A stretch of 64,000 bases of DNA from Natrinema sp. DC36 (lineage in GTDB: Archaea; Halobacteriota; Halobacteria; Halobacteriales; Natrialbaceae). The notes beneath the pieces are model-generated. The model searched no databases. It saw nothing but the letters and a program-made list of their open reading frames with translations, and was not told the DNA's origin. This document shows positions 1 to 64,000 of the stretch, in pieces (positions within the stretch are counted from its first letter, which is position 1; each line of letters starts with the position of its first letter). The translations under genes were made by a program, and so were the position numbers. Where the stretch lies: assembly GCF_020405225.1 (NCBI RefSeq), contig NZ_CP084472.1:3410001-3474000 (forward strand), in the 5' to 3' direction.

Positions 1-144
1 TTGTCGCCTGTGACCTCGAACGACCGGACGGCGCCAGTCCGTCGCCTCGCGATCGACCGCTGATCGATGCGTCTCCCGATTCTGCGACTGAACCCGCCGC
101 GTAGCCGTGCTGTACGCCGAATTCGAACCTCTTAGCTTGCCGGG
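1..144. other. Non-coding or unassigned left edge
   Basis: I could not assign a gene here. An open frame on the plus strand runs in from the edge and stops at about 63, so it could be the tail of an upstream gene, but nothing in it is recognisable. It lies upstream of the promoter of the siderophore operon. Confidence 0.4.
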
Positions 145-150
145 TATAAA
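145..150 (+). promoter_or_regulatory. Probable TATA box of the siderophore operon
   Basis: TATAAA stands 130 bases before the GTG start of the first gene. A transcript from it would begin near 172-178, so the first iron box (153-166) lies between TATA box and start point and the second (189-202) just beyond it. That arrangement suits repression by an iron-loaded DtxR-type protein. Confidence 0.6.
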
Positions 151-152
151 CT

Positions 153-166
153 TTAGGTTGGCCTAA
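153..166 (+). promoter_or_regulatory. DtxR/IdeR-type iron box 1
   Basis: TTAGG-TTGG-CCTAA is an inverted repeat with 5-base arms that matches the ends of the DtxR/IdeR/SirR iron-box consensus. It sits inside a longer direct repeat (152-172) that recurs 36 bases downstream. Haloarchaea use DtxR-family regulators (Idr1, Idr2, SirR) for iron control. The assignment is by motif and by the iron-acquisition operon behind it. Confidence 0.75.
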
Positions 167-188
167 AAACCGGTACGCTTTTCAATGT

Positions 189-202
189 TTAGGTTGGCCT
201 AA
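189..202 (+). promoter_or_regulatory. DtxR/IdeR-type iron box 2
   Basis: An exact second copy of the 14-base inverted repeat TTAGG-TTGG-CCTAA, with the same flanking bases, centred 36 bases after the first. The spacing is close to three and a half helical turns. Two copies suggest cooperative binding of two regulator dimers near the transcription start. Confidence 0.75.
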
Positions 203-274
203 AAACCGTATGCCGAAGGAACAATTACCACTGGCGTCGCTCGATGACCGGTCGTTGGAGAGAGGTGTGCGTTC

Positions 275-1648
275 GTGACCGCCGGCGATTTGCCGGCCGA
301 GCGACTCCTCGCACAGCAGGCGCGCCGCGAGTCGAACGCGCGAACCTATCCCCGCTCGTTGCCGCTCGCGATCGAACGCGCACAGGGAGCGATCCTCGAG
401 GACGTCGACGGCAACGAGTACGTGGACTGTCTGGCGGGGGCGGGAACGCTCGCGCTCGGGCACAATCACCCGGCCGTCGTCGAGCGGATGGCGGAACTGC
501 TCGAGCGCGATCGTCCCCTCCACACGCTGGATCTGACGACCCCGGTCAAGGAACGGTTCGTCGATCGCTTACTCGAGAGCCTCCCAGACGAGTTCGCCGA
601 GACCGCGAAAGTCCAGTTCTGCAGTCCCGCCGGTACGGACGCCGTCGAGGCCGCGCTGAAGCTCGTCAAGACGGCCACGGGCAACCGATCGATGCTGGCG
701 TTCCAGGGGGCCTACCACGGGATGACCCGAGGTGCCCTCGAGCTGATGGGCGACACGGCGCCGAGAGAATCGGTGGCCGGGGTCGCGTCCGACGTCCACC
801 ATCTGCCCTATCCTCACGCCTATCGCTGTCCGTTCGGACTCGGCGGCGAGGACTGCTGGCGGACGAGCGCCGAGTACGTCGAACGCACCCTCTCCGATCC
901 CGCAAACGGGATCGTCGACCCCGCGGGGATGATCCTCGAGCCGGTACAGGGCGAGGGCGGCGCGGTGCCGGCACCCGGCGAGTGGCTCCGCGAGATGCGT
1001 CGAGTCACCCGCGAGCGCGACATTCCGCTGATCGTCGACGAGATCCAGACCGGACTCGGCCGCACCGGCGAACTGTACGCGTTCGAGCACGCCGATATCG
1101 TCCCGGACGTGCTGACGCTCTCGAAGGCCGTCGGCGGGGGGCTCCCCCTGTCGGTCGTCGTCTACGACGAGTCGCTGGACGTCTGGGAGCCCGGCGCGCA
1201 CGCCGGCACGTTCCGCGGGAACCAGCTGGCGATGGCCGCCGGGACCGCGACGATCGAACACGTCCTCGAGCACGACCTCGCAGACCGCGCGGCGGCGATG
1301 GGCGATCGGCTGCGAAGCCGGCTCGAGGAGACGGCCGCGACGTTCGATGCGGTCGGCGATGTCCGCGGACGCGGCCTACTGCTCGGGATGGAAGTCGTCG
1401 ATCCGGAGGGCGAACCCGACTCGCTCGGTCACGCGCCCGCGGACGGCGATCTCGCGTCGGCCGTCCAGTCGGCGGCGTTCGATCGCGGGATCGTCGTCGA
1501 GACGGGCGGCCGCCACGGCAGCGTCGTCCGGTTCCTCCCACCGCTCACGATTTCTGCGTCGCAGGTCGACGCCGTCGGCGAAATCGTTCACGAGAGCGTT
1601 CGATCGGTCGTCGCGGATGACCGGGAGCGGGCGGAGGCGCCGGCATGA
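275..1648 (+). CDS. dat: Diaminobutyrate--2-oxoglutarate aminotransferase, siderophore operon
   Basis: A 457-residue class III (ornithine/GABA-type) PLP aminotransferase. It should convert aspartate semialdehyde plus glutamate to L-2,4-diaminobutyrate, the first step towards the 1,3-diaminopropane used in schizokinen/rhizobactin-type siderophores. Visible motifs are VDEIQTGLGRTG with the Asp that contacts the PLP ring nitrogen, and LTLSKAVGGG with the Schiff-base Lys at about residue 284. The start is the GTG at 275, because an aligned N-terminus begins there; an overlapping frame from 244 is a shadow. It is first in a six-gene operon and its ATGA overlaps the decarboxylase start. A general GABA aminotransferase is possible from sequence alone, but the neighbours make the siderophore role likely. 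Confidence 0.9.
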   Translation: MTAGDLPAERLLAQQARRESNARTYPRSLPLAIERAQGAILEDVDGNEYVDCLAGAGTLALGHNHPAVVERMAELLERDRPLHTLDLTTPVKERFVDRLLESLPDEFAETAKVQFCSPAGTDAVEAALKLVKTATGNRSMLAFQGAYHGMTRGALELMGDTAPRESVAGVASDVHHLPYPHAYRCPFGLGGEDCWRTSAEYVERTLSDPANGIVDPAGMILEPVQGEGGAVPAPGEWLREMRRVTRERDIPLIVDEIQTGLGRTGELYAFEHADIVPDVLTLSKAVGGGLPLSVVVYDESLDVWEPGAHAGTFRGNQLAMAAGTATIEHVLEHDLADRAAAMGDRLRSRLEETAATFDAVGDVRGRGLLLGMEVVDPEGEPDSLGHAPADGDLASAVQSAAFDRGIVVETGGRHGSVVRFLPPLTISASQVDAVGEIVHESVRSVVADDRERAEAPA

Positions 1649-3231
1649 CGGGCAACGAACTGGCCGGCCAGTACCGTTCGGAAACCGACGGGCCGACGCC
1701 ACCGGACGCCTCGAGCGCCTTCCTCGGCGATCCGGACGGAAACGCCGCCTACGCGGACGCGATCGATCGGGCGCGCGAGTGTCTCCTCGAGTCGTTCGCG
1801 ACGGCCGACGGTCCCTATGCGGGAACCGATCACGAGACGCTCCGCGAGCGGACGGACGATCTGGCCGTCTTCCCCGACGAGGGCGAGTCGCTCGAGGCGG
1901 TCCTCGAGACGGTCGCCGACGAGGTGCTCGCCGATTCGGTTCGCGTCCACGATCCGGGCTGCGTCGCCCACCTCCACTGTCCGCCGGCGATCCCGGCGCT
2001 GGCCGCGGAGCTGCTGGTGTCGGGGACGAACCAGTCTATGGACTCGTTCGACCAGGCCCCCGCGGCGTCCGTCCTCGAGGAGCGCGTCGTCGACGCCTGC
2101 TGTGACCTGTTCGACTATCCGACCGGCGCGGACGGCGTCTTCACGGGCGGCGGCACGGAGTCGAACTTCCTCGGTCTCCTGCTGGCCCGCGATCGGTACT
2201 GCGAGCGGCGGTTCGACCGCGACGTGCAGACGGAGGGGCTCGGACCCGAAGCGGCGTCCGATCTCCGCCTGCTCTGTTCGGACGCCGCCCACTTCACCGC
2301 CGGACAGGCCGCCCACCACCTCGGTCTCGGCGAGGATGCGGTCGTCACGGTCCGGAGCGACGGGAACCATCGGATCGATCTCGAGGCGCTGGATTCGACC
2401 CTCGAGCGCCTCGGGGCCGAGGGCCGCCACCCGTTCGCGATCGTCGGCACCGCCGGCACGACGGACTTCGGGAGCATCGACCCGCTCGAGGCGCTGGCGG
2501 ATCGCGCCGCCGAGCGCGACCTGTGGTTCCACGTCGACGCCGCCTACGGCGGGGCGTGTGCGATCAGCGACCGCCTCCGCCCGAAGCTCGCGGGGATCGA
2601 TCGCGCCGACTCGATCGCCGTCGACTTCCACAAGCTGTTCTACCAGCCGATCAGCTGCGGGGCCTTCCTGTTGCGCGACGGCGACCGCTATCGGCACCTC
2701 GAGCGTAACGCGGCCTATCTGAACCCCGAACGGGACGACGCGGCGGGGGTTCCGAATCTCGTCTCGAAGTCGACGCGAACGACCCGCCGGTTCGACGCGC
2801 TGAAGCCGTTCGTGACGTTCAACGCGCTGGGCCGGACCGGCGTGGCCGACTGCGTCGAGTACGTCTGCGAGCTGGCCGACGCGGTCGCCGCCGAGATCCG
2901 AGCCGAACCGGCGCTGGAACTGTGCTGCGAGCCCGAACTGAGCGCGGTCGTCTTCCGGTACCGGCCGGATCGCCTCGAGCGATCGAACCGACCGACCGAG
3001 CGGGCCAGTTCCGACGCGTCGACCGGCGTCGATCGCATCAATCGCGCGATCCGCGACGAGTTACTGGCCGACGGCGAGGTCGTCCTCGCTCGGACGGAAG
3101 TCGACGGCACTGCCGCGCTGAAGGTTACCCTTCTGAATCCCCGAACGACGCTTTCGGACCTCCGAGAGGCCCTCGAGGCGGTTATCGACCGCGGCGAGGC
3201 CCTCGAACACGAACTTGGTGATTCCGCATGA
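1645..3231 (+). CDS. ddc: L-2,4-diaminobutyrate decarboxylase
   Basis: A 528-residue group II PLP decarboxylase (glutamate/aromatic-amino-acid decarboxylase fold). It removes CO2 from L-2,4-diaminobutyrate to give 1,3-diaminopropane. The PLP Lys is in the VDFHKLFYQP motif at about residue 330, preceded by HVDAAYGG, the usual PLP-binding Asp motif. Start and stop both overlap their neighbours by 4 bases (ATGA), so it is translationally coupled to dat and to the synthetase that follows. A dat-ddc pair followed by IucA/IucC genes is the order of the rhizobactin rhbAB genes and of haloarchaeal siderophore clusters. Confidence 0.92.
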   Translation: MTGNELAGQYRSETDGPTPPDASSAFLGDPDGNAAYADAIDRARECLLESFATADGPYAGTDHETLRERTDDLAVFPDEGESLEAVLETVADEVLADSVRVHDPGCVAHLHCPPAIPALAAELLVSGTNQSMDSFDQAPAASVLEERVVDACCDLFDYPTGADGVFTGGGTESNFLGLLLARDRYCERRFDRDVQTEGLGPEAASDLRLLCSDAAHFTAGQAAHHLGLGEDAVVTVRSDGNHRIDLEALDSTLERLGAEGRHPFAIVGTAGTTDFGSIDPLEALADRAAERDLWFHVDAAYGGACAISDRLRPKLAGIDRADSIAVDFHKLFYQPISCGAFLLRDGDRYRHLERNAAYLNPERDDAAGVPNLVSKSTRTTRRFDALKPFVTFNALGRTGVADCVEYVCELADAVAAEIRAEPALELCCEPELSAVVFRYRPDRLERSNRPTERASSDASTGVDRINRAIRDELLADGEVVLARTEVDGTAALKVTLLNPRTTLSDLREALEAVIDRGEALEHELGDSA

Positions 3232-5141
3232 CTCCACAACCCACGACACCGACGGCGACGACCGACGAGCGTCGCGTCGATCCGACGCGGGTCGCACGCG
3301 ACGCGACGGTGCACAGCTTCCTGAACTGCTACTGCCACGAGACCGGTGCCGGCGAGTTCGTCGCGGCCGCGGACGCGCCCGTCCCCGGCGACCGCGCTCC
3401 GGCGACCGGACTCGTGTTATCCTGCTCGCTTCCGAATCAGGGGATCGACCTGTTCGCTCCCGTGGACTACCGCTCCCCGACCGGTCGCCATCTGTTCGAC
3501 CTCCCCGCCTACTTTCGGGCCGGGAACGGCGGCGACCCGGTCGAACTGGACTACACCACGCTCGCGACGCTCGTCACGAAGGAACTCGAGATCGAGCGCG
3601 GCGCGGACGGGAACCGCGACGATCTCCTCGAGCGGATCGTCCGCTCCTGCCGGAACATCGAGCGGTACGTCGACGCCCGCGCGGACGACGGAGACGTCCT
3701 GTACGGGTCGGAGTTCACCTTCCGCGAGGCCGAACAGTCGCTCGTCTTCGGCCACCTCCGACATCCGACGCCGAAGAGCCGCCGGGGGATGGAGCGCGAC
3801 GCCGAGCGCTACGCGCCCGAACTCGAGGGCTCGTTTCGGCTCCACTACGTTCGTGCCGATCCCGACATCGTCGAGAGCGAGTCCGCGCGCGCGGACGCCG
3901 CCGCGGAGTGGGTTCGCGAGGCGCTACGCGACGATCCGACCGTCGACGAGTCGATCCTCGAGGGCCGACTCGCGAACGGCGACGACGATGACGTTCTCCT
4001 GCCGGTTCACCCGTGGCAGGCGGATCGGCTGCTCGAGCGCCCCGACGTACGGGACCTCATCTCGGCGGGGAAACTCGAGTCGCTCGGCCCGCTGGGCCGC
4101 GAGTTCCACCCGACGACGTCCGTGCGGACGCTGTACGCGCCCGACTCGCCGTTCATGGTCAAGGGATCGCTCGCCGTCGAGATCACCAACTCGCTGCGGA
4201 CGAACAAGCGGCCGGAACTCGAGCGCGGAGTCGCGATTTCGGACCTGTTGGCGACCGAACTCGGCGACGACCTGCGAGAACGGTTCCCCGGGTTCGACGT
4301 GATTCGGGATCCGGCCTACCTGACGATCGATCCGGACGCGCTGGGCGTCGAGGGCGACGAATCCGGCTTCGAGGTCGTCCTCCGGGAGAACCCGTTTCGG
4401 GGCGAGGACGCCCGGCGGACGACGCCCGTCGTGGCCCTCTGTCAGGACGCGATCGGCGACGGGACCTCCCGTCTGGGCCGCATCGTCGGCTCGATCGCCG
4501 AGCGCGAGGGCCGCGACCCCGCCGCCGTCAGCGAGGAGTGGTTCCGCCGCTATCTCGGGATCTCGGTCCGGCCGCTCCTGTGGCTCTACCTCGAGCGCGG
4601 GATCGGGCTCGAGGCCCACCAGCAAAACAGCGTGCTCGCGCTGGACGAGGCGGGCTACCCCGACGAGTTCCGCTACCGGGACAACCAGGGCTACTACTTC
4701 CCCGAGAACGCGTCCGACCGGCTCGAGGCCGTGTATCCGGGCATCGGCGAGCGGGCGAACTCGATCTGTCCGGACGCGGTCGCCGACGAGCGAATCCGCT
4801 ACTACGTCGTGCTCAACAACGCCCTCGGCGTGATCAACGCCTTCGGAACGGCGGGGCTGGTCGACGAGGAGCGACTGCTCGCTGTCCTTCGTACGGAAAT
4901 CGAGTCGCTCCGGGAGTTCGACCGGCCCGGCACGTCGATTCTGGACCCGCTCCTCGAGTCGGCGACCGTCCCCTGCAAGGCGAACCTGCTGACCCGCTTC
5001 CGCGGGCTGGACGAACTCGAGGCCCCCTCGCTCGACGAGCAGTCGGTCTACGCCGACGTGCGGAATCCGCTCGTCGACGCATCGGATGCGACCGGGCCCA
5101 CCGGTCCGGCGCAGTCGACCGGAGCGGAGGTGAACCGATGA
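3228..5141 (+). CDS. IucA/IucC-family siderophore synthetase, first copy
   Basis: A 637-residue NIS (NRPS-independent siderophore) synthetase. Such enzymes adenylate a carboxyl of citrate, or of a citrate monoamide, and condense it with the hydroxylated, acylated diamine. Family motifs visible are LLPVHPWQ near residue 258, the VKGSLAVEITNSLR block in the middle, and GLEAHQQNSVL near residue 462 within the C-terminal FhuF-like part. It overlaps ddc and the acyltransferase by ATGA junctions. It corresponds in position to rhbC. Which of the two IucA/IucC enzymes acts first on citrate cannot be read from the sequence. Confidence 0.92.
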   Translation: MTPQPTTPTATTDERRVDPTRVARDATVHSFLNCYCHETGAGEFVAAADAPVPGDRAPATGLVLSCSLPNQGIDLFAPVDYRSPTGRHLFDLPAYFRAGNGGDPVELDYTTLATLVTKELEIERGADGNRDDLLERIVRSCRNIERYVDARADDGDVLYGSEFTFREAEQSLVFGHLRHPTPKSRRGMERDAERYAPELEGSFRLHYVRADPDIVESESARADAAAEWVREALRDDPTVDESILEGRLANGDDDDVLLPVHPWQADRLLERPDVRDLISAGKLESLGPLGREFHPTTSVRTLYAPDSPFMVKGSLAVEITNSLRTNKRPELERGVAISDLLATELGDDLRERFPGFDVIRDPAYLTIDPDALGVEGDESGFEVVLRENPFRGEDARRTTPVVALCQDAIGDGTSRLGRIVGSIAEREGRDPAAVSEEWFRRYLGISVRPLLWLYLERGIGLEAHQQNSVLALDEAGYPDEFRYRDNQGYYFPENASDRLEAVYPGIGERANSICPDAVADERIRYYVVLNNALGVINAFGTAGLVDEERLLAVLRTEIESLREFDRPGTSILDPLLESATVPCKANLLTRFRGLDELEAPSLDEQSVYADVRNPLVDASDATGPTGPAQSTGAEVNR

Positions 5142-5809
5142 CGGCCCGCGCCCCCGATCGCGGACCGCACGCAACGGTTGTCTCGGACTACGACTTCGAG
5201 TACTACGACGAGACGATCGACCGCCACATCGGCTTCCGGCCGGTCTCGCTCGAGCGCGACCTCGGCCGCCTGCACGCGTGGCTCGGTTCGGCCCACGTCA
5301 AACCCTACTGGGATCTCGACGAACCGCTGCCGGCGTTCCGCGAGACGCTTCGCGAGAAACTCGCGGACGACCATCAGACGCTGTACGTCGGCTGTCTGGA
5401 TCACGTTCCGATGAGCTACTGGGAGCGCTACTGGGCCGCCGAAGACGACCTGGCGGCGTACTACGACGCCGCCCCGGCCGATCAGGGGATTCACCTCCTG
5501 CTCGGTCCGACCGAGTACGTCGGCGAGGGGTACGCGGCTCCCTTGCTCCGGGCGATGCTGGCCTTCCAGTTCAGCCACCCCGAGACCGATCGCGTCGTCG
5601 GCGAGCCCGACACCCGCAACGAAGCGGTCCTCGGACTCGCCGGACGGTGCGGCTTCCAGTTCCGCCGCGAGTTCGAGTTCGAAGAAGAAGAAAAGACGGC
5701 GAGCCTCGTCGTCTGCACGCGCGAGCGGTTCGAACGCGAGGCCTGGCCGCCGACCGCGGACGCGGACGAAGCGGACGCGCGACCGTCGCAGGTGAGCGAC
5801 GATGACTGA
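5138..5809 (+). CDS. Siderophore N-hydroxy-diamine acyltransferase (IucB/RhbD/AlcB type)
   Basis: A 223-residue GNAT-fold acyltransferase of the siderophore-specific group. It should acylate the N-hydroxyamine made by the monooxygenase, forming the hydroxamate. The RPVSLERDLGRLHAWLG start, HVKPYWDLDEPL and the later DQGIHLLLGP and EPDTRNEAVLGL blocks are characteristic. The start is the ATG at 5138, which overlaps the synthetase stop; a much longer open frame upstream is a shadow. It ends 8 bases inside the monooxygenase gene. Confidence 0.9.
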   Translation: MTARAPDRGPHATVVSDYDFEYYDETIDRHIGFRPVSLERDLGRLHAWLGSAHVKPYWDLDEPLPAFRETLREKLADDHQTLYVGCLDHVPMSYWERYWAAEDDLAAYYDAAPADQGIHLLLGPTEYVGEGYAAPLLRAMLAFQFSHPETDRVVGEPDTRNEAVLGLAGRCGFQFRREFEFEEEEKTASLVVCTRERFEREAWPPTADADEADARPSQVSDDD

Positions 5810-7319
5810 AGGCGAGTCCAGTACCGTCGACAGCACCAGCGCCGACGCGGACACCATCGTCGACGGCGGTGCCGAATCCGATCCCGTCACCGATCGCGGT
5901 CACTACGACGTGCTCGGCGTCGGCCTCGGCCCGTTCAACCTCGGACTCGCGGCGCTGCTCGACGGGGCCGACCCCGACCTCGCGCTCGATGCCGTCTTCC
6001 TCGAGCGCGAGCCCGAGTTCGCCTGGCACGAGGGGATGCTGATCGAAGGCGTCACGCTCGAGGTGCCGTTCCTCGCGGATCTGGTGACGATGGCCGACCC
6101 CACCAACCCTTACAGCTTCCTCAACTACGTCCGCGAGCGCGACCGCATCTACGAGTTCTACTTCTACGAGACGTTCCAGCTCCCCCGTCGCGAGTACGAC
6201 GAGTACCTGCGCTGGGTCGCCGAGACGGTGCCGACGACGCGGTTCGGGCGCGAGGTGACGAGCGTCGAGTACGAGGCTGCGGACGCAGGCAGCGGACGTG
6301 ACGGTGCCGGCGGAACGGCGGACGCCGGAACGTTCGTCGTCGAGGCCATCGACCCCGAGACGGGGCAGCGCTACCGCTACCGCGCCGACGACCTCGTCAT
6401 GGGCGTCGGCTCCCGGCCCGCGCTGCCGGAGTTCGCCCGCGACCGCGCCGACGGAGACGAGCCGCTGTTCCACACCGCCGACTACCTCGAGCGCCGCGAC
6501 GACGCCCTCGCGGCCGACGCGATCACCGTCGTCGGCTCCGGGCAGAGCGCCGCCGAGGTCGTGTTAGACCTGCTCGAGCGCCAGTCCGTCCGCGACTATC
6601 GACTCGACTGGCTCACCCGGTCGGACGGCTTCTTCCCGATGGAGTACTCGAAGCTCGGTCTCCAGCACTTCACGCCCGAGTACGCGCGGTACTTCTACGA
6701 CCTGCCACAGTCGCGCAAGGACGACCTGCTGGCCGACCAGGACCTGCTCTACAAGGGGATCGACCCCGAGACCAGCGAGCGGATCTACGACACCCTCTAC
6801 GAGCGTTCGATCGGCGACCGCGAGCCCGACTTCGGCATGCTCGCGACGACCGAAGTCGCCGATATCGAGCGCCTCGACGGCAGCTACTGGCTCGAGTGCG
6901 AGCAGCGCCAGCAGGAGACGGCGTTCGCGCTCGAGACGGACGCCGTGATCTTCGGGACGGGGTATCAGCGGCCGACGCCGACGTTCCTCGAGCCGATCGC
7001 CGATCGGATCGCGTTCGACGATCGGGGCCGGTTCCGCGTGAGCGAGGACTATCGGATCGAGGGAGCGTTCGGGAGTCCGGACGACGACGGCGGCCGCGTG
7101 TTCGTCCAGAACGCCGAGGTGCACACCCACGGCGTCGGCGCGCCGGATCTCGGCCTGGGCTGTTACCGGAACGCGGTGATCATCGACCGGCTCGTCGGCC
7201 GCGAGGTGTATCCCATCGATCGGGACACCGTCTTCCAGCGTTTCGACGTCGAATCGTTCGCCGACCACGCGCCTGTTCGGACCGGCACCGCGCAATCGCC
7301 GCCACTCACCACGGAGTAA
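5802..7319 (+). CDS. L-lysine/diamine N-monooxygenase (IucD/RhbE type)
   Basis: A 505-residue flavin N-hydroxylating monooxygenase. It uses FAD, NADPH and O2 to hydroxylate a terminal amine, here presumably 1,3-diaminopropane given the dat-ddc genes upstream. The FAD motif GVGLGPFNLGLAAL is near residue 45, the NADPH motif VVGSGQSAAEV near 245, and the C-terminal FGTGYQRP motif near 385. The first 35 residues are an acidic, Thr/Ser-rich extension common in haloarchaea. It overlaps the acyltransferase by 8 bases; the second synthetase follows after 3 bases. Confidence 0.92.
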   Translation: MTEGESSTVDSTSADADTIVDGGAESDPVTDRGHYDVLGVGLGPFNLGLAALLDGADPDLALDAVFLEREPEFAWHEGMLIEGVTLEVPFLADLVTMADPTNPYSFLNYVRERDRIYEFYFYETFQLPRREYDEYLRWVAETVPTTRFGREVTSVEYEAADAGSGRDGAGGTADAGTFVVEAIDPETGQRYRYRADDLVMGVGSRPALPEFARDRADGDEPLFHTADYLERRDDALAADAITVVGSGQSAAEVVLDLLERQSVRDYRLDWLTRSDGFFPMEYSKLGLQHFTPEYARYFYDLPQSRKDDLLADQDLLYKGIDPETSERIYDTLYERSIGDREPDFGMLATTEVADIERLDGSYWLECEQRQQETAFALETDAVIFGTGYQRPTPTFLEPIADRIAFDDRGRFRVSEDYRIEGAFGSPDDDGGRVFVQNAEVHTHGVGAPDLGLGCYRNAVIIDRLVGREVYPIDRDTVFQRFDVESFADHAPVRTGTAQSPPLTTE

Positions 7320-7322
7320 TTC

Positions 7323-9173
7323 ATGCAAAACGCACGACACACGACGGAGACGGAGTACGGACTCGACGGAATCGACGCGCTAGACGACGCGCTGACCGAA
7401 GACCGCTGGAACGACGCGGGCCGGGAGTTGCTCGCGAAGATCCTGCGGGAGTTCACCTACGAGGACATCATCGAGCCCGAACCGGTCGACGACGATCGAT
7501 CCGGTGACGGATCCGGCGGCGAGTGGACCACCTACGAGATCGATCTCGAGGGGACTCGCTACCGCTTCGACGCCGTCGAGCGGTTCTGGGACTCCGTCAG
7601 CGTTCGCGTCGACTCGATCGAACGCGACGCGGGCGACGGGTTCGAGCCTGCCGACGACCCCCTCCAGTTCGTCGTCGACCTCGAGCCGACGATCGATATG
7701 GACTCGATCACGGCCGGCCACCTCGTCCGCGAGTACACCAACACGCTGCTCGCGGACGCCCACATCGATTCGGCCGACGCCGAACGGTCCGTGCTCGACA
7801 TGTCCTACGCCGAAATCGAGGGCGAGATGACCGGCCACCCGTGGCTCACCTTCAACAAGGGCCGGGTCGGCTGGGGATACGATGACTATCGGGACTACGC
7901 TCCCGAGCGCGCCGAGTCGATCCGGCTCTCGTGGTGTGCCGTCTCCCGAGAGGCGGCCGAGTTCGTCAGCGTCGAGGGCCTCGAGCACGAGGCGCTCCTC
8001 GAGTCGGAGCTCGGGAGCCACTACGGCCGGTTCCGCGCGGAACTCGAAGGGCGCGGGCTCGACCCCGAGGACTATCTCCTTCTGCCGGTTCACGACTGGC
8101 AGTGGGAGAACGCGATCGTCCCCATGTTCGGCAAACAGCTCGCGACGGACGACATCGTGCCGCTGGGGGCGGGGCCGGACGAGTACCTGCCCATGCAGTC
8201 GGTCCGGACGTTCGTCAACGCCGACGAGCCGGGCAAACACAACGTGAAGCTCCCGATGATGATCACCAACACCCTCGTCTGGCGCGGCCTCCCCGGCGAG
8301 CGCACCGAGGCCGCGCCGCTCGTCACGGAGTACGTGAAGGACGTTCGGGACTCGGACCCGTTCCTGCGCGACGACTGCGAGGTCGTCCTGCCGGGCGAAA
8401 TAGCGGGCGTGAACTTCGATCACCCGACGTTCGACGCGCTCGAGGGCCCGGCCTACCAGTACACCGAACTGCTGGGCTGCGTCTGGCGCGAGAGCGTCAC
8501 GGACCTGATCGACGAGGACGAGCGGGCGATGACCCTCTCCGCCCTGCTGCACGTCGAGGATGGCGACCCGCTGATCTCGAAACTCGTCGAGCGCTCCGAT
8601 CTCGCGCTCTCCGAGTGGCTCGACGAGCTGTTCGCCACGATGCTCCCGCCGCTGCTACACTACCTCTACCGGTACGGAACCGCGTTCTCGCCCCACGGGG
8701 AGAACACGATCCTCGTTCTCGAGGACGATCGGCCGTCCCGGCTCGCCGTCAAGGATTTCGTCGACGACGTCAACGTCGCCGAGGCACCGCTCGAGGAGCT
8801 ACAGGGACTGCCCGACGACCTCGAGGACGTGTTGCTGTCCGTGCCGCCGGAAGAGTTGCGTCTGTTCGTCGTCTACGGGCTGTTCGTCGGCGTCTACCGC
8901 TACCTCGCGGACCTGCTGGTTCGCCACCACGACTATTCGGAAGAGCAATTCTGGGGACAGGTCCGGACCGCGATCGAGGACTATCAGGCGCAGTTCCCCG
9001 ACCTCGAGGACCGATTCGAGCTGTTCGACCTGCTCGAGCCGGCGGTCCCGAAGCTGACGCTGAACCGCAACCGCATACTCGACATCGGCTACGGCGACCT
9101 CCCGGAGCGACCCCACGCGGTCGAGCACGGAACCGTGCCGAACCCGCTCTCCGAGGTCGAACCAGAACGGTAA
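7323..9173 (+). CDS. IucA/IucC-family siderophore synthetase, second copy
   Basis: A 616-residue NIS synthetase, last gene of the operon and matching rhbF in position. It shares with the first copy the LLPVHDWQ block (near residue 254), the MQSVRTF and PMMITNTL blocks and FSPHGENTILVLE (near 456). Together the two enzymes would attach two hydroxamate arms to citrate, giving a schizokinen-like product. No transporter, ferric-siderophore receptor or reductase gene is visible in the window, so export and uptake must be encoded elsewhere. Confidence 0.92.
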   Translation: MQNARHTTETEYGLDGIDALDDALTEDRWNDAGRELLAKILREFTYEDIIEPEPVDDDRSGDGSGGEWTTYEIDLEGTRYRFDAVERFWDSVSVRVDSIERDAGDGFEPADDPLQFVVDLEPTIDMDSITAGHLVREYTNTLLADAHIDSADAERSVLDMSYAEIEGEMTGHPWLTFNKGRVGWGYDDYRDYAPERAESIRLSWCAVSREAAEFVSVEGLEHEALLESELGSHYGRFRAELEGRGLDPEDYLLLPVHDWQWENAIVPMFGKQLATDDIVPLGAGPDEYLPMQSVRTFVNADEPGKHNVKLPMMITNTLVWRGLPGERTEAAPLVTEYVKDVRDSDPFLRDDCEVVLPGEIAGVNFDHPTFDALEGPAYQYTELLGCVWRESVTDLIDEDERAMTLSALLHVEDGDPLISKLVERSDLALSEWLDELFATMLPPLLHYLYRYGTAFSPHGENTILVLEDDRPSRLAVKDFVDDVNVAEAPLEELQGLPDDLEDVLLSVPPEELRLFVVYGLFVGVYRYLADLLVRHHDYSEEQFWGQVRTAIEDYQAQFPDLEDRFELFDLLEPAVPKLTLNRNRILDIGYGDLPERPHAVEHGTVPNPLSEVEPER

Positions 9174-9287
9174 CGGCGACGCTCGAGATTCGAATCGACG
9201 AGCGGTAGCATAGAACGCAGCTCCTGCGTTTCGGGGTTCGCCGGAGGTGAAGCGGCTTCAGTCGTTCTTGGTCGTTCTCGGACGTCC

Positions 9288-9710
9288 TCAGTCGTCCTCA
9301 GTCGTCGTCTTGTCGACGTCGAGTTCGCCCTGATAGATCTCCGCGCCGTCCTGTGCGACCTTTTCGGCCAGCACCGCGCACTTGACTCGCATCGGCGAGA
9401 TGTCGACGCCGAGCATGTCGATCACGTCGTCGCGATCCATCTCGTGGAGTTCCTCCAGACTCTTTCCGGCGAGTTCCCCCGAGAGCATGCTGGCGGAGGC
9501 CTGACTGATCGCACAGCCGTCGCCGGAGAAGGCGACCCGCTCGATCGTCTCGTCGTCGTCCGCGAGCGTGACGTCCATCCGAATCTCGTCGCCACACATC
9601 GGGTTCTCGCCGACGTGGGTGAACGTCGGATCCTCGAGTTTCCCGTAGTTACGGGGGTTCTTGTAGTGGTCGAGGATCTGCTGTCGGTACATATCGGAGC
9701 CCAGTCCCAT
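9288..9710 (-). CDS. Iron-sulfur cluster assembly scaffold protein (IscU/SufU type)
   Basis: A 140-residue scaffold on which Fe-S clusters are built from sulfur delivered by SufS. The three ligand Cys are at 39 (NPMCGDE), 66 (GDGCAIS) and 111 (MRVKCAVL), and Asp41 is present. The 45-residue spacing between the last two Cys is IscU-like; classical SufU has a longer insert. The ATG at 9710 has a TTTTAC TATA-like box at 9738-9743, which fits a leaderless transcript; an in-frame ATG at 9692 is a possible alternative. SufS is encoded about 1.4 kb away on the same strand. Lying beside the iron-regulated siderophore operon may reflect shared iron physiology, but no iron box was seen here. Confidence 0.92.
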   Translation of the reverse strand: MGLGSDMYRQQILDHYKNPRNYGKLEDPTFTHVGENPMCGDEIRMDVTLADDDETIERVAFSGDGCAISQASASMLSGELAGKSLEELHEMDRDDVIDMLGVDISPMRVKCAVLAEKVAQDGAEIYQGELDVDKTTTEDD

Positions 9711-9832
9711 CGTTGTATACGGATAGGCCAGTGAGTTGTAAAAGGGTTCCGGGGGCGAAACGGGCGGCCGAGTCCGTTTTCGAGCGGTTCTGGGGTATCG
9801 CCGACTACTCTCGCACGTCGCTCTCACGCTCG

Positions 9833-10465
9833 TCACGCGTCGCCCGTCACCTCTCGGTCGAAGCGCTCGAGGAACTCCCGAACGAACGCCGCGCGGTCGA
9901 CGGCGAGGTCGCGACCCGCGTCGGTATACATCCGCTCCGGCAGGTCGAGAATCTTCTCGAAGAAGTGGTCGTACTGCGTCGCGCCGCCGTCGGTGTCGTC
10001 CTCGGCGACGGGCCGGGCGGGATCGTGGATCGGCGACCCCGTCTCGCCGCCGTGAGCGAACGTCCGGGCGATGCCGACCGCGCCGAGCGCGTCGAGGTTG
10101 TCCGCGTCGGAGACGAGTTTCGCCTCGAGCGTCGCGGGTTCGACGTCGTTCGAGTACCGGTGGGCGCGGACACAGTGTTGAACGCGCTCGATTACGCCTG
10201 CTCCCGCGCCGAGTTCGCGCAGGATCGTTCCGGCTTCCCGCGCGCCCCACGCCGCGTGATCGTCGATCTCGCCGCGGTCCTCCCGCGCTCGACCGATATC
10301 GTGGAGGACGACGGCGAGTCGGATCACGCGTTCGTCGACCGGCTCCGGTTGCCGCTCGACGAGCGTTTCGGCGAGCGCCTCGACCCGCCGGACGTGGTGC
10401 CAGTCGTGGGCCGGCGGCGCGTCCGCGAAGTACGGCCGCGCACGGTCCCGGACTGCCTCGAGCAT
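9833..10465 (-). CDS. HD-domain phosphohydrolase
   Basis: A 210-residue metal-dependent phosphohydrolase of the HD family. Metal-binding motifs seen are HDWHHV at 20-25, LHD at 54-56, a His at about 70, and SDADNLDALG near 120. This pattern resembles the YedJ/YpgQ-type HD proteins, which hydrolyse nucleotides or other phosphate esters. The substrate is unknown. I chose the ATG at 10465 because a TATA-like TTATTA lies at 10491-10496; a GTG at 10471 is in frame. The gene stands alone between the scaffold and response-regulator genes, each with its own promoter. Confidence 0.85.
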   Translation of the reverse strand: MLEAVRDRARPYFADAPPAHDWHHVRRVEALAETLVERQPEPVDERVIRLAVVLHDIGRAREDRGEIDDHAAWGAREAGTILRELGAGAGVIERVQHCVRAHRYSNDVEPATLEAKLVSDADNLDALGAVGIARTFAHGGETGSPIHDPARPVAEDDTDGGATQYDHFFEKILDLPERMYTDAGRDLAVDRAAFVREFLERFDREVTGDA

Positions 10466-10554
10466 CGTCACTCTCGTTTCGACGGTGGAGTAATAAGCGC
10501 CGTCCTCGAGCGATCACGTGAGCGGTCGAGACGGGTTCGATACCGCGGTCACTG

Positions 10555-11001
10555 CTATCGCTTCTCGACGATCGCGAACCAGAAGTCCTCGATCGACTGC
10601 ACGAACTCGACGAAGTCCTCGGGCTCGATCGGTTTCTGGATGTAGGTGTCCGCCTCGAGCCCGTGGGACTGGACGATTCGCTCTCCGGCGTCCGAACTCG
10701 TGAGCACGACGACCGAGATGTCGTTCAGCTCCGATTCGTTTTTCAGTTCCGAGAGGACATCGACCCCGCTTTTGCCGGGTAGTTGCGGCTCGAGTAGAAC
10801 GATATCCGGCTGCGGTTCGCTCGCGTACTCGCCGCGCTGGTGGAGGAAATCGAGCGCGGACTGTCCGTTGCTGACGGTGTGAACCGTGTTCAGGAGTTTT
10901 GCGTCCCTGAAATTTTCTTCGAAGAGACGACTATCGCCGGGGTTCGGCTCGACTAATAGGATATCGATCGGATCGTCCAACTGCTCCCCTTCCGTGGCCA
11001 T
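10555..11001 (-). CDS. Single-domain response regulator with degenerate phosphorylation site
   Basis: A 148-residue CheY-like receiver with no output domain, similar in layout to the many stand-alone receivers of haloarchaea. The phosphoacceptor Asp is replaced: the motif reads DIVLLEPQLPG, placing Glu71 where Asp is expected. The acidic pair near the N-terminus reads VEPNPGD, with Pro19 where the second acid belongs. The conserved Thr101 and Lys123 remain. So ordinary phosphorylation is doubtful. The ATG at 11001 has a TATA-like GTTTTAC at 11026-11032, fitting a leaderless start. Partner unknown; no histidine kinase is nearby. Confidence 0.85.
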   Translation of the reverse strand: MATEGEQLDDPIDILLVEPNPGDSRLFEENFRDAKLLNTVHTVSNGQSALDFLHQRGEYASEPQPDIVLLEPQLPGKSGVDVLSELKNESELNDISVVVLTSSDAGERIVQSHGLEADTYIQKPIEPEDFVEFVQSIEDFWFAIVEKR

Positions 11002-11107
11002 CTGTATCCCGTTTCGTGTGCGCCGGTAAAACATCGGGGATCTCTGTATTGAACAGTCTATTCCGTTGTCCCCTGTCGCAGCGTCGGCCTCGGCAGTCAG
11101 TATTCGC

Positions 11108-12355
11108 TCACGCGAAGAGCTGACGCGCATCGTCGATCGCAGCGACGAGCTTGTCGACCTCTTCCCTCGTGTTGTAGACGTAGAACGAGGCTCGAGCGGA
11201 CGCTGCAACCCCCAGCTTGTCGTGGAGCGGCTGGGTACAGTGGTCGCCGGCGCGGATCGCGACCGCGTGGTCGTTCATGATCGAGGCCAGATCGTGGGCG
11301 TGGACGCTCTCGAGGTTGAAGCCGACGAGGCCGGCGCGCTCCGGGCCGGGTTCGGGGCCGTAGATCTCCACGCCCGGCTCCGCCGCGAGTTGCTCGTAGG
11401 CGTAGCGGGCCAGCTCCTCCTCGTGGGCCTCGATTCGCTCCATGCCGAGTGCCTCGAGCCAGTCGATCGCGGCGACGAGGCCGACGGCCTCGGCGATGGG
11501 CGGCGTGCCGGGCTCGAACTTCCAGGGGAGGTCGTCCCAGGTGGAGTCCTCGAAGGTGACCTTGCGGATCATCCCGCCCCCGTAGAGATAGGGCTCCATC
11601 GCCTCGAGGAGTTCCTTCTTGCCGTAGAGGACGCCGATACCGGTGGGGCCGGCCATCTTGTGGCCGGAGAAGGCGTAGAAGTCGGCGTCGATGGCCTCGA
11701 CGTCGACGGGGCGGTTGGGGACGGCCTGTGCGCCGTCGATGAAGGCCAGCGCGTCGTGGTCGTGGGCGATATCCACCAGTTCGGAGACCGGGTTGACGGT
11801 GCCGAGCGTGTTCGAGACGTGGACCGCCGAGAGCATCGCGGTGTCGTCCGTAATGAGCTCGCGGGCGTGGTCCATGTCGAGGGTGCCGTCGTCCGTAATT
11901 CGGATGTACTTGACGTCGGCACCCGTGCGCTTGCCGATCTGTTGCCACGTGACCAGCGAGGCGTGGTGTTCCATCTCCGTCAGCACGATCTCGTCTTCGG
12001 GGCCGAGTTCGTTCAGGCCCCACGAGTAGGCGACCAGGTTCTCGGCTTCGGTCGTGTGCTTCGTGAAGATCACTTCCTCGCGGCCGCCGCTCGCGCCGAT
12101 GAAGTCGGCGACGCGGTCGTGGGCCTCCTCGTAGAGAATCGAGGCCTCCTGACTCAGGTGGTGGATCCCCCGGTGGACGTTGGCGTTGGACTCGCGGTAG
12201 TAGTCGCTCATCGCATCGACGACCGGATCGGGGGTCTGGGTCGTCGCCGCGTTGTCGAGATAGACGACCTGTTGGTCGTCGAACTCCCGCTGGAGGATCG
12301 GGAACTCCTCCCGGATCGCCTCGACGTCGAGCGACTCGAGGTTCTGTTGACTCAT
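11108..12355 (-). CDS. sufS: SufS-type cysteine desulfurase
   Basis: A 415-residue PLP enzyme that takes sulfur from L-cysteine as a persulfide and passes it to the scaffold. The PLP Lys is at about 233 in FSGHKMAGPTG. The catalytic Cys is at about 373 in RAGDHCTQPLH, the SufS (group II) arrangement. The N-terminal LDNAATTQTP block is typical. Full length for the family. With the scaffold gene 1.4 kb downstream it supplies a minimal Fe-S assembly pair; the sufBCD genes are not in the window. Confidence 0.96.
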   Translation of the reverse strand: MSQQNLESLDVEAIREEFPILQREFDDQQVVYLDNAATTQTPDPVVDAMSDYYRESNANVHRGIHHLSQEASILYEEAHDRVADFIGASGGREEVIFTKHTTEAENLVAYSWGLNELGPEDEIVLTEMEHHASLVTWQQIGKRTGADVKYIRITDDGTLDMDHARELITDDTAMLSAVHVSNTLGTVNPVSELVDIAHDHDALAFIDGAQAVPNRPVDVEAIDADFYAFSGHKMAGPTGIGVLYGKKELLEAMEPYLYGGGMIRKVTFEDSTWDDLPWKFEPGTPPIAEAVGLVAAIDWLEALGMERIEAHEEELARYAYEQLAAEPGVEIYGPEPGPERAGLVGFNLESVHAHDLASIMNDHAVAIRAGDHCTQPLHDKLGVAASARASFYVYNTREEVDKLVAAIDDARQLFA

Positions 12356-12822
12356 TGGTGACTAGGACGGACCGCACACAAAACACTCCTTCGGTCCGAC
12401 CGTGGCCGATATTTCCGGAATCGCTGCGAACCGGTCTGTATTGCCTGTTCGGACCGGACGGAGCGCTGGTCCGGATCCGAAATTCAGTGGTGACGTGCTG
12501 ATCGGACGGTGTAGACGGAACGGTAAGTGGAGTGGGAAGGGGGGAGGGAGGTGGGGTGGAGACGGGGCCGGGAGGTGAACGGCAGGGGGGGAGTGGTGGG
12601 GGAACCCTGGTGGGTGCCCCTGCCGCAATAGTTGTTTGGAGTGCTTCCCGGAAACCGGTATCTCCAAACTATTTTGGTATCGAGAACGCGGGATCGTGAG
12701 CGTTCGACGGCCATCATCGTGAGGCGTCGGAGACGACCTCGAGTCGCCGTGACCGAGAGGAGTCACTGGAAGTCACTGCACACCCGATCGCTTGCACTCG
12801 TGCGATCAGCGCGTCAATCGTT
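12356..12822. other. 467-bp intergenic region with G-rich tract and inverted repeat
   Basis: No convincing gene. 12528-12608 is a purine-rich, G-clustered tract on the plus strand with a run-loop pattern (12539-12567) that satisfies the usual G-quadruplex rule of four G runs with loops of 1-7 bases. At 12627-12672 an imperfect inverted repeat pairs AATAGTTGTTTGGAG with CTCCAAACTATT around a smaller TTCCCGGAA element, which could form a stem-loop. Upstream of sufS there is only a weak TATA-like T-run near 12380. Confidence 0.6.
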
Positions 12823-13698
12823 TCAGCGACTCTTCTCTCCTCCCGGCGGCTCGCTGAAGATCGACGGCTGCGTGTTCCGTAACAGGAGTTCCGTGTATCG
12901 CGCGAAGAGCCACGCGGCGGCGTTGAACAGGTGCAAGATTACGAGCCCGACGAGAACGCCGACCGCCGAGACGGCCAGGGCCGCCGGCAGCGAGTCGACG
13001 TACAGCGAGAGCAATTCGCCGTCGGCGATCGAGAGCGTGATCGGTGAGATATCGATGGTCCAGCCATCGTGCTGGTACGTGAACTTCGGAACGAACTCGA
13101 TCGGATCGCCGATGTGGATGCCGACCGTCTCGTTCCGGTAATGAAGCGGTGCGGCGACCAGCGCGTACGTGAACGTGATTCCGAGGGTGAGGAGGACGAA
13201 CGAGGCGATTCCGAGCACGAACTTGCTGAACAGGTAGCCGACCCCTTTCCACGTCCCGCGATCGAAGACGAGCCGTCGCGCCCGCTCGCGGACGCTTATT
13301 GCGGGTTCGGACGTCGGAATCCCCGCACCGAGCAACCGATCGGCGAGGAGTCGCTCGAGCGCGCTCAACTCGATCGAGGCGAACAGGACACAGAGCGCGC
13401 TCGGGAGCCCGATACACACCATGACGAGCACCAACGGGATCGCGACGATCAGGAGTGCACCCGGTTCCGTTCTGGCGATTTCGACCAGCGCGAACGAGAG
13501 CCCGAGCGGTATCGCGAAGCCGGTGACGAGGACCGTGAAGTAGCCGATACCGAGGGGAAACGCGAGGAAGAGATACGCGACGTTGGCGTAGGTTTCCCTC
13601 CGAGCGGCGACGCCGAAGAACCAGCGACACCAGGATCGAATGCGCTCGAGCGCGGTTCCGACTGCGGGACGTGACGAAGACGTGGATGAGGATTTCAT
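12823..13698 (-). CDS. Membrane protein with putative sensor domain
   Basis: A 291-residue membrane protein resembling the haloarchaeal and actinobacterial putative-sensor domain family. It has about four to five hydrophobic segments: two near residues 35-75, one near 95-115, one near 165-190 and one near 230-255. The ATG at 13698 overlaps the stop of the upstream small membrane protein (ATGA), so the two are co-translated. No kinase or effector domain follows. It may belong with the regulator and membrane genes directly upstream and with the divergent ABC exporter; ligand unknown. Confidence 0.7.
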   Translation of the reverse strand: MKSSSTSSSRPAVGTALERIRSWCRWFFGVAARRETYANVAYLFLAFPLGIGYFTVLVTGFAIPLGLSFALVEIARTEPGALLIVAIPLVLVMVCIGLPSALCVLFASIELSALERLLADRLLGAGIPTSEPAISVRERARRLVFDRGTWKGVGYLFSKFVLGIASFVLLTLGITFTYALVAAPLHYRNETVGIHIGDPIEFVPKFTYQHDGWTIDISPITLSIADGELLSLYVDSLPAALAVSAVGVLVGLVILHLFNAAAWLFARYTELLLRNTQPSIFSEPPGGEKSR

Positions 13699-14051
13699 CT
13701 CGAATCGGGCCTCTTGAACGAGCGAACGATCGCGAGCAGTCCGAGCAGGTGACAGACGGTGACGACGAGCAACACCGTCGCGTCCGTCGCGTCGGTGGTC
13801 CAGTCGATCAGATGTGAGAGCACGAACGGGACGACGGTGAGGAAGGCGACCCCGACGGCCAGAAACAGCATCGGCTGACTGGCGTTGCGAGCGTAGCCTC
13901 GATACGCCGTCCACGTGACGACCGAGCCGAGCGCGGCGCTTGCCATTCCGACGAAGAAAATCGTCGTCGCCTCGTCGAGTCCCAGCACCGTCGTCTCGAG
14001 GAGGGGTGCGACGAGATCTGCCTCGAGGAACGCACCGGTGCTCGCGCTCAT
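13695..14051 (-). CDS. Small four-helix membrane protein (DUF7521-like)
   Basis: A 118-residue membrane protein with a first hydrophobic helix after the acidic N-terminus and three more to the end, in the arrangement of the short haloarchaeal DUF7521 proteins. I chose the ATG at 14051 because a GAGGTG ribosome-binding site lies 6 bases upstream; the GTG at 14060 falls inside that site. It overlaps the sensor-domain gene by 4 bases. A second protein of the same build is encoded directly upstream. Function unknown. Confidence 0.75.
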   Translation of the reverse strand: MSASTGAFLEADLVAPLLETTVLGLDEATTIFFVGMASAALGSVVTWTAYRGYARNASQPMLFLAVGVAFLTVVPFVLSHLIDWTTDATDATVLLVVTVCHLLGLLAIVRSFKRPDSR

Positions 14052-14198
14052 CGATTCCACCTCGGACGGTCGGCGCGCGTGGCGTCGAACGGAACGGTTC
14101 TCATCTGTGTCGTCGTTGTCGCACTCGGCGTGAGCGGTGCTGTCGTCCCCGGCGTGATCGGTGTACTCGACGTGTTCGATTCGATCGGTGCGGTCGTG

Positions 14199-14525
14199 TC
14201 ACGGTCGCCCGTAGACGGTATAGAGGATCGCAACGAGCCCGAGGACTTCGCTCGTAGTCGCGAGAATCGTCGTCGTCAGCGACGACGCGCCGAGCAGCGT
14301 CGGGAGCAGGAATCGGACGACCGTCGGTACCGCAGCCAGCAGCGCGATACCGAGCGCGAGCCAGAGCAGCGGCGATCGGCGGGCGTCTCGGTACCCGTCG
14401 TAGGACCGCTTTGCGATCCAGCAGGCGATGACGAACGCGACCGCCTGCCCGACGAAGACGGCGATCGCGATCGTAGTCCCGCCACCTGTGCTGGTCTGTA
14501 ATGGGATCCCGAGCATCGCGATCAC
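14199..14525 (-). CDS. Small four-helix membrane protein (DUF7521-like), second copy
   Basis: A 108-residue membrane protein with hydrophobic segments near residues 18-38, 52-70, 80-95 and at the C-terminus. It resembles its neighbour at 13695-14051 in size and helix pattern, including a basic YRDARRSPLLW motif comparable to the neighbour's YRGYARNASQPMLF loop. The GTG at 14525 overlaps the regulator's stop (GTGA), suggesting coupled translation; an ATG at 14516 is in frame. A role as partner of the regulator is inferred only from position. Confidence 0.75.
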   Translation of the reverse strand: MIAMLGIPLQTSTGGGTTIAIAVFVGQAVAFVIACWIAKRSYDGYRDARRSPLLWLALGIALLAAVPTVVRFLLPTLLGASSLTTTILATTSEVLGLVAILYTVYGRP

Positions 14526-14863
14526 AGATCTTCGAAGAGCCGGGTGAACCGGTCGGCGGGGTCCTCGTCGAGGCGGTACACGTCCAGCTCCATCGAGCCC
14601 TCGGCGATCTCGATCGCCACGCGCTCGAGTCGCGTGCTGTAGGTCTTGTAGTGGTGTCCATCGGGATCGAGCTCCTGGTATTCGTCGAGGTAGCCCTGTG
14701 CTGTGAGCCGGTCGATCCGCCGGTAGATCGTCGGCGGCGACGCGTCACAGCGGTCGGTGAGGCGCTCGACGGACATCGGTTCCTCGCTGGCCGCGATGAG
14801 GATGCGGCGCGCGTACTCGTCGTCGAGCAACGCGAGCAGTTCTCGCTCCTCATCGTCGGTCAT
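14522..14863 (-). CDS. Winged-helix transcriptional regulator (ArsR-like)
   Basis: A 113-residue winged-helix protein. The N-terminal 65 residues contain a helix-turn-helix (LTDRCDASPPTIYRRIDRL) and a wing (YLDEYQELDPDGHHYKTY), as in haloarchaeal ArsR/HTH_20 proteins. The ATG at 14863 is chosen because TTTTATAT lies 24-31 bases upstream (14887-14894), a leaderless arrangement; longer starts at 14902 would lie upstream of that TATA box. It is first in a four-gene run with the two small membrane proteins and the sensor protein, and is divergent from an ABC exporter. It probably controls one or both units. Confidence 0.85.
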   Translation of the reverse strand: MTDDEERELLALLDDEYARRILIAASEEPMSVERLTDRCDASPPTIYRRIDRLTAQGYLDEYQELDPDGHHYKTYSTRLERVAIEIAEGSMELDVYRLDEDPADRFTRLFEDL

Positions 14864-14886
14864 TCGAGCGTTCGTACGAACGGATG

Positions 14887-14894
14887 ATATAAAA
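14887..14894 (-). promoter_or_regulatory. TATA box of the winged-helix regulator unit
   Basis: Read on the minus strand this is TTTTATAT, 24-31 bases before the regulator's ATG. Read on the plus strand it is ATATAAAA and could also serve the ABC exporter 70 bases further on, so the divergent units may share a control region. Confidence 0.6.
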
Positions 14895-14965
14895 GATCCC
14901 ACAGTTTCTGACCGTGAAATCGTGATCGGTGCATTATGTGCCGCCGCCGTGTAGTGGCCACCGAG

Positions 14966-15961
14966 ATGACCGCGATCGATACGTCAGGCTTGACGAAGGA
15001 GTACGGCGATCTCACCGCCGTCGACGACCTCGACCTCACCGTCGACGACGGCGAGGTCTTCGGCTTTCTGGGCCCGAACGGGGCGGGGAAGTCGACGACG
15101 ATCAACATGCTACTGGATTTCGCACGCCCGACGGCGGGGTCGGCGACGGTACTGGGATACGACGCACAGACCGAGGCCGACGAGATCAGTCCCCGCGTGG
15201 GCGTCCTCCCCGAGGGGTTCGACATCTATCCGCGCCTCTCGGGTCGACGCCACATCGAGTTCGCCAGCAAGACGAAGGCCGCCGACGACGATCCGGACGA
15301 AATCCTCGAGCGGGTCGGCCTTTCGGCCGAGGACGCTAGCCGGTCGGCCGGCGACTACTCGAAGGGGATGCGCCAGCGGCTCGCGACCGGCATGGCGCTG
15401 GTCGGCGATCCCGACCTGCTGATCATGGACGAGCCCTCGAGCGGGCTCGACCCCCACGGGATCCGCGAGATGCAGGAACTCGTCCGCAGCGAGGCCGAAC
15501 GGGGGACGACCGTCTTCTTCTCGAGTCACATCCTCGAGCACGTCGAGGCGGTCTGTGACCGAATCGGCGTGTTGAACGAGGGGGAACTCGTCGCCGTCGA
15601 CACGATCGAAGGACTCCGCGACGAGATCGGCGGCGGCGCGACGATGACGCTCGCGCTCTCGAGTCCCGCCGCCGAGTTGCGAGCGGTGGCCGCCGACGTT
15701 CGAGGCCTCACCGACGTCACCGCGTCCGGGCGAACCCTCGAGTGTACGATCACCGATCCGACTGCGAAGGCCGGCGTCGTAACCGCGCTGGCCGACGCCG
15801 GCGCGACGATCGAGGATCTACGGATCGAGGAGGTCTCGCTCGAGTCGCTGTTCACGGCGCTGACGAACGGTGAGGGGAGCGAAACCGGGAACGGGGCCGA
15901 TACGCGGTCCGGGACGGCCGATGAGGGTGCGCTCGAGACGGAAACGGAGGCGGCGCGATGA
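14966..15961 (+). CDS. ABC transporter ATP-binding protein, exporter 1
   Basis: A 331-residue ATPase of the ABC-2 (DrrA/CcmA-like) group. Walker A GPNGAGKST is at 36-44, the signature is YSKGMRQR, and Walker B is LLIMDEPSSGLDP. A C-terminal extension of about 100 residues follows, ending in an acidic Thr/Glu-rich tail. The ATG at 14966 gives the usual start for the family; an ATG at 14936 is in frame but adds a basic, cysteine-containing stretch not expected here. It overlaps the permease gene by ATGA. Substrate unknown; export is inferred from the family. Confidence 0.92.
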   Translation: MTAIDTSGLTKEYGDLTAVDDLDLTVDDGEVFGFLGPNGAGKSTTINMLLDFARPTAGSATVLGYDAQTEADEISPRVGVLPEGFDIYPRLSGRRHIEFASKTKAADDDPDEILERVGLSAEDASRSAGDYSKGMRQRLATGMALVGDPDLLIMDEPSSGLDPHGIREMQELVRSEAERGTTVFFSSHILEHVEAVCDRIGVLNEGELVAVDTIEGLRDEIGGGATMTLALSSPAAELRAVAADVRGLTDVTASGRTLECTITDPTAKAGVVTALADAGATIEDLRIEEVSLESLFTALTNGEGSETGNGADTRSGTADEGALETETEAAR

Positions 15962-16833
15962 CCTCGCATATCACCACCGTCGCCCGCAAGGAGTTCGACG
16001 ACGCCGGTCGGTCGAAGCTGCTCTGGTCGCTAATCGGGCTGCTCGTCGGACTCGTCGCGATCGGCTACGTTGCGATCTGGTACACGATGGATGACGTGAG
16101 CGCGGCCGAGGTGCTCAGCTTCCTCGGGACGCCGTTGCAGGTAATCCTCCCGGTCGCCGCGCTGATCGCCGGTTACATGGCCGTCGTGGGAGAGCGCCGG
16201 TCGGGCAGCATCAAGCTCCTGCTCGGCTTGCCGCCCAACCGAACCGATATCGTCTTCGGCAAGTTGCTCGGCCGCACGGGCGTCGTCGGCCTCGCCGTCG
16301 CCCTCGCGTTCCTCGTCTCGCTGATCCTCGGTGGCCTCCTCTTCGGCTCGATTCCGTTCGTCGACTGGCTGGGATTCGCCGCAGTTTCGCTGCTCTTTGG
16401 GACGACCTTCGTCGGCCTGGCCGTCGGCGTCTCCGCCGCCGTCTCCACGCGTGGGAAGGCGATGGCCGTCGTCGTCGGCCTCTACATGGTGTTCATCGCA
16501 TTGTGGGAACTGCTCACCGCGGGCCCCTACTACCTCATCTACGACGAAGGGCCGCCGGTCGCGGCCGAAACGTGGTATCTCTTCCTCCAACAGCTCAATC
16601 CGATCTTCGCGTACGCGAACCTCTCGAGCGTGGTCGTCGACGGATTGGTCTATCCCTTCCAGTTCCAGTACGGACTCCAGTCGATGGAGGCGTACGGAAT
16701 GACGCCGGCCGAACGCTACCCCGGCGACGCGCCGTTCTATCTGCAGGAGTGGTTCGGCGTCGTCGTTCTGCTGTTCTGGCTGGTCGTGCCCGTCGCGATC
16801 GGCTACTACCGGTTCCAGCGGACCGATCTCTAG
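15958..16833 (+). CDS. ABC-2 type permease, exporter 1
   Basis: A 291-residue membrane protein with six predicted helices and an N-terminal VARKEFDDAGRSKLLW block of the ABC-2/NosY-like permeases. Another family block, GYMAVVGERRSGSIKLLLGLPPNRTDIVFGK is present after the second helix in shortened view (GERRSGS...LLGLPP). It is coupled to the ATPase by a 4-base overlap and forms the transmembrane half of a two-gene exporter. A very similar permease pair is encoded at 20901-22635. Confidence 0.9.
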   Translation: MTSHITTVARKEFDDAGRSKLLWSLIGLLVGLVAIGYVAIWYTMDDVSAAEVLSFLGTPLQVILPVAALIAGYMAVVGERRSGSIKLLLGLPPNRTDIVFGKLLGRTGVVGLAVALAFLVSLILGGLLFGSIPFVDWLGFAAVSLLFGTTFVGLAVGVSAAVSTRGKAMAVVVGLYMVFIALWELLTAGPYYLIYDEGPPVAAETWYLFLQQLNPIFAYANLSSVVVDGLVYPFQFQYGLQSMEAYGMTPAERYPGDAPFYLQEWFGVVVLLFWLVVPVAIGYYRFQRTDL

Positions 16834-16893
16834 GGACCTCGAGTCGCTCGCAGAACTATCAGTCTCACCGCGATCGGGTTCCTGCCGACCCCG

Positions 16894-17187
16894 CTACTGC
16901 ATCCGCAGTAACTGCGCGTGTAGCGTCGTTCCGACCTCGAGGACGTTCGCCTCGTCGACGAACCCCTCTTCGACGGCGAGTTCGACGGCGCGGGTACCGA
17001 CGATGTTGGCGACGGCCGCCCGTGCGAGACTCTCGACGACCGCGCTCTCGTCGACCTCGTCGCCGCCGTAGAACTCCTCGGTGACGGTCAGGGAGAGTTC
17101 GCCCTCCTCGAACGTCTCGCCGAGGACCTCCTCGTCGCAGACGGCGACCAGCACTCCCTCCTTCGTCTCCCGTTCGTTGACGATCAT
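16894..17187 (-). CDS. DUF424 family protein
   Basis: A 97-residue archaeal DUF424 protein. The signature TKEGVLVAVCDEEVLG and the C-terminal block ending in TTLHAQLLRMQ fit the family. Its function is not established; the family is confined to archaea and is often near translation genes. The ATG at 17187 is 4 bases after the TPR gene stop, so the two form an operon. A longer open frame reaching 17331 is a shadow. Confidence 0.88.
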   Translation of the reverse strand: MIVNERETKEGVLVAVCDEEVLGETFEEGELSLTVTEEFYGGDEVDESAVVESLARAAVANIVGTRAVELAVEEGFVDEANVLEVGTTLHAQLLRMQ

Positions 17188-17191
17188 TCGA

Positions 17192-18127
17192 TTACTCGAG
17201 TTCCCACTCGCGCTCGTCCTCGTCGTCCTCGGTGCCGAGATCGGCGACGCCGAGATCGTCCAAGCCGATATCGTCCTGTCGCCGGGGCGGCGACTGGCCT
17301 CCCATCCCGCGACCGCCGGCTCCGCCACCACCGCGACCGGCTCCCGGACGGCCGCCCGCTCCGCCCTGCCCCTGTCCGAGCATCTCCTCGCGGTCGTCCA
17401 TCATCTCCTGTTCGGCGTCTTCGCGCATCCGGTTCGCCTCCTCGGCGATCTCTTCGGCCTCGTCGAACTCGCCGAGTTCCTCGAGGATCTCGGCTTTCGT
17501 CTCGAGCACTTTCGCGTTGCGCAGGCCGAGCCGGATCGCGTTGTCGACGCAGTTGAGCGCTTCCTCGGAGAGCCCGCGCTCCGAGAGGAAGAAGGCGCGG
17601 TTGAACCAGCCTGCGGCGAAGCGCTCGTCGATCTCGATGGCGCGTTCAGCGTGTTCGAGCGCCTCGCTCGTCTGGCCGAACTCCCAGAGCGCGTAGGCGA
17701 GATTGGTTTCGGCGGTCGCGGCGTGCTCGCTCTCCTCGTCGATCCGCAGGGCCTCGCGGTGGGCCCCGATCGCCTCGTCCCACTCCTCGAGTTCGCCGTG
17801 GGCGACGCCCTTGTTCACCCACGCCTCCTGTGCGATCCCGTCGTCCTCGGCGAAGTGAGCGGTCCGATCGAAGGCCTCGGTGGCCTGCTCGTAGCGGTTG
17901 ATCTGCATGTAGTTCAGGCCGACGTCGAGCAGTTCGCTCGCGTCGACGTCGTCCTGATCGATGTTGTGCTGGTCGAGCGTGTCGGTGACGACGCGGGAGT
18001 CGACGGGGTCGACCTTCGACGGGTCGACGCCGAGCTCCGGCGGGTCCAGGTCGAACTCCTCGTACGGATCGCCGAACCCCTCTCCCTCGGAGAAGCGATG
18101 GTCGCGATCGTCGTCTCGGTCAGTCAT
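17192..18127 (-). CDS. Tetratricopeptide-repeat protein
   Basis: A 311-residue soluble protein with at least four TPR units between about residues 70 and 240. The visible signatures are N-Y-M-Q-I-N-R-Y-E-Q-A-T-E-A-F-D and A-L-W-E-F-G-Q-T-S-E-A-L-E-H-A. The C-terminus is a low-complexity Gly/Arg-rich segment (GQGGAGGRPGAGRGGGG) followed by an acidic tail. Such proteins are protein-binding scaffolds; the partner is unknown. A TATA-like CTTAACA at 18151-18158 fits a leaderless start at 18127. It is upstream of the DUF424 gene in one operon. Confidence 0.88.
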   Translation of the reverse strand: MTDRDDDRDHRFSEGEGFGDPYEEFDLDPPELGVDPSKVDPVDSRVVTDTLDQHNIDQDDVDASELLDVGLNYMQINRYEQATEAFDRTAHFAEDDGIAQEAWVNKGVAHGELEEWDEAIGAHREALRIDEESEHAATAETNLAYALWEFGQTSEALEHAERAIEIDERFAAGWFNRAFFLSERGLSEEALNCVDNAIRLGLRNAKVLETKAEILEELGEFDEAEEIAEEANRMREDAEQEMMDDREEMLGQGQGGAGGRPGAGRGGGGAGGRGMGGQSPPRRQDDIGLDDLGVADLGTEDDEDEREWELE

Positions 18128-18218
18128 TACTGTAAATTGGCGACGACGACTGTTAAGGGCTGCGACCCGGGTATCGGCGGCGTTCCGAGAGCGCCGAACG
18201 GCCCTCGGAACGTGGCTC

Positions 18219-19844
18219 TCAGCCTCGTTTGCCGAGGCGTCTCGTGACTCCCCGAAGGGACTGCGTTACTGCCGCCGGGTGCGGCAGTCCGAGCCGGTAC
18301 CGGACCCGATCCTGTCGCTTGAACGGCTCGAACACGGCGGGCTCTCTGAGCTCCCAGACCTGCGCACGATCCCGTCCACCGTGTCGATCGAGGATCGCGT
18401 TCGCTGCTCGACGGCCGGCCTCGTTGGCCGACTCCATCGATGCCAGGTCCGAATTCGTTCGCACGTAGTCGCTCGCCAACGTCAGGTTTCTGACGCCGAC
18501 ATCGGCCGGCGGCCGCCTCCGGAGCGACCCCACGGTGTTGATCAACAGCGGCGATCGGTTTTCGACACCGTTCTCCGTCTCGACGATGGAGGGATCGAGG
18601 AACCAGTCGACCAGCATGTCGTCCCGCAGCTGTTGATCGGCCCCGTTCAGGTGGGTCTTCAACTGGGCCCAGATCTCCTCGGCGATCTCCTCGCGCGTAC
18701 AGTCTCTGGCCGGTTTTTCGTGGTAGATTCCCGGCGTGTCCCAGTCGGAGGCGATCACCGAGAGGACGCCCTCGACCTCGTCGGGACCGCGTCCCGCTAC
18801 GTTGTAGCCCGTCCAGAACTGGCGCTGGGAGATCGAGGTCAGCGCCCACGGTGCGTCGGCGTAGACCTGGTGGCCCCGGGTCAGTTCGATGTCGTCGGTG
18901 AGGTAGAACTGGATGCCGTTCATCCAGGCGGTATCGAGCTGATCGATCCATCCCAGTTCCGGCGCTTCCCGGCGTAGCTCCGGCGTGACGAACTCGGGAG
19001 CCACCTCGACCGGGACGGCCAGCACGAACTCGTCGGCCGCGACCGTTCGTCCGTCGGCCAGTCCGGCACCGGTAACGCGGCGTCCGTCGAACGCGAGGCC
19101 CTGCACAGGGGTGTTCGGACGGAACTCGACGCCGAGCGTCTCGAGGTGGCGAACCCACGGATCGATCCAGGCCTCGTTCGTCGGCGCGTTCAGGACGCGC
19201 TCGGTCGGCTCGGTCGGATCGAGTTGGCCGAACAGCAACTGCAGGTAAATCGTCCCGACCGTCCGGGCGCTCCCGACCTGCGGCCGGAGCGCGACGAGCG
19301 CCTGCGTGGTGTACGCGACCCGGTCGCGAAACGCCTGCGAGCGGTTCTCGGCGTCGATGAACTCCCACCAGGAGATATCGTCGAGTTCCTCCTCGCGCCG
19401 GGATTCGCAGGTGGTCAGCAGGTACAGCAGCCGCTCGAGCAGGAAGCGAACGTCCTCGCGAGGGAGGTCCTCCGCGAACGCGGGGCGCAACGCCTCGAGC
19501 CAGCCGCGGATCGTGTCGGGGGTGCGCGTCTCGGCGATCCGACCCGAGTTCGCGGTGCTCGCGATCAGCGTCGCCTCGGTCTCGACGAGGTTGTCCGCGA
19601 CGGTTCCAGCGCCGTCTGGGATTCGCTCCATCGTATCGACGACGTGGCGGTAGAACGCCGGAAAGAACCGGAAGCCGTGTTCGCCCTGGAGCGCGTCCGG
19701 GTCGTCTTCGATCGGCATCGAGCGTGCTTTGCCACCGAAGCGGTCGTCGGCCTCGAAGACGGTTACGTTGAACCCACGCTCGGCGAGTTCGTGGGCCGCG
19801 GTGAGGCCGCCAATCCCGCCGCCGAGGACGGCTACGTCGGTCAT
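18219..19844 (-). CDS. FAD-dependent amine-oxidase/phytoene-desaturase-like oxidoreductase
   Basis: A 541-residue flavoprotein. The N-terminal dinucleotide motif is GGGIGGLTAAHELAERG, followed by EADDRFGGKARS, the second FAD-contacting block of the phytoene desaturase/amine oxidase superfamily. GEHGFRFFPAFYRHV is typical of the COG3349 branch, which includes hydroxysqualene dehydroxylase-like and carotene-desaturase-like proteins. Substrate unknown; a carotenoid or isoprenoid is plausible, but no other such genes are near. A TATA-like TTATTT at 19869-19874 fits a leaderless start. Confidence 0.8.
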   Translation of the reverse strand: MTDVAVLGGGIGGLTAAHELAERGFNVTVFEADDRFGGKARSMPIEDDPDALQGEHGFRFFPAFYRHVVDTMERIPDGAGTVADNLVETEATLIASTANSGRIAETRTPDTIRGWLEALRPAFAEDLPREDVRFLLERLLYLLTTCESRREEELDDISWWEFIDAENRSQAFRDRVAYTTQALVALRPQVGSARTVGTIYLQLLFGQLDPTEPTERVLNAPTNEAWIDPWVRHLETLGVEFRPNTPVQGLAFDGRRVTGAGLADGRTVAADEFVLAVPVEVAPEFVTPELRREAPELGWIDQLDTAWMNGIQFYLTDDIELTRGHQVYADAPWALTSISQRQFWTGYNVAGRGPDEVEGVLSVIASDWDTPGIYHEKPARDCTREEIAEEIWAQLKTHLNGADQQLRDDMLVDWFLDPSIVETENGVENRSPLLINTVGSLRRRPPADVGVRNLTLASDYVRTNSDLASMESANEAGRRAANAILDRHGGRDRAQVWELREPAVFEPFKRQDRVRYRLGLPHPAAVTQSLRGVTRRLGKRG

Positions 19845-19986
19845 CGACCGACCTTCGGGGTCCGACGGAAATAACCCTCGTCCCTAACGACCCCCGACCG
19901 ATAGTATTCCCGCCCTCAGTATTTGAATCTGAAAACGGCTAATCGAATATAAAGATACTTACTTTAGTTTTCCATTCTAACACTAC

Positions 19987-20901
19987 ATGGCCGCAATAAC
20001 GGTCGAAAACGTGTCGAAGCGGTATGATACCGTAACGGCACTCGACCGTGTGGATCTGACCGTTACCGAGGGCGAGGTGTTCGGCTTTCTTGGCCCGAAC
20101 GGGGCCGGGAAATCGACCCTGATCAACGTTTTTCTGGACTTCGCACAGCCGGACACCGGCCGGGCGTCGATCTTCGGCCACGACTGCCAGACCGAAGACG
20201 TCGCCGCCAAGTCCCGAATGGGCGTTCTGCCGGACGGCTACACCGTTTACGACCGGCTGACCGGACGCCAACACGTCGAGTACGCGATCGAGGCGAAAGA
20301 CGCCGACGTCGAACCGATGGCCGTTCTCGATCGGGTCGGCATCCGCGACGCGGCCGATCAACGGGCTGGCGGCTACTCCAAGGGGATGGCCCAGCGGCTC
20401 GTCCTCGGAATGGCGCTGGTCGGCGAGCCCGATCTGCTCGTCCTCGACGAGCCCACCAGCGGTCTCGACCCCCACGGAATCAAGCAGATCCGAACCGTCA
20501 TCCGGGAGGAACGCGAGCGCGGCGCGACCGTCTTCTTTTCGAGTCACATCTTGGAGCAGGTCGAGGCGGTCTGTGACCGCGTCGGAATCCTCTACGACGG
20601 CGAACTCGTCGCGACGGACACGATCGAGGGGCTGCGCCAGTCGGTCGGCGGCGGGACGAAGCTGTTGATCACGGTCGACCGCGTCGAGGGGGACACCCTC
20701 GAGAGGGTCGAATCGCTCGCGGGCGTCGAGCGCGCCTGGCCGAACCCGGAGGCCAACCGGGTCGAGGTGACCTGTTCGAACGACGCCAAGATGGACGTGC
20801 TGGTGACGCTCCACGAGGCCGGCGTCGACATCGAGAACTTCCGGACCGAGGAGGCGTCGCTCGAGGAGATGTTCGTCGAGTACACGGGCGAGGGGAGCTG
20901 A
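19987..20901 (+). CDS. ABC transporter ATP-binding protein, exporter 2
   Basis: A 304-residue ABC-2 ATPase closely related to the one at 14966-15961. It shares EVFGFLGPNGAGKST, the YSKGMAQRL signature, LDEPTSGLDPHGI and the TVFFSSHILEQVEAVCDR block. Its C-terminus is shorter. An AT-rich upstream region has TATA candidates at 19947-19953 and 19962-19967. The stop overlaps the permease start by one base (TGATG). It drives a three-gene exporter with two permeases. Confidence 0.92.
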   Translation: MAAITVENVSKRYDTVTALDRVDLTVTEGEVFGFLGPNGAGKSTLINVFLDFAQPDTGRASIFGHDCQTEDVAAKSRMGVLPDGYTVYDRLTGRQHVEYAIEAKDADVEPMAVLDRVGIRDAADQRAGGYSKGMAQRLVLGMALVGEPDLLVLDEPTSGLDPHGIKQIRTVIREERERGATVFFSSHILEQVEAVCDRVGILYDGELVATDTIEGLRQSVGGGTKLLITVDRVEGDTLERVESLAGVERAWPNPEANRVEVTCSNDAKMDVLVTLHEAGVDIENFRTEEASLEEMFVEYTGEGS

Positions 20902-21725
20902 TGTCGTGGACAGCGATCGCACGCCGGGAGTACGCGGCGACCAGCGATTCCCGGGCGGTCACGTGGCTGTTGCGGCTGCTCGCCGGTGCCTGTCTCCTGA
21001 GCGGCTACGTCTATCCGATGCTCGGCAGCGAGCCGATCACGACGAAGGCGTTCGTCGGGTTCGACTTCCTGTCCGATAGCGTCCGGTATCTCCTGCCGCT
21101 GCTCGGCGTCTTCCTCGGCTACGGTGCCATCGTCACCGAGCGGGCCTCCGGCGAGCTGACGCTGCTGCTGTCGCTGCCGTACAGCCGACGCGACCTCGTG
21201 ATCGGGAAACTCGTCGGCCGCTCGCTCGTCTTCGCGACGACGCTCGTCGCTTCGCTGGCCGTCGCCGGTGCGCTCGTCGTCTACCCCTTCGGCTCGCTCG
21301 CGCCCGGCTGGTATCTGGCCTTCGTCGTCCTGACCCTCCTCTACGGCCTGCTGTTCACGGGGATTGCGACCGCGATCTCGATGCTCACGCGTTCGAAACA
21401 CCTCGCGACCGTCGGCGCGTTCGGCGTCTACGGGCTGTTCGTCGTCGCCTGGGGGGCCCTCCGGACGGCCCTCGAGTTCGGCCTCGAGACGGCCGGCGTG
21501 ATCGACGGCGGGTTGCCCGACCCGATCCTGTTCCTGTTCGGCTGCAATCCGGCGACGCTGTACGAACGGATCCTCGCCGGCTTCTTCGTCGACGGCGGCT
21601 CCGGGCCCTACGTCGGCGCGGACGCCTGGTATCTCAGCGAGTGGCTCGCGCTGGCGCTGTTCCTCGCGTGGGTCGTCGTCCCGATCACGCTCGGCTATCT
21701 GTGGTTCGACAACACCGACCTATGA
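20901..21725 (+). CDS. ABC-2 type permease, exporter 2, subunit A
   Basis: A 274-residue membrane protein with six predicted helices. It carries the N-terminal IARREYAATSDSRAV block and the ERASGELTLLLSLPYSRRDLV cytoplasmic motif of the family. Its C-terminus PITLGYLWFDNTDL matches those of the other two permeases in the window (each ends in an FxxTDL-like motif). Co-translated with the ATPase. Confidence 0.9.
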   Translation: MSWTAIARREYAATSDSRAVTWLLRLLAGACLLSGYVYPMLGSEPITTKAFVGFDFLSDSVRYLLPLLGVFLGYGAIVTERASGELTLLLSLPYSRRDLVIGKLVGRSLVFATTLVASLAVAGALVVYPFGSLAPGWYLAFVVLTLLYGLLFTGIATAISMLTRSKHLATVGAFGVYGLFVVAWGALRTALEFGLETAGVIDGGLPDPILFLFGCNPATLYERILAGFFVDGGSGPYVGADAWYLSEWLALALFLAWVVVPITLGYLWFDNTDL

Positions 21726-21819
21726 TCGACAGTACACCCGCCACCGCTGGGATGTTCGACCGACCGTTAACCGGCACCGCGACGATCGACCGACCGGCCG
21801 CCAACGGCGGTGATCGTCG

Positions 21820-22635
21820 ATGACCTGGCAACCGACCGCGCGGAAGGACTTCCGGGACGCGGTCCGGTCGCGGACGATTTGGCTCCTGCTCGCGGCGTTC
21901 GTGGGGCTGTTCGTCCTCGGAAGCCTCGCTCTCGGTCCCGACTCCGGGCCGTTCGATGCGTTCGTCGAGACGACGTTCGAGAACGTGTACGGCGTGGTAC
22001 CGCTGGTCGGCATCCTCCTCGGCTACAAGGCCGTGCTCTACGAGCGCGAATCGGGGACCCTCGTCCTCGCGCTGTCGCTCCCGCAATCCCGGCGGGACTT
22101 CGTCGTCGGAAAATTCGTCGGCCGCTCGCTCGTGCTCGCCGTCTCGGTCGTCGCCGGGCTGGTCGTCGGCGGTGCGTTCGCCGTCACGCAGTACGACGCT
22201 CCGTCGATCGGATCGTATCTGATCTTTATCGGCGCGACAGTGCTGTACGGTGCCGCGTTCGTCTCGGTCGCGCTGGCCGCCTCGATGAGCACCACCTCCG
22301 GTCGGCGCGTCCTCGTCAGAGCGATCGGTGCCTACGTCGTCCTCGATCGGGCCTGGAACGGACTGGTAACCCTGCTCGTGCAACTCCTGTATCGATTCGA
22401 GATCTCCCTTCCGAGCGAACTCCCCGACTGGGCGGTGGCGCTCCAGTTGGCGTCGCCGAGCCAAGCGTACAGACACATCGTCACCACTCGCTTCGGGTTC
22501 GTGGGCTCGCGAGCCCATCTCGATCCGACCGCTCCGTGGATCGTCAACTCGTGGTCGGCGGTGGTCGTACTGCTGTTCTGGATCGTCGTCCCCGTGGCGC
22601 TCGGTTATCTCCGTTTTAGAAACACCGACCTCTGA
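21820..22635 (+). CDS. ABC-2 type permease, exporter 2, subunit B
   Basis: A 271-residue membrane protein with six predicted helices and the same ERESGTLVLALSLPQSRRDFV motif and C-terminal LGYLRFRNTDL as the preceding permease. The two permeases look like products of a tandem duplication and may form a heterodimer over one ATPase dimer. A 94-base gap separates them, with no promoter that I could see. Confidence 0.9.
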   Translation: MTWQPTARKDFRDAVRSRTIWLLLAAFVGLFVLGSLALGPDSGPFDAFVETTFENVYGVVPLVGILLGYKAVLYERESGTLVLALSLPQSRRDFVVGKFVGRSLVLAVSVVAGLVVGGAFAVTQYDAPSIGSYLIFIGATVLYGAAFVSVALAASMSTTSGRRVLVRAIGAYVVLDRAWNGLVTLLVQLLYRFEISLPSELPDWAVALQLASPSQAYRHIVTTRFGFVGSRAHLDPTAPWIVNSWSAVVVLLFWIVVPVALGYLRFRNTDL

Positions 22636-22704
22636 TCGGCTCTGATCGATTCGGTCTGTTCCGTGCCGTGATCGCGGTAGTCCCTCACAAACTGTCAACA
22701 CAAA

Positions 22705-22713
22705 AATTTTAAT
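22705..22713 (+). promoter_or_regulatory. TATA box of the lipoprotein gene
   Basis: AATTTTAAT, centred 30 bases before the ATG at 22739, within an AT-rich stretch. The spacing fits a leaderless or very short-leader transcript. Confidence 0.6.
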
Positions 22714-22738
22714 CAGACAATTTGTTAGTGTCAATTGC

Positions 22739-23446
22739 ATGTCCCCGCCAAACCCCCCCAAATCGACAGCGACGCCCTCAGCATCGACCGACCGATCCCG
22801 AATCGATCGCCTGTGCTCCCGCCGGACGTTCATCGCCGCCGGGAGCACAACGGCGCTGGTCTCGCTCGCCGGCTGTTCGGCGATTGCCGACTTCCTCGCC
22901 GACATGGCGCTCCAGGAGGTGAACGTCTTCAACGGCGCCGATCAGTCGGTCAGCGGTTCGATCGAGATCGTCGACCCCGACGACGAGACCGTCCTCGAGG
23001 AGACCTTCGACCTCGAGGAGGAACCGGAGGAAGACGAGGAGACCGGCGATAGCAACGAGGCGCTGGCCCAGTACGACGACGTCTGGACCGCCACTGGCGA
23101 CTACGAGGTCACGGTCGCACTCGACGCCCCCCTCGGAACGAACGACGACTCGAGCGAGGACGATGGAAACGAGACGAACGAGTCCGAGGGCGCGGAACCG
23201 ACGCCCGTCGAGGACGCTGACGGGAACGAGACTGACGGAAGCGAAATCGATGGGAACGAGACTGACGGAAACGAAACCGACCCCGACGATCCGTCCCAGA
23301 GCGGACCGAGCAAGACCGATACGGTGTCGGTCGACGACACCGACGAGCAGCGCCTCGTGATCGGTATCGCACAGGAGGGGCCGGCCGACCTGATCAGCTA
23401 CCACGTCATCGAGGACTTCAGCGACCTCGAGGACGAGTTCGAGTAA
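22739..23446 (+). CDS. Tat-exported putative lipoprotein, acidic
   Basis: A 235-residue protein of unknown function. A Ser/Pro/Thr-rich N-terminus leads to a twin-arginine signal (SRRTFIAAGS) and a lipobox (SLAGC, Cys at about 46), so it should be exported folded and lipid-anchored on the outside. The mature part is very acidic. Between about residues 145 and 190 it has a low-complexity Asp/Gly/Asn-Glu-Thr segment with repeated NET triplets, each a potential N-glycosylation sequon; the DNA beneath shows a 30-base period. A 100-residue region before it looks like a small beta domain. Likely stand-alone transcript. Confidence 0.8.
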   Translation: MSPPNPPKSTATPSASTDRSRIDRLCSRRTFIAAGSTTALVSLAGCSAIADFLADMALQEVNVFNGADQSVSGSIEIVDPDDETVLEETFDLEEEPEEDEETGDSNEALAQYDDVWTATGDYEVTVALDAPLGTNDDSSEDDGNETNESEGAEPTPVEDADGNETDGSEIDGNETDGNETDPDDPSQSGPSKTDTVSVDDTDEQRLVIGIAQEGPADLISYHVIEDFSDLEDEFE

Positions 23447-23574
23447 TCGCGCTCGCGACGTCGACGGAATCGCTTCACGCATCCGTTTTTCGCCGCGTCG
23501 ATGGCGACAATCGTCGCAACGACGCTGAGACCGCCCGGCACACGATTCAAGAGCCTGCCGAGCGGACCACCGAT

Positions 23575-24132
23575 ATGCGACTGTTCGTCAGCGTCGATAT
23601 CCCCGACGACCTCGCGGAGCCGGTCGCCGACCTGCAGGCCGAGTTCGCCGACGCCAGCGGGCTCAATTTCACGGACCCCGAGCAGGCCCACATCACGATG
23701 AAGTTCCTCGGCGATATCGCCGATGATCGGCTCCCTGCCTTCGAACAGGAACTGTCCGCCGCGGTCGACGACGCCGATGTTGATCCCTTCACCGTCCGCT
23801 ACGGCGGACTTGGGGTCTTCCCGAGCCTCGAGTACATCAGCGTCGTCTGGCTGGGCGTCGAGGACGGCGGCGAGAAGCTGACCCGGCTGCACGAGGCCAT
23901 CGAAAACCGGGCGACTGCGATGGGGTTCGACGCCGAGGACCACGACTTCACGCCCCACGTCACCCTCGCGCGGATGGAACACGCCGGCGGCAAGGAACTG
24001 GTGCAAGATCTCGTCCGGGAGCGCGATCCGACGGTCGGCGAGACTCGAGTCGACGAGATTCGACTGACCGAGAGCACTCTCACGGACGAGGGGCCGGTCT
24101 ACTCGACGGTCGAGTCGTTCCCGCTCGAGTGA
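23575..24132 (+). CDS. thpR: RNA 2',3'-cyclic phosphodiesterase
   Basis: A 185-residue member of the 2H phosphoesterase family (formerly 2'-5' RNA ligase). The two catalytic HxTx motifs are visible: HITMKFLG at about 39-46 and HVTLARM at about 125-131. The start [13 protein letters not shown] is typical. It hydrolyses 2',3'-cyclic phosphate ends on RNA, probably in tRNA splicing or repair. Transcribed alone. Confidence 0.93.
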
Positions 24133-24493
24133 CGCCGATCCCGATCGCGACCACCGACGCCGGTCCGGACCGGTTGGCGGCGGCACCCGCTTCCACGGCA
24201 CCGGCTGCTGTGACCGGGACCGGTTCTATCACCACGACGGCAACGCCGGTATCGAAAACTCGACCGACACGACCCAACGCAGCGAGACCACCTTCGAGGG
24301 CGTGACGCGCTTTCTCGAGCGTTCTCGAGCCGCCGCTCGATACCTTCCACACCTCTCGTTGCGGGTTCGTCGCGGCGGTTCGGTTGCGATCGGCGGGCGA
24401 TTCGCCGTGATCGATCGTCTCGCGAGTGGCTGTCCGAGGTATCCCTGCAAGATGGACAAGATTTTAAGCCACCGCGGGCTACGTCCGGCTACT
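24133..24493. other. 361-bp intergenic region before the ribosomal cluster
   Basis: GC-rich, with no convincing coding frame or RNA gene. Only the TATA box of rpl39e near its right end is recognisable. Confidence 0.6.
24462..24467 (+). promoter_or_regulatory. TATA box of the L39e-L31e-aIF6 operon
   Basis: TTTTAA 27-32 bases before the ATG of rpl39e, in otherwise GC-rich DNA. This is the standard haloarchaeal position for a leaderless transcript. Confidence 0.7.
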
Positions 24494-24646
24494 ATGGGTA
24501 AGAAATCGAAGGGCAAGAAGAAGCGACTTGCCAAACTCGAGAACCAGAACAGCCGCGTGCCGGCCTGGGTTATGATGAAGACGGACATGGACGTCCAGCG
24601 CAACCCGAAGCGACGCAACTGGCGGCGTAACGACACCGACGAATAA
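24494..24646 (+). CDS. rpl39e: 50S ribosomal protein L39e
   Basis: A 50-residue basic ribosomal protein that lines the exit tunnel of the large subunit. The sequence [19 protein letters not shown] and the [15 protein letters not shown] end match L39e over the full length. A longer open frame from 24302 is a shadow; the ATG at 24494 has a well-placed TATA box. L31e starts 2 bases after the stop. Confidence 0.97.
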
Positions 24647-24648
24647 CG

Positions 24649-24927
24649 ATGAGTGCAACTGATTTCGAGGAACGCGTCGTCACCGTTCCGCTGCGCGACG
24701 TCAAGAAGGGCCCTAACCACGAGGCCGCCGACTACGCGATGCGACTCATCCGCGAACACCTCGCGAAACACTTCGCGGTCGACGAGGACGCCATCCGACT
24801 GGATCCCTCGATCAACGAGACGATCTGGTCGAACGGCCGCTCCAACCCGCCGCGAAAGCTGCGCGTCCGCGCAGCCCGCTTCGACGAAGAGGGTGACGCC
24901 GTCGTCGAAGCCGAGGTCGCTGACTGA
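24649..24927 (+). CDS. rpl31e: 50S ribosomal protein L31e
   Basis: A 92-residue ribosomal protein near the exit tunnel. The [14 protein letters not shown] block and the [19 protein letters not shown] block are diagnostic. It sits between L39e and aIF6 with 2-base gaps on both sides, the conserved archaeal order. Confidence 0.97.
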
Positions 24928-24929
24928 AC

Positions 24930-25595
24930 TTGCAACGTCTCGCCTTCGCCGGGTCGGCGTACGTTGGCGTCTTTGCCCGTGCGACCGACTCGTGCGTGCT
25001 CGTTCGCCCCGACGTCGACGACGACGTCGTCGCCGACCTGACCGACGAACTCGAGGTGCCCGCCGTCCGGACGACCGTCGGCGGTTCCTCCACGGTCGGT
25101 GCCTTAGCGACCGGTAACGAAAACGGTCTCCTCGTCAGTTCGCGCGTCCTCGAGTACGAACGCGAGACGCTCGAGGAGGAGATCGACCTCCCCGTCGCGG
25201 AGCTACCGGGCAGTATCAACGCCGCCGGCAACGTCGTCCTCGCGAACGACTACGGGGCCTACGTCCATCCGGACCTGCCCCGCGAGGCGGTTCAAATCGT
25301 CGCAGACACGCTCGAGGTGCCCGTCGAACGCGGCGACCTCGCGGGCGTTCGCACCGTCGGCACGGCCGCGGTGGCGAACGACACCGGCGTGCTCTGTCAC
25401 CCGAAGGCGACCGACGAGGAACTCGACGCGCTCGAGGATGCTCTCGATGTCCGGGCCGATGTCGGAACGATCAACTACGGTGCGCCGCTGGTCGGCTCGG
25501 GCCTGATCGCCAACGAGGCCGGCTACGTCATCGGCGAGAACACGACCGGCCCCGAACTGGGCCGGATCGAAGACGCGCTGGGCTATCTCGACTGA
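24930..25595 (+). CDS. eif6: Translation initiation factor aIF6
   Basis: A 221-residue anti-association factor that binds the large subunit and blocks 30S joining until maturation is complete. The fivefold repeated pentein fold is reflected in recurring blocks such as [47 protein letters not shown] and [13 protein letters not shown]. It starts with TTG at 24930, 2 bases after the L31e stop, with the conserved [10 protein letters not shown]-terminus. An alternative ATG start would truncate the fold. Confidence 0.96.
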
Positions 25596-25617
25596 CGGTC
25601 TCGCTTTCCTTCCGTTT

Positions 25618-25929
25618 TCACCGGCGTTCGAACCGATGCAACACGACCTCGCTGTCGTCGTCCCACTCGAAGTCATCGTGGGCGCGCTCGAGCAGCCGCT
25701 CGTACGCCTCGAGGTCTTCCATTCCTTCGGCCTGGGCGTCTTCGTCGGTCAGATCGCCGAGCGTGCGTTCGCGGACCGCAGTCACGTCGAAGGCCGTCCC
25801 GTCGATCGTGAACGTGTCCCCCTCCTCGGCGTACTGGTGACCGCGGTGGATCTGTGTGACCTCGCCCTCGAGAGCCTGACGCTGCATTCGATCGCTGGGT
25901 AACAGGTCGCCGGGCTCGCGTTCGCTCAT
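25618..25929 (-). CDS. ASCH-domain protein
   Basis: A 103-residue protein with the core of an ASCH (PUA-like, RNA-binding) domain: a conserved GHQYAEEGDTFTIDG strand-turn-strand and a following FDVTAVRERTLGDLTDEDA segment. ASCH domains are thought to bind RNA. The function of this branch is unknown. It lies antisense between aIF6 and L18Ae, interrupting an otherwise collinear ribosomal/secretion cluster. A TATA-like GATTTTACC at 25952-25960 fits a leaderless start at 25929. Confidence 0.85.
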   Translation of the reverse strand: MSEREPGDLLPSDRMQRQALEGEVTQIHRGHQYAEEGDTFTIDGTAFDVTAVRERTLGDLTDEDAQAEGMEDLEAYERLLERAHDDFEWDDDSEVVLHRFERR

Positions 25930-26080
25930 GGGTCTCGATTGGATCCCACTTGGTAAAATCGTTGACCCGTCGCTTGTCGGCCAAGCAGCGGCTGCGTCCC
26001 GTCTCTCGCCCCGTTTTGCTGGGTTCGGCGATCCGGACTGGAAGGGAAGATTCTTCCGGCTCCCTGCCGGATGGTGATGT

Positions 26081-26257
26081 ATGAGTCAATTTACGGTCAG
26101 TGGTCGGTTCAAGAGCCGCGACGGCTTCGCGGAGTTCGAGACAACCATCGATGCCCAGAACGAGAACGTCGCCCGCGAACACACCCTCTCCCAGTTCGGG
26201 AGTCAACACGGACTCAAGCGGAGCGAAATCGAACTGGACGAGGTGTCCGAACAATGA
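26081..26257 (+). CDS. rplX: 50S ribosomal protein L18Ae (L20e/LX)
   Basis: A 58-residue ribosomal protein, too short to be listed by most gene-length cutoffs. It begins MSQFTVSGRFKSRDGF and ends KRSEIELDEVSEQ, matching archaeal LX proteins. The stop overlaps the prefoldin alpha start (ATGA). Position between aIF6 and prefoldin alpha is the conserved archaeal order. Confidence 0.95.
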   Translation: MSQFTVSGRFKSRDGFAEFETTIDAQNENVAREHTLSQFGSQHGLKRSEIELDEVSEQ

Positions 26258-26706
26258 GTCAGCAGCAACTCCAGCAACTGTCCCAGGAACTCCAGGAGAT
26301 CGACGAACAGATCGAGGGCCTACAGGCGAACATCGAGGCCGTCCAGCAGGAGAAGACCGAGGTCGACGAGGCCATCGAAGCCATCGAGACGCTCGAGACC
26401 GGCTCGACCGTACAGATGCCCCTCGGCGGCGGCGCGTACCTCCGAACGACGATCGAGAACATCGACGAAGTGATCGTCGAACTCGGTGCCGACTACGCCG
26501 CGGAGTTCGAGGAAGGCGACGCCGTCGACGCTCTCGAGAACAAGAAAGACCATCTCGACGACCAGATCGAGGAGCTCAACGAGCAACTCGCCGAGCTCGA
26601 GACCGAGAGCGACGAACTCGAGCAGCAGGCTCAGCAGCTCCAGCAGCAGGCGATGCAACAGCAGATGCAGGGGATGGGCCAGGGTCAGGGCCAGCCCGAC
26701 GAGTAA
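26254..26706 (+). CDS. pfdA: Prefoldin alpha subunit
   Basis: A 150-residue chaperone subunit. Two long coiled-coil arms (about residues 5-45 and 95-140) flank a short beta region (TGSTVQMPLGGGAYLRTTIEN). Two alpha and four beta subunits form the jellyfish-shaped hexamer that hands nascent chains to the thermosome. The C-terminus is Gln/Met/Gly-rich. Overlaps rplX by 4 bases and precedes ftsY by 25 bases. Confidence 0.95.
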   Translation: MSQQQLQQLSQELQEIDEQIEGLQANIEAVQQEKTEVDEAIEAIETLETGSTVQMPLGGGAYLRTTIENIDEVIVELGADYAAEFEEGDAVDALENKKDHLDDQIEELNEQLAELETESDELEQQAQQLQQQAMQQQMQGMGQGQGQPDE

Positions 26707-26731
26707 CGCGCCGTAGGGACTTTCATCACCC

Positions 26732-28414
26732 ATGTTCGACAACCTGAAGGACAAGCTCGGGAGCTTCCGCGAAGACGCCGAAGAAGCCGCCGAGGAGAAC
26801 GTCGAAGAGGTCGACGACGACGAACTCGAGGACGAGACGCTTGACGAAGGCGAGGAACTCGCGGCCGTCGACCCGGACGCGGAAGCGGCGGCCTCGACGG
26901 ACGCGGAAGCCACCGATACTACTCCTGAACCGACGGACGCCGAGACGTCTGAGCCGGCAGCCACGGCGACGACTGACGTGGAGCCGGAACCGGACGCAGA
27001 ACCGGAGCCGGACGCGACGACCGAATCCGCCACTGCGGACGCGGCCGAGTCCGTCGGGCAGGAGCCGGCGACCGATTCCGACCCCGATTTCCTCGAGTCC
27101 GACGAGTCCGATTCGGTCGCGGACGAGGCGGTTCCCGATGCGGAGCCGGCCGAGACGGTGACTTCCGACGAGGAATCGGCCGTCGATAAGGACGAAGAAG
27201 CCGCCGGGGACGGAGATGCCGACGAGGACGGCGGACGGACTGGCCTCGGTGCCAGAGCTAAATCCCTCTTTACGGGGTCGTCTGACGACGCTGAACCGGA
27301 ACCGGACGAGGCGACTCCCGAGGCGGAGCAGGCCGCTGGGGCGACGCCGGACGAGGGGCCGACCGAGACGGCGGCGTCCGCCGGGGAGCCGGCCATCGAG
27401 GAGGACTCAGTCGATGCGGCGACCGCTGACGAGGTACCGGCTGTCGACGCGGACAAATCGGTCGTCGACGCGGACGAACCGGTCGATGACGAGACCGAGG
27501 ACGCCGATGACGGCGGCAACTCGACCGGGTTCGGCACGAAGGCGAAGTCCCTCGTCAAGGGGAAGTTCGTCATCGAGGAAGAGGACCTCGAGGGCCCGCT
27601 CTACGAACTCGAGATGGCGCTGCTCTCGAGCGACGTCGAGATGGGCGTCGCCGAGGAGATCCTCGATAACATCCGCGACGAACTGGTCGGCGAGACACGG
27701 ACCTTCACGACCTCGACGGGCGCAGTCGTCGAGGAGGCCCTGCGCAACGCGATCTACGACGTGATCAGCGTCGGACAGTTCGACTTCGACGAACGGATCG
27801 CCGCTGCGGACAAGCCGGTCACCATCATCTTCACCGGCGTCAACGGCGTCGGAAAGACGACCTCGATCGCCAAGCTGAGCCGCTATTTCGAGGAACGCGG
27901 CTACTCCTCGGTGATGGCCAACGGCGACACCTATCGTGCGGGAGCGAACGAGCAGATTCAGGAACACGCCGACGCGCTGGGCACGAAGTGCATCAGCCAC
28001 GAACAGGGCGGCGATCCCGCTGCAGTGCTGTACGACGCCGTCGAGTACGCCGAGGCCAACGACGTCGACGTCGTGCTGGGCGACACGGCGGGCCGACTCC
28101 ACACCGACGAGGGCCTGATGGACCAACTCGAGAAGATCGGTCGCGTCGTCGATCCCGATATGACGCTGTTCGTCGACGAGGCCGTCGCCGGCCAGGACGC
28201 GGTCAACCGGGCCCGTGAGTTCAACGACGCGGCAGAAATCGACGGCGCGATTCTGACGAAAGCCGACGCCGACTCGAACGGCGGCGCGGCCATCTCGGTC
28301 GCGCACGTTACCGGGAAGCCGATCCTGTTCCTCGGTGTCGGACAGGGGTACGACGACATCGAGCGGTTCGATCCCGACGAGATGATCGACCGGCTGCTCG
28401 AGGACGACGAATAG
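26732..28414 (+). CDS. ftsY: Signal recognition particle receptor FtsY
   Basis: A 560-residue SRP receptor GTPase. The NG domain occupies about residues 285-560, with P-loop GVNGVGKTTSIAKL, DTAGRLHTD and TKADADSNGG motifs and the NGDTYRAGA insertion motif. The first 280 residues are a highly acidic Ala/Glu/Asp/Thr-rich region, as in other haloarchaea, but long. Three short basic amphipathic elements punctuate it: MFDNLKDKLGSFRE at the start, TGLGARAKSLFTG near 170 and TGFGTKAKSLVKG near 265. These are candidate membrane contacts. Clustered with prefoldin and rplX, as is usual in archaea. Confidence 0.96.
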   Translation: MFDNLKDKLGSFREDAEEAAEENVEEVDDDELEDETLDEGEELAAVDPDAEAAASTDAEATDTTPEPTDAETSEPAATATTDVEPEPDAEPEPDATTESATADAAESVGQEPATDSDPDFLESDESDSVADEAVPDAEPAETVTSDEESAVDKDEEAAGDGDADEDGGRTGLGARAKSLFTGSSDDAEPEPDEATPEAEQAAGATPDEGPTETAASAGEPAIEEDSVDAATADEVPAVDADKSVVDADEPVDDETEDADDGGNSTGFGTKAKSLVKGKFVIEEEDLEGPLYELEMALLSSDVEMGVAEEILDNIRDELVGETRTFTTSTGAVVEEALRNAIYDVISVGQFDFDERIAAADKPVTIIFTGVNGVGKTTSIAKLSRYFEERGYSSVMANGDTYRAGANEQIQEHADALGTKCISHEQGGDPAAVLYDAVEYAEANDVDVVLGDTAGRLHTDEGLMDQLEKIGRVVDPDMTLFVDEAVAGQDAVNRAREFNDAAEIDGAILTKADADSNGGAAISVAHVTGKPILFLGVGQGYDDIERFDPDEMIDRLLEDDE

Positions 28415-28493
28415 GCTGCCGGCCGTCGATCATCGGTACCCCCGTTTCGTATCATTTCAGAAGACACTTATTGTAGGTCTGAGACTTTTGCGT

Positions 28494-29132
28494 ATGAACC
28501 GCCCTCGCTCTCGACGTGCGCTCCTCGCGTCGGTTGTGACCACGGCGGCGGTCGCGACGGGCGGTTTCGAGCACGTATCGAACGCCGCGAACAGACCGCC
28601 GCTCGAGTCGGGAACCGTCCCCGCCGACTGGTACGACTGTCAGTCAGTGACGCGTCACGAACCGATCACGCCGATAGATGACGGCGCGCTCGAGCCCCGG
28701 CCGTATCCGCCACTCCCGTCGGGGAGCGTGTCCGAAGCGGCGGACAATTCGTCGGCCCAATCGCCGCCGCCGTCGCTGGTGGACAGCGCGGCCGAGTACG
28801 TGACCGAGTTCGAGCGAGCGTACCGACGGAACGCGTTTATCGCCCGGTTCGGAAACATGACACGGACCTTCGACCTTCGCCGGCGGGCGCATCGGACGGC
28901 CGCGATCGGATCGTCCACGAACGCGGATGCGGTCATGGTGGCGCTCCGCTACGACCTGACCCTGGGAACCCAACAGTCGGCCGCCGATCCGCGCGACGAG
29001 TGGGATATCCGTGTCACGTACTACGTCGACCAGAACATCGTTCTCCGGGCGCGATACAACGGTGTCGCCAAGGACCTGTCGTTCGAGCCCGACCCGCGAC
29101 GGCAGGGAGAACTCGTGGCCTGTTTGCACTGA
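28494..29132 (+). CDS. Hypothetical exported protein
   Basis: A 212-residue protein I do not recognise. The N-terminus (RPRSRRALLASVVTTAAVAT) looks like a signal peptide, possibly twin-arginine. The mature part has a Pro/Ser-rich linker (about residues 70-95), then a domain with the motif AEYVTEFERAYRRN and two strand-rich blocks containing VMVALRYDL and RVTYYVDQNIVLRARYNG. The ATG at 28494 is preferred over a TTG at 28488, because a TATA-like CTTATT lies at 28467-28472. The Cys at 49 and near the C-terminus could pair. Confidence 0.65.
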   Translation: MNRPRSRRALLASVVTTAAVATGGFEHVSNAANRPPLESGTVPADWYDCQSVTRHEPITPIDDGALEPRPYPPLPSGSVSEAADNSSAQSPPPSLVDSAAEYVTEFERAYRRNAFIARFGNMTRTFDLRRRAHRTAAIGSSTNADAVMVALRYDLTLGTQQSAADPRDEWDIRVTYYVDQNIVLRARYNGVAKDLSFEPDPRRQGELVACLH

Positions 29133-29457
29133 GGGTGGGCGGGATGTCTCGTCGGTGAGTGATCGAACCGGACCGACGCCATGATCACACGTTACCGGAT
29201 ATAATCGCCGCTATTGTTGGCGGGGCCGTCGCCGGTATCGGCTCGAGTCGGTTCGTATCGAACTGTTGGCTGTCCGTCCTCGACTGATCCGATCGTTCGT
29301 CGCCGCACGTTGAGGCAATATTTACTGGAGTGGCCGACCCACGTCATGATTCGCCGAGTTGCGGGGGTGTATAGGTGTGGGGTGTTATTACCCGCTACCC
29401 AATGGTCCTTCACGATAGTATGCAAGGTCGAGTAGCTGCCGAGACCCCTCGGCGGCG
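29133..29457. other. 325-bp intergenic region upstream of the siroheme reductase
   Basis: No convincing gene. It is relatively AT-rich around 29315-29325 (ATATTTACT) and 29380-29395, either of which could be the promoter of the reductase. No regulator site that I recognise. Confidence 0.5.
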
Positions 29458-31167
29458 GTGGTTCGCGTGAATACAACAGAACAATACAAACAGAACAAAC
29501 ACCCGCTCGACGTTATCGACGATGTCTACGACTACGCCGACGAGGAGCTTTCCTTCGAGGAGATCGAGGAGCGCGCCGGCGGCGGCGAGTGGGAGCGCCT
29601 GAAGTGGGCCGGTATGTACGCCCAGAAGCAGGAGGGCTACTTCATGATCCGGACGAAAGTGCCGGGCGGGAAGCTCACGCCCGAGCAGGCCGAAGTGATC
29701 GGCGAGGTCACCGAGGACCTCGCGGTCGCCCCCGAGGAGTACGGCGGCGAGGAGCAGAACGAACTCTGGGGAGATGCCTATCTCGACATCACGACCCGTC
29801 AAGACATCCAGAAACACTGGATCCGCGTCGAGGATGTCCCCGAGATGTGGGACCGCTACGACGAGGTCGGCCTGACGACGGTTCAGGGCTGCGGTGACTC
29901 CGCCCGGAACGTTCTCGGGTGTCCCGCGGCCGGACTCGACGATCACGAGTGCTTCAACGCACAGCCGGTCATCGATGCCGTTTCGGACTTCTTCACCGAG
30001 AACCGCGAGTACGCCAACCTCCCGCGGAAGTTCAAGATCACGATCACCGGCTGCGCCCACGACTGCGCGCAGTCCCAGATCAACGACGTCGGCCTCGTCC
30101 CCGCGAAGAAGGAGATCGACGGCGAACACCTCTACGGCTTCCACGCGCGCGTCGGCGGCGGCCTCTCCGACGGTCCCCGGATGGGATCCGAACTCGACGT
30201 CTTCATCGAGCCCGAAGACGCCGTCGAGTTCTGCCGCGCCGTCGCCCAGACGTTCAAGGAGATCGGCGACCGGAACAACCGCGGCGTCTGCCGCATGCGA
30301 TACCTCGTCGAACAGCTCGGTCCCGAGAAGTTCGAGGAGGCCGTCCGAGACCGCTGTACGATCGACCTGCCGACCGGTGGCCAGAACCTGACCGTCGGCT
30401 ATCAGGGCGACCACGTCGGGGTCCACGACCAGAAACAGGACGGGCTCAACTACGTCGGCTTCAACGTCATCGCCGGCCGGATGGGCGGCGACGAGTTCGC
30501 CGCTGCCGCCCGCGCCGCTGAAAAGTACGGGACCGAGGACGCCTCCGTGCGCCTCGCGACCGACCAGAACTTCCTCGTCACGCACATCCCCGACGAGAAC
30601 GTCGACGACCTGCTCGCGGAGCCGTTCGCACAGGAGTACAGCCCCGATCCGGGGCCGTTCTCCCGCGGAGCAGTCGGCTGTACGGGTAACGAGTTCTGTA
30701 ACTACGCCATCATCGAGACGAAAAAGCGCACCAAGCGCTGGGCCCGCGAACTCGACGAGCGTATCGACGTTCCCGACGACATCGAGGCCATCCGGATGCA
30801 CATGTCCGGCTGTTCCGCCTCGTGCGCCCAGCCCCAGATCGCAGACATCGGCTTCCGCGGCGAGACGGTCAAACTCGAGGACGAGAACAGTACCAACGCC
30901 GAGGGCGACAACATCGTCGAAGGGATGGACTTCGGACTCGGCGGCTCGCTGGGAGCCGACAACGAGTTCCTGGATTGGGTCGAGAGCGCCGTGCCCGCCG
31001 ACTCCGTGATTCCGGCCCTCGAGCAGCTGTTCGAGGCCTACTCCGCGGATCGCGCCGACGGCGAGAAGTTCTACGAGTGGTGTCGCGGCGTCGACAACGA
31101 GCAGCTCCGGACGATCATGCAAGGGGCGGACGCGCCGGTTGCACGAGGTGTTGCCCATGGGGACTGA
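29458..31167 (+). CDS. nirA: Siroheme nitrite/sulfite reductase
   Basis: A 569-residue assimilatory reductase with a siroheme and a 4Fe-4S cluster, reducing nitrite to ammonia or sulfite to sulfide by six electrons. The fold is the usual tandem ferrodoxin-like (NIR_SIR_ferr) half plus 4Fe-4S half, repeated. Cluster ligands are GCTGNEFCN and SGCSASCAQ in the C-terminal half; the related TGCAHDCAQ lies in the N-terminal half. The GTG at 29458 and a GTG at 29467 are both possible starts. It overlaps an FrhB-like F420 protein by 11 bases. Nitrite is the commoner annotation, but no nitrate reductase or nitrate transporter is nearby, so sulfite cannot be excluded. Confidence 0.88.
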   Translation: MVRVNTTEQYKQNKHPLDVIDDVYDYADEELSFEEIEERAGGGEWERLKWAGMYAQKQEGYFMIRTKVPGGKLTPEQAEVIGEVTEDLAVAPEEYGGEEQNELWGDAYLDITTRQDIQKHWIRVEDVPEMWDRYDEVGLTTVQGCGDSARNVLGCPAAGLDDHECFNAQPVIDAVSDFFTENREYANLPRKFKITITGCAHDCAQSQINDVGLVPAKKEIDGEHLYGFHARVGGGLSDGPRMGSELDVFIEPEDAVEFCRAVAQTFKEIGDRNNRGVCRMRYLVEQLGPEKFEEAVRDRCTIDLPTGGQNLTVGYQGDHVGVHDQKQDGLNYVGFNVIAGRMGGDEFAAAARAAEKYGTEDASVRLATDQNFLVTHIPDENVDDLLAEPFAQEYSPDPGPFSRGAVGCTGNEFCNYAIIETKKRTKRWARELDERIDVPDDIEAIRMHMSGCSASCAQPQIADIGFRGETVKLEDENSTNAEGDNIVEGMDFGLGGSLGADNEFLDWVESAVPADSVIPALEQLFEAYSADRADGEKFYEWCRGVDNEQLRTIMQGADAPVARGVAHGD

Positions 31168-32779
31168 CGAGGGAGACGAGCACCGATTCCCACACGTTCC
31201 CGACTCGAGTGACGATGACGACGCCGTCATGGTCCCTGAAGCCGACGGCGGCGCGTCCCGTTCCCGAGAGAACACGGATCACGCTCGAGAGGGCGCGATT
31301 CGCACCGATGGCGGTAGTGGTGCCGACAACGCGAGTGGCGAGAGCTGTTCTCCGAACACCTGCACCTGCGGCGAGAAGACCGGTGCCGACGCCGATACCG
31401 AGTCCGAGACGCCGCCCGTCGCGACTGACGGTGCGGGCGTCGCCAACGTCGACGAGATGGGCGAACTCGGCGACCTCGAGTTCACCGAGCCGGCCGAGAA
31501 CGTCAGTCAGGACGTCGACAACGGCTCGCCCGACGCGCGCGTCGGGATTCCCGAGGGCGTCGACCTCGAGACCCCGGAGTACTCGATCCGCTCGCGGATG
31601 AACGACATCGAGACGCCGGACGAAAAGACCTGGTTCATGGAACTGGACGAGGCCGTCATCGACGAGGGCCGCTGTATCCAGTGTGGAACCTGCGTCGCCG
31701 CCTGCCCATCGGACTCGATCGGGATCGGCGACGACGGCCATCCGGAACTGGTCAAGATGTGTACCGGCTGTTCGTTGTGTTGGGACTTCTGCCCCCGCGG
31801 CGGCCTGCGCTACGAGCGCCAGTGGAAGATCACCGGCGGCGACGATAACGTCAAGGGCGCGGGCGACCCGATCACGGAGTTCTCCGCGAAGGTCGAGGAC
31901 GACTGGACCGATCAGGCCCAGGACGGCGGCGTCGTCACCGGTATCCTCGCGACGCTGCTCGAGGAGGGCGAGATCGATGGCGCGCTCGTCGCCACCGAGA
32001 GCGAAGAAGAAGAGTGGAAGGCCGAGAGCTACCTCGCGACGACGACCGAGGAGCTCATCGAGAACGCCGGCACCGTCTACAATCAGACGATGGCGCTGGG
32101 CAATCTCGACCTCGATCAGTGGGAGCACAAGCTTCCCGACAAGTCCTGGGACGACCTCAGCATCGCGATCGTCGGCACGCCGTGTGAGATCGAGGGCATT
32201 CGCGCCCTGCAGGACTTCGAGTGGGACTACCAGGCCCAGAACGAGGGCATCCGCGCGGTCGACTACACGATCGCGCTGATGTGTACGAAGAACTTCAACT
32301 ACCACAGCCTCATGGGCGAGCAGCTGGAGGAGCAACGGGGCATCTCGCCGTCCGAGATCGGCAAGATGGACGTCCTCAACGGCAAGATGATGGTCTACGA
32401 CCACGAGGGCGAGATGATCGTCGAGGAGGACATCGAGAACTTCCACGACGCCGCCCTCAAGGGCTGCGACGAGTGTGCCGACTTCACCGGCTTCTGTTCG
32501 GACATCACCGTCGGCTCCGTCGGCTCGAGCGACGAGTACTCGAGCGTCATCGTCCGCACCGAGCAGGGGATGAAGGCGTGGGAGCTCACCGAGCCGAACC
32601 TGGACTACCACGACCTCGAGGACAAGTCCGCGGTCGGCAAGCTCCAGGGCTGGGACAAGAAGAAGGCCTTCGAGAGCCTCGAGCGTCCCTTCGACCCCGA
32701 CGCCCCGCGGTTCATCGAGTACACCGATCACGCCGAGAACTACGGCACGGCGCTCAACCCCCACGACCAGGGTCACTGA
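31157..32779 (+). CDS. Ferredoxin-FrhB-type F420 dehydrogenase subunit
   Basis: A 540-residue protein. After an acidic, low-complexity N-terminus of about 140 residues, which contains a CSPNTCTC cysteine cluster, come two 4Fe-4S motifs: CIQCGTCVAACP from about residue 172 and CTGCSLCWDFCP about 32 residues later. The rest is the FrhB/FdhB F420-binding domain with GTPCEIEGIRAL, ALMCTKNFNY and CDECADFTGFCSD. Such proteins pass electrons from reduced F420 to Fe-S partners. The ATG at 31157 overlaps the reductase stop by 11 bases; a TTG at 31139 is less likely. The pairing suggests F420H2 is the electron donor for the siroheme reductase. Confidence 0.85.
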   Translation: MGTDEGDEHRFPHVPDSSDDDDAVMVPEADGGASRSRENTDHAREGAIRTDGGSGADNASGESCSPNTCTCGEKTGADADTESETPPVATDGAGVANVDEMGELGDLEFTEPAENVSQDVDNGSPDARVGIPEGVDLETPEYSIRSRMNDIETPDEKTWFMELDEAVIDEGRCIQCGTCVAACPSDSIGIGDDGHPELVKMCTGCSLCWDFCPRGGLRYERQWKITGGDDNVKGAGDPITEFSAKVEDDWTDQAQDGGVVTGILATLLEEGEIDGALVATESEEEEWKAESYLATTTEELIENAGTVYNQTMALGNLDLDQWEHKLPDKSWDDLSIAIVGTPCEIEGIRALQDFEWDYQAQNEGIRAVDYTIALMCTKNFNYHSLMGEQLEEQRGISPSEIGKMDVLNGKMMVYDHEGEMIVEEDIENFHDAALKGCDECADFTGFCSDITVGSVGSSDEYSSVIVRTEQGMKAWELTEPNLDYHDLEDKSAVGKLQGWDKKKAFESLERPFDPDAPRFIEYTDHAENYGTALNPHDQGH

Positions 32780-33320
32780 CTCACGTCGTCTCCAGCCGCT
32801 GTTCTCTGCCGTCGCGTTCGTTCTCTATCGCTTTCTCGAGACGGTCGCTGCTCGTACATCTCGTCCGAAACCGACTCGTGAAAAGGGGTGGGAAGCCCCG
32901 GTTCGCTGTCCGTTCGTCCCGTAACGGATTCGGCAACGGCGTATCGGCTCGATCCGCCTCCGGGCCAGTAGTAGATGCCGGACGCAGATCACTCGAACGT
33001 GCGTGGAGTTTTTCCATAGGCTTTGGGCCGACCTATGAATGCGAACGATACCCACATTACTATCACTCGAGATCTTCGGGCCGCTACCGTTTCGGGCTAA
33101 CTTATTTATGCCATATCGTGCTAGATATTAACACACTCGCGCGGTCGCATAGCGTGAATGAGCTCCCAGATGCAACGCGGCCCCGTTGCGGTGCATCGAC
33201 GGTGTACGGCGGCCCCGCGAGTGTACCCCCTTCCGTTCCTTCAATTCCTCACATACCATCCGGCGTGGTGCGAGCGTCTCCCTCCGGGCCGGAGCCAGCG
33301 ACGAGCGCTGAGTGGTTCTC
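32780..33320. other. 541-bp intergenic region
   Basis: No convincing coding frame. A good haloarchaeal TATA-like element (TTATTTAT) lies at 33102-33109 on the plus strand, in an AT-rich patch (33040-33135), yet no gene starts at the matching distance. A small RNA from this promoter is possible but unsupported otherwise. Confidence 0.5.
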
Positions 33321-34280
33321 TCAGAGTATCACACCGGACTGCAGTATCGCGATCAGGACGGTGAGAACCGGGATAGCAAGCAGCGTCGTCAGGAACACGC
33401 ACGTCGAGACGTATTCGGTGACGAGTACGCCCTCCGAGCGGGCGCTGCCGGCGAACTCGATGACGAGTATCAGCGGCGTCACGGCGGCCGGCATCGCGGT
33501 CTCGAGTACGAACACGCGCGCGACGGTCGGGTTCTCGAAGCCGATGAGGAGCGCGACGCCGAGCCCGACGAGCGGTGCAATCCCCATCTTGAGGGCCGTC
33601 GCGGGCCAGGCTCGAGAGACTGCGGATGCGGTATCGGCTCTCGCGAGCTGAACGCCCAGAATGAGAAGCATGAGCGGGATCGAGGCGTCGCCGACGAGCT
33701 GGAGCGTCTCCATCGCCGCCGTGTCGGCGGGCGGGACGATATCCAACGCTCGCGCGAGCAGTGCCGCGATAACGGCGTAGGCCAGCGGGATGTAGAACAC
33801 GCGGCGAACGCCCTCGAGGCCGGCGGAACCGCTGCTCCGGGAGGCGACGTAGACGCCGACGGTGTACATCAGCACGGACTGGACCGAGAGGAAGAGGACG
33901 GCCGTCTGGCGGCCGACCTCGCCGAACGCGAAGTCGGAGACGGGGATGCCGAGGTTCCCCGAGTTACAGAAAATAGCGACGAGCACGAGCGCGCTCAACG
34001 CCGGCTCTTCCTCACCGATGGCGCGACCGGCGACCTCGGCGATCCCCCACATCGTCGCGGTGAAGAGACCGATCCCGACCGTGACTCGCAGCAGCGTCGC
34101 CGCCTCGAGTTCGGTGACGGCGAGGCTGTGGAAGACCAGAGCAGGTGCCAGCACGTAGACGACGGCCGTGTTCAGCGGCTCCGGATCGATCTCCTTGACG
34201 GTCGCCAGCACGTAGCCGACGGCCGCGATAGCGACGATCGGGCCGATCGCGGAGCCGAAGATACCGAGGAGATCGGCCAT
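33321..34280 (-). CDS. AEC-family transporter
   Basis: A 319-residue membrane protein of the auxin efflux carrier/malate permease family, with about ten predicted helices. Family blocks are VVYVLAPALVFHSLA in the first half, the NSGNLGIPVSDFAFG motif in the middle, and ETAMPAAVTPLIL near the end. It probably exports or exchanges an organic acid; substrate unknown. It stands alone, convergent with the FrhB gene. Confidence 0.85.
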   Translation of the reverse strand: MADLLGIFGSAIGPIVAIAAVGYVLATVKEIDPEPLNTAVVYVLAPALVFHSLAVTELEAATLLRVTVGIGLFTATMWGIAEVAGRAIGEEEPALSALVLVAIFCNSGNLGIPVSDFAFGEVGRQTAVLFLSVQSVLMYTVGVYVASRSSGSAGLEGVRRVFYIPLAYAVIAALLARALDIVPPADTAAMETLQLVGDASIPLMLLILGVQLARADTASAVSRAWPATALKMGIAPLVGLGVALLIGFENPTVARVFVLETAMPAAVTPLILVIEFAGSARSEGVLVTEYVSTCVFLTTLLAIPVLTVLIAILQSGVIL

Positions 34281-34688
34281 CAGTCGGCGCTCGACCTCGC
34301 AGTGGGCTGGCGACTCGAGGGACCCAGCGGCCGGGCAACAGTCGCGTGTTGCATTCGCAGCCAGATACTCCCTGCGCCCGATATGGGAGTTGCGATTCCG
34401 CGACGGTGACCGCGTCCATCCACAAATAATCGGAAGAGATGGTGCTCCCGCTCCTCGAGGACAGCGGCTTGGCCATCGGCCCCTACTCGTCGTTTAAGTA
34501 CTTCTGGTCACAAGATGAAGATACGACGGGAGGACGCGTTCTCGAGACAGTTTCTACCGACCAGCGCTGCGTATTCATCCGAGAGTCGTGACCGGCGGTC
34601 AAACGCGAGTACTGGTGTGTAGTCCGAACACAACGAGGCGCTCGAGTCGCTTCAGCGGACTTATTTCGGGGACGCGGTAACCACGACC
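34281..34688. other. 408-bp intergenic region
   Basis: No gene recognised between the divergent AEC and GNAT genes. A TATA-like CTTATTT at 34660-34666 lies 23-29 bases before the GNAT start. Confidence 0.5.
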
Positions 34689-35294
34689 ATGGTATCCGAC
34701 GCGCTGATTCGCGTTGCAACCCCGGCGGATGCGGCTGCCGTCCGCGATATCTACGCACCCTTCTGCGAGTCGACGGCGGTCACCTTCGAAGAGACCGCCC
34801 CGTCGGTGGCCGAGATAACCGATCGGATCGAATCCACCCTCGAGACGTATCCCTGGCTCGTTTGCGAGGTCGACGGCGCGGTCGTCGGCTACGCCTATGC
34901 GAGCCGACTCCGGAAGCGTCGGGCTTACCAGTGGACGGTCGAACTCTCGGTCTACGTCGCCGACTCGGCCCGCCAAACGGGCGTCGGCCGGGCGCTGTAC
35001 GGGTCGCTGTTCACCGTCCTCGAGCGACAGGGGATCCGCGACGCCTACGCCGTGACGACGGTTCCCAATCCCGAAACGGAGCGGTTCCACGAGCGGCTGG
35101 GATTCGAGCGACTGGTCGACTTTCCGGGAATCGGTTACACGCAGGACGAGTGGCAGGACGTGGCCTGGTGGCGGCGGCCGCTCGCCGAGAAATCCGCGAC
35201 GCCCGAGCGACCGCGCTCGTTTCCGGCGGTTCGCGAGGACGACGACTGGGCGTCACTCGTGCGGTCGGGCGAGGACGCGCTCGAGCTGTCCTGA
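34689..35294 (+). CDS. GNAT N-acetyltransferase (phosphinothricin-acetyltransferase-like)
   Basis: A 201-residue acetyltransferase. The VRDIYAPFCESTAVTFEE start, WLVCEVDGAVVGYAYA, the TVELSVYV strand and the acetyl-CoA loop QTGVGRALY match the Pat/MddA branch, which acetylates small amines such as phosphinothricin or methionine sulfoximine. Physiological substrate unknown. Its promoter places the ATG as the transcript start. Single gene. Confidence 0.88.
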   Translation: MVSDALIRVATPADAAAVRDIYAPFCESTAVTFEETAPSVAEITDRIESTLETYPWLVCEVDGAVVGYAYASRLRKRRAYQWTVELSVYVADSARQTGVGRALYGSLFTVLERQGIRDAYAVTTVPNPETERFHERLGFERLVDFPGIGYTQDEWQDVAWWRRPLAEKSATPERPRSFPAVREDDDWASLVRSGEDALELS

Positions 35295-35347
35295 TTCCAG
35301 TCACCCCTCGATTCAACCATCCGACCCGATTCAGCCGCCCCAACCGA

Positions 35348-36037
35348 TCAACAGCCCAGTCGGTCCGCTAGCTCCCCGAGCCCCTCGGTGATCAGGTCCG
35401 GCTCCGCGCCGAAGGGCTCCCACGGGGTCCCTTTCCGGTCGAGCCAGGCGCCTTGCATTCCCGCGTGGATCGCGCCCTGCACGTCGAACCAGAGCGCCGA
35501 AACGTGGACGAGTTCGTCGATCGGCGTCCCCGTCCGTCCGGCGGCGTGGCGGTAGAGATCCGGGTCGGGTTTGAACGTCTCGAGTTCGTCCGCGCTGATG
35601 GTATCGACGAGGAGGTCGTCGATTCCGGCGTGGTCGACCATCGATTCGAGCATCGCCGGATCGCCGTTCGAGAGGACGTACGTGTCGTAGCCGGACTCGT
35701 GTAATCGCTCGACGCTCTCCCGGACGTCCTCGAAGACCTCGAGTTCGTGGTAGACCTCGAGGATTTCCTCGCGCTCGTCGGCGGAGTGATCGATCCCGTG
35801 GGCCGCGAGGGCGTAGGCCAGCGCGTCACGGTTGATCTCGTAGAACGTCTCGTAGGCCTCGAGGTGGGTCGCGACGAGCGTGTACTGCATCGAGCGCTCC
35901 CGCCAGGTCTGTGAAATAGGGGTCGGATCGTCGATCTCCGCGTGCTCCGCGAGGGCAGCCGCGGTCGCGTCGACGTCGACGAGCGTACTGTACGAGTCGA
36001 ACGTGACCGTCGTAACGCGGTCGGGATCGAACGTCAT
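35348..36037 (-). CDS. Haloacid dehalogenase type II family hydrolase
   Basis: A 229-residue HAD hydrolase of the L-2-haloacid dehalogenase branch. Motif I has the nucleophile Asp in VTFDSYSTLVD, motif II is VLSNGD, the Lys is in FKPDPDLYRHA, and motif IV is WFDVQGAIHAGM. The motif I sequence lacks the second Asp used by phosphatases, which supports a dehalogenase-type mechanism. Substrate unproven. Single gene, divergent from thiE. Confidence 0.87.
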   Translation of the reverse strand: MTFDPDRVTTVTFDSYSTLVDVDATAAALAEHAEIDDPTPISQTWRERSMQYTLVATHLEAYETFYEINRDALAYALAAHGIDHSADEREEILEVYHELEVFEDVRESVERLHESGYDTYVLSNGDPAMLESMVDHAGIDDLLVDTISADELETFKPDPDLYRHAAGRTGTPIDELVHVSALWFDVQGAIHAGMQGAWLDRKGTPWEPFGAEPDLITEGLGELADRLGC

Positions 36038-36164
36038 GACGGCCCCTACGTCGCGGAGCGCAAAGAACGTGGACCGTTCGTTCCGCCACTGAATCGGTCA
36101 AGGGGTGGTTCGAGATGGCTCCCCGACCGAAGCCGCTTAGTGCGAACACCGACTAATATCCCCC

Positions 36165-36830
36165 GTGAATCCCTCGAATTGGCGGACTTACCTCGTCACG
36201 CAGGCGTCGCTGTCGGGCGACCGGACGACGCCCGATATCGTTCGCGCAGCCGTCGACGGCGGCGTCGACGCCGTCCAGCTGCGCGAGAAAGAGACGAGCG
36301 CCCGCTCGCGGTACGAACTGGGGCTCGAACTGCGTGAACTGACGGCCGAGGCGGGCGTCGACCTGATCGTCAACGATCGCGTCGACATCGCGCGAGCGAT
36401 CGACGCCGACGGCGTCCACGTCGGCCAGTCGGACCTTCCGGTCGGGGTCGCCCGCGACCTGCTCGGTTCGGATGCGATCGTCGGTTGTTCGGCGTCGACG
36501 GTCGCGGAGGCGCGGGAGGCGGACGCCGATGGGGCGGACTACCTCGGCGTCGGGGCCGTTTACGGGACTTCCTCGAAGGATGTCGACGCGGACAAGGACG
36601 GAGTCGGTCCGGAGCGAATCGCCGCGATCGCCGACGCGGTCTCGATCCCGATCGTCGGGATCGGCGGCATTACGGCCGACAACGCTCGGTCGGTCGTCGA
36701 CGCGGGCGCGGCCGGCGTGGCCGTGATCAGCGCGATTACGGCGGCTCCGGATCCGGCTGCCGCGACCGAGTCGCTGGCAGCCGCCGCCGAAACGCCGAAG
36801 GCGATCGATACCGGAGGACGAGGGGAATGA
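36165..36830 (+). CDS. thiE: Thiamine-phosphate synthase
   Basis: A 221-residue TIM-barrel enzyme that joins HMP pyrophosphate and thiazole phosphate to thiamine phosphate. Typical blocks are QLREKETSAR, LIVNDRVDIA, DGVHVGQSDLP and the phosphate-binding IGGITADNA. The GTG at 36165 gives the start. It overlaps thiM by 4 bases. Together they form a thiamine salvage pair. No THI-box riboswitch is visible upstream. Confidence 0.95.
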   Translation: MNPSNWRTYLVTQASLSGDRTTPDIVRAAVDGGVDAVQLREKETSARSRYELGLELRELTAEAGVDLIVNDRVDIARAIDADGVHVGQSDLPVGVARDLLGSDAIVGCSASTVAEAREADADGADYLGVGAVYGTSSKDVDADKDGVGPERIAAIADAVSIPIVGIGGITADNARSVVDAGAAGVAVISAITAAPDPAAATESLAAAAETPKAIDTGGRGE

Positions 36831-37657
36831 GCGTAACCGATATCGACGCCGGCGACCTCGCGGAATCGGTTCGAACGGTCCGAGAGACGGAACCGCTCGT
36901 CCAGTCGCTGACCAACACGGTGACGATCAACGACGTCGCGAACGTAACCCTCCACTGGGGCGGGCTCCCGGTGATGGCCGACTCGTTCGGCGACGCCGGC
37001 GAGATGGCCGACCTCGCGCGCGCGGTCCTGATCAACACCGGCCAGGTGCCCGACGGCCGCGTCGAGGCGATGCACGAGGCCGGGAAGAAGGCGAACGAAC
37101 GGGGCATCCCGGTCGTCCTCGATCCCGTTGGCGTCGGCTCGACGCCCTCGAGAGAGGCGGTCGCCGAGAGCCTGCTCTCGGAGATCGATTTCACCGTGAT
37201 CAACGGTAACTACGGCGAAATCAGTGCGCTTGCGGGCGTCGAGGCCGAGGTCAAGGGCGTCGAATCCGTCGGCGACTACGAGGAGATCGAGCGGACGGCC
37301 GGCTCTCTCGCCGAGTCGACCGGTGCCACCGTCGTCGCCTCGGGCGTCGACGACGTCGTCGCGGATGCCGACGGTGCGGTCCGACTCACCGCCGGCGACG
37401 AGATGCTCGGCGAGGTCGTCGGCACCGGCTGTATGCTCGGCGTGACCGTCGCGACCTTCTGTGGCGCGTTGGAGGATGCCCGCGAAGCCGCCGTCCACGG
37501 CACGCTCGCGTTCGGTCTCGCCGGCGAACGCGCGGCCGAGATGGGGTACGCGGGCCCGGGCAGCTATCGGACGAACTTCCGCGACGCCGTCGCTGACGTG
37601 ACGGGCGATACCGTCGCGGCTCTCTCCCTCGAGGACCGACTCGAGCAGGTGCGCTGA
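36827..37657 (+). CDS. thiM: Hydroxyethylthiazole kinase
   Basis: A 276-residue ribokinase-fold kinase phosphorylating 4-methyl-5-(2-hydroxyethyl)thiazole. The LVQSLTNTVTINDVAN start, ALINTG-like VLINTGQ, VLDPVGVGST and the catalytic-loop GTGCMLG motif are all present. The ATG at 36827 overlaps the thiE stop. A longer upstream frame is a shadow within thiE. Confidence 0.95.
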   Translation: MSVTDIDAGDLAESVRTVRETEPLVQSLTNTVTINDVANVTLHWGGLPVMADSFGDAGEMADLARAVLINTGQVPDGRVEAMHEAGKKANERGIPVVLDPVGVGSTPSREAVAESLLSEIDFTVINGNYGEISALAGVEAEVKGVESVGDYEEIERTAGSLAESTGATVVASGVDDVVADADGAVRLTAGDEMLGEVVGTGCMLGVTVATFCGALEDAREAAVHGTLAFGLAGERAAEMGYAGPGSYRTNFRDAVADVTGDTVAALSLEDRLEQVR

Positions 37658-37734
37658 AGTACGTTCGAGCGGGTGCGCTGGCCCGGCCGGTCTCCGCCGG
37701 TCACCGTTCCGATAGTCAGATTGTATTGAAACCG

Positions 37735-37740
37735 TTTTAG
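37735..37740 (+). promoter_or_regulatory. TATA box of the small helical protein
   Basis: TTTTAG 24-29 bases before the ATG at 37764, in the leaderless position. Confidence 0.6.
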
Positions 37741-37763
37741 TACCCGCTGGTAAACAGAAGCGT

Positions 37764-38036
37764 ATGGCTCGAGACGAACTCCAACGCGCGGCCGAATCGA
37801 TCGAAGAGGCTGCCGACGCGACAGCTAACGATGAGGCACAGGACCGACTCCGGACGCAGGCGGCGAAATTCGAGGACTACGCGACGGCCGATCACGGCCC
37901 GGATCACGGGCAGCTCGCGCGCCACGAACACATTCTGAACGAAATCGCCGACGACGAGGGCGGCGACGTCGCGTCGAATCTCGAGGACGCGCTCGCGTCC
38001 ATCTCCGAGTTCCGGTCGGACCTCGAGGGCGTCTAA
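37764..38036 (+). CDS. Small acidic helical protein (DUF7553-like)
   Basis: A 90-residue, charged, all-helical protein common in haloarchaea. It begins MARDELQRAAESIEEAAD and contains the conserved DHGPDHGQLARHEHILNEI segment with four His. Function unknown. It has its own promoter. Confidence 0.8.
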   Translation: MARDELQRAAESIEEAADATANDEAQDRLRTQAAKFEDYATADHGPDHGQLARHEHILNEIADDEGGDVASNLEDALASISEFRSDLEGV

Positions 38037-38342
38037 GGCTCGAAGAGAGTCGTTTTCGAGAACCGGCGTCCCGTTTTCCACGCTCCGTCGCCGTGCTCCG
38101 ACCGCGACGGTCTCGACGCCCCTTTTGGGCACCGTCGCCACGAGCCCGCGGCTTCGATGGATCCATCGTCGCGTTCCCATACCGGCGGCGGAGTCGAGAC
38201 ATGTCCCGATTGGCGTCCCACGTTGCAGCGTTGCGAGGCAGCCGAACCAGTGGGTCGGCCGTCTCGCGTCCGGACGAGTGCCTATTGCTCGAGTCAGATA
38301 TTCACAAAATCATCCGATAAATTACCATTCTATCCGCAACTC

Positions 38343-38360
38343 TATATTGTGTATATTGTG
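38343..38360 (+). repeat. Tandem 9-bp repeat
   Basis: TATATTGTG occurs twice back to back without mismatch in an AT-rich intergenic region. Confidence 0.7.
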
Positions 38361-38450
38361 GAATTCTATCGATGTCGGATCGAGTCCCGGTTGACCAGTA
38401 GACCGCCGGATTCCGTTCCCGTATGACTGAGAAATCCTGCGTGAATGGCT

Positions 38451-38467
38451 CAAAAACACCGTTTTTG
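38451..38467. repeat. Perfect inverted repeat, possible operator or terminator
   Basis: CAAAAAC-ACC-GTTTTTG. The 3-base loop and T-run on both strands would suit a bidirectional terminator, but no gene ends close by, so an operator is equally possible. Confidence 0.5.
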
Positions 38468-39032
38468 CGGGACATATTCTTGCTGACAGCTACTCGACTC
38501 TTCTCGCGGTCCGCCTCCAGATCGTTCGGCTCTATCGAGAGATATCTGGCTAAAACCCTCTCTCTCTTCCCGGAAATACGGCGTATCGTTTTCGTTGCTC
38601 GAGCAGCGCGAGTCGGTCGGGCGGAATCGAATAATTTGATCATACAGTACAATACTATGGCGCGTATCATTTGGAAAAATAATTTAAAAACCATTTCGAC
38701 CGCGGTGCGACGTGAGGGTGTCGGACGCGTCTCGGTCGAGCGAGACGGCGTTCCGTACCGCCGTCGGATCAGGGCTCGGACAAGCATTGCAGTCCGCCGA
38801 ACTGCTCCCCGCTGGCGGTCGCCTGACGTTTTGCGGAGCGCGGTGACTGGACCGACGCCCGCTTCGTCGGTTGCACGAGATCACTACCCGTCGACTCGTT
38901 GCTCCCGCGGCACAACCGATCCGACGGAGTCCGTCCGCTTTCGAGCGGGGTCTCGTCCGAGCGACATATCGGTCGGTACCTCGAGACGGCCGGTGGTTCC
39001 GGTTACGTTTCAACGACTGCGAGGACGGTCGG

Positions 39033-39455
39033 TCATTCCGACGGCGTGAACGCTTCGGCCCCCGCACCGGCGATCGCGACGTCTTCCGAAACGTCACCGC
39101 CGCTGGCACCGACCGCGCCGACGACCTCCCCGTCGTACTCGATCGGGATGCCGCCGCCGAACGTGACGACGCGATTGTCGTCCGTCGACTGGAGCCCGTA
39201 TACGTCGCCGCCCGGTTCGGATCCCTCCTTCAGGTCCTCCGTCGGCTTCTTTACGGCCGCCGCGGTGTAGGCCTTGTCACGCGCGATACTCGCCGCGACG
39301 AGCTTCGCGCCGTCCTGTCGGCGAAACGCGAGGAGGTTTCCCTCGTGGTTCGTTACGGCGAGGTTCATCGGGACGCCGAGTTCGTTCGCCTTGGCTTCGG
39401 CAGCGTCCAGGATCTCTTTCGATTCGTCTAACGAAACCGAGTGGTGGGACTGCAT
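39033..39455 (-). CDS. GlcG/HbpS family protein
   Basis: A 140-residue protein of the GlcG/HbpS (DUF336) family. The SLDESKEILDAAEAKANELG start, AVTNHEGNLLAFRRQDGA, ARDKAYTAAAVKKPT and GGIPI...GAVGASGG blocks are typical. HbpS binds haem; other members occur in sugar-acid, diol and glycolate operons with unknown roles. The ATG at 39455 has TTTATA 26-31 bases upstream (39481-39486), fitting a leaderless transcript. It is the outermost gene of the sugar locus. Confidence 0.85.
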   Translation of the reverse strand: MQSHHSVSLDESKEILDAAEAKANELGVPMNLAVTNHEGNLLAFRRQDGAKLVAASIARDKAYTAAAVKKPTEDLKEGSEPGGDVYGLQSTDDNRVVTFGGGIPIEYDGEVVGAVGASGGDVSEDVAIAGAGAEAFTPSE

Positions 39456-39480
39456 TTCACCCGAAAGAGGTCGGCCCACG

Positions 39481-39486
39481 TATAAA
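39481..39486 (-). promoter_or_regulatory. TATA box of the GlcG-like gene
   Basis: TTTATA on the minus strand, 26-31 bases before the ATG at 39455. Confidence 0.65.
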
Positions 39487-39664
39487 TCAGCTTCGGCTCG
39501 GCGAACGTAGCGCGGGCGCGGACCAGTCGGATACTCGTCGTGGTCCGACCACGTCACTCACCGAGGACAGGACTCGCGGGACGGTTTATCGACGGGTCTC
39601 GAGCGGGCGGGGTGATGGGATGTCATCGATGTCGATCGATGCTGGTCGCACGGACCGCGCCGCA

Positions 39665-40507
39665 TTACGCCGGCGGGGAGTCCCACGTCTCGCCGTTGTC
39701 CTGGGGCTCGTAGTCGATCGTCTCCCGGGCGTTTTCGATGCTGTACCAGCGGCGATCGTTATCGCTGACGCCGCTGAAGATTTCGAAGCCGGGGTCGTCG
39801 GTTTGGAGACAGCAATCCATCATGTGCGCGAAGTCCCGGCGGGACTGCCACATGGCTTTCATCCGTGCGACCTGCTGTTCGTACTGGTCGCTTCCGCGTT
39901 CGCATTCGCCGTCGTCGACGTCGTGTTCGGCGTCACCGTAGGGATGGTCGTACTCGGGCATCCGCACGCTACAGATCCGGATCGCGTGGGCTCGTTTCGG
40001 GTACTCGTAGTTCTCGACGTAGTACCGACAGAGGTCTTCGCCGAAACTCTTCGAAACGCCGTAGTACGAGTCCGGTCGGACCGGATCCTCGTGGGAGAGC
40101 TGGAAGGGTGCCTCGGATCCGAAGTAGAGTTCGGGGGCGTTCTCGGACTCGTACATGCCCATCACGTGATTCGAGGAGGCGAACACGACCGTCTCGAGTT
40201 CCGCAGTCCGTGCGGCCTCGAGGGCGTTTAGTACCCCGATGACGTTGGGCTGGTGGACGTCGTTCCACGTGCCGTCGGTGAAGGGATAGCCCGCGAGGTG
40301 GATCATCGCGTCTTGATCGGCGGCCGCGCTCCGAACGGCGGTCGCATCGGCGACGTCGCCGACGACGGTTTCGTACTCCCCGTATTCGTCCCCGTCGTCC
40401 GGATCGTTCCGGTCGAGATAGGTGAAGTCGTAGTCGGGGTCGTCGTGAAGGTGGTCGATGATGGCGGTTCCACACCGTCCGTACGCACCAGTCAGTAGGA
40501 CGTTCAC
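39665..40507 (-). CDS. NAD-dependent uronate dehydrogenase-like protein
   Basis: A 280-residue short-chain epimerase/dehydratase-fold protein. It has the nucleotide motif TGAYGRCG at the N-terminus, the catalytic YGVSK with Tyr and Lys, and the blocks HLAGYP, ASSNHVMGMY and AIRICSVRMPEY. This set resembles uronate dehydrogenase (Udh) and the haloarchaeal Azf glucose-6-phosphate dehydrogenase, which share ancestry. With GH105, a cycloisomerase-like and a KdgD-like gene near, oxidation of D-galacturonate to galactarolactone is the likeliest role. The GTG at 40507 is chosen because a TATATTA-like box lies at 40531-40537; the longer start at 40549 would lie upstream of it. Confidence 0.78.
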   Translation of the reverse strand: MNVLLTGAYGRCGTAIIDHLHDDPDYDFTYLDRNDPDDGDEYGEYETVVGDVADATAVRSAAADQDAMIHLAGYPFTDGTWNDVHQPNVIGVLNALEAARTAELETVVFASSNHVMGMYESENAPELYFGSEAPFQLSHEDPVRPDSYYGVSKSFGEDLCRYYVENYEYPKRAHAIRICSVRMPEYDHPYGDAEHDVDDGECERGSDQYEQQVARMKAMWQSRRDFAHMMDCCLQTDDPGFEIFSGVSDNDRRWYSIENARETIDYEPQDNGETWDSPPA

Positions 40508-40607
40508 AGGTGTTGGGTCTGCCGCGTGTGATATAATAGTTCGGATCACGCACCCGGATCCGGGGCCGCGACCGTGGTCTCCGAGGAAGTCCAGTGACTG
40601 GTCGACG

Positions 40608-41684
40608 TTACTGACCGTCAGTAAACTGCGACGCGGCCAGCAGGAAAAAGCCCTGTCCGTACGACGTCGACGTCAGCGGTGCGCCAGGACCGCCCGGCGG
40701 CCCGGCGACGCGGCGGACGGCCCCCTCGTCGTCGACGAGACCGATCGCGACGTCCATCGCGTCCCGCGCCGCCCGCTCGTACTTCTCGTCTTCGATGATG
40801 CCCAGCTCCAGGGCGCGCTCGAACGCGTAGGTGTACATGAGCGTCCCCGAACTCTCGAGGGGGGTGTGGGGATCGTCGACGATGTTGTACCACATACCGC
40901 TGTCGTCCTGTCGCTCCACGACCGCCGAGGCGACGTCCCGGAAGATTTCGACGAGTTCCTCGCGATCGGGATGGTCGTCGGGGAGGAACTCGAGAACGTC
41001 GACGATCGCCGCCTGTATCCAGCCGTTGCCGCGGGCCCAGAAGGTGCTCTGGGGGTAGCTGTTCGGCTGTTCGTGCCAGATGTGTCGGAACAGTCCCGTG
41101 TGCGGATCCTGGAGGTGTTTCGCGTGAACGATGAGTTGTCTGGCGGCCTCGTCGACGGCCTCGGGCTCGTCTGCGGCCGCCCCGTACCGGGCGAAGAACG
41201 GACACATCATGTAGACCGAGTCGATCCACAGCCCCTTCACGCCGGACAGCTCCGGGACGTGATGGGGGATACCGCCGTCTTCGGTCCGCTCGACCGACTG
41301 GAGGTTCTCGTACTCGCCGCGGGCGGCCTCGAGGTAGCGTTCGTCGCCGGTCCGTCGATAGAACTCGAGGACGCCGTGGCCGATCGAGGTCGTGTTGTTC
41401 GTGTTCATCGCCTTCCGCTCGTCGATCTCCCAGTGAGCGTCGTACTCCTTACCGTGTTGAAAGACCTCGATCGGATAGCTCGGCCCGTAGGAGAGCTGGC
41501 CGTTGCTGTCCTGGGTCTCGACCGAACGATCGACGAGCGCCCGTGCTGCCTCGAGACAGTCGTCGCGGTCGGTGGCGAGTAGCCCGTTTATCGCGACACC
41601 TTTCTGCCAGACCTCGTTTTCCATGTCCGTATCGATCGTATACGATGCGACGGCTGCGATCGCCTCGTCGAGGGACTGCGTCAT
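40608..41684 (-). CDS. GH105 unsaturated rhamnogalacturonyl/glucuronyl hydrolase
   Basis: A 358-residue (alpha/alpha)6-barrel hydrolase, GH105 (YteR/YesR type). It hydrates the double bond that polysaccharide lyases leave on the terminal uronic acid, releasing 5-keto-4-deoxyuronate and a rhamnose-ended sugar. The catalytic Asp is in GLWIDSVYMMCPFFARYG, and FWARGNGW is the second signature. No signal peptide, so it acts on imported oligosaccharides. The ATG at 41684 is chosen from family length and the TATA-like ATTTATC at 41717-41723. Ulvan oligosaccharides are an alternative substrate, but no sulfatase is in the window. Confidence 0.9.
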   Translation of the reverse strand: MTQSLDEAIAAVASYTIDTDMENEVWQKGVAINGLLATDRDDCLEAARALVDRSVETQDSNGQLSYGPSYPIEVFQHGKEYDAHWEIDERKAMNTNNTTSIGHGVLEFYRRTGDERYLEAARGEYENLQSVERTEDGGIPHHVPELSGVKGLWIDSVYMMCPFFARYGAAADEPEAVDEAARQLIVHAKHLQDPHTGLFRHIWHEQPNSYPQSTFWARGNGWIQAAIVDVLEFLPDDHPDREELVEIFRDVASAVVERQDDSGMWYNIVDDPHTPLESSGTLMYTYAFERALELGIIEDEKYERAARDAMDVAIGLVDDEGAVRRVAGPPGGPGAPLTSTSYGQGFFLLAASQFTDGQ

Positions 41685-41812
41685 AGTGACGATAGCTAAC
41701 TCTCCGCGGGATCGCTGATAAATCTTGCTGACGGGACGAACGCGGCGATACTCGGCACCGATCGTCCGGCTACCCGACACCGAATCGCAGCGAGAGATCG
41801 AATGACGATACG

Positions 41813-41818
41813 TTTATC
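41813..41818 (+). promoter_or_regulatory. TATA box of the KdgD-like gene
   Basis: TTTATC 25-30 bases before the ATG at 41843. The divergent GH105 gene has its own box 100 bases away, so this 158-base region is a two-way promoter. Confidence 0.65.
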
Positions 41819-41842
41819 ACTCAGCTATCCGATCTCGGATCT

Positions 41843-42772
41843 ATGGCGTCCGAGAAGCTACAGGACGGACTGCGAAGCGTCGCTGCCGGACTGTTGACAC
41901 CGTTCGACGACGATGGCGAAATCGACCACGAGAAACTGACCGCAAACGCCGAGGCACTCTCGAGCGACGGGCTCAGTACGTTCCTCGCGTGTGCGAACAT
42001 CAGCGAGTATCACTCGCTGTCCCATCAGGAGCGTATCGACGTCACCGAGACCAGTGTGTCGGCGCTGCCCGACGACGCGTGCGTCCTCGCCGGGGTCGGC
42101 GGGAGTACGAAGACCGCACGCGACCTCATCGCCGCCTACGACGAGATCGGCGTCGACGCGATGATGATCATGCCGCCGGACCACACCTACGTCCACGAAC
42201 GGGGGCTCCTCGAGTACTACGAGGCCCTCGCGAACGCGGCCGAGGTCGGCATCGTCCCGTACGTCCGCGGCTTCGAGCCGTCCGTGTCGTTCCTCGCGTC
42301 GCTGACCGAGATCGAGGGCGTGGCCGGAATCAAGTACGCCATCCCGGACGCGGTCAAGCTCGGGCAGGCGGTCGCGGCCGGCGACGACGACGTCGTCTGG
42401 GTAGACGGCATGGCCGAACCGCACGCGCTGTCGTTCTGGGTCCAGGGGGTCGAGGGGTTCACCGCCGGCGTGACGAACTTCGAACCGCGTCTCGGGCAGG
42501 CGTTGCTAACGGCGTTACGCGACGAAGACTGGGTGCGCGCTCGAGCCCTTCAGAACGCGGCCGTCCCGTACCAGCAGTTCCGTAACGGAACGGGCGAGGA
42601 CAATACGCTCGCGGACGCGATCAGCGTCCCGGCCGTCAAGTACGGGCTCGAGCTCGCGGGCTACAACGGCGGCGCCGTCCGCGAGCCGATCGTCGGTCTG
42701 TCGGCGGCCGACCAGCAGCGGGCCGAAACGCTCTACGAGGAACTCCAGTCCGATCTCGACCGTCTTCTCTGA
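41843..42772 (+). CDS. DapA-superfamily dehydratase/aldolase (KdgD-like)
   Basis: A 309-residue class I aldolase-superfamily protein. The Schiff-base Lys is in GVAGIKYAIPD and the catalytic Tyr in IVPYVRGFEPS, whose Tyr-x-Arg pattern recalls 5-dehydro-4-deoxyglucarate dehydratase (KdgD) rather than dihydrodipicolinate synthase. KdgD turns the galactarate-derived keto-acid into 2-oxoglutarate semialdehyde and CO2, which fits the galacturonate genes around it. Alternatives are a 2-keto-3-deoxy sugar-acid aldolase. Leaderless promoter. Not lysine biosynthesis: no lysine genes are near. Confidence 0.75.
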   Translation: MASEKLQDGLRSVAAGLLTPFDDDGEIDHEKLTANAEALSSDGLSTFLACANISEYHSLSHQERIDVTETSVSALPDDACVLAGVGGSTKTARDLIAAYDEIGVDAMMIMPPDHTYVHERGLLEYYEALANAAEVGIVPYVRGFEPSVSFLASLTEIEGVAGIKYAIPDAVKLGQAVAAGDDDVVWVDGMAEPHALSFWVQGVEGFTAGVTNFEPRLGQALLTALRDEDWVRARALQNAAVPYQQFRNGTGEDNTLADAISVPAVKYGLELAGYNGGAVREPIVGLSAADQQRAETLYEELQSDLDRLL

Positions 42773-43289
42773 GACCGGGCCGCGGCTGCCGTCCGTTTTC
42801 CCGACGCGATTTTTTCGAACCGTCCGTCTCGCCGCACGACCGACCACGTCGTAGCACCCTCGCTCTCCGCAGTCGTCCGTCATCGTCGGAAGCCCGTTTT
42901 TCGGTGTCCGAGGTGGACGAACGTCGACTCTCAGATGCGCGTCCGGTTCGATTCTGCAGGGAGCGACGAACCAGCGTCCGGCCGAACCGGACAGCAGGAC
43001 ACGACCACCGATTGGTTCCTCCCCCAGAGTTACATTCCTATGGATGTAATTTGAGTCGATACTCTGTATAGCATCCGTCAAAACGGACGATTTCAGTGGA
43101 GAGCGGCCCGTTTCGTTGCATTCTACCCATCATCCGGTGATGCCGGACAGAATGCGCGATTCTCTGGCACGATTCGTCGTCGAAACGGACTGGACCACCA
43201 GTGCGATAGCGCCGCCGCTGCCGTATCGAACGAACGCAAAACCCGGTCCACGACCTGCTGACTCGAGTCGGCGAACGCCGACGGCCCCG
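42773..43289. other. 517-bp intergenic region with an inverted repeat
   Basis: No coding frame I can support between the convergent KdgD-like and mutarotase genes. Around 43010-43090 it is AT-richer and contains an inverted repeat (43030-43049). Because both neighbouring genes point into it, an operator here would be unusual; it may be a remnant or the site of an unrecognised RNA. Confidence 0.5.
43030..43049. repeat. Inverted repeat, possible operator
   Basis: TTACAT and ATGTAA arms, perfect over 6 bases, separated by TCCTATGG; allowing one bulged T the arms extend to 8 bases. Confidence 0.5.
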
Positions 43290-43595
43290 TTAGATCATCC
43301 GGTACACTTCGTCCATCCACTGATCCGAGTCGTCGTCGACGGTGATCCCCTCCATCTCCTCGGCCCAGCGGGCCTGCGCGTCGCTCTCGTCCATTACTTC
43401 TTGGATCGCATCCGGGTCCTCGAGTTCCAGGAACCCGAAAACGTGCCCGTCGGATTCGAAGACGCTGTAGGTCTCGAGCCCGGCGTCGGACTCGAGGTAG
43501 GCGTCCTCGAGCCACTGTGGAACGTTCTCGTGGGCCTCGCGATACGCTTCGCGCTGTCCGTCCGCTATTTCGAGGTGGAACGCAATGCGTGCCAT
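43290..43595 (-). CDS. rhaM: L-rhamnose mutarotase
   Basis: A 101-residue dimeric alpha/beta-barrel protein that interconverts the alpha and beta anomers of L-rhamnose. The RIAFHLEIADGQREAYREAH start (with the Tyr and His of the active site), the YSVFESDGHVFGFLE strand and RWAEEMEGI are diagnostic. The ATG at 43595 has CTATAG/ATAGCTATAG at 43621-43630 as promoter. Its presence is the clearest marker that the locus handles free L-rhamnose. Confidence 0.92.
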   Translation of the reverse strand: MARIAFHLEIADGQREAYREAHENVPQWLEDAYLESDAGLETYSVFESDGHVFGFLELEDPDAIQEVMDESDAQARWAEEMEGITVDDDSDQWMDEVYRMI

Positions 43596-43656
43596 ACGAG
43601 TGTCGCATCGAACGGCTCCCCTATAGCTATTCCCCCGTCTCTCGATCGGGCGTCCC

Positions 43657-44802
43657 TCACTCGAGCCGGTAGCGGTCGACGGCCGACTCGTCGACCTCGA
43701 TACCGAGGCCGGGGTCCTGTGGCACGGCGAGTTCACCGCCGGTCGGATCGAACGGCGACTCGAGCAGGTCGTTTCGAAGCGGGTTCTCGCTGCGATCGAA
43801 CTCGAAGAGGACGGGATCGGGCTCCATCCCCTCGGCGTGGGGATACGTCGATAGGCTCGCGGCGAACTGCAGCGCGGCCGCGGTCCTGACCGCGCTGTTC
43901 CAGACGTGCGGTCGGACGACCGCGTTCGCCGTCGTCGCCAGCGTCGCGAGGAACCGCGCCTCGGCGAAGCCGCCACAGCGTCCGAGATTGGGCTGGACGA
44001 CGTCGATCAGTCCGTCCTCCAGCAGCCGCGCGAACTCGAACCGACCGTAGTGGGCTTCGCCGGCCGCGAGGGGCGCGTCGACGCGCTCCCCGATCTTGCG
44101 GTAGCCCCCGTAGTTCTCTGGCGGGACCGGCTCTTCGACCCACGTCAGGTCGTAGGGCTCGAGTTCGCGGATCGACGCGATCGCCCCTCGCGGCGTGTAG
44201 TTGCCGTTGAAATCGACCATCAGGTGCGCGTCGTCGCCGAGGATCTCGCGGGCGATCTCGACGCGCCGACGGTCGTCCTCGCGGCCGCCGCCGATCTTGA
44301 TCTTCGCCGCGGTGAACCCCTCCGCGACGGCCGCTTCCATGGGGTCGGCCGGGTCCTCTCCCCACTCGGTGAGGTACATCGTCGACGCGTAGGGAACGAC
44401 TGACTCGACCCGACGGCCGCCGAGCAGTTCGTGGATCGGCTTTCCGACCGCCTTGCCCCGAAGGTCCCACATCGCGACCTCGATCCCCGAGAGCGCGGAC
44501 TGTGCGAGCGCCTCGCGGGCGGCGTGGTAGCCGCCGATGTCGCCGGTGTAGACGCGATCGGCCAGGGATTCGGCCGCGACCGGGGAACTCCCGAGCACGG
44601 CGTCGGCGAACTCGTCCTCGATCAACGCCGCGACCGCCCGCGGCGAGGCGAAGGCTTCGCCCCAGCCGACCGTCCCGTCGGCCGTCTCGAGCCGAACGAG
44701 CGTCGCCGATCGCGACTCGGTCATCCCGCGCGAGCCGCCGAACGCGCGGCCCGCTTCTAGCTCGTGTGACAGCGGAATCGCTGTGACATCGGTGATCTCC
44801 AT
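43657..44802 (-). CDS. Enolase-superfamily dehydratase, galactarolactone cycloisomerase-like
   Basis: A 381-residue mandelate-racemase/muconate-lactonizing family protein. Catalytic and metal residues are visible: AKIKIGG (Lys-x-Lys), LMVDFNGNY, WVEEPV, AAGEAHYG and RPHVWNS. The C-terminal run CGGFAEARFLATLA and PHVW...AALQFAAS closely recalls bacterial D-galactarolactone cycloisomerase (Gci). Gci opens and dehydrates galactarolactone to the keto-acid used by KdgD. A sugar-acid dehydratase of another specificity is the alternative. Probably co-transcribed with the LLM oxidoreductase upstream (125-base gap). Confidence 0.8.
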   Translation of the reverse strand: MEITDVTAIPLSHELEAGRAFGGSRGMTESRSATLVRLETADGTVGWGEAFASPRAVAALIEDEFADAVLGSSPVAAESLADRVYTGDIGGYHAAREALAQSALSGIEVAMWDLRGKAVGKPIHELLGGRRVESVVPYASTMYLTEWGEDPADPMEAAVAEGFTAAKIKIGGGREDDRRRVEIAREILGDDAHLMVDFNGNYTPRGAIASIRELEPYDLTWVEEPVPPENYGGYRKIGERVDAPLAAGEAHYGRFEFARLLEDGLIDVVQPNLGRCGGFAEARFLATLATTANAVVRPHVWNSAVRTAAALQFAASLSTYPHAEGMEPDPVLFEFDRSENPLRNDLLESPFDPTGGELAVPQDPGLGIEVDESAVDRYRLE

Positions 44803-44927
44803 CTCATCCGTGGGCTCTCGCGCACACCTCAAATAGCTGTTCCCAGTCACCCCCAGCGTCGGTTCCGGGCCGAAACTCGCGAGCCGTGGCGGACAGCGGA
44901 ACGAAAACGGTAACGGCGACGATTCGA

Positions 44928-45959
44928 CTACCGGAACTGCGGTGCGACTTCGTCGGCGAACAGTTCCATACCGCCGGTGTCGGGGAAGTCGACGAACCAA
45001 CACTGAAACTTCGTGACGCCGGCGTCGATCCGCCGCTCGATCGCCTCGGCGCACTCCTCGGGCGTTCCCATGATGAAGTAGTCGCGAGCGATCTCCTCGG
45101 TCGTGATGTCGGCCTGATCGACGTATTCCTCCTCGAACTGGATCGGGATCATCAGCTCGAGCAGGCGCTCGTATTTCTCGGGGTCGCGCGTACAGATGAC
45201 GTGGCCGTCCCAGGAGTACTCGATCTCGTCGGGATCGCGGCCGACCGTCTCGCAGTGGTCCTCGATGACGCCGATCTTGTGTTCGAGGGTCTCCGGCGTC
45301 CCGTTGAACACGTCCGTGTTCCAGATGTCGGCGTGTTTCGCGACGAGTTTCAGCGTCACGTCTTCGCCCTGCCCGCCGACGAGGATCGGCGGGTGCGGGT
45401 CCTGAACCGGTCCGGGCTCGCAGTGCGCGCCGTCGATCTCGTAGCGCTCGCCAGCGAACGAGGCGGCCTCGCCGGGTTCGGTGGCCCACAGTTCCTTCAT
45501 GAGCCGGATACCCTCGTCCAACCGCATCAGCCGCTCGAAGCCGTCGCGGTACTCCCAGCCGTAGGCCTCGTACTCGGGCTCGTGCCAGCCGGCACCGAGC
45601 CCGAGCTCGAGGCGACCGTCGGAGATCACGTCGAGCGTCGCGGCCATCTTCGCGACGAGCGCGGGGTTGCGGTAGTCGTTACACAGCACGAGCGATCCGA
45701 GGTCGATGTCGTCGGTGAGGCCCGCCAGTGCGGACAGCAGCGTCCAGCACTCGTACTCGGCGTGATCCCGGCCGAGCATGAGGTGGTCCGGTGCCCACGC
45801 GGCGTCGAAGCCGAGTTCCTCGGCTTTCAGAACGCCCTCCTTCGTCGTCTCCCAGTCGAGTCGCTCGTAACACGGCGTGTCGCGGTGGACGGGATCGGTT
45901 CCCGACTCCGGCGCGCCCGCGAACACCGGGACGTTGTATTCGAACGTGATGTCGCTCAT
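44928..45959 (-). CDS. F420-dependent LLM-class oxidoreductase, substrate unknown
   Basis: A 343-residue luciferase-like (LLM) TIM-barrel protein. The start FEYNVPVFAG, GFDAAWAPDHLML, LDVISDGRLELGLGAGWHEPEY and PPILVGGQGED are typical of the F420-binding branch. That branch includes F420-dependent glucose-6-phosphate and alcohol dehydrogenases, as well as reductases. It sits 3 bases downstream of the rhamnonate dehydratase and upstream of the cycloisomerase gene, so it is co-transcribed with catabolic enzymes. Since no SDR-type L-rhamnose dehydrogenase is in the window, oxidation of the sugar itself is a possible role, but this is inference. Confidence 0.85.
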   Translation of the reverse strand: MSDITFEYNVPVFAGAPESGTDPVHRDTPCYERLDWETTKEGVLKAEELGFDAAWAPDHLMLGRDHAEYECWTLLSALAGLTDDIDLGSLVLCNDYRNPALVAKMAATLDVISDGRLELGLGAGWHEPEYEAYGWEYRDGFERLMRLDEGIRLMKELWATEPGEAASFAGERYEIDGAHCEPGPVQDPHPPILVGGQGEDVTLKLVAKHADIWNTDVFNGTPETLEHKIGVIEDHCETVGRDPDEIEYSWDGHVICTRDPEKYERLLELMIPIQFEEEYVDQADITTEEIARDYFIMGTPEECAEAIERRIDAGVTKFQCWFVDFPDTGGMELFADEVAPQFR

Positions 45960-45962
45960 GGA

Positions 45963-47168
45963 TCACTCCACGCTGTAGTGCTCGAGGGCCTCGGGGTTGG
46001 TCGCCGAACTCAGCCCGACGGTGTCGGGCAGGGGGATGGTCCCGTTCTCAGCGTTCGGCGGGTTGGCGTAGATGGCGTCGGCGTAGGTCGACTCCTGTTC
46101 TCCCTGGCGCTCCTGATACCACTCGGGGATCGGGAAGTACTCCGCCATCGGCGCGTTGGTCGAGGCGGCGATGAAGTGCAGGGTCGGGTTCGTCCCGGAG
46201 TGGGGGATCACCGGCACGTCGCGAGCGCTCGCCATGGCGTCGATCCGCTGGAGTTCCGTCAGGCCGCCACAGCGGTGGATGTCGGGCTGGAGGATGTCGA
46301 CGGCCTCGCGCTCGAGCAGTTCTTTGTGGCCCCAGCGGGTAAACTCGTGTTCGCCGCCGGAGATGGGAACGTTCGACGCCTCGCGGACCTCCGCGTAGCC
46401 GTCGATGTCGTCGGGGATGACCGGCTCCTCGACCCACTCCATGTCGTAGCGCTCGAGGCGCTTGAGCATCTTCTTGGCGTATCGAACGTTCCAGCCCATG
46501 TACGCGTCGCCGGCGATCGCGATCTCGTCGCCGACGGCGTCGCGAACCGTCTCGACGATCTTCTCGTTTTCTTTCATGCCCTGCCGACCCGCTTCCGGGC
46601 CGTACCGGAACCGCAGCTTCATCGCGTCGAAGCCCTGCTCAGCGTAGTTCTGCGCCTCGCGCGCGAGCGTCTCGTGATCGAGCGGGTGGAGGTTGCTCGC
46701 GTAACAGGGGATGTCGTCCGTGACCGGGCCGCCCAGCAGTTCGTAAACCGGCTTCTCGGCTTCCTTGCCGGCGATATCCCAGAGCGCGAGGTCGATAGCG
46801 CTGATGGCCTCGATCGCCGCGCCCTTCCGACCGAAGGGGATCGTCGCCCGGTACATCATGTCCCACAGTCGTTCGCGCTGGTGGGGGTCCTCGCCGACGA
46901 CGAGCTTCGAGAGCGTCTCGTTGACGATCGTCTCGATCGAGCCCGTCGCCCAGTTGCCGACGCCGATGCCGGTGATACCCGCGTCGGTCTCGACCTCCAC
47001 GACGACGTCGCCGACCGGCCCCATCCACTTCCGACGGGCCTCCGGGTTGTCGCCGTCGGCGTTGTTGTACTCGTCGAACTTGCTCATAACGGTGACGAGC
47101 GGGAACTCGACGAACTCGCCCCAGGAATCGGTACTGACCTTCGTGACGGTAATATTCGTTATCTCCAT
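45963..47168 (-). CDS. L-rhamnonate dehydratase-like enolase-superfamily enzyme
   Basis: A 401-residue enolase-superfamily protein that should dehydrate L-rhamnonate to 2-keto-3-deoxy-L-rhamnonate. Metal ligands lie in GDAYMGWN, WVEEPV and SGGEHEFTRWG, and the catalytic His in IPHSGTNPTLH. The long N-terminal segment, MKLRFRYGP in place of the usual Lys-x-Lys, DILQPDIHRCGGLTE and NAPMAEYFP follow the RhamD subgroup pattern. The ATG at 47168 is chosen over 47222, since TATAAA lies at 47228-47233 on the minus strand and leaves a leader of about 37 bases. Divergent from the zinc dehydrogenase. Confidence 0.85.
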   Translation of the reverse strand: MEITNITVTKVSTDSWGEFVEFPLVTVMSKFDEYNNADGDNPEARRKWMGPVGDVVVEVETDAGITGIGVGNWATGSIETIVNETLSKLVVGEDPHQRERLWDMMYRATIPFGRKGAAIEAISAIDLALWDIAGKEAEKPVYELLGGPVTDDIPCYASNLHPLDHETLAREAQNYAEQGFDAMKLRFRYGPEAGRQGMKENEKIVETVRDAVGDEIAIAGDAYMGWNVRYAKKMLKRLERYDMEWVEEPVIPDDIDGYAEVREASNVPISGGEHEFTRWGHKELLEREAVDILQPDIHRCGGLTELQRIDAMASARDVPVIPHSGTNPTLHFIAASTNAPMAEYFPIPEWYQERQGEQESTYADAIYANPPNAENGTIPLPDTVGLSSATNPEALEHYSVE

Positions 47169-47227
47169 AAGTCTGAATTCACTTCCGACGAACTCAGTCC
47201 GACGTGTGTCTAACAGCCACATAAGTG

Positions 47228-47233
47228 TTTATA
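47228..47233 (-). promoter_or_regulatory. TATA box of the rhamnonate dehydratase unit
   Basis: TATAAA on the minus strand, 60 bases before the ATG at 47168, implying a short leader. It shares the 273-base divergent region with the zinc dehydrogenase promoter. Confidence 0.6.
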
Positions 47234-47383
47234 GTGTCCCGACCGCGAGACGACCGCGCTGGCTCGTCTCTCGCGTTGTTCCGCCCGTCTCGAGCCCATC
47301 GACGCCGTGTCCGACCGCCGGCGATCGCTGGGTGGACTCGAGCGGGTCGTTCCCGCCCGACCGAACGTGTTTCACACCTAAAG

Positions 47384-47389
47384 TTATAT
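47384..47389 (+). promoter_or_regulatory. TATA box of the zinc dehydrogenase gene
   Basis: TTATAT, ending one base before a perfect inverted repeat (47390-47410). The transcript should start about 47412-47415, leaving a leader of nearly 30 bases. Confidence 0.65.
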
Positions 47390-47410
47390 GTAGGTGAGTC
47401 ACCCACCTAC
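47390..47410. promoter_or_regulatory. Palindromic operator candidate at the rhamnonate divergent promoter
   Basis: GTAGGTG and CACCTAC arms, perfect over 7 bases, with a 7-base spacer AGTCACC. It lies between the TATA box and the expected start of transcription of the dehydrogenase gene, the position of a repressor site. No regulator gene is encoded in the window. Confidence 0.65.
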
Positions 47411-47441
47411 TGATAGCTCGATCAGAGCGAGGTAACCCTAC

Positions 47442-48473
47442 ATGAAGGCTATAGTACATACCGGTCCCAGATCTATCGAGATTCGCGAACGTGAGAAGCC
47501 AGTTCCCGACGTCGACGAGGTGCTCGTTCGCGTTCACTCGGCGGGGCTGTGCGGCAGCGACGCGCACGCGTACACCTACGAAGACGGCTACAAGTGGATC
47601 CCGATCCCGCGGATTATGGGCCACGAGTACTCCGGCGAGGTCGTCGCGGTTGGCGACGACGTCACCGACTTCGCGGTCGGCGACCACGTCGTCGAGGAGC
47701 CGATCCACGACTGCGGCTCGTGTTTCCAGTGCAAGAACGGACAGCCCAACGTCTGCCAGAACTTCGAGATCACCGGCATGCACAACGACGGCGCGTACAC
47801 CGAGTATACGACGGTTCGAACGCGAGATCTACACCTGATTCCGGACGACGTCCCGCTCGGACACGCGAGCATCACCGAACCGCTCAGTATCGCGACGCGC
47901 GCGGTGTTCGACCAGTCCACTGTGACGCCCGGCGACACCGTCCTCGTCGAAGGGCCCGGCCCGATCGGCGTCCTCGTCGCGGCCGTCGCGGACTCGATGG
48001 GCGCGAACGTTGTCGTCTCCGGCCTGGGCAAAGACACCGAGTATCGGCTCCCGCTCGTCGAACGGCTCGGGATCGAGACCGTCGACATCGAGACGACCGA
48101 CCTCTCGGACGTCGTCGACGCCCGAACCGACGGCATCGGCTTCGACGTGGTGTTCGATACGACCGGCCACTCCAGTGGCGTCGAGATGGCCATCGACAAC
48201 GTCCGCAAGGGCGGGCAGGTCGCCGTCGTCGGCCTCCCCGGCTCGCCCAGCGAAGTGTTCATGACGCCGGTCGTCCGCGGCGAGGTCGACGTGAATACCT
48301 CCTACGGCTCGACGTGGAAGAACTTCGAACAGGCCATCCGACTCCTCTCGGCCGGCGCGATCGACGCCGACGCGATCATCGACCGCTCGTTCAGCGTCGA
48401 CGACCCGACCGCCGCGTTCGAGGCGTTCCTCGAGTCGGAGACCTGCAAGCCGGTCTTCTCGTTTTCCGAGTGA
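47442..48473 (+). CDS. Zinc-dependent medium-chain dehydrogenase
   Basis: A 343-residue MDR alcohol/polyol dehydrogenase. The catalytic zinc site is in GLCGSDAH and MGHEYSGEV; the structural zinc Cys are in CGSCFQCKNGQPNVC. The nucleotide fold begins VLVEGPGPIGVLVA. In this setting it may oxidise 2-keto-3-deoxy-L-rhamnonate at C4, or L-rhamnose at C1. It is divergent from the rhamnonate dehydratase gene with a palindromic operator in front. The exact substrate cannot be read from sequence. Confidence 0.88.
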   Translation: MKAIVHTGPRSIEIREREKPVPDVDEVLVRVHSAGLCGSDAHAYTYEDGYKWIPIPRIMGHEYSGEVVAVGDDVTDFAVGDHVVEEPIHDCGSCFQCKNGQPNVCQNFEITGMHNDGAYTEYTTVRTRDLHLIPDDVPLGHASITEPLSIATRAVFDQSTVTPGDTVLVEGPGPIGVLVAAVADSMGANVVVSGLGKDTEYRLPLVERLGIETVDIETTDLSDVVDARTDGIGFDVVFDTTGHSSGVEMAIDNVRKGGQVAVVGLPGSPSEVFMTPVVRGEVDVNTSYGSTWKNFEQAIRLLSAGAIDADAIIDRSFSVDDPTAAFEAFLESETCKPVFSFSE

Positions 48474-48632
48474 GGTAAGGCGGTGGTGACCGCACGGTTC
48501 ACAGTACAGTCCGACGACGCGAGCGCCGCCGACCGGGCAAACGAGTCCGAGAGGGGACGAGGCGACCGGCGTCCGATCGTTCCGTTCGTCCGCTTTGTCA
48601 GTAAGACCGATAACAAATTTATCAATAACTAA

Positions 48633-48638
48633 TATATA
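48633..48638 (+). promoter_or_regulatory. TATA box of the first beta-helix protein
   Basis: TATATA 47-52 bases before the ATG at 48685; a second candidate AATTTATC is at 48616-48623. The leader would carry GGTGG (48671-48675) as a ribosome-binding site. Confidence 0.5.
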
Positions 48639-48684
48639 GTCGTCCCTGTAACAGTGGGATTGCCACACACGGTGGCGATTACCC

Positions 48685-50721
48685 ATGACAGGAGACGAGA
48701 CTCCGTCAGACGGAGACGAATCGAACTGGACGATGCCCCGGCGCGGGGCGCTCGGACTACTCGGTACCGCCGGCCTCGGGGCCGTACTCGCCGGTACCGC
48801 ATCCGCGCAGAGGAACGGCAACGGCGACCAGCCGTGGTACGAGTGGGACGCCGACGTCGACGCCGGCGGCCACGACCTGACCGAACTCGGCGCGCTCGCG
48901 ACGGTCGCGACCGACGCGCCGATCACCGATTTCGCCGGGCAGAACCTGAGCGTCGACGACGACGGGACGCTCAACGCCGAGAGCTCGCCCGACTCGATCC
49001 ACGTCGTCACCGAGTATCCCGGCGACACGCTCGATCAGAAGATAGAGAACGTCCTCGAGGCGCTCCCCGAGGGCGACGGTATCCCGACCCAGCAGCCGGG
49101 ACACAAGATCGTGATTCCCGCGCCCGATCCGGACGATCCGGCGGCGGCCGACGGCCTCCCAGCCTGGCGGTTCGAGTCCCCGGTCGAGATCGGGAACAAC
49201 ACCGGCAAACTGGTGTTCGAGATGGGATGGACCCTGATCTACGCCACGGAGTCGATCGAGAGCTTCTTCGTCATCGGTCCGGACGAGAAGACCGAGAACA
49301 TCAACCTCTACGGCGGGATGTTCTACGCCAAGGGGAACGTGGAGCGGTCGTTCGTCGACATTCAGGGCGTCGGCCACATGCACCTCTCCCGGCTGTACCT
49401 CCAGAGCCTGACGGAGCGAAACGCGGTGCCGGCCGGGATCAGGCTCGCGGACTACCACGGCTCGAGCGAACTGACGATCAAAGACACTGAAGTGACCGGC
49501 TGTCGCGACGGCTTCCTCGCCGAGTACGGGAGCGACGACGTGCCCTACGGCCCCTCGTTCGATCTGGACATCTCCAACTGGCGCGGCGGCGGCGGCGAGC
49601 ACAGCATCCGGATCGACGGCGGCGCGTCGATCACGCTGGACTCGATTCAGGTCGGCGGTCACCCGCTCCAGTCGGTCAGCGAGGATATCGTCAGGCTCGA
49701 GAACTCGGTCAACGAGACCCGGAGCGTGTCGATCTCGAACGTCCACGAGCGCCACAACGCGATGGACTACCACAGCGGCGTCAGGGTTACCGACGTGACC
49801 GACGGCGAGGGACCCCGGCACAACGGGATCTTCGTCGAGAACGTCGACCTGTTCCACGCCGAGTACAGCACCGACATCGAGCACGCGTCGTACTTCGATC
49901 AGCAGAACCTGCGCCCCGCACCGACGGTGAGCGACGACGCGGCCGGGTCGACGCGATGGTTCGACGACGGCGTACAGAAACACGAGACTTACAGGTCCCA
50001 CGAGTTCCACGCCGGCGGGTCGCCCACGCTCGCCGTCGGCGAAAACGACGTCCGGATCGACGGTGCCGGCGACGGGGCCGTCCTCACGACGCCGGACGGT
50101 CAGCGCCGGTATCGCGTCCGGGTCGACAACGACGGCAATCTGCTCACCGAGGAGGTCGAGGACGGCGGCGACCGCACGGGGATCATCGAGAGCTTCGAGG
50201 ACGGCGATCTCGCTGCGTACGAGGGCGCGACGGACGCCTACGTCGTCGACGATGCCGAGCCCGTCGGTCACGGCGACAACAGCCTCAAGAACACCTCGGG
50301 CGACGCCGCGATCGTCGTCTCGACGAGCGGGCTGGCACGGTACCCGCGGGCCGGAGACGCGTTCGCCGCGCAGGCGGCCCGGACCGAGACGAACGACAAC
50401 CTCGGGATCGCCTTCGGCGCACAGGACACGGAGAACTTTTACTTCGCCCGGATCTATCCGGAGAGCGGGGGCGATCGCCTCCAACTGTACAAGCGCGTCG
50501 ACGGCGCGTACACCGAACTCGACAAGGCGACCGTCTCGGTCGAACGGGACACGCTGTACGACTTCGTCGTCGACTGGGGCGAGTTCGGCGAGATCGACGT
50601 CGAGGTTCGCGATCCGTCCGGCGACGCGATCGGCTCGGTCGCCGCCACGGACGAGACGTTCACCGAGGGCGGCATCGGCGTCCGCAGCACCGGCGCCCTC
50701 GACAACGTGCGGTTCCGCTGA
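48685..50721 (+). CDS. Tat-exported right-handed beta-helix protein with C-terminal concanavalin-like domain
   Basis: A 678-residue exported protein. The twin-arginine signal is MPRRGALGLLG (Arg19-20) followed by a hydrophobic stretch and a TASAQ cleavage site. The motif QPWYEWDADVDAGG at 49-62 is shared exactly with the protein at 59033. The middle (about 100-460) has the short-strand repeats of a parallel beta-helix as in pectate lyases and polygalacturonases. The last 180 residues form a probable laminin-G/concanavalin-like domain (FEDGDLAAYEG to GALDNVRFR), a likely glycan-binding module. No catalytic motif is evident. Probable role: binding or cutting pectic polysaccharide outside the cell. 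Confidence 0.82.
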   Translation: MTGDETPSDGDESNWTMPRRGALGLLGTAGLGAVLAGTASAQRNGNGDQPWYEWDADVDAGGHDLTELGALATVATDAPITDFAGQNLSVDDDGTLNAESSPDSIHVVTEYPGDTLDQKIENVLEALPEGDGIPTQQPGHKIVIPAPDPDDPAAADGLPAWRFESPVEIGNNTGKLVFEMGWTLIYATESIESFFVIGPDEKTENINLYGGMFYAKGNVERSFVDIQGVGHMHLSRLYLQSLTERNAVPAGIRLADYHGSSELTIKDTEVTGCRDGFLAEYGSDDVPYGPSFDLDISNWRGGGGEHSIRIDGGASITLDSIQVGGHPLQSVSEDIVRLENSVNETRSVSISNVHERHNAMDYHSGVRVTDVTDGEGPRHNGIFVENVDLFHAEYSTDIEHASYFDQQNLRPAPTVSDDAAGSTRWFDDGVQKHETYRSHEFHAGGSPTLAVGENDVRIDGAGDGAVLTTPDGQRRYRVRVDNDGNLLTEEVEDGGDRTGIIESFEDGDLAAYEGATDAYVVDDAEPVGHGDNSLKNTSGDAAIVVSTSGLARYPRAGDAFAAQAARTETNDNLGIAFGAQDTENFYFARIYPESGGDRLQLYKRVDGAYTELDKATVSVERDTLYDFVVDWGEFGEIDVEVRDPSGDAIGSVAATDETFTEGGIGVRSTGALDNVRFR

Positions 50722-50912
50722 GCGCGCGTCGCCGCGTGTCCACCGATCGGTCACTGCTGCGCTCGAGGTCATCGCTCCGCGCGGGAACGGAACGAACCGA
50801 CGGGTCCCATAGCAACCCCCGTCTCCCGCTCGCGGCCGTGATCCCCTGATCGCGCCGATTCCCGGTCGCGTGATCGGACGACCGCTGCGCTCCGCTCGCG
50901 CGCAACGCAACG

Positions 50913-50920
50913 TTTAGTAT
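50913..50920 (+). promoter_or_regulatory. TATA box of the amidohydrolase gene
   Basis: TTTAGTAT 28-35 bases before the ATG at 50948, followed by a perfect palindrome. Confidence 0.6.
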
Positions 50921-50922
50921 CG

Positions 50923-50936
50923 CCCGACGCGTCGGG
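50923..50936. promoter_or_regulatory. Perfect 14-bp palindrome, operator candidate
   Basis: CCCGACGCGTCGGG lies between the TATA box and the start codon of the amidohydrolase gene. GC-rich palindromes arise by chance more easily in this genome, so support is modest. Confidence 0.4.
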
Positions 50937-50947
50937 TTTCGTACACG

Positions 50948-51817
50948 ATGGTGCTGGATACTCACACGCACGCGTGGACGCGGCCGACGCGAGACCAGCC
51001 GTGGGTCAACGGGCCGCTCGTTGAGACCGTCGACGAGTTCGACGTCGACACCGTTTACACCGCCGAGAAGCTCCTCGCGGACATGAACGACGTCGGCGTC
51101 GACGAGTCGATCGTCGTCGGCTACCCGATCTGCGAGTGGACCGACAACCGGTACACGGTCCGCTGCGTCGAGGAACACGACAGGCTCTCGGGGATCGTCA
51201 TGCTCGATCCGTTCGCCGACGGCGCGGCCGACCGGGTTCGCGAGGCGATGGCCGTCGACGGCGTGCTCGGGGTCCGCCTCGGGGCGATCTGTCCCTTCGA
51301 CCGGATGTGGGAGACGTTCGATCCCGACGCGGACTGGCTCCGCGAGTCGATCGACGAGACGGCGTTCTGGGCGGCCGCCCGCGAGACCGACGCGCTGGTA
51401 CAGGTGCTCGCCGACGTCGACCAGCTCGAGCAGGTGATCGACCTCGTCGAGACCTACCCTGATCTCTCCTACGCGCTCGATCACTTCTGTCACGCCGGCC
51501 CCGACGTCCCGCCCGAAGAAGCGCTCGCCGCGCTCGAGCCCCTCGCCGGCGATGAGTACGATGTCGCCGTGAAAATCTCCGAAGTCGTCCACCGCTCCGA
51601 GGAGGGGTACCCCTACTGCGATATGCACGGTCACGTCCGCTGGCTGCTCGAGACCTTCGGCCGCGAGCGGGTCGTCTGGGGGTCGGACTTTCCGAACGTC
51701 AGCGACGAGGCGAGCTACGAGAAGAGCCTGCGCTGGCTCGAGCACGTCGACTGCCTCTCGACGAACGACCGGAAGTGGCTCACCGGCCGCTCGATGCGGG
51801 AACTGTGCGGGATCTGA
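50948..51817 (+). CDS. Amidohydrolase-family lactonase, probable L-rhamnono-lactonase
   Basis: A 289-residue TIM-barrel metal hydrolase of the amidohydrolase-2 (COG3618) family, which includes fuconolactonase- and rhamnonolactonase-type enzymes. Metal and active-site motifs are LDTHTHAW at the N-terminus, YALDHFCHAG in the middle and VVWGSDFPN near the end. In the rhamnose route it would open L-rhamnono-lactone to L-rhamnonate. Alternatively it could open galactarolactone. Leaderless promoter; convergent with the FAA hydrolase gene. Confidence 0.83.
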   Translation: MVLDTHTHAWTRPTRDQPWVNGPLVETVDEFDVDTVYTAEKLLADMNDVGVDESIVVGYPICEWTDNRYTVRCVEEHDRLSGIVMLDPFADGAADRVREAMAVDGVLGVRLGAICPFDRMWETFDPDADWLRESIDETAFWAAARETDALVQVLADVDQLEQVIDLVETYPDLSYALDHFCHAGPDVPPEEALAALEPLAGDEYDVAVKISEVVHRSEEGYPYCDMHGHVRWLLETFGRERVVWGSDFPNVSDEASYEKSLRWLEHVDCLSTNDRKWLTGRSMRELCGI

Positions 51818-51820
51818 GCG

Positions 51821-52657
51821 CTACTCGTCCACGACGTGGTTCTCGAGCGTTCCGATACCCTCGACCTCGGCTTCGACCGTGTCGCCCGAGGAGAGCAGTT
51901 CCGGCGGGTCGCGGAAGATACCGACGCCGCCCGGCGTGCCGGTCGAGATAACGGTCCCCGGCTGCAGCGTCATTCTGTGACTGAGGTACTCGATGGCGTC
52001 GCCGACGTCGAAGATGAACTCCGCGGTCGAGGACGCCTGTTTCACCTCGCCGTTGACTCGGAGTTCGACGCCGACGTCGTTGGCGTCGATGTCCTCGGGC
52101 GCGGTCAGGGCCGGCCCCATCGGTGCGAACGTATCGTAGCTCTTGCCGCGGAAGAACTGGCCGTCCTCGAACTGGGCGTCGCGCGCGCTGACGTCGTTGA
52201 CGACCGTGTAGCCGGCGACGTACTCCTCGGCCTCGTCGGCCGACACCTCGCAGGCGGTCCGCCCGATGACGACGCCGAGTTCGACCTCGTAGTCGACCTG
52301 TTCGACGTCCTCGGGGTGGACGATCGGCGCGTCGGGATCGGTGACGCTCCCGGGCGACTTCGAGAAGAGCATCGGTTTGTCGGGGATCTCCTCGTCTTGC
52401 TCCTCGGCGTGGTCGTAGTAGTTCAATCCGATACAGATGATCTGCTCGACCGACGGGATCGGGGCCAGCCGGTCCTCGGGCTCGTCGATTTCCGGGAGTT
52501 CTCCCGTCTCGACGGCGCGGCGGACGCGGCGACGGTAGCCCGGCGTTGCGAGGTCTTCGATCGTCGGTTCTCCGAAACGGTCCAGCGCGTACGACTGGTC
52601 GTCGACGGTAACGCCCCAGCGGACGCCACCGCTGGTCGCGAATCGAACGAATTGCAT
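51821..52657 (-). CDS. Fumarylacetoacetate-hydrolase family protein, probable 2,4-diketo-3-deoxy-L-rhamnonate hydrolase
   Basis: A 278-residue FAH-fold hydrolase. The metal ligands are in VDYEVELGVVIG (Glu-x-Glu) and in VVNDVSARDAQF, with the active-site Lys in FFRGKSYDTFAPMGP. In the diketo-hydrolase pathway this enzyme splits 2,4-diketo-3-deoxy-L-rhamnonate into pyruvate and L-lactate. The ATG at 52657 is chosen from the conserved MQFVRFA start; the much longer open frame upstream is a shadow. It follows the lactate-oxidation genes (lutC, lutAB) in the same direction, 71 bases after them. Confidence 0.87.
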   Translation of the reverse strand: MQFVRFATSGGVRWGVTVDDQSYALDRFGEPTIEDLATPGYRRRVRRAVETGELPEIDEPEDRLAPIPSVEQIICIGLNYYDHAEEQDEEIPDKPMLFSKSPGSVTDPDAPIVHPEDVEQVDYEVELGVVIGRTACEVSADEAEEYVAGYTVVNDVSARDAQFEDGQFFRGKSYDTFAPMGPALTAPEDIDANDVGVELRVNGEVKQASSTAEFIFDVGDAIEYLSHRMTLQPGTVISTGTPGGVGIFRDPPELLSSGDTVEAEVEGIGTLENHVVDE

Positions 52658-52728
52658 CACCTCAGAATTTCTGTCCTGGATCTTGAATCTTTCTCTCGGG
52701 TCGCGGGGACGGCCCACACCCGCCCCGA

Positions 52729-54954
52729 TTACTCGGACTCCTCCGGTGCGACGAGCGAGATCGGATGGCGCGGCCGACGGGCGAGGAGCCCGTCCAGTTG
52801 CTCGAGACACGACGTCCCGCTCGCGACGACCGTTCGATCGGCGGCGTCGGGTGCCTCGAACTGTTCCCTGAGCCGGTCCCCGACGTCCACGCTCAGTTCG
52901 TAGTACTCGCTCTTGTAGCCGAAGCTCCCCGCCATGCCACAGCACTCGACGTCGGAGGTGAGGACGTCGTATCCCAGCCGTTCGAGGACGTCCGTCGTGT
53001 AGGCCTCGAGCTCGAGCGTGCGCTGCTGGCAGTGAGAGTGGTAGGCGAGGGCCGAGCCGACGCCGCGGCCGTCGTCGGCGTCTCGCAGCGACGCGGGGTC
53101 GGCCCCGTTCTCGAGCAGGCCGTAGACGTACTCGAAGACCTCGTAGCTGCGCTCGGAGAGCGCCTCGTAGCGGTCCGTCTCGAGCAGCCGCTCGTACTCG
53201 CCGCGGAACATCGCGAGGTCGCTCGGTTCGATGGCGACGACGTCGTACCCCGCCTCGAGGTAGGGCCCGAGGTCGGCGACCACGTCGCGGGCGTGGTCTC
53301 CCGCGGTGGCGATCATTCCCTGCGAGAGGGGGGCGCGGCCCGACGACGCGACCTCGGGGACCTCGACCGCGACCCCCAGCGCCTCGAGCGTTCGGACGGT
53401 CGCCTTCCCGCGGTCGGTCCGAATGTAGTTCGTGTAGAGGTCCGGGTAGACGACGGCGTGGTAGTCGGCGTCGACGGGCCGGGGTTCGTCCCGGTTCCGG
53501 AACCACTCGACGAACGTCTCGCGCTCGAACCGGGGCAGGTCGCGGCGGCGGTCGACGCCGATGACCCGTTCCATGAGCGCTCTCGAGGGCAGCGTGTCCG
53601 CGACCCAGTTCGAGACGGGCGCGGTCGCGGACCCGAGTTTCGCCAGCGTCGAGAAGTTGCCGAAGAACCGCTTTTGCAGGTCGAGCCCCGCGGGCTCCTC
53701 GTCGGGGGTGAGCCCCTCGACCAGGAAGTCGAGCTCTCCGTCTTCGGCCCCGCGATTGCGCCGATCCCGGACGACCGTGTTGATCCACGGGATGTCGATC
53801 TTCACCGGACACTGGTTGACACACCGCGAGCAGCCGGTACAGAGGTCGTTGAATTCGTCGGCCGATTCCTGGCCGTGGACGCCGGCCTCCCAGCCGGTGG
53901 CGATCCCGCCCGAGTAGGTCTCGCCGCCGAAGACGTGGCCGCCGACGGACTGGAAGTTCGCACACGAGTTCGCACAGGCCGAACACCGGATGCAGTACAG
54001 CGTCTCCCGGAGCTGATCGTCGTCGCGCATGTCCATTCGACCGTTATCGAGCAAGACGAGGTGGAAGTCCCGGTCGGCCGGATCGTCGGCGATCGGCTCG
54101 TCGTCGTCGAAGTCGACCGGCGGCGTCGAGACCGGCGGCGAAAAGAGAGAGACGTAGGAGGTGATGTCCTGTCCCGTCCCCGAGCGCGCGATCAGTTCGA
54201 CGAACGGCTGGAGGTCCTCGAACGTCGGAACGATCTTCTCGACGCCCGCCACCGCGACGTGCGTGTCGGGCACGGCGACGGTCTTGCGGGCGTTGCCCTC
54301 GCTCGTGACGAGCGCCATCGTCCCCGTGTCCGCCGTCACGAAGTTCGCGCCGGTGACGCCGATATCCGCGTCCTCGATCCGTTCCCCGAGGTACTCCCGC
54401 GCGAACGCGGTCAGCTCCTCGGCCGTCTCGAGCTCCGCCTCGGGCTCGAAGTACTCGTTGAACAGGGTGGCGATCTCCTCGCGCGACTGGTGGATCGCCG
54501 GCGCGACGAGGTGACTGGGCGCTTCGTCGGCCACCTGCAGGACGAACTCGCCGAGGTCGGTCTCCCAGACGTCACAGCCCTCGGCCTCCAGGTGCTCGTT
54601 GAGGTCGATCTCCTCGGTCGTCATCGATTTCGACTTGACGACGGTTTCGGCCGCCCGCTCGCGGGCGAGTTCGCGGACGTACCGGTTCGCGTCGGCCGCG
54701 TCGTCGGCGACGTAGACGGTTCCGCCGTTTTCCTCGACCGCCTCGCGCACCTGCTCGATCAGCTCGGGGAGGCGTTCGATCGCGTCCTCCTTGATCGCCC
54801 GCGCTCGGTCCTTGTACGCGTCGTAGTCCTCGAGTCGGGCGACGGACTCGTATCGTCCCTCGTTGAACCCGCGGGCGTTGCGCTCGACGCTGTCGCCCTC
54901 CGTTTCCATGACGTGTCGGATCCGATCGGCTTTCCGGGATCGTTCGCTGGCCAT
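52729..54954 (-). CDS. Fused LutB-LutA lactate oxidation iron-sulfur protein
   Basis: A 741-residue fusion. The first 300 residues are a LUD domain (LutB/LldF type). Two 4Fe-4S motifs follow, CIRCSACANSCANF and CTGCSRCVNQCPVKID, near residues 320 and 385. The C-terminal 250 residues carry a LutA/LldE-like CCG region with VECCGMAGSFG and HSHCQQRTL. In bacteria lutA, lutB and lutC are separate genes. With LutC (next gene upstream, 1-base overlap) it should oxidise L-lactate to pyruvate. This fits disposal of the L-lactate made by the FAA hydrolase. Confidence 0.88.
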   Translation of the reverse strand: MASERSRKADRIRHVMETEGDSVERNARGFNEGRYESVARLEDYDAYKDRARAIKEDAIERLPELIEQVREAVEENGGTVYVADDAADANRYVRELARERAAETVVKSKSMTTEEIDLNEHLEAEGCDVWETDLGEFVLQVADEAPSHLVAPAIHQSREEIATLFNEYFEPEAELETAEELTAFAREYLGERIEDADIGVTGANFVTADTGTMALVTSEGNARKTVAVPDTHVAVAGVEKIVPTFEDLQPFVELIARSGTGQDITSYVSLFSPPVSTPPVDFDDDEPIADDPADRDFHLVLLDNGRMDMRDDDQLRETLYCIRCSACANSCANFQSVGGHVFGGETYSGGIATGWEAGVHGQESADEFNDLCTGCSRCVNQCPVKIDIPWINTVVRDRRNRGAEDGELDFLVEGLTPDEEPAGLDLQKRFFGNFSTLAKLGSATAPVSNWVADTLPSRALMERVIGVDRRRDLPRFERETFVEWFRNRDEPRPVDADYHAVVYPDLYTNYIRTDRGKATVRTLEALGVAVEVPEVASSGRAPLSQGMIATAGDHARDVVADLGPYLEAGYDVVAIEPSDLAMFRGEYERLLETDRYEALSERSYEVFEYVYGLLENGADPASLRDADDGRGVGSALAYHSHCQQRTLELEAYTTDVLERLGYDVLTSDVECCGMAGSFGYKSEYYELSVDVGDRLREQFEAPDAADRTVVASGTSCLEQLDGLLARRPRHPISLVAPEESE

Positions 54955-55475
54955 TATGCCTCCACGATGACCGCGTGGGTCTCTCGCGGGCCGTGGACGC
55001 CGTAGACGAGTTCGCCCATGTCGGCGGTCGCGCTCGGGCCGGTCGCGATCACGGCGTCGTCGCTCCCGGCGCGGAACCGCTCGCCTAGCCGCTCGAACGC
55101 CGACGCCATATCGGGGACGAGATCCCGCTCGCGGACGACGATCACGTGGCGGTCGGGGAAGAGACCGGCGAGTTCGGCACCCGCCGGCGTCGACTCGAGG
55201 ACGACCGAGCCGTAGTCGGCGACGCCGAGCGCGGCGGCCGTCACGCCGCAGGCCGCCTCGCGGAGCTGGTCGGGCGTCGGCTCGAGGACGATGTCCAGCC
55301 CCTCGAGCGTCACCTCCTCGAAGGGGAGCGGCGCACCGACGGTGGGACGGTCGACGACGTCGGCGAGCGTTTCCTGAAACGCGGCCGGCGAGGTCCGAGT
55401 GACGGCGGTCCGGACGCTCTCGAGGTTCGTTTCGAACATCTCTAGCTGTGTCTCCATTGTGTGGTCGTCACTCAC
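54954..55475 (-). CDS. lutC: LutC-type LUD-domain protein
   Basis: A 173-residue LUD-domain protein, the third component of the Lut lactate-utilisation system. The ADYGSVVLEST block, the FPDRHVIVVRERDLVPDM block and the ATGPSATADMGELVYGVHGPRE end are typical. The stop overlaps the lutBA fusion start by one base. Start is GTG at 55475 or ATG at 55457; the evidence does not decide. A TTTTAGA box at 55553-55559 could be the promoter. Confidence 0.88.
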   Translation of the reverse strand: MSDDHTMETQLEMFETNLESVRTAVTRTSPAAFQETLADVVDRPTVGAPLPFEEVTLEGLDIVLEPTPDQLREAACGVTAAALGVADYGSVVLESTPAGAELAGLFPDRHVIVVRERDLVPDMASAFERLGERFRAGSDDAVIATGPSATADMGELVYGVHGPRETHAVIVEA

Positions 55476-55640
55476 TCATGCCACGGATTTGGATCTTGTC
55501 ATTGACCACCACGTCGCGGACGAACCGAGTGCGCTCGTCGGTGCCGTCGGGGTCTAAAAGGATCGCCGTGCCAGCCGTTGATCGCCCGGCGGCGATCGTC
55601 GACGGTGGCGGTCGCTATGGGACGCCGTCTCGATCGCTTC

Positions 55641-57122
55641 TCAGTAGTTATCGTAGACGGTCTTCTCGATCGTGTAGAACTCCAGCCCCTCGTCGCCCTG
55701 TTCGCGCCAGGTCTCGCTCGAGGAGTCTTTCATCCCGCCGAAGGGGACGTGGAGCTCGAGGCCGGTCGTCTTCGCGTTGACCTTGGCGACGCCAGCCTCG
55801 ATCTCGTCGACGAAGCGGTTGGCCTCGGTGTGGTCGTCCGTGACGACGCTCGCGGAGAGGCCGTAGTCGACGCCGTTGGCGACCGCGAGCGCGTCGTCGA
55901 AGTCCTCGACCTCGAGGACGGCGAGCACGGGGCCGAACACCTCCTCCTGTGCGAGGCGCATCGACGGCTCGACGTCGGAGAAGACCGTCGGCTCGACGTA
56001 GTAGCCGTCGCGATCGAGCGCCGAGCCGCCGGTCTCGAGGGTCGCGCCTTCCTCCCGGGCGATGTCGACGTACTCGAGGGTCGCGCCTTCCTCCCGGGCG
56101 ATGTCGACGTACTCGAGGGTGCCCTCGAGTTCGGACTCGCTGACGTGGGGTCCCATGTCGGACTCCTCGAGCCCCGGGCCGGGCTCGATCGCCGCGGCGC
56201 GGTCGACGACCGCCTCGACGAACTCGTCGTAGACGTCCGTGTGGACGATCGCGCGTGAGCAGGCGGTACAGGCCTGGCCGGTCACGCCGAACGCGCCCGC
56301 GGCGACGATGTCGGCGGCCTCCTCGACGTCAGCGCTGTCCGAAACGATCGTCGGGTTCTTGCCGCCCATCTCGAGCTGGACGCGCTTGCCGTCCTCGGTC
56401 GCCTGATCGTAGACACTGGTACCGACCGCAGTGGAGCCGGTGAAGGAGATCGCGTCGACCGAGTCGCTGGTAACGAGTTCTCCGCCGACGCTGCTGCCGG
56501 GGCCGGTCACGAAGTTGGCGACGCCGTCGGGGAGCCCCGCTTCGTCGAGCGCCTCGAAGATCGCGTGTGCGACGCCGGGGGCGATCGATGCCGGCTTGAG
56601 AACGGCGGCGTTACCGGCAGCGAGCGCGGGTGCGAGCTTCCACGCCGGAATGGCGATCGGGTAGTTCCACGGCGTGATCAGGCCGACGACTCCGAGGGGC
56701 TCTTTGACCGTATACAGGGTCGTGTCCCGACTGCTCGGGCTCTTGACCGTCCCGCCGAGGTCGTGCGTCTTCGAGCCGTAGTAGCGGAAGATGTCGATCG
56801 CGCGCTGCACCTCGCCGGCGGCCTCGCCCCTCGTCTTCCCCTCCTCGCGGACCAGTAGTTCCGTCAGTTCGTCTTTCCGATCGGCGAGAATACGACCCGT
56901 CTCCGCGAGGATCCGTCCTCGTTCGGGCCCCGGGGTCGCGCCCCACTCGTCCGCCGCCGCCGCCGCGGCCTCGATGGCCCGTTCCGCGTCGGCCGCACTC
57001 GATTGCTGGTAGCGCGCGACGACTTCGTCCGGCGCGGCCGGGTTCTCGACCGTAATGGTATCGCCAGTTTCGGATTCGATCCACTCTCCGTCGACGTAAT
57101 TGCGTTGCTCGACAGCCATCAT
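55641..57122 (-). CDS. Aldehyde dehydrogenase with internal 13-residue duplication
   Basis: A 493-residue NAD(P)-dependent aldehyde dehydrogenase. The Glu in QLEMGGKN (about 251) and the catalytic Cys in GQACTACS (about 285) are intact, and the ITPWNYP and FTGSTAVG blocks are present. It may oxidise 2-oxoglutarate semialdehyde (end of the galacturonate route) or lactaldehyde. A block of 13 residues (YVDIAREEGATLE) is repeated exactly, near residues 335-360, from a perfect 39-bp tandem duplication. The protein is otherwise of usual length plus 13. The start is the ATG at 57122 or the next codon 57119, supported by TTATGC at 57145-57150. Confidence 0.9.
   Translation of the reverse strand: MMAVEQRNYVDGEWIESETGDTITVENPAAPDEVVARYQQSSAADAERAIEAAAAAADEWGATPGPERGRILAETGRILADRKDELTELLVREEGKTRGEAAGEVQRAIDIFRYYGSKTHDLGGTVKSPSSRDTTLYTVKEPLGVVGLITPWNYPIAIPAWKLAPALAAGNAAVLKPASIAPGVAHAIFEALDEAGLPDGVANFVTGPGSSVGGELVTSDSVDAISFTGSTAVGTSVYDQATEDGKRVQLEMGGKNPTIVSDSADVEEAADIVAAGAFGVTGQACTACSRAIVHTDVYDEFVEAVVDRAAAIEPGPGLEESDMGPHVSESELEGTLEYVDIAREEGATLEYVDIAREEGATLETGGSALDRDGYYVEPTVFSDVEPSMRLAQEEVFGPVLAVLEVEDFDDALAVANGVDYGLSASVVTDDHTEANRFVDEIEAGVAKVNAKTTGLELHVPFGGMKDSSSETWREQGDEGLEFYTIEKTVYDNY
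56041..56118. repeat. Perfect 39-bp tandem duplication within the aldehyde dehydrogenase gene
   Basis: Unit 1 is 56041-56079 and unit 2 is 56080-56118, identical at every base. The bases CTCGAGG end each unit and also stand just before unit 1, a 7-base homology that would allow slippage. The reading frame is kept. Confidence 0.95.
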
Positions 57123-57210
57123 CGAACAGTACTCGAACTGATGCATAACGATTTCGGTCGTCGGAAGCGGTCGCCACCGGCTCGAGTCGCGATCCGCTTC
57201 GACGCCGGAA

Positions 57211-58875
57211 TCAGAGCGGCGGGACGTTACCCGCGGTCCGGTATCCGCAGTCGCCGTCGATCGCCGTCTCGGCGGCGATGCAGTCGTTGGTCGCGAACAG
57301 GCGCGCGTCGTCGCAGGCCGCCGTCGCGAGGAAGGTCCCGGTGCCCGAACCCGCTCGACAGTTCCTGATCGTACTCGCCGTCGTTCCCTCGAGGGAGATC
57401 GCGGCGGCCGTCCCCGCGGACGCCGTCTCCCCGTCCCCCGCCGGCTGCGCCTGCCGTCCCGCGAAGCCGTCGATCGTGACCCCGTCGACGTCGACGCAGC
57501 GAACGCCGTGTGCGAAGTAGTCCGGAAGGTCGTCGCCCCACTCGAGCGCGACGTCGGACAGTTCGAGGTCGGCGACGCCCTCGCAGTGGAGTCCCGAGAT
57601 GTCGGCGGCGGTGATCGGTGCGGTGACCGCGGTCGGCTGCAGATCGACGTTCCCGCCGACCGCGTCGGCGTGGCGACCCGCCTCGATCGACACCGAGATC
57701 GACTCGAGACGAACGTCCTCGAGCGTCGCGTCCGCGTGGCCGTAGACGAGCGCGCCGTTCTCGGCGTCGGCGACGACGTTCGAGAACCGGACGTCCCTGA
57801 CCGCGCCGAGGTCGGTCTCCCCGTCGCGCGGGACGGACGTCACGTAGATCGGCTCGGCCTTCCCCCACCACGGCCCCGGCAGCAGGCGCGTCTCGAGGGT
57901 GACGTTCGAGAACAGGACGTGCTCGATGGAGCCGCCGTCGCGGTGTTGGATCCCCAGCCCCCGATTCGAGCCGTAGACGACGCAGTTGTCGACCGTGCAG
58001 TGTCGGATGTCGCCGCTCGTCTCGGAGCCGAGCTTGATCGCGCACGCGCTCGAGGCCAGCGTACAGTTAGTGACGGTCACGTGCTCGCATGGCCGTTTTC
58101 GGTCGTCGTGAGAGACGAGCGTGATCGCGTCGTCGCAGGCCTCGATCGCGCAGTCGGAGACGCGGACGTTCCGGGAGTTGCCGATCGCGATCCCGTCGCA
58201 GTTCGGGATCCGCATGTGGTTGCGGATCGTCACGCCGCGGACGTTGACGTCGACGCAGTCGTCGAGGCTGAGCGTCCACGCGGGCATGTCCCGCAGCGTG
58301 ACGTCGCGGATCGAGACCCCCTCGCAGTCGACGAGGTGAATCATCGGCCCCGGTCGGAACGACGGCTTCGCGACCGGCCACTCGTCGGTCGCTCCCGACC
58401 GGTCGAGGTAGTCGTCGCCCTGTCGGGCGCGATGGGGCGCGTTCGAGACGAGCGGGTGCCCCTCGCTCTCGCCGGAGTGCTGCCGGATCGGTTCGTCGGT
58501 GTCCATGAACTCGGTCCCGCGCCCGTCGATCGTCCCCTCGCCGACGAGTGCGACGTTCTCGACGCCCTCCGCGAGCACGAACGGCCGCTCGCCGTCGGGG
58601 CCGACGTGGCGGTCGACGAACGCTGCATCCGACGCTGCGGGACGCAGACGGGCCCCCGCCTCGAGACGGAGAGTCACGTTACTGCGGAGGTGGACGGTCC
58701 CCAGGACGTACTCGCCGCTCGAGACGGTGACGGTCCCGCCGCCGTCCTCGTGACGGGCGTCGATCGCGCGCTGGAAGCGCTCGGTCGTGCGTTCGTGCGC
58801 CGACTCCGCGTCTCGGTTCGATTCGGCGGTCGGGTCGATCCGAACCGACGCAGACGGCTCCGTGTGCTCGGTCAT
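57211..58875 (-). CDS. GH28-like parallel beta-helix protein without signal peptide
   Basis: A 554-residue protein with polygalacturonase-like (GH28) parallel beta-helix repeats between about residues 60 and 420. A modified set of GH28 signatures is visible: NCDGIAIG for NTDG, ACDDAITL for GDD, and IKLGSETSG plus NRGLGI in place of the GHG and RIK motifs. FAHGVR near the C-terminus is outside the expected place. The Asp triad may thus be present but the others differ. There is no signal peptide, so it is probably cytoplasmic. The ATG at 58875 has TTTATA at 58902-58907; a longer frame to 58962 would start upstream of the promoter. Likely cuts imported pectic oligosaccharides. Confidence 0.8.
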   Translation of the reverse strand: MTEHTEPSASVRIDPTAESNRDAESAHERTTERFQRAIDARHEDGGGTVTVSSGEYVLGTVHLRSNVTLRLEAGARLRPAASDAAFVDRHVGPDGERPFVLAEGVENVALVGEGTIDGRGTEFMDTDEPIRQHSGESEGHPLVSNAPHRARQGDDYLDRSGATDEWPVAKPSFRPGPMIHLVDCEGVSIRDVTLRDMPAWTLSLDDCVDVNVRGVTIRNHMRIPNCDGIAIGNSRNVRVSDCAIEACDDAITLVSHDDRKRPCEHVTVTNCTLASSACAIKLGSETSGDIRHCTVDNCVVYGSNRGLGIQHRDGGSIEHVLFSNVTLETRLLPGPWWGKAEPIYVTSVPRDGETDLGAVRDVRFSNVVADAENGALVYGHADATLEDVRLESISVSIEAGRHADAVGGNVDLQPTAVTAPITAADISGLHCEGVADLELSDVALEWGDDLPDYFAHGVRCVDVDGVTIDGFAGRQAQPAGDGETASAGTAAAISLEGTTASTIRNCRAGSGTGTFLATAACDDARLFATNDCIAAETAIDGDCGYRTAGNVPPL

Positions 58876-58901
58876 CTCGTCCGGTTCATCGGAACGGACG
58901 G

Positions 58902-58907
58902 TATAAA
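58902..58907 (-). promoter_or_regulatory. TATA box of the GH28-like gene
   Basis: TTTATA on the minus strand, 27-32 bases before the ATG at 58875. Confidence 0.65.
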
Positions 58908-59032
58908 TCCCTCCGCTCGCTGGCGTGGTATCGATCTCCGATCGGTAATCTCCCAGCGACATAGGTGGTGGTAAGAATTAAGTTCACGAACGGTGACTGA
59001 TACCGTGTCGCAATGGCGCGACAGTGTTTGCC

Positions 59033-61081
59033 ATGAGCAACGAGAGCGATCAGCGGACGACGGAGCAGTCGCCTCGAGCGGAAACCGACGCCTCGACCTC
59101 GATGGGGCGACGCGGAGCGATGGCGGTCCTCGGTGCCGCCGGACTCGGGACGGCCCTGACCGGCGCGGCGAGCGCCCGGGGCGACGAGGGGAAGGGCGGT
59201 CCGAACACCGGCAACCAGCCGTGGTACGAATGGGACGCCGACGTCGACGCCGGCGGGAACGGTCTGTACGATCTGACCGCCCTCGACGTAGACCACACGT
59301 ATACGGGCGCCAGAGAGGCCGATGTCATCGTCTGGCGCGACGACGATGGCGTCTATCACGCCGACGGCGAAGACGACGCGGTGGCCAGCGGCGAGGAGCC
59401 GATGCCCATCGTCCAGGCGGCGGTCGACGCGCTGGACGACGACCGGACGACGAAGGCCACGGTCCGCGTCGCCGCGGACCTCGAGGTCAGCGAGGACCAC
59501 GAGCGAACGGGCGTGGACGTACCGAGTCACACCCGACTCGACGTCGCGGGGGAGGTGACGGTCGACGGCGAGACCGACGCCGTCCTCTCGATGCGGAGCG
59601 TCGAGAACGTCGAGATTCCCCGGCTCACCGTGACCGGTTCGGCGAGCCAGGCGATCTTCGCCGACGACTGCTCGGAGTTGACGATCGGGCGCCTGTGGAT
59701 CGACGGCGTCACCGTCCAGGGCGTCCGGATTCAGGGCGGCAGTTCCGACGTCCAGATCGATACCGCCTACGTGACGAACACGGGCCACCACGGGATCGAG
59801 ACCTACGACGTCGAACGGATCCAGATCGGACAGGTGACCGGCGTCGATCCGGGCAGTAGCGTACTGCTGTTGAACGAGACGTTCGACGCGAGCGTCGGTC
59901 AGGTCGTCGGCGAGAACCCCTCGTTCGACTACGCGACGTTCCGGCTCGCGAACGGCTGTCGGAACGTGTCGGTCGGCCGCGTCGTCAGCCGCGGCGGCGT
60001 CCGCGGCCTGTCGATCATCACCGGTACGCGCGATGTCACCGTCGGCGAAGTCAACGTTCGGGGCGGCTCGAAGGCCGGTATCCTGCTGGTCGACGTCAGG
60101 AACGTGAAGATCCTCGGGGGCGTGATCAAGAACTTCGACGGCCCCGGCGTCAACTTCTGGTCGCTCGGGCTGCAGGGTGCCGCCTCGGAGATCAACGAGG
60201 GGATCACGCTCGCCAACCTCCGGATCACCGACGACCGCGACGACCCGTCCCAGCCGTGGGCGATCAGGGAAGACGGGGCATGCCTCCACAACCAGTTCGT
60301 CAACAACGACGTCCGCGGCGGCGGGACCGAGGGCCTCATCAGGGTCGCCTCCGAGACGACCGTCGTCGACGGTAACGTCGGCGGCGGTCTCGATCAGGGG
60401 ACCGTCACCCTCGAGTCCGGGTCCTCGCCGGCCGCCCGGGTGTCGGGGGTTGCCGAGTACTATCGCTCGACGATCGAGGCCCGCACGATGCCGTCCGGCG
60501 AGGCGGGCGCGTCGGCCGCCTGGGAGCAGTACCCCGAGTGGAACGGCGAGTCGTGGGACCTCGTCTTCGAGTGGCGGACCGACCCCGGCACGGACGTCGA
60601 CGTCGACTACGTCGTCGACCAGCCGCGCGCGACGATCGGCCGATCGATCGATCGGGACGCCCTCTGGGACGAGGCGGTCCAGTCGATCGAACCCGGGACG
60701 TACCGCGTCGTCGCCGAACACAGCGGCAAGGTCCTGGAGGTCGCGGACGGCTCGACGGCCGCGGGCGCGCCGATACAGCAGGGCGAGTGGGCTGACGAGC
60801 CCCACCAGCGCTGGGTCGTCGACGGCAGCATGGACGGTCGACAGGGCCGCTTTACGCTCGCCGCGGAACACAGCGACAAGGGGATCGCGTTCTCCGGGAC
60901 CGAGGCGGTTCAGGGCAGCGTCACGGAGTACCGGATGGAACGGTACGAGACCGGCTTCCAGATCGACGTTCCCGGCGGCCGACTGGAGGTCGCCGAGGGC
61001 TCGACGGTCGACGGCGCTCCCGTTCGCGCCGGCGACTGGGAGGGTGAACCGAACCAGATCTGGCGGTTCGAGCGGTTGTAA
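59033..61081 (+). CDS. Tat-exported beta-helix protein with C-terminal ricin-type lectin domain
   Basis: A 682-residue exported protein. The twin-arginine signal is MGRRGAMAVLG (Arg26-27) with a GAASA cleavage site. QPWYEWDADVDAGG at 62-75 is identical to the other beta-helix protein at 48685. The middle (about 115-470) is built of short repeated strands (for example VENVEIPRLTVTGS and VRNVKILGGVIKNF), typical of parallel beta-helix polysaccharide-active enzymes. The last 128 residues are a ricin-type beta-trefoil with EPHQRW and EPNQIW repeats, a sugar-binding fold. Start ATG at 59033; a GTG at 59024 is less likely. No catalytic triad that I could point to. Confidence 0.82.
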   Translation: MSNESDQRTTEQSPRAETDASTSMGRRGAMAVLGAAGLGTALTGAASARGDEGKGGPNTGNQPWYEWDADVDAGGNGLYDLTALDVDHTYTGAREADVIVWRDDDGVYHADGEDDAVASGEEPMPIVQAAVDALDDDRTTKATVRVAADLEVSEDHERTGVDVPSHTRLDVAGEVTVDGETDAVLSMRSVENVEIPRLTVTGSASQAIFADDCSELTIGRLWIDGVTVQGVRIQGGSSDVQIDTAYVTNTGHHGIETYDVERIQIGQVTGVDPGSSVLLLNETFDASVGQVVGENPSFDYATFRLANGCRNVSVGRVVSRGGVRGLSIITGTRDVTVGEVNVRGGSKAGILLVDVRNVKILGGVIKNFDGPGVNFWSLGLQGAASEINEGITLANLRITDDRDDPSQPWAIREDGACLHNQFVNNDVRGGGTEGLIRVASETTVVDGNVGGGLDQGTVTLESGSSPAARVSGVAEYYRSTIEARTMPSGEAGASAAWEQYPEWNGESWDLVFEWRTDPGTDVDVDYVVDQPRATIGRSIDRDALWDEAVQSIEPGTYRVVAEHSGKVLEVADGSTAAGAPIQQGEWADEPHQRWVVDGSMDGRQGRFTLAAEHSDKGIAFSGTEAVQGSVTEYRMERYETGFQIDVPGGRLEVAEGSTVDGAPVRAGDWEGEPNQIWRFERL

Positions 61082-61263
61082 GCGCGCATCACGAGACGGG
61101 GCACCACCGACTTCCGAGGCCGAAACCCGGTTCCTCTCGTCGGCGACGACGACCCTCGAGACGACCGCGGGACGCTCTCGAACCGTCGACGGACTCCGCG
61201 ATCGAAATCACCGCGTCGCTGACGGAATCGGTGGCGAGTGGGGGAAAACGAAGCCCGGCCCGA

Positions 61264-61443
61264 TCAGATGTAGTCTTCCGGGTCGGGACGGTCGGCCTGT
61301 TCGTCGCCGTCGCGCAGGTACCGCTGCACGGCCGGGAGGAACCGGTACCGCAGATCGAAGTAGAACGAGACGATCCCGTAGATCCAGAAGAAAAACAGGA
61401 CTACCGCCGAGACGATAAACAGCGCGCCGGTAGTCGTCACCAT
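61264..61443 (-). CDS. Small single-span membrane protein in the sugar importer operon
   Basis: A 59-residue protein. It opens with a membrane helix (FIVSAVVLFFFWIYGIVSFY) and continues as a basic then acidic cytoplasmic tail ending DRPDPEDYI. The ATG at 61443 lies 7 bases after the stop of the ATPase gene. The ribosome-binding site GGGGTGA overlaps that stop codon, as is usual for coupled genes. No other gene fits the 369-base interval between the ATPase and the lectin gene. I do not recognise a family; a role as an accessory subunit of the importer is inferred from position. Confidence 0.7.
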   Translation of the reverse strand: MVTTTGALFIVSAVVLFFFWIYGIVSFYFDLRYRFLPAVQRYLRDGDEQADRPDPEDYI

Positions 61444-61450
61444 CGTCAGA

Positions 61451-62629
61451 TCACCCCTGAACCCCTTCCGACGAATCGATCTCCGCTTTCGCCGGCAGCC
61501 CCTCGATGAGCGAGTGTGCGATCGCGTCGCCGCTTTGCCCGTCGAAGAGATGCACTTTCTCCCGATCGAGGACGATCTCGACCGTCTCGTCCTCGGCGAT
61601 GGCGGTACTGGGATCGAGGGTCACGAGCAACTCGGCGCCGTCTTTGCCCATCAGCTCCGGATCGTCCGAGGCCGCGCTCACCGGGACCAGATACGCGTAC
61701 GTCTGGTCGCCGACCGGCTCGAGCACGTCGACGACGGCCTCGAAGGAGGCGCTCGCGCTCGCGGGCTCGTCGTCGCTGCCGGTGAGGTAGACGTCCTCCG
61801 GCCGAACCCCGACCCTGACATCGGACCCGTCGTGTTCGCTCCCGAGTTCGTGGCGGAGCGTGAAGTGCTCGAGGTCGACCTGCTCCCCCGTTACCGTGCC
61901 GTCGAAGACGTTCATCGACGGGCTGCCGATGAAACTCGCGACGAACTCGTTGGTCGGTCGGTTGTAGCACTCGAGGGGCGGTGCACACTGCTGGAGCGTT
62001 CCCTGGTTGATGATGGCGATGCGGTCGGCCATCGTCATCGCCTCCTCCTGGTCGTGGGTCACGTACACGGTCGTGATCCCCAGGTTCTTCTGTAGTCGCT
62101 GGATCTCCGTCCGCATGTGGACCCGCAGCTTCGCGTCGAGGTTGGCCAGCGGCTCGTCCATGAGGAACACTTCCGGTTCGCGGACGATCGCGCGGGCGAT
62201 CCCGACGCGTTGCTGTTGGCCGCCGGAGAGTTCGCTCGGGCTGCGATCGAGCATCCCCTGAAGCTGGACGGTCTTGGCCGCCCTCTCGACGCGACGGTCG
62301 ATCTCGTCTTTGTCGAAGCTCCGGAGCCGCAGCCCGAAACTGATGTTCTCGTAGACGTCCATGTGGGGGAACAGGGCGATGTTCTGGAAGACCATCGAGA
62401 TGTTCCGGTCCTTCGGCGGTTCGTTCGTCACGTCCTCGCCGGCGATCTCGACGGTTCCGCTCGAGGGGAGCGTTAGCCCCGAGATCATCTCCAGCGTCGT
62501 CGACTTTCCACAGCCCGACGGGCCGACGAGACAGAGGAACTCGCCCTCCTCGATCTCGATGTTCATCTCCTCGACCGCGACGACGGCGTCGTACCGCTTT
62601 GTCGTATCTTTTAGATTAACGTGTCCCAT
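61451..62629 (-). CDS. Carbohydrate ABC transporter ATPase (MalK/UgpC type)
   Basis: A 392-residue ATPase with the CUT1-type layout: ABC domain to about 235, then the regulatory OB-fold domain. Walker A GPSGCGKST is at 36-44, the signature is LSGGQQQR, and Walker B is VFLMDEPLANLD. The MAL-type motifs such as VTHDQEEAMT and FIGSPSMN are present. It energises uptake of oligosaccharides through the two permeases upstream. Four bases separate it from the permease gene. Confidence 0.93.
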   Translation of the reverse strand: MGHVNLKDTTKRYDAVVAVEEMNIEIEEGEFLCLVGPSGCGKSTTLEMISGLTLPSSGTVEIAGEDVTNEPPKDRNISMVFQNIALFPHMDVYENISFGLRLRSFDKDEIDRRVERAAKTVQLQGMLDRSPSELSGGQQQRVGIARAIVREPEVFLMDEPLANLDAKLRVHMRTEIQRLQKNLGITTVYVTHDQEEAMTMADRIAIINQGTLQQCAPPLECYNRPTNEFVASFIGSPSMNVFDGTVTGEQVDLEHFTLRHELGSEHDGSDVRVGVRPEDVYLTGSDDEPASASASFEAVVDVLEPVGDQTYAYLVPVSAASDDPELMGKDGAELLVTLDPSTAIAEDETVEIVLDREKVHLFDGQSGDAIAHSLIEGLPAKAEIDSSEGVQG

Positions 62630-62633
62630 GTTG

Positions 62634-63551
62634 TCACTCCTTTAGTCCGCCTTGAGTTAAGCCTCTAACGATATGTTTCTGTGCGAAGACGACCAGCAGT
62701 GCGACGGGAATGATCCCGACGATGCTCGCCGCTGCCATCATGTTGTACAGCTGTCCACCCTGCTGTTCGAACTCGAGGATGCCGTAGACCAGCACCGCCC
62801 AGTTGTCGGCCTCGCCGTCGGTCATCATGAACGAGAAGAAGAACTCCCGGTAGACGCTGATGAAGACGATTATCGCCGCCGTCGTGACGCCGGGGGCCGA
62901 CAGCGGCAGGATCACCCGGAACAGGGCCCCGAGTCGCGTCGTCCCTTCGACTCTGGCGGCGTCCTCGAGCCCGTCGGGGATCTGGCTGAAGAACGTCGTG
63001 AGGATGAAGATCGTGAGCGGGAGCGTCAACATCGTGAACGGGAAGGCCATCGCCCACGGCGTGTTGTAGAGGTCCGGCGTCATGAACGGTCCGATGGTTA
63101 GCGTACCCGTCAGCATCTCGTATAGCGGGATCAGGTACGCGATCCCGGGGAAATACGAGACGACGAGCAACAGCAACATCAGCGGTGCCTTGCCCCGGAA
63201 GTCGACGCGGCCGAACGCGTACCCCGCGAGACTACCGATCAGCAGGCAGATAACCACCGTCAGCATCGCGATAACGATGCTGTTGAAGACGTAGTGGTGG
63301 ATCGGATACTCCTGGAATATCTCGACGAACACCGCGACGTTCGTTCCCTCGGGCAGGATCCCCATCCCGTAGAGTTGATCGCTGGGCGTGATCGCCAGGA
63401 CGAACAGCCAGTAGAACGGGAACAGCGTCACGATGATGAACGACGTCAGCCCGACGTAGAACAGGATCCTGTAGGTGTCGTACGGGTTGTTGATGAGCAG
63501 GTCGACGAGCTGCCCGACGCGACTTCGCGAGTCGTCTCGGACGTTACTCAC
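62634..63551 (-). CDS. Carbohydrate ABC transporter permease (MalG type)
   Basis: A 305-residue permease with six predicted helices. The EAA loop that docks to the ATPase is visible as EDAARVEGTTRLGALFRVILP. The C-terminal AQKHIVRGLTQGGLKE is typical of CUT1 MalG proteins. It overlaps the next permease gene by 8 bases. Confidence 0.93.
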   Translation of the reverse strand: MSNVRDDSRSRVGQLVDLLINNPYDTYRILFYVGLTSFIIVTLFPFYWLFVLAITPSDQLYGMGILPEGTNVAVFVEIFQEYPIHHYVFNSIVIAMLTVVICLLIGSLAGYAFGRVDFRGKAPLMLLLLVVSYFPGIAYLIPLYEMLTGTLTIGPFMTPDLYNTPWAMAFPFTMLTLPLTIFILTTFFSQIPDGLEDAARVEGTTRLGALFRVILPLSAPGVTTAAIIVFISVYREFFFSFMMTDGEADNWAVLVYGILEFEQQGGQLYNMMAAASIVGIIPVALLVVFAQKHIVRGLTQGGLKE

Positions 63552-64000
63552 TGGTAGTCACCTCGTTGCGGAATTTGATGAGATATACCATCACGATCAG
63601 GGCGATGATGAGCGCCGTCAGGAAGGCGATTGCGGAGGCGGTCGCCCACCGCTGCATACGGAACGTATCGACGACGAGGCAGGTTAGCGTCGGGACCGTG
63701 CTACAGCCTGCGGAGGCCTCGACGATGCCGTAGACCTTCATCGAACTGATCGTGTAGAAGATCATGCCGATGAACACGACCGGCTTGATCAACGGGAACG
63801 TGATCAGTTTGAATTGCTGCCACTTCGAGGCGCCGGCGACTTTGGCGACATCGTAGAGGCTCTGATCCACGCTCGCGAGTCCGGCGAGGATGATAAGCGC
63901 CATGAACGGCACCCGCCGCCAGACGTCGACCAGCATGATCACGATCATCGAATCGCGCGTACTGACGAGCGGGTTCGCCGAGAACAGGCCGAGGCTGTGC
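63544..64000 (-). CDS. Carbohydrate ABC transporter permease (MalF type), cut by the window edge
   Basis: The open frame runs off the right edge; the visible 152 codons are its C-terminal part. The EAA loop DVAKVAGASKWQQFKLITFP and the preceding WRRVPFMALIILAGL are typical of MalF. Together with the MalG, ATPase and 59-residue genes it forms a polycistronic importer. The binding protein is not in the window and is expected beyond the edge. An in-frame ATG at 63948 is not its true start. Confidence 0.93.
   Translation of the reverse strand, partial: HSLGLFSANPLVSTRDSMIVIMLVDVWRRVPFMALIILAGLASVDQSLYDVAKVAGASKWQQFKLITFPLIKPVVFIGMIFYTISSMKVYGIVEASAGCSTVPTLTCLVVDTFRMQRWATASAIAFLTALIIALIVMVYLIKFRNEVTTSE

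Follow-up and report, generated by a model that had tools for sequence, protein, structure and literature searches.

We propose that a locus of Natrinema sp. DC36 imports and oxidises both backbone sugars of rhamnogalacturonan I, and that C1 of rhamnose is oxidised there by a luciferase-like oxidoreductase (LLM), probably with coenzyme F420; we put the probability of this reading at roughly 0.4. What was observed is gene content, conservation and linkage; from these we infer the C1 reaction, its cofactor and every substrate.

The locus occupies positions 39033-64000 of the window, the whole 64,000-nucleotide stretch of contig NZ_CP084472.1 that was analysed. Its gene models, and the families assigned to them by profile search, agree with the list in the initial annotation. 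Every gene named there by coordinate was found at its place, and some starts were moved (rhaM to about 43290-43595, the cycloisomerase to about 43657-44802 and the FAH hydrolase to about 51821-52690). Conflicts between antisense frames were settled by third-codon-position GC, protein charge and a gene caller based on codon usage, for which the genes of the window itself served as training set. The genes are as follows.

39033-39557, minus strand: HbpS-like heme-binding protein at the locus edge (PF03928, 127.7 bits)
39665-40507, minus strand: uronate dehydrogenase (UDH), NAD-dependent epimerase family (PDB sequence matches)
40608-41780, minus strand: GH88/GH105 unsaturated uronyl hydrolase (PF07470, 212.5 bits)
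41843-42772, plus strand: KdgD-like DHDPS-family dehydratase/decarboxylase (PF00701; KdgD model, 121.9 bits)
43290-43595, minus strand: L-rhamnose mutarotase (PF05336, 49.5 bits; 70% to annotated Haloarcula pelagica protein)
43657-44802, minus strand: galactarolactone cycloisomerase-like enolase superfamily member, MLE1 (best PDB match 4ggb, 243.7 bits)
44928-45959, minus strand: LLM, F420-type subfamily, proposed L-rhamnose 1-dehydrogenase (PF00296, 183 bits)
45963-47222, minus strand: L-rhamnonate dehydratase, RhcD type, MLE2 (73% to annotated RhcD)
47442-48473, plus strand: zinc (MDR) dehydrogenase, RhcE type, 2-keto-3-deoxy-L-rhamnonate (KDR) dehydrogenase (PF08240/PF00107; 72% to annotated RhcE)
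48685-50721, plus strand: BH1, Tat-type predicted exported protein (codon usage; no Pfam or PDB match)
50948-51817, plus strand: L-rhamnono-lactonase, RhcC type, Amidohydro_2 (PF04909, 93.2 bits; 61% to annotated RhcC)
51821-52690, minus strand: 2,4-diketo-3-deoxy-L-rhamnonate hydrolase, RhcF type, FAH (PF01557, 239.9 bits; 59% to annotated RhcF)
52729-54954, minus strand: LudB-type LUD and 4Fe-4S lactate oxidation protein (PF02589, 143.9 bits; 70% to Haloarcula pelagica LUD protein)
54954-55475, minus strand: LudC-type LUD protein (PF02589, 65 bits; 45% to Haloarcula pelagica protein)
55641-57146, minus strand: 2,5-dioxovalerate (ketoglutarate semialdehyde, KGSA) dehydrogenase (NF052305, 853.9 bits, passing the cut-off of 750)
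57211-58962, minus strand: GH28-like glycosidase (PF00295, 77.3 bits)
59024-61081, plus strand: BH2, predicted exported beta-helix and ricin-B lectin protein (PF14200, 60.0 bits; PF13229, 30.9 bits)
61451-62629, minus strand: CUT1-type ABC transporter ATPase (PF00005, 130.5 bits; OB_MalK, 39.4 bits)
62634-63551, minus strand: ABC transporter permease (PF00528, 48.6 bits)
63544-64000, minus strand: second ABC permease, running beyond the window (rest in L009:3-503; PF00528, 15.7 bits, below cut-off)
L009:588-2081, outside the window: substrate-binding protein (SBP) of the importer (SBP_bac_1)
L009:2353-3117, outside the window beyond the importer: IclR regulator (IclR)

The importer that had been described as completing the locus is represented by ABC genes, but its set is incomplete in the window: the rest of the second permease, the SBP and the IclR gene lie beyond the window end. 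Likewise, of two proteins called secreted beta-helix proteins, BH2 keeps that name through PF13229 and the ricin-B lectin domain, whereas for BH1 the lack of a Pfam or PDB match and a poor fold model (mean pLDDT 33, built from 2 sequences) leave the beta-helix unproven; its N terminus looks Tat-like when read by eye. An HbpS-like gene is found close to LLM in 4 of 49 genomes, Natrinema sp. DC36 among them.

The L-rhamnose diketo-hydrolase pathway is known from Haloferax volcanii (rhc genes; Reinhardt et al. 2019, as cited in excerpts of PMC8305020 and PMC11519228). RhcC, RhcD, RhcE and RhcF types lie together in our locus; their identities to the annotated proteins of Haloarcula pelagica are 61, 73, 72 and 59%, respectively. 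By family models, the best NCBIfam match of MLE2 was L-rhamnonate dehydratase at 251 bits, below its cut-off of 393, and the RhcF-type hydrolase scored 205.7 bits against NF053535, missing the cut-off of 500. RhcE is named KDR dehydrogenase in the annotated record, which leaves the C1 oxidation open. The earlier statement that nearly every rhamnose step was covered stands for the RhcC/D/E/F types, the mutarotase and Lud, but the genes it listed held no enzyme for the first oxidation, and the gene at 44928-45959 was overlooked. Judged from its sequence and setting, LLM may be this missing first step of rhamnose breakdown.

In the proposed pathway, oligosaccharides would be imported by the CUT1 ABC importer, and the GH105 and GH28-like enzymes, in which no export signal was seen by eye, would free uronate and rhamnose inside the cell. 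The mutarotase would set the anomer of rhamnose, LLM, probably with F420, would oxidise C1 to give the lactone, and RhcC would hydrolyse it. Rhamnonate would then be dehydrated by RhcD, oxidised at C4 by RhcE and cleaved by RhcF to pyruvate and lactate, the latter being oxidised by LudBC.

Compared with the Haloferax volcanii pathway, taken from these citations and from annotated gene names, the locus is alike in its RhcC/D/E/F types, mutarotase, IclR regulator, CUT1-type importer and LudBC. It differs in having LudBC within the locus and rhc genes interleaved with galacturonate genes, and also in step 1, which a short-chain dehydrogenase (SDR) may normally perform, including in Haloferax. At E<=1e-60, no SDR match was found in the Natrinema sp. 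DC36 genome. Genome-wide, the SDR was present in 19 of the 49 genomes that carry the rhamnose pair of LLM and RhcD and was missing at this threshold from 30, Natrinema sp. DC36 included; in 18 of these 30, all five remaining rhc genes are found in the vicinity of LLM. Since LLM also occurs in the 19 SDR-bearing genomes, we discarded the idea that it simply replaces the SDR.

Across 391 sampled haloarchaeal genomes, LLM orthologs (77-100% identity, the next best match at 51%) were found in exactly the 49 that have RhcD (E<=1e-130). In all 49, LLM lies directly downstream of rhcD, with 4-18 nt between the matches, and the same 19 plasmid records (with overlap in species) carry LLM and RhcD, adjacent by coordinates. 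Within about 20 kb of LLM in these genomes, we found the RhcE type in 45, the lactonase in 43, the mutarotase in 40, the hydrolase in 40 and the SDR in 19, a gene being counted as absent when no match reached the chosen identity thresholds over some 40 kb (31.5-40 kb where a contig end was close, and 56 kb in Natrinema sp. DC36). Such invariable placement within a few bases of rhcD is not expected of an accessory enzyme, and the lactonase, hydrolase and SDR are each absent near some LLM genes, unlike rhcD. These points make it somewhat unlikely that the published diketo-hydrolase route uses an NAD(P)-dependent rhamnose dehydrogenase encoded away from the locus while LLM, for example a repair enzyme or a side-product reductase, merely travels with rhcD. 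This reading draws on the abundance of SDRs (31-78 candidates per genome at first look), so that a diverged one could serve, and on the 19 of 49 genomes in which LLM and a linked SDR occur together.

Among 35 named loci, LLM and RhcD are adjacent in 32; three (L043, L050 and L052) lack the pairing, and we therefore rejected it as absolute. L052 resembles a broken copy. In L043 and L050, the nearest neighbour of LLM is a mutarotase gene, 50-80 nt away, and an RhcD ortholog is absent from the stretch, which favours the free sugar as the substrate. The same two loci speak against oxidation of KDR at C4 by LLM, in the manner of the F420-dependent secondary alcohol dehydrogenase, in which case RhcE would be either a second enzyme for this step or the rhamnose dehydrogenase. 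We consider this distinctly improbable, as the annotated record gives the KDR step to RhcE, the near-constant companion of LLM in the census above. It would suit the position of LLM after the dehydratase gene and the rank of Adf (1rhc) as second best PDB sequence match, and in the 4 of 49 genomes where a stretch of about 20 kb around LLM yielded no RhcE-type gene, LLM could do the KDR step instead.

We tentatively suggest that LLM is a luciferase-like, non-phosphorylating, F420-dependent L-rhamnose 1-dehydrogenase, nearly always paired with rhamnonate dehydratase, and that its sister branch may act likewise on another sugar. The tree took in 14 of the 49 rhamnose-type LLM sequences. For the sister-branch paralogs we looked at 20 loci, hand-picked, not random, among the paralog matches listed. 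A RhaM-family mutarotase was present in 8 of the 20, which speaks for the proposed role of LLM, and an SDR, 34-39% identical to the rhamnose-locus SDR, in 11, which speaks against it, the gene families being named from one scanned representative each.

As for the cofactor, the window LLM scored 221.6-222.7 bits against the F420-type subfamily model TIGR03560, about 10 under the cut-off of 231.4. Its Haloferax gibbonsii ortholog (237.3) and another LLM of Natrinema sp. DC36, elsewhere on contig C1 (237.9), pass. As a control, the model found matches in H. volcanii and M. jannaschii, and one of these species has a match above the cut-off. The F420 biosynthesis gene cofD is present. By fold, the LLM model did not separate F420 from FMN enzymes, which tie at Z about 29-33, with Mer, SfnG, luciferase, MsuD, Adf and FGD at about 30-33. 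The tie of the FMN enzymes SfnG, MsuD and luciferase, and the sulfoquinovose-acting enzymes 7oh2 and 7olf among the structure matches, would agree with an FMNH2-dependent monooxygenase comparable to those for sulfoquinovose, whose substrate would be a deoxysugar that is modified or sulfated. However, no flavin reductase was found among the genes scanned at 39033-64000, although the genome has two unlinked ones, and the nearest subfamily model is F420-type; we regard a monooxygenase as very improbable. F420 glucose-6-phosphate dehydrogenase (FGD), whose active site includes a Glu and a Trp, was ruled out, since these residues align with W125 and G63 of LLM, both invariant in the 49 orthologs.

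Haloarchaea make F420, and in the excerpts of PMC8305020 one reaction is reported as of 2021 and the role of F420 is called enigmatic. Table 4 of that paper lists HVO_B0113 of Haloferax volcanii as an F420-type oxidoreductase, 27% identical to Rv0132c, with no assigned function. Because its gene number is close to those of the rhc genes, it is probably the LLM ortholog. Those excerpts do not place it in any pathway, whereas the LLM family is tied here to rhcD in 49/49 sampled genomes and is thus a concrete candidate for a haloarchaeal F420 role. Among the literature covered, we found no paper that connects haloarchaeal rhamnose use with an LLM or F420 enzyme; the rhc paper (10.1111/mmi.14213) lay outside that coverage and may mention the gene. 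If our reading is true, haloarchaeal F420 has a catabolic role, and F420H2 might be consumed by F420-linked reductases, for example the two encoded at 29467-32779.

The joined galacturonate and rhamnose set, which the initial annotation had singled out, is not special to Natrinema sp. DC36. The genome survey for the same gene set, put forward there and run here, showed both routes linked in many haloarchaea. Of the 49 genomes with the rhamnose pair, 42 carry a UDH gene, compared with 42 of the 342 that lack the pair; for PL11 rhamnogalacturonan lyases the figures are 15 of 49 and 3 of 342. The Fisher tests applied here ignore shared ancestry. UDH lies within 50 kb of the rhamnose pair in 23 of those 42 genomes, and PL11 within 50 kb of the LLM-RhcD pair in 10 relatives. 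The two routes are thus often linked, sometimes near rhamnogalacturonan lyases.

The proximity of PL11 in relatives fits rhamnogalacturonan I as the source, and the locus resembles rhamnogalacturonan utilisation loci in its GH105 and GH28-like enzymes, its importer and both monosaccharide routes. It differs in that the Natrinema sp. DC36 genome gave no match to PL11; nor did it match PF00544 pectate lyase, the other lyase family tested. The claim of rhamnogalacturonan use thus holds for the two routes and their linkage, while polymer use by Natrinema sp. DC36 itself is unproven. Service to another rhamnose/uronate polymer (ulvan, gum arabic or archaeal glycans), compatible with any reading of LLM, would accord with these missing lyases and with the rhamnoglycuronyl hydrolase structure 4ce7 among the GH105 relatives, but the PL11 genes within 50 kb of the pair in relatives and the resemblance of the uronate enzymes to the galacturonate set make it unlikely. 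In the excerpts seen, haloarchaeal growth on such polymers is reported to have failed (PMC9726719) or to be marginal in liquid (PMC12343721); one strain, however, came from rhamnogalacturonan plates, and the authors of that work state that it grows on this polymer or hydrolyses it (PMC12343721).

The oxidative uronate pathway of Agrobacterium and relatives consists of UDH, galactarolactone cycloisomerase, KdgD and KGSA dehydrogenase. All four enzyme families assigned earlier to galacturonate are present in the locus, and a pathway test found UDH, cycloisomerase and KGSA dehydrogenase all present. UDH would oxidise galacturonate, the cycloisomerase would open the product, the KdgD-like enzyme would carry out both dehydration and decarboxylation, and a last oxidation would yield 2-oxoglutarate. 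The best PDB matches, uronate dehydrogenase and 4ggb, agree with the Agrobacterium type, whereas these are haloarchaeal versions and the KdgD-like protein misses the family cut-off of 373.95 bits. At E<=1e-10, UDH had four matches among PDB sequences; three of them carry the name uronate dehydrogenase, and the fourth (3ay3) is called NAD-dependent epimerase/dehydratase. Glucose-6-phosphate dehydrogenase Azf was rejected for the 39665 gene (model 205 bits, cut-off 400). For GH105, the putative GH105 protein 3qwt was the best PDB match, with YteR and 4ce7 also among the matches. The galacturonate set recurs at a second uronate locus in the genome, on contig C2, with paralogs of UDH (66-67% identity), the KdgD-like protein (62%) and MLE1 (59%). 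We also observed a 39-bp in-frame tandem duplication in the KGSA dehydrogenase gene, at 56027-56104.

The locus at 39033-64000 belongs to a 5.1-Mb haloarchaeal genome, with the window at 3410001-3474000 of contig NZ_CP084472.1. The initial annotation had read it as a combined L-rhamnose and D-galacturonate breakdown locus. Its listed genes are real: the chosen frames match the host in third-position GC and codon usage more closely than the overlapping ones do, and the family assignments agree with the called frames. The observation as a whole was confirmed; the list overlooked the gene at 44928-45959, which encodes a luciferase-like oxidoreductase (LLM), and its rhamnose part held no candidate for the first oxidation, from rhamnose to the lactone. 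The genes discussed most are:

39665-40507, uronate dehydrogenase (UDH)
43657-44802, galactarolactone cycloisomerase-like gene (MLE1)
44928-45959, minus strand, LLM
45963-47222, L-rhamnonate dehydratase (RhcD)

The importer and regulator extend past the window, where a second permease, a solute-binding protein and an IclR regulator were found.

We compared the rhamnose enzymes with those of the rhc locus annotated in Haloarcula pelagica. The identities were 61% for the lactonase (RhcC), 73% for the dehydratase (RhcD), 72% for the zinc dehydrogenase (RhcE), 59% for the hydrolase (RhcF), 70% for both the mutarotase and the larger LUD protein, and 45% for the smaller LUD protein. According to PMC8305020, deletion of LudBC weakens growth of Haloferax volcanii on rhamnose.

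We then surveyed 391 haloarchaeal genomes, drawn evenly from the class. LLM orthologs (77-100% identity) occur in 49, with the next matches dropping to 51%, and RhcD (E<=1e-130) was found in those 49 and no others. In all 49 the two genes lie on the same contig in the same order, with matched stretches 4-18 nt apart, and 170 LLM positions are invariant. The same 19 PLSDB plasmid records match LLM and RhcD at >60%, with the genes side by side. In a scan of named genomes the two were adjacent in 32 of 35 loci; one exception is an apparently broken copy (L052), and in the other two (L043 and L050; LLM 78% and 74%) the stretch examined held no RhcD ortholog and a mutarotase gene adjoined. L050 (10001-13579, Salinigranum salinum) shows an alternative order of LLM, mutarotase, a 35% RhcD-like enolase and a short-chain dehydrogenase (SDR, 66%). 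Pairwise identities of LLM and RhcD correlate weakly (Spearman 0.32). In genomes G271, G357 and G282, RhcD has just 71-75% identity to the window's copy, against 85-93% for LLM; there the pair persists despite divergence or replacement of one partner.

Within about 20 kb of LLM (n=49), RhcD was the sole gene of such constancy, followed by RhcE type (45), lactonase and IclR (43 each), mutarotase and hydrolase (40 each), the LUD genes (28 each) and SDR (19). Genome-wide, SDR was present in the same 19 genomes and not found at E<=1e-60 in the other 30, 18 of which have all five remaining rhc genes close to LLM. An HbpS-like heme-binding gene at the locus edge (39033-39557) also lies near LLM in 3 other genomes of the 49.

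We also examined LLM paralogs of 40-51% identity in 20 loci of our choosing. A 34-row tree joined all 14 LLM rows linked to rhamnose in one supported group, and eight mutarotase-linked paralogs clustered with one mutarotase-less locus (L198) inside a neighbouring branch of 13. The 20 sister loci hold SDR (11), RhaM-family mutarotase (8), sugar-type ABC permease (8), UxuA-type dehydratase (5), transaldolase-family protein (5), PfkB kinase (4) and an RhcC-like amidohydrolase of 35-38% identity (4). Among 26 tabulated positions, D58, H59, G63, E70, R97, W125, E129, D211, W213, N214 and W250 are conserved throughout the 20 paralogs, H126 and H253 in 8/8 mutarotase-linked paralogs and 5/12 others. 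Because both locus types process a free sugar as far as the acid, we propose LLM as the putative C1 oxidation enzyme of the rhamnose route.

The predicted LLM cofactor is likely F420. The Haloferax gibbonsii ortholog (237.3) and another LLM of the window's genome pass the cut-off of the F420 subfamily model TIGR03560 (231.4), with the window LLM just under it (221.6). CofD is present in the genome; the locus genes that were scanned include no flavin reductase, and the two in the genome lie outside the locus. In fold comparison of the LLM model (pLDDT 87), F420 and FMN enzymes tie. The FGD active-site residues are absent from LLM. Elsewhere in the window (29467-32779), a gene of the sulfite/nitrite reductase family (566 aa) has an overlap of a few bases with an FrhB/FdhB-type F420 beta-subunit gene (540 aa, 4Fe-4S domains); together the two may encode an F420H2-dependent sulfite or nitrite reductase.

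By UniProt order (RhcJ = D4GPB1), the number HVO_B0113 presumably falls near the rhc genes, so this protein, judged from its gene number, is probably the LLM ortholog. PMC8305020 lists HVO_B0113 among F420-type oxidoreductases with no function given, and describes what F420 does in haloarchaea as enigmatic. The most useful lead is the LLM gene, which points to a variation on an established pathway that could be tested in Haloferax volcanii.

For the galacturonate route, UDH matched four PDB sequences at E<=1e-10; three carry the name uronate dehydrogenase and the fourth NAD-dependent epimerase/dehydratase. Azf was rejected as an identity for UDH, the score being far under its cut-off. The best PDB match of MLE1 was 4ggb, the galactarolactone cycloisomerase from Agrobacterium. 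The aldehyde dehydrogenase (ALDH) passes the haloarchaeal 2,5-dioxovalerate dehydrogenase model (854 vs cut-off 750); the KdgD-like protein is of the right family and scores below the KdgD cut-off. Within the gene for this ALDH (the KGSA dehydrogenase), 39 bp are tandemly duplicated in frame at 56027-56104, giving 13 repeated residues, with copies 92% identical over the span reported. A second oxidative uronate locus, at about 162-176 kb of contig C2 in the same genome, holds paralogs of the cycloisomerase (59%), KdgD (62%), UDH (66%) and ALDH (67%), and the joint recurrence of all four suggests that they form one unit. It also holds a 30% LLM adjoining a 34% RhcD-like gene.

The interpretation in the initial annotation was supported in part and extended beyond this genome. 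UDH (E<=1e-85) occurs in 84/391 genomes: 42 of the 49 with the RhcD-LLM pair vs 42 of the 342 without it. In 23 of the former 42, UDH and the pair are at most 50 kb apart, and 15 of those 23 genomes are outside the Haloferax group. Within about 20 kb of LLM (n=49) we counted UDH 15, KdgD 15, GH88 14, ALDH 14, GH78-type rhamnosidase 13 and MLE1 6. PL11 lyases occur in 18/391 genomes, 15 with the pair and 3 without; they lie within 50 kb of it in 10 of the 15, and Natrinema sp. SYSU A 869 has three PL11 genes inside the same cluster. This recurring association of UDH and PL11 with the pair indicates, at the level of gene content, that haloarchaea repeatedly combine the use of the two backbone sugars. 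Searches of the window's own genome found neither a PL11 lyase nor a PF00544 pectate lyase, so the organism may live on oligosaccharides freed by others or use a lyase outside these families. Apart from this locus, two IucA/IucC siderophore synthetase genes lie near each other in the window, at 3228-5141 and 7323-9173.

Follow-up and report, generated by a model that had tools for sequence, protein, structure and literature searches.

A luciferase-like (LLM) oxidoreductase of 343 aa, encoded at 44928..45959 on the minus strand of the window (the whole stretch of 64,000 nucleotides analyzed here), is paired with L-rhamnonate dehydratase (RhcD) in all 50 haloarchaeal genomes in which we found it. 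That the rhcD-LLM pair is unbroken, in a pathway considered complete, is the robust new point, and operon membership together with conservation establishes LLM as a core enzyme of the haloarchaeal rhc cluster. We tentatively regard an F420-dependent L-rhamnose 1-dehydrogenase as the single most likely function of LLM; its cofactor, substrate and direction of reaction are what we infer.

RhcD, a member of the enolase superfamily (45963..47168, minus strand), lies upstream of LLM in the same operon. Its best NCBIfam match is L-rhamnonate dehydratase, below cut-off, and orthologs at 74-75% are annotated rhcD. The first-pass annotation had placed an LLM-class protein 3 bases from the rhamnonate dehydratase. 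This was confirmed by the PF00296 match of LLM and by the junction sequence TGA-TCC-ATG, in which the rhcD stop, 3 nt and the LLM start follow each other. We surveyed 391 haloarchaeal genomes, each at least 90% complete, for LLM orthologs, and 50 were LLM-positive. In all 50, which belong to six families, rhcD was directly upstream of LLM on the same strand, with the aligned ends 5-19 nt apart. The LLM orthologs were 77-94% identical, and the adjacency kept at this identity is well past chance. A scan with an alignment of RhcD found 39 loci in named genomes, with H. volcanii not among the matches, and 36 of them held a full-length orthologous RhcD (L031-L065, L068). LLM (77-91% identity) was directly downstream in all 36, found independently of the LLM search. 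Two partial matches in Halocatena marina DFN5 (L067 and L069; 176 and 55 residues), with a full copy on the same contig, are probably gene fragments. The pair (44928..47168, minus strand) is thus invariant in 50/50 LLM-positive genomes and in 36/36 rhcD loci. Other rhc genes were found within 9.3 kb of LLM less constantly: RhcE in 43, RhcF in 36, RhcC in 30 and RhaM in 29 of the 50 genomes. No partner is bound as closely to the dehydratase as LLM, which is therefore no passenger. In the alignment of the 50 orthologs, 169 of 343 residues were invariant. We found no pathway step assigned to LLM; a pathway treated as complete holds an unassigned enzyme that is tied to the dehydratase more tightly than the other rhc genes are.

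The remaining rhc genes of the window surround the pair. L-rhamnose mutarotase (RhaM, PF05336) is at 43290..43595 on the minus strand, the L-rhamnonolactonase RhcC (amidohydrolase family) at 50948..51817 on the plus strand, and the 2,4-diketo-3-deoxy-L-rhamnonate hydrolase RhcF (FAA hydrolase family; NF053535 best match, below cut-off; start estimated from orthologs) at 51821..52657 on the minus strand. LUD/LutBC-type L-lactate utilization genes for the L-lactate product follow at 52729..55475 on the minus strand, with the role taken from PMC8305020. A second enolase-superfamily dehydratase, galactonate-dehydratase-like (43657..44802, minus strand), is not conserved with the rhcD-LLM pair. Beside the rhc genes, the interval 39665-42772 holds an extended, uronate-dehydrogenase-like SDR (39665..40501, minus strand), a GH88/GH105-type unsaturated rhamnogalacturonyl hydrolase (40608..41690, minus strand), which presumably supplies rhamnose from pectin, and a DHDPS-family aldolase. 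These genes apparently form a pectin and galacturonate branch. The nearest solved structures of the extended SDR are uronate dehydrogenases, and it was rejected as a rhamnose dehydrogenase and presumably belongs to the galacturonate branch. In another genome, mycofactocin biosynthesis genes were seen near the rhc cluster (L011:20293-25029; Haloterrigena turkmenica plasmid pHTUR01).

The zinc-dependent dehydrogenase encoded divergently at 47442..48473 (plus strand) had been named in the first-pass annotation as an alternative enzyme for the first oxidation. It is an ortholog of the 2-keto-3-deoxy-L-rhamnonate dehydrogenase RhcE (70% to genes annotated rhcE) and most probably acts in that later oxidation; as rhamnose dehydrogenase it was rejected as first choice. 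RhcE was present in 49/50 LLM-positive genomes. The second oxidation is thus covered almost everywhere, and the first has no universal SDR. Near-complete rhc clusters with no SDR among the recognized genes were found in several families and comprise RhaM, RhcC, LUD, ABC, RhcE, RhcD, LLM, RhcR and RhcF. The only conserved oxidoreductases in them are RhcE and LLM, and LLM is the sole unassigned one. With two oxidations in the pathway and two universal oxidoreductases, the first oxidation would fall to LLM, an argument by elimination. LLM could also be a second 2-keto-3-deoxy-L-rhamnonate dehydrogenase that doubles RhcE, which would explain its place beside the dehydratase, whose product is that very substrate, and seven loci had no RhcE nearby. 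However, six of those seven genomes have RhcE elsewhere, so that the slot is taken, and it is the first oxidation that is without a universal enzyme. We consider this doubling very unlikely.

A classical SDR (P0001 type), which from its context we take to be the known NAD(P) L-rhamnose dehydrogenase, lies within the rhc cluster in Haloferax, Haloarcula, Halorubrum and other loci. It was found in 20 of the 391 genomes, 19 of them LLM-positive (Fisher p 6e-18, not corrected for relatedness). In these 19 of the 50 LLM-positive genomes SDR and LLM occur together; the Haloferax loci seen are among them, with at most one exception. The P0001-type SDR was absent from the other 31, including all 17 of the host's family, and in 27 of these 31 there was no classical SDR within 9.3 kb of LLM. 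The earlier statement that no SDR is present holds for classical SDRs among the recognized rhc-region genes of the window and for orthologs of the linked SDR in the genome, where the best match had 36% identity; it does not hold for the extended SDR described above or for the genome as a whole, which encodes about 30 SDRs elsewhere. Those whose surroundings were read lay in unrelated contexts. No protein of the genome exceeded the cut-off for Lra1 (NF053807), the best reaching 199 of 400 bits.

SDRs of a second family (P0003 type, identity of 62% or more) occurred in 18 LLM-positive genomes, 16 of them without the P0001 type, and were near LLM in four. Several of their contexts include arabinofuranosidase, Gfo6 xylose dehydrogenase or GH43 genes, which suggests a sugar other than rhamnose; in one genome (G121) the SDR lies beside GH28 and GH78 genes. 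As a general replacement this family is improbable: it is missing from the host genome at this identity, and, G121 excepted, its contexts are mostly those of arabinan or other sugars. The family of P0003/H. turkmenica-type SDRs (L199:7276-8103 and relatives), mostly at arabinan or other sugar loci, may include an L-arabinose dehydrogenase. Neither SDR type was found in 15 of the 50 LLM-positive genomes, the host included. In one distant LLM-positive genome, 4 of 13 SDRs had clear counterparts among the compared SDRs of the host, and these are likely housekeeping enzymes; non-orthologous substitution is possible.

LLMs of genomes with and without the SDR interleave in one half of the LLM tree (deep branches weak), and no residue separates the two groups in the alignment of the 50 orthologs. 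A different function of LLM in the two groups was therefore rejected. It seems that the SDR was gained and lost while rhcD-LLM stayed, which fits an LLM that is redundant with the SDR as well as one that has a constant function of its own. In the latter case LLM would be a core rhc enzyme with another reaction, such as an accessory redox step on a rhamnose-derived or modified sugar or the repair of a by-product; L-rhamnose would then be oxidized by an SDR that is linked in Haloferax and Haloarcula and unlinked here. Such a role beside an SDR is possible and ranks close behind the F420-dependent rhamnose dehydrogenase. The coexistence in 19 genomes with the same LLM residues means that one function must fit both situations, and the two SDR families associated with LLM-positive genomes and the many SDRs of the host point the same way. 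However, no single SDR tracks the pathway, 15 genomes have neither family, the SDRs of the host whose surroundings were read stand in unrelated contexts, and the few shared with the distant genome look like housekeeping enzymes. We know of no further redox step in the rhamnose pathway for LLM. Knockouts of rhc genes in H. volcanii were reportedly described by Reinhardt in 2019. If the linked SDR is essential there, LLM is no replacement in that species.

LLM belongs to the LLM superfamily, as indicated by its Pfam score (PF00296, E 9.5e-54, 183.3 bits against a gathering cut-off of 27.9) and by the TIM-barrel fold of its AF2 model (pLDDT 86.9; VIA Z >30 against LLM structures). The host genome (5.1 Mb, haloarchaeal) encodes about 17 LLM paralogs. 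The best NCBIfam match of LLM is TIGR03560 (F420_Rv1855c), which it misses narrowly with 221.6 bits against a curated cut-off of 231.4; its paralogs P0004 and P0007 exceed this cut-off. Against TIGR03557, the Adf/FGD/FSD clade, it scored 82.3 bits, under the cut-off of 210.4. In a tree with reference sequences, LLM clustered with TIGR03560 members over cut-off, away from Adf, FGD and Mer. Adf, FGD and two TIGR03557 proteins of the host formed a supported group (98/96) from which LLM was excluded, and LLM was closer to FMN-dependent SsuD-like proteins than to Adf, FGD or Mer. These two host proteins (L008 and L009), of the F420 glucose-6-phosphate/alcohol dehydrogenase clade, scored about 390 bits each.

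The alignment places D58-H59 of LLM at D38-H39 of Adf and at the Asp-His of FGD, where the FMN SsuD-like enzymes have Glu-Leu. The active-site residues of FGD1 are H40, W44 and E109, with the phosphate ligands in the FGD insertion. In the LLM alignment the His is kept (H59), the Trp and Glu of FGD/Adf are missing, with L62 and W125 instead, and the FGD insertion carrying the phosphate-binding residues is absent, which fits a non-phosphorylated substrate. Choosing the cofactor by fold was rejected since F420 and FMN enzymes score about equally: Foldseek ranked FMN monooxygenases highest, and VIA-align put the F420-dependent Mer first, with ties (Z 34.3 for Mer, 33.1 for SfnG, 32.9 for Adf and 32.1 for FGD1). 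The host genome encodes CofD for F420 biosynthesis and two Fno (F420:NADP oxidoreductase) proteins above cut-off, and among the cluster genes with annotations we saw no flavin reductase. F420 is the likely, predicted cofactor of LLM. That it is instead an FMN-dependent sugar oxidase or monooxygenase, and no F420 hydride transferase, would agree with its place in the tree, the top Foldseek matches and the missed TIGR03560 cut-off. This is improbable, however, given the Asp-His motif shared with F420 enzymes, the F420-assigned subfamily as best match, Mer at the head of the tied VIA-align scores, the lack of a flavin reductase among those genes, and the F420 and Fno genes.

An HRDTP loop, N-terminal and after strand 1, was found in 50/50 LLM orthologs. 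The paralog LLM2 (45-48% identity) has it as well. It was found in none of the other LLMs tested where the region was available; this region lay outside the PDB segments used. In Haloarcula and Haladaptatus, LLM2 is encoded in a second sugar cluster together with a mutarotase, an SMP-30 lactonase, an ABC transporter and an SDR. The loop and this cluster suggest a sugar-acting LLM subfamily. The repeated pairing of SDR and LLM weakens the simple idea of SDR replacement and favors another reaction of LLM beside an SDR. The LLM2 clusters are at L016:23776-28311, L076:5395-12101 and L080:20368-25644; HRDTP was checked in L016 and L076, and an aldo/keto reductase is present in Haloarcula. We put forward, with some reserve, that HRDTP marks a sugar-oxidizing subfamily in which LLM would be an F420 aldose 1-dehydrogenase specific for unphosphorylated L-rhamnose, feeding F420 and replacing or doubling the SDR step.

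Under the preferred reading, LLM would move a hydride from C1 of L-rhamnopyranose onto F420, and L-rhamnonolactone and F420H2 would be the products. RhcC would open the lactone, RhcD would dehydrate the acid, RhcE would oxidize the ketodeoxy acid, and RhcF would cleave the product to pyruvate and L-lactate, which the LUD proteins would oxidize. F420H2 could be re-oxidized by Fno or by F420H2-using reductases. The free F420 potential is -340 mV, and FSDs are weakly active on free sugars at 400 mM (PMC6279831), so that aldose oxidation with F420 is feasible. The earlier proposal that LLM is the missing rhamnose dehydrogenase is partly supported, by its fold, the Asp-His motif, CofD and Fno, the invariant rhcD linkage, its standing as the only unassigned universal oxidoreductase and the absence of an rhc-linked SDR here. 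Against it stand its place outside the Adf/FGD/Mer clade, the loss of the active-site Glu and Trp, the linked SDR that coexists with it in Haloferax, Haloarcula and others (19 genomes), and the roughly 30 unlinked SDRs of the host. The F420-type reductase at 29458-32779, to which the first-pass annotation linked LLM, is real: a NIR_SIR nitrite/sulfite-reductase-like protein and a ferredoxin-FrhB protein, each with its own gene, divide between them the domains of F420-dependent sulfite reductase. We found nothing that connects it to LLM beyond both being F420-type genes.

Haloarchaea make F420, but PMC8305020 calls its purpose there enigmatic and reports one F420-dependent reaction. LLM, conserved at every haloarchaeal rhcD locus sampled, would be a concrete entry point to the role of F420 in these organisms. 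If it does oxidize free rhamnose with F420, it would extend the LLM dehydrogenases to a new class of substrate and would be useful for F420H2 production from a cheap sugar.

Among known systems, FGD and FSD share with LLM the TIM-barrel fold of the superfamily, the Asp-His motif and the proposed C1 oxidation of a pyranose with F420. They differ in subfamily, with about 23-25% identity, in having the phosphate-binding insertion, and in the Glu and Trp that are replaced in LLM. TIGR03560 is closer by best match and tree grouping, but LLM scores just below its cut-off and has the HRDTP loop, which is missing in the TIGR03560 protein of the host; we found no characterized member of this family. 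Lra1, the SDR-type L-rhamnose 1-dehydrogenase, has the same proposed reaction as LLM with an unrelated fold and cofactor. The diketo-hydrolase rhamnose pathway of Haloferax volcanii was reportedly described by Reinhardt in 2019, and the host resembles it in RhcC, RhcD, RhcE, RhcF, mutarotase and lactate utilization. The pathway (Reinhardt 2019) is cited in PMC8305020 and PMC11519228, and the former states that H. volcanii converts rhamnose to pyruvate and lactate and that it grows less well on rhamnose when the LudBC pair is deleted. Haloferax clusters differ from that of the host in their linked SDR, and the loci of other Haloferax species share with the host an LLM that adjoins rhcD.
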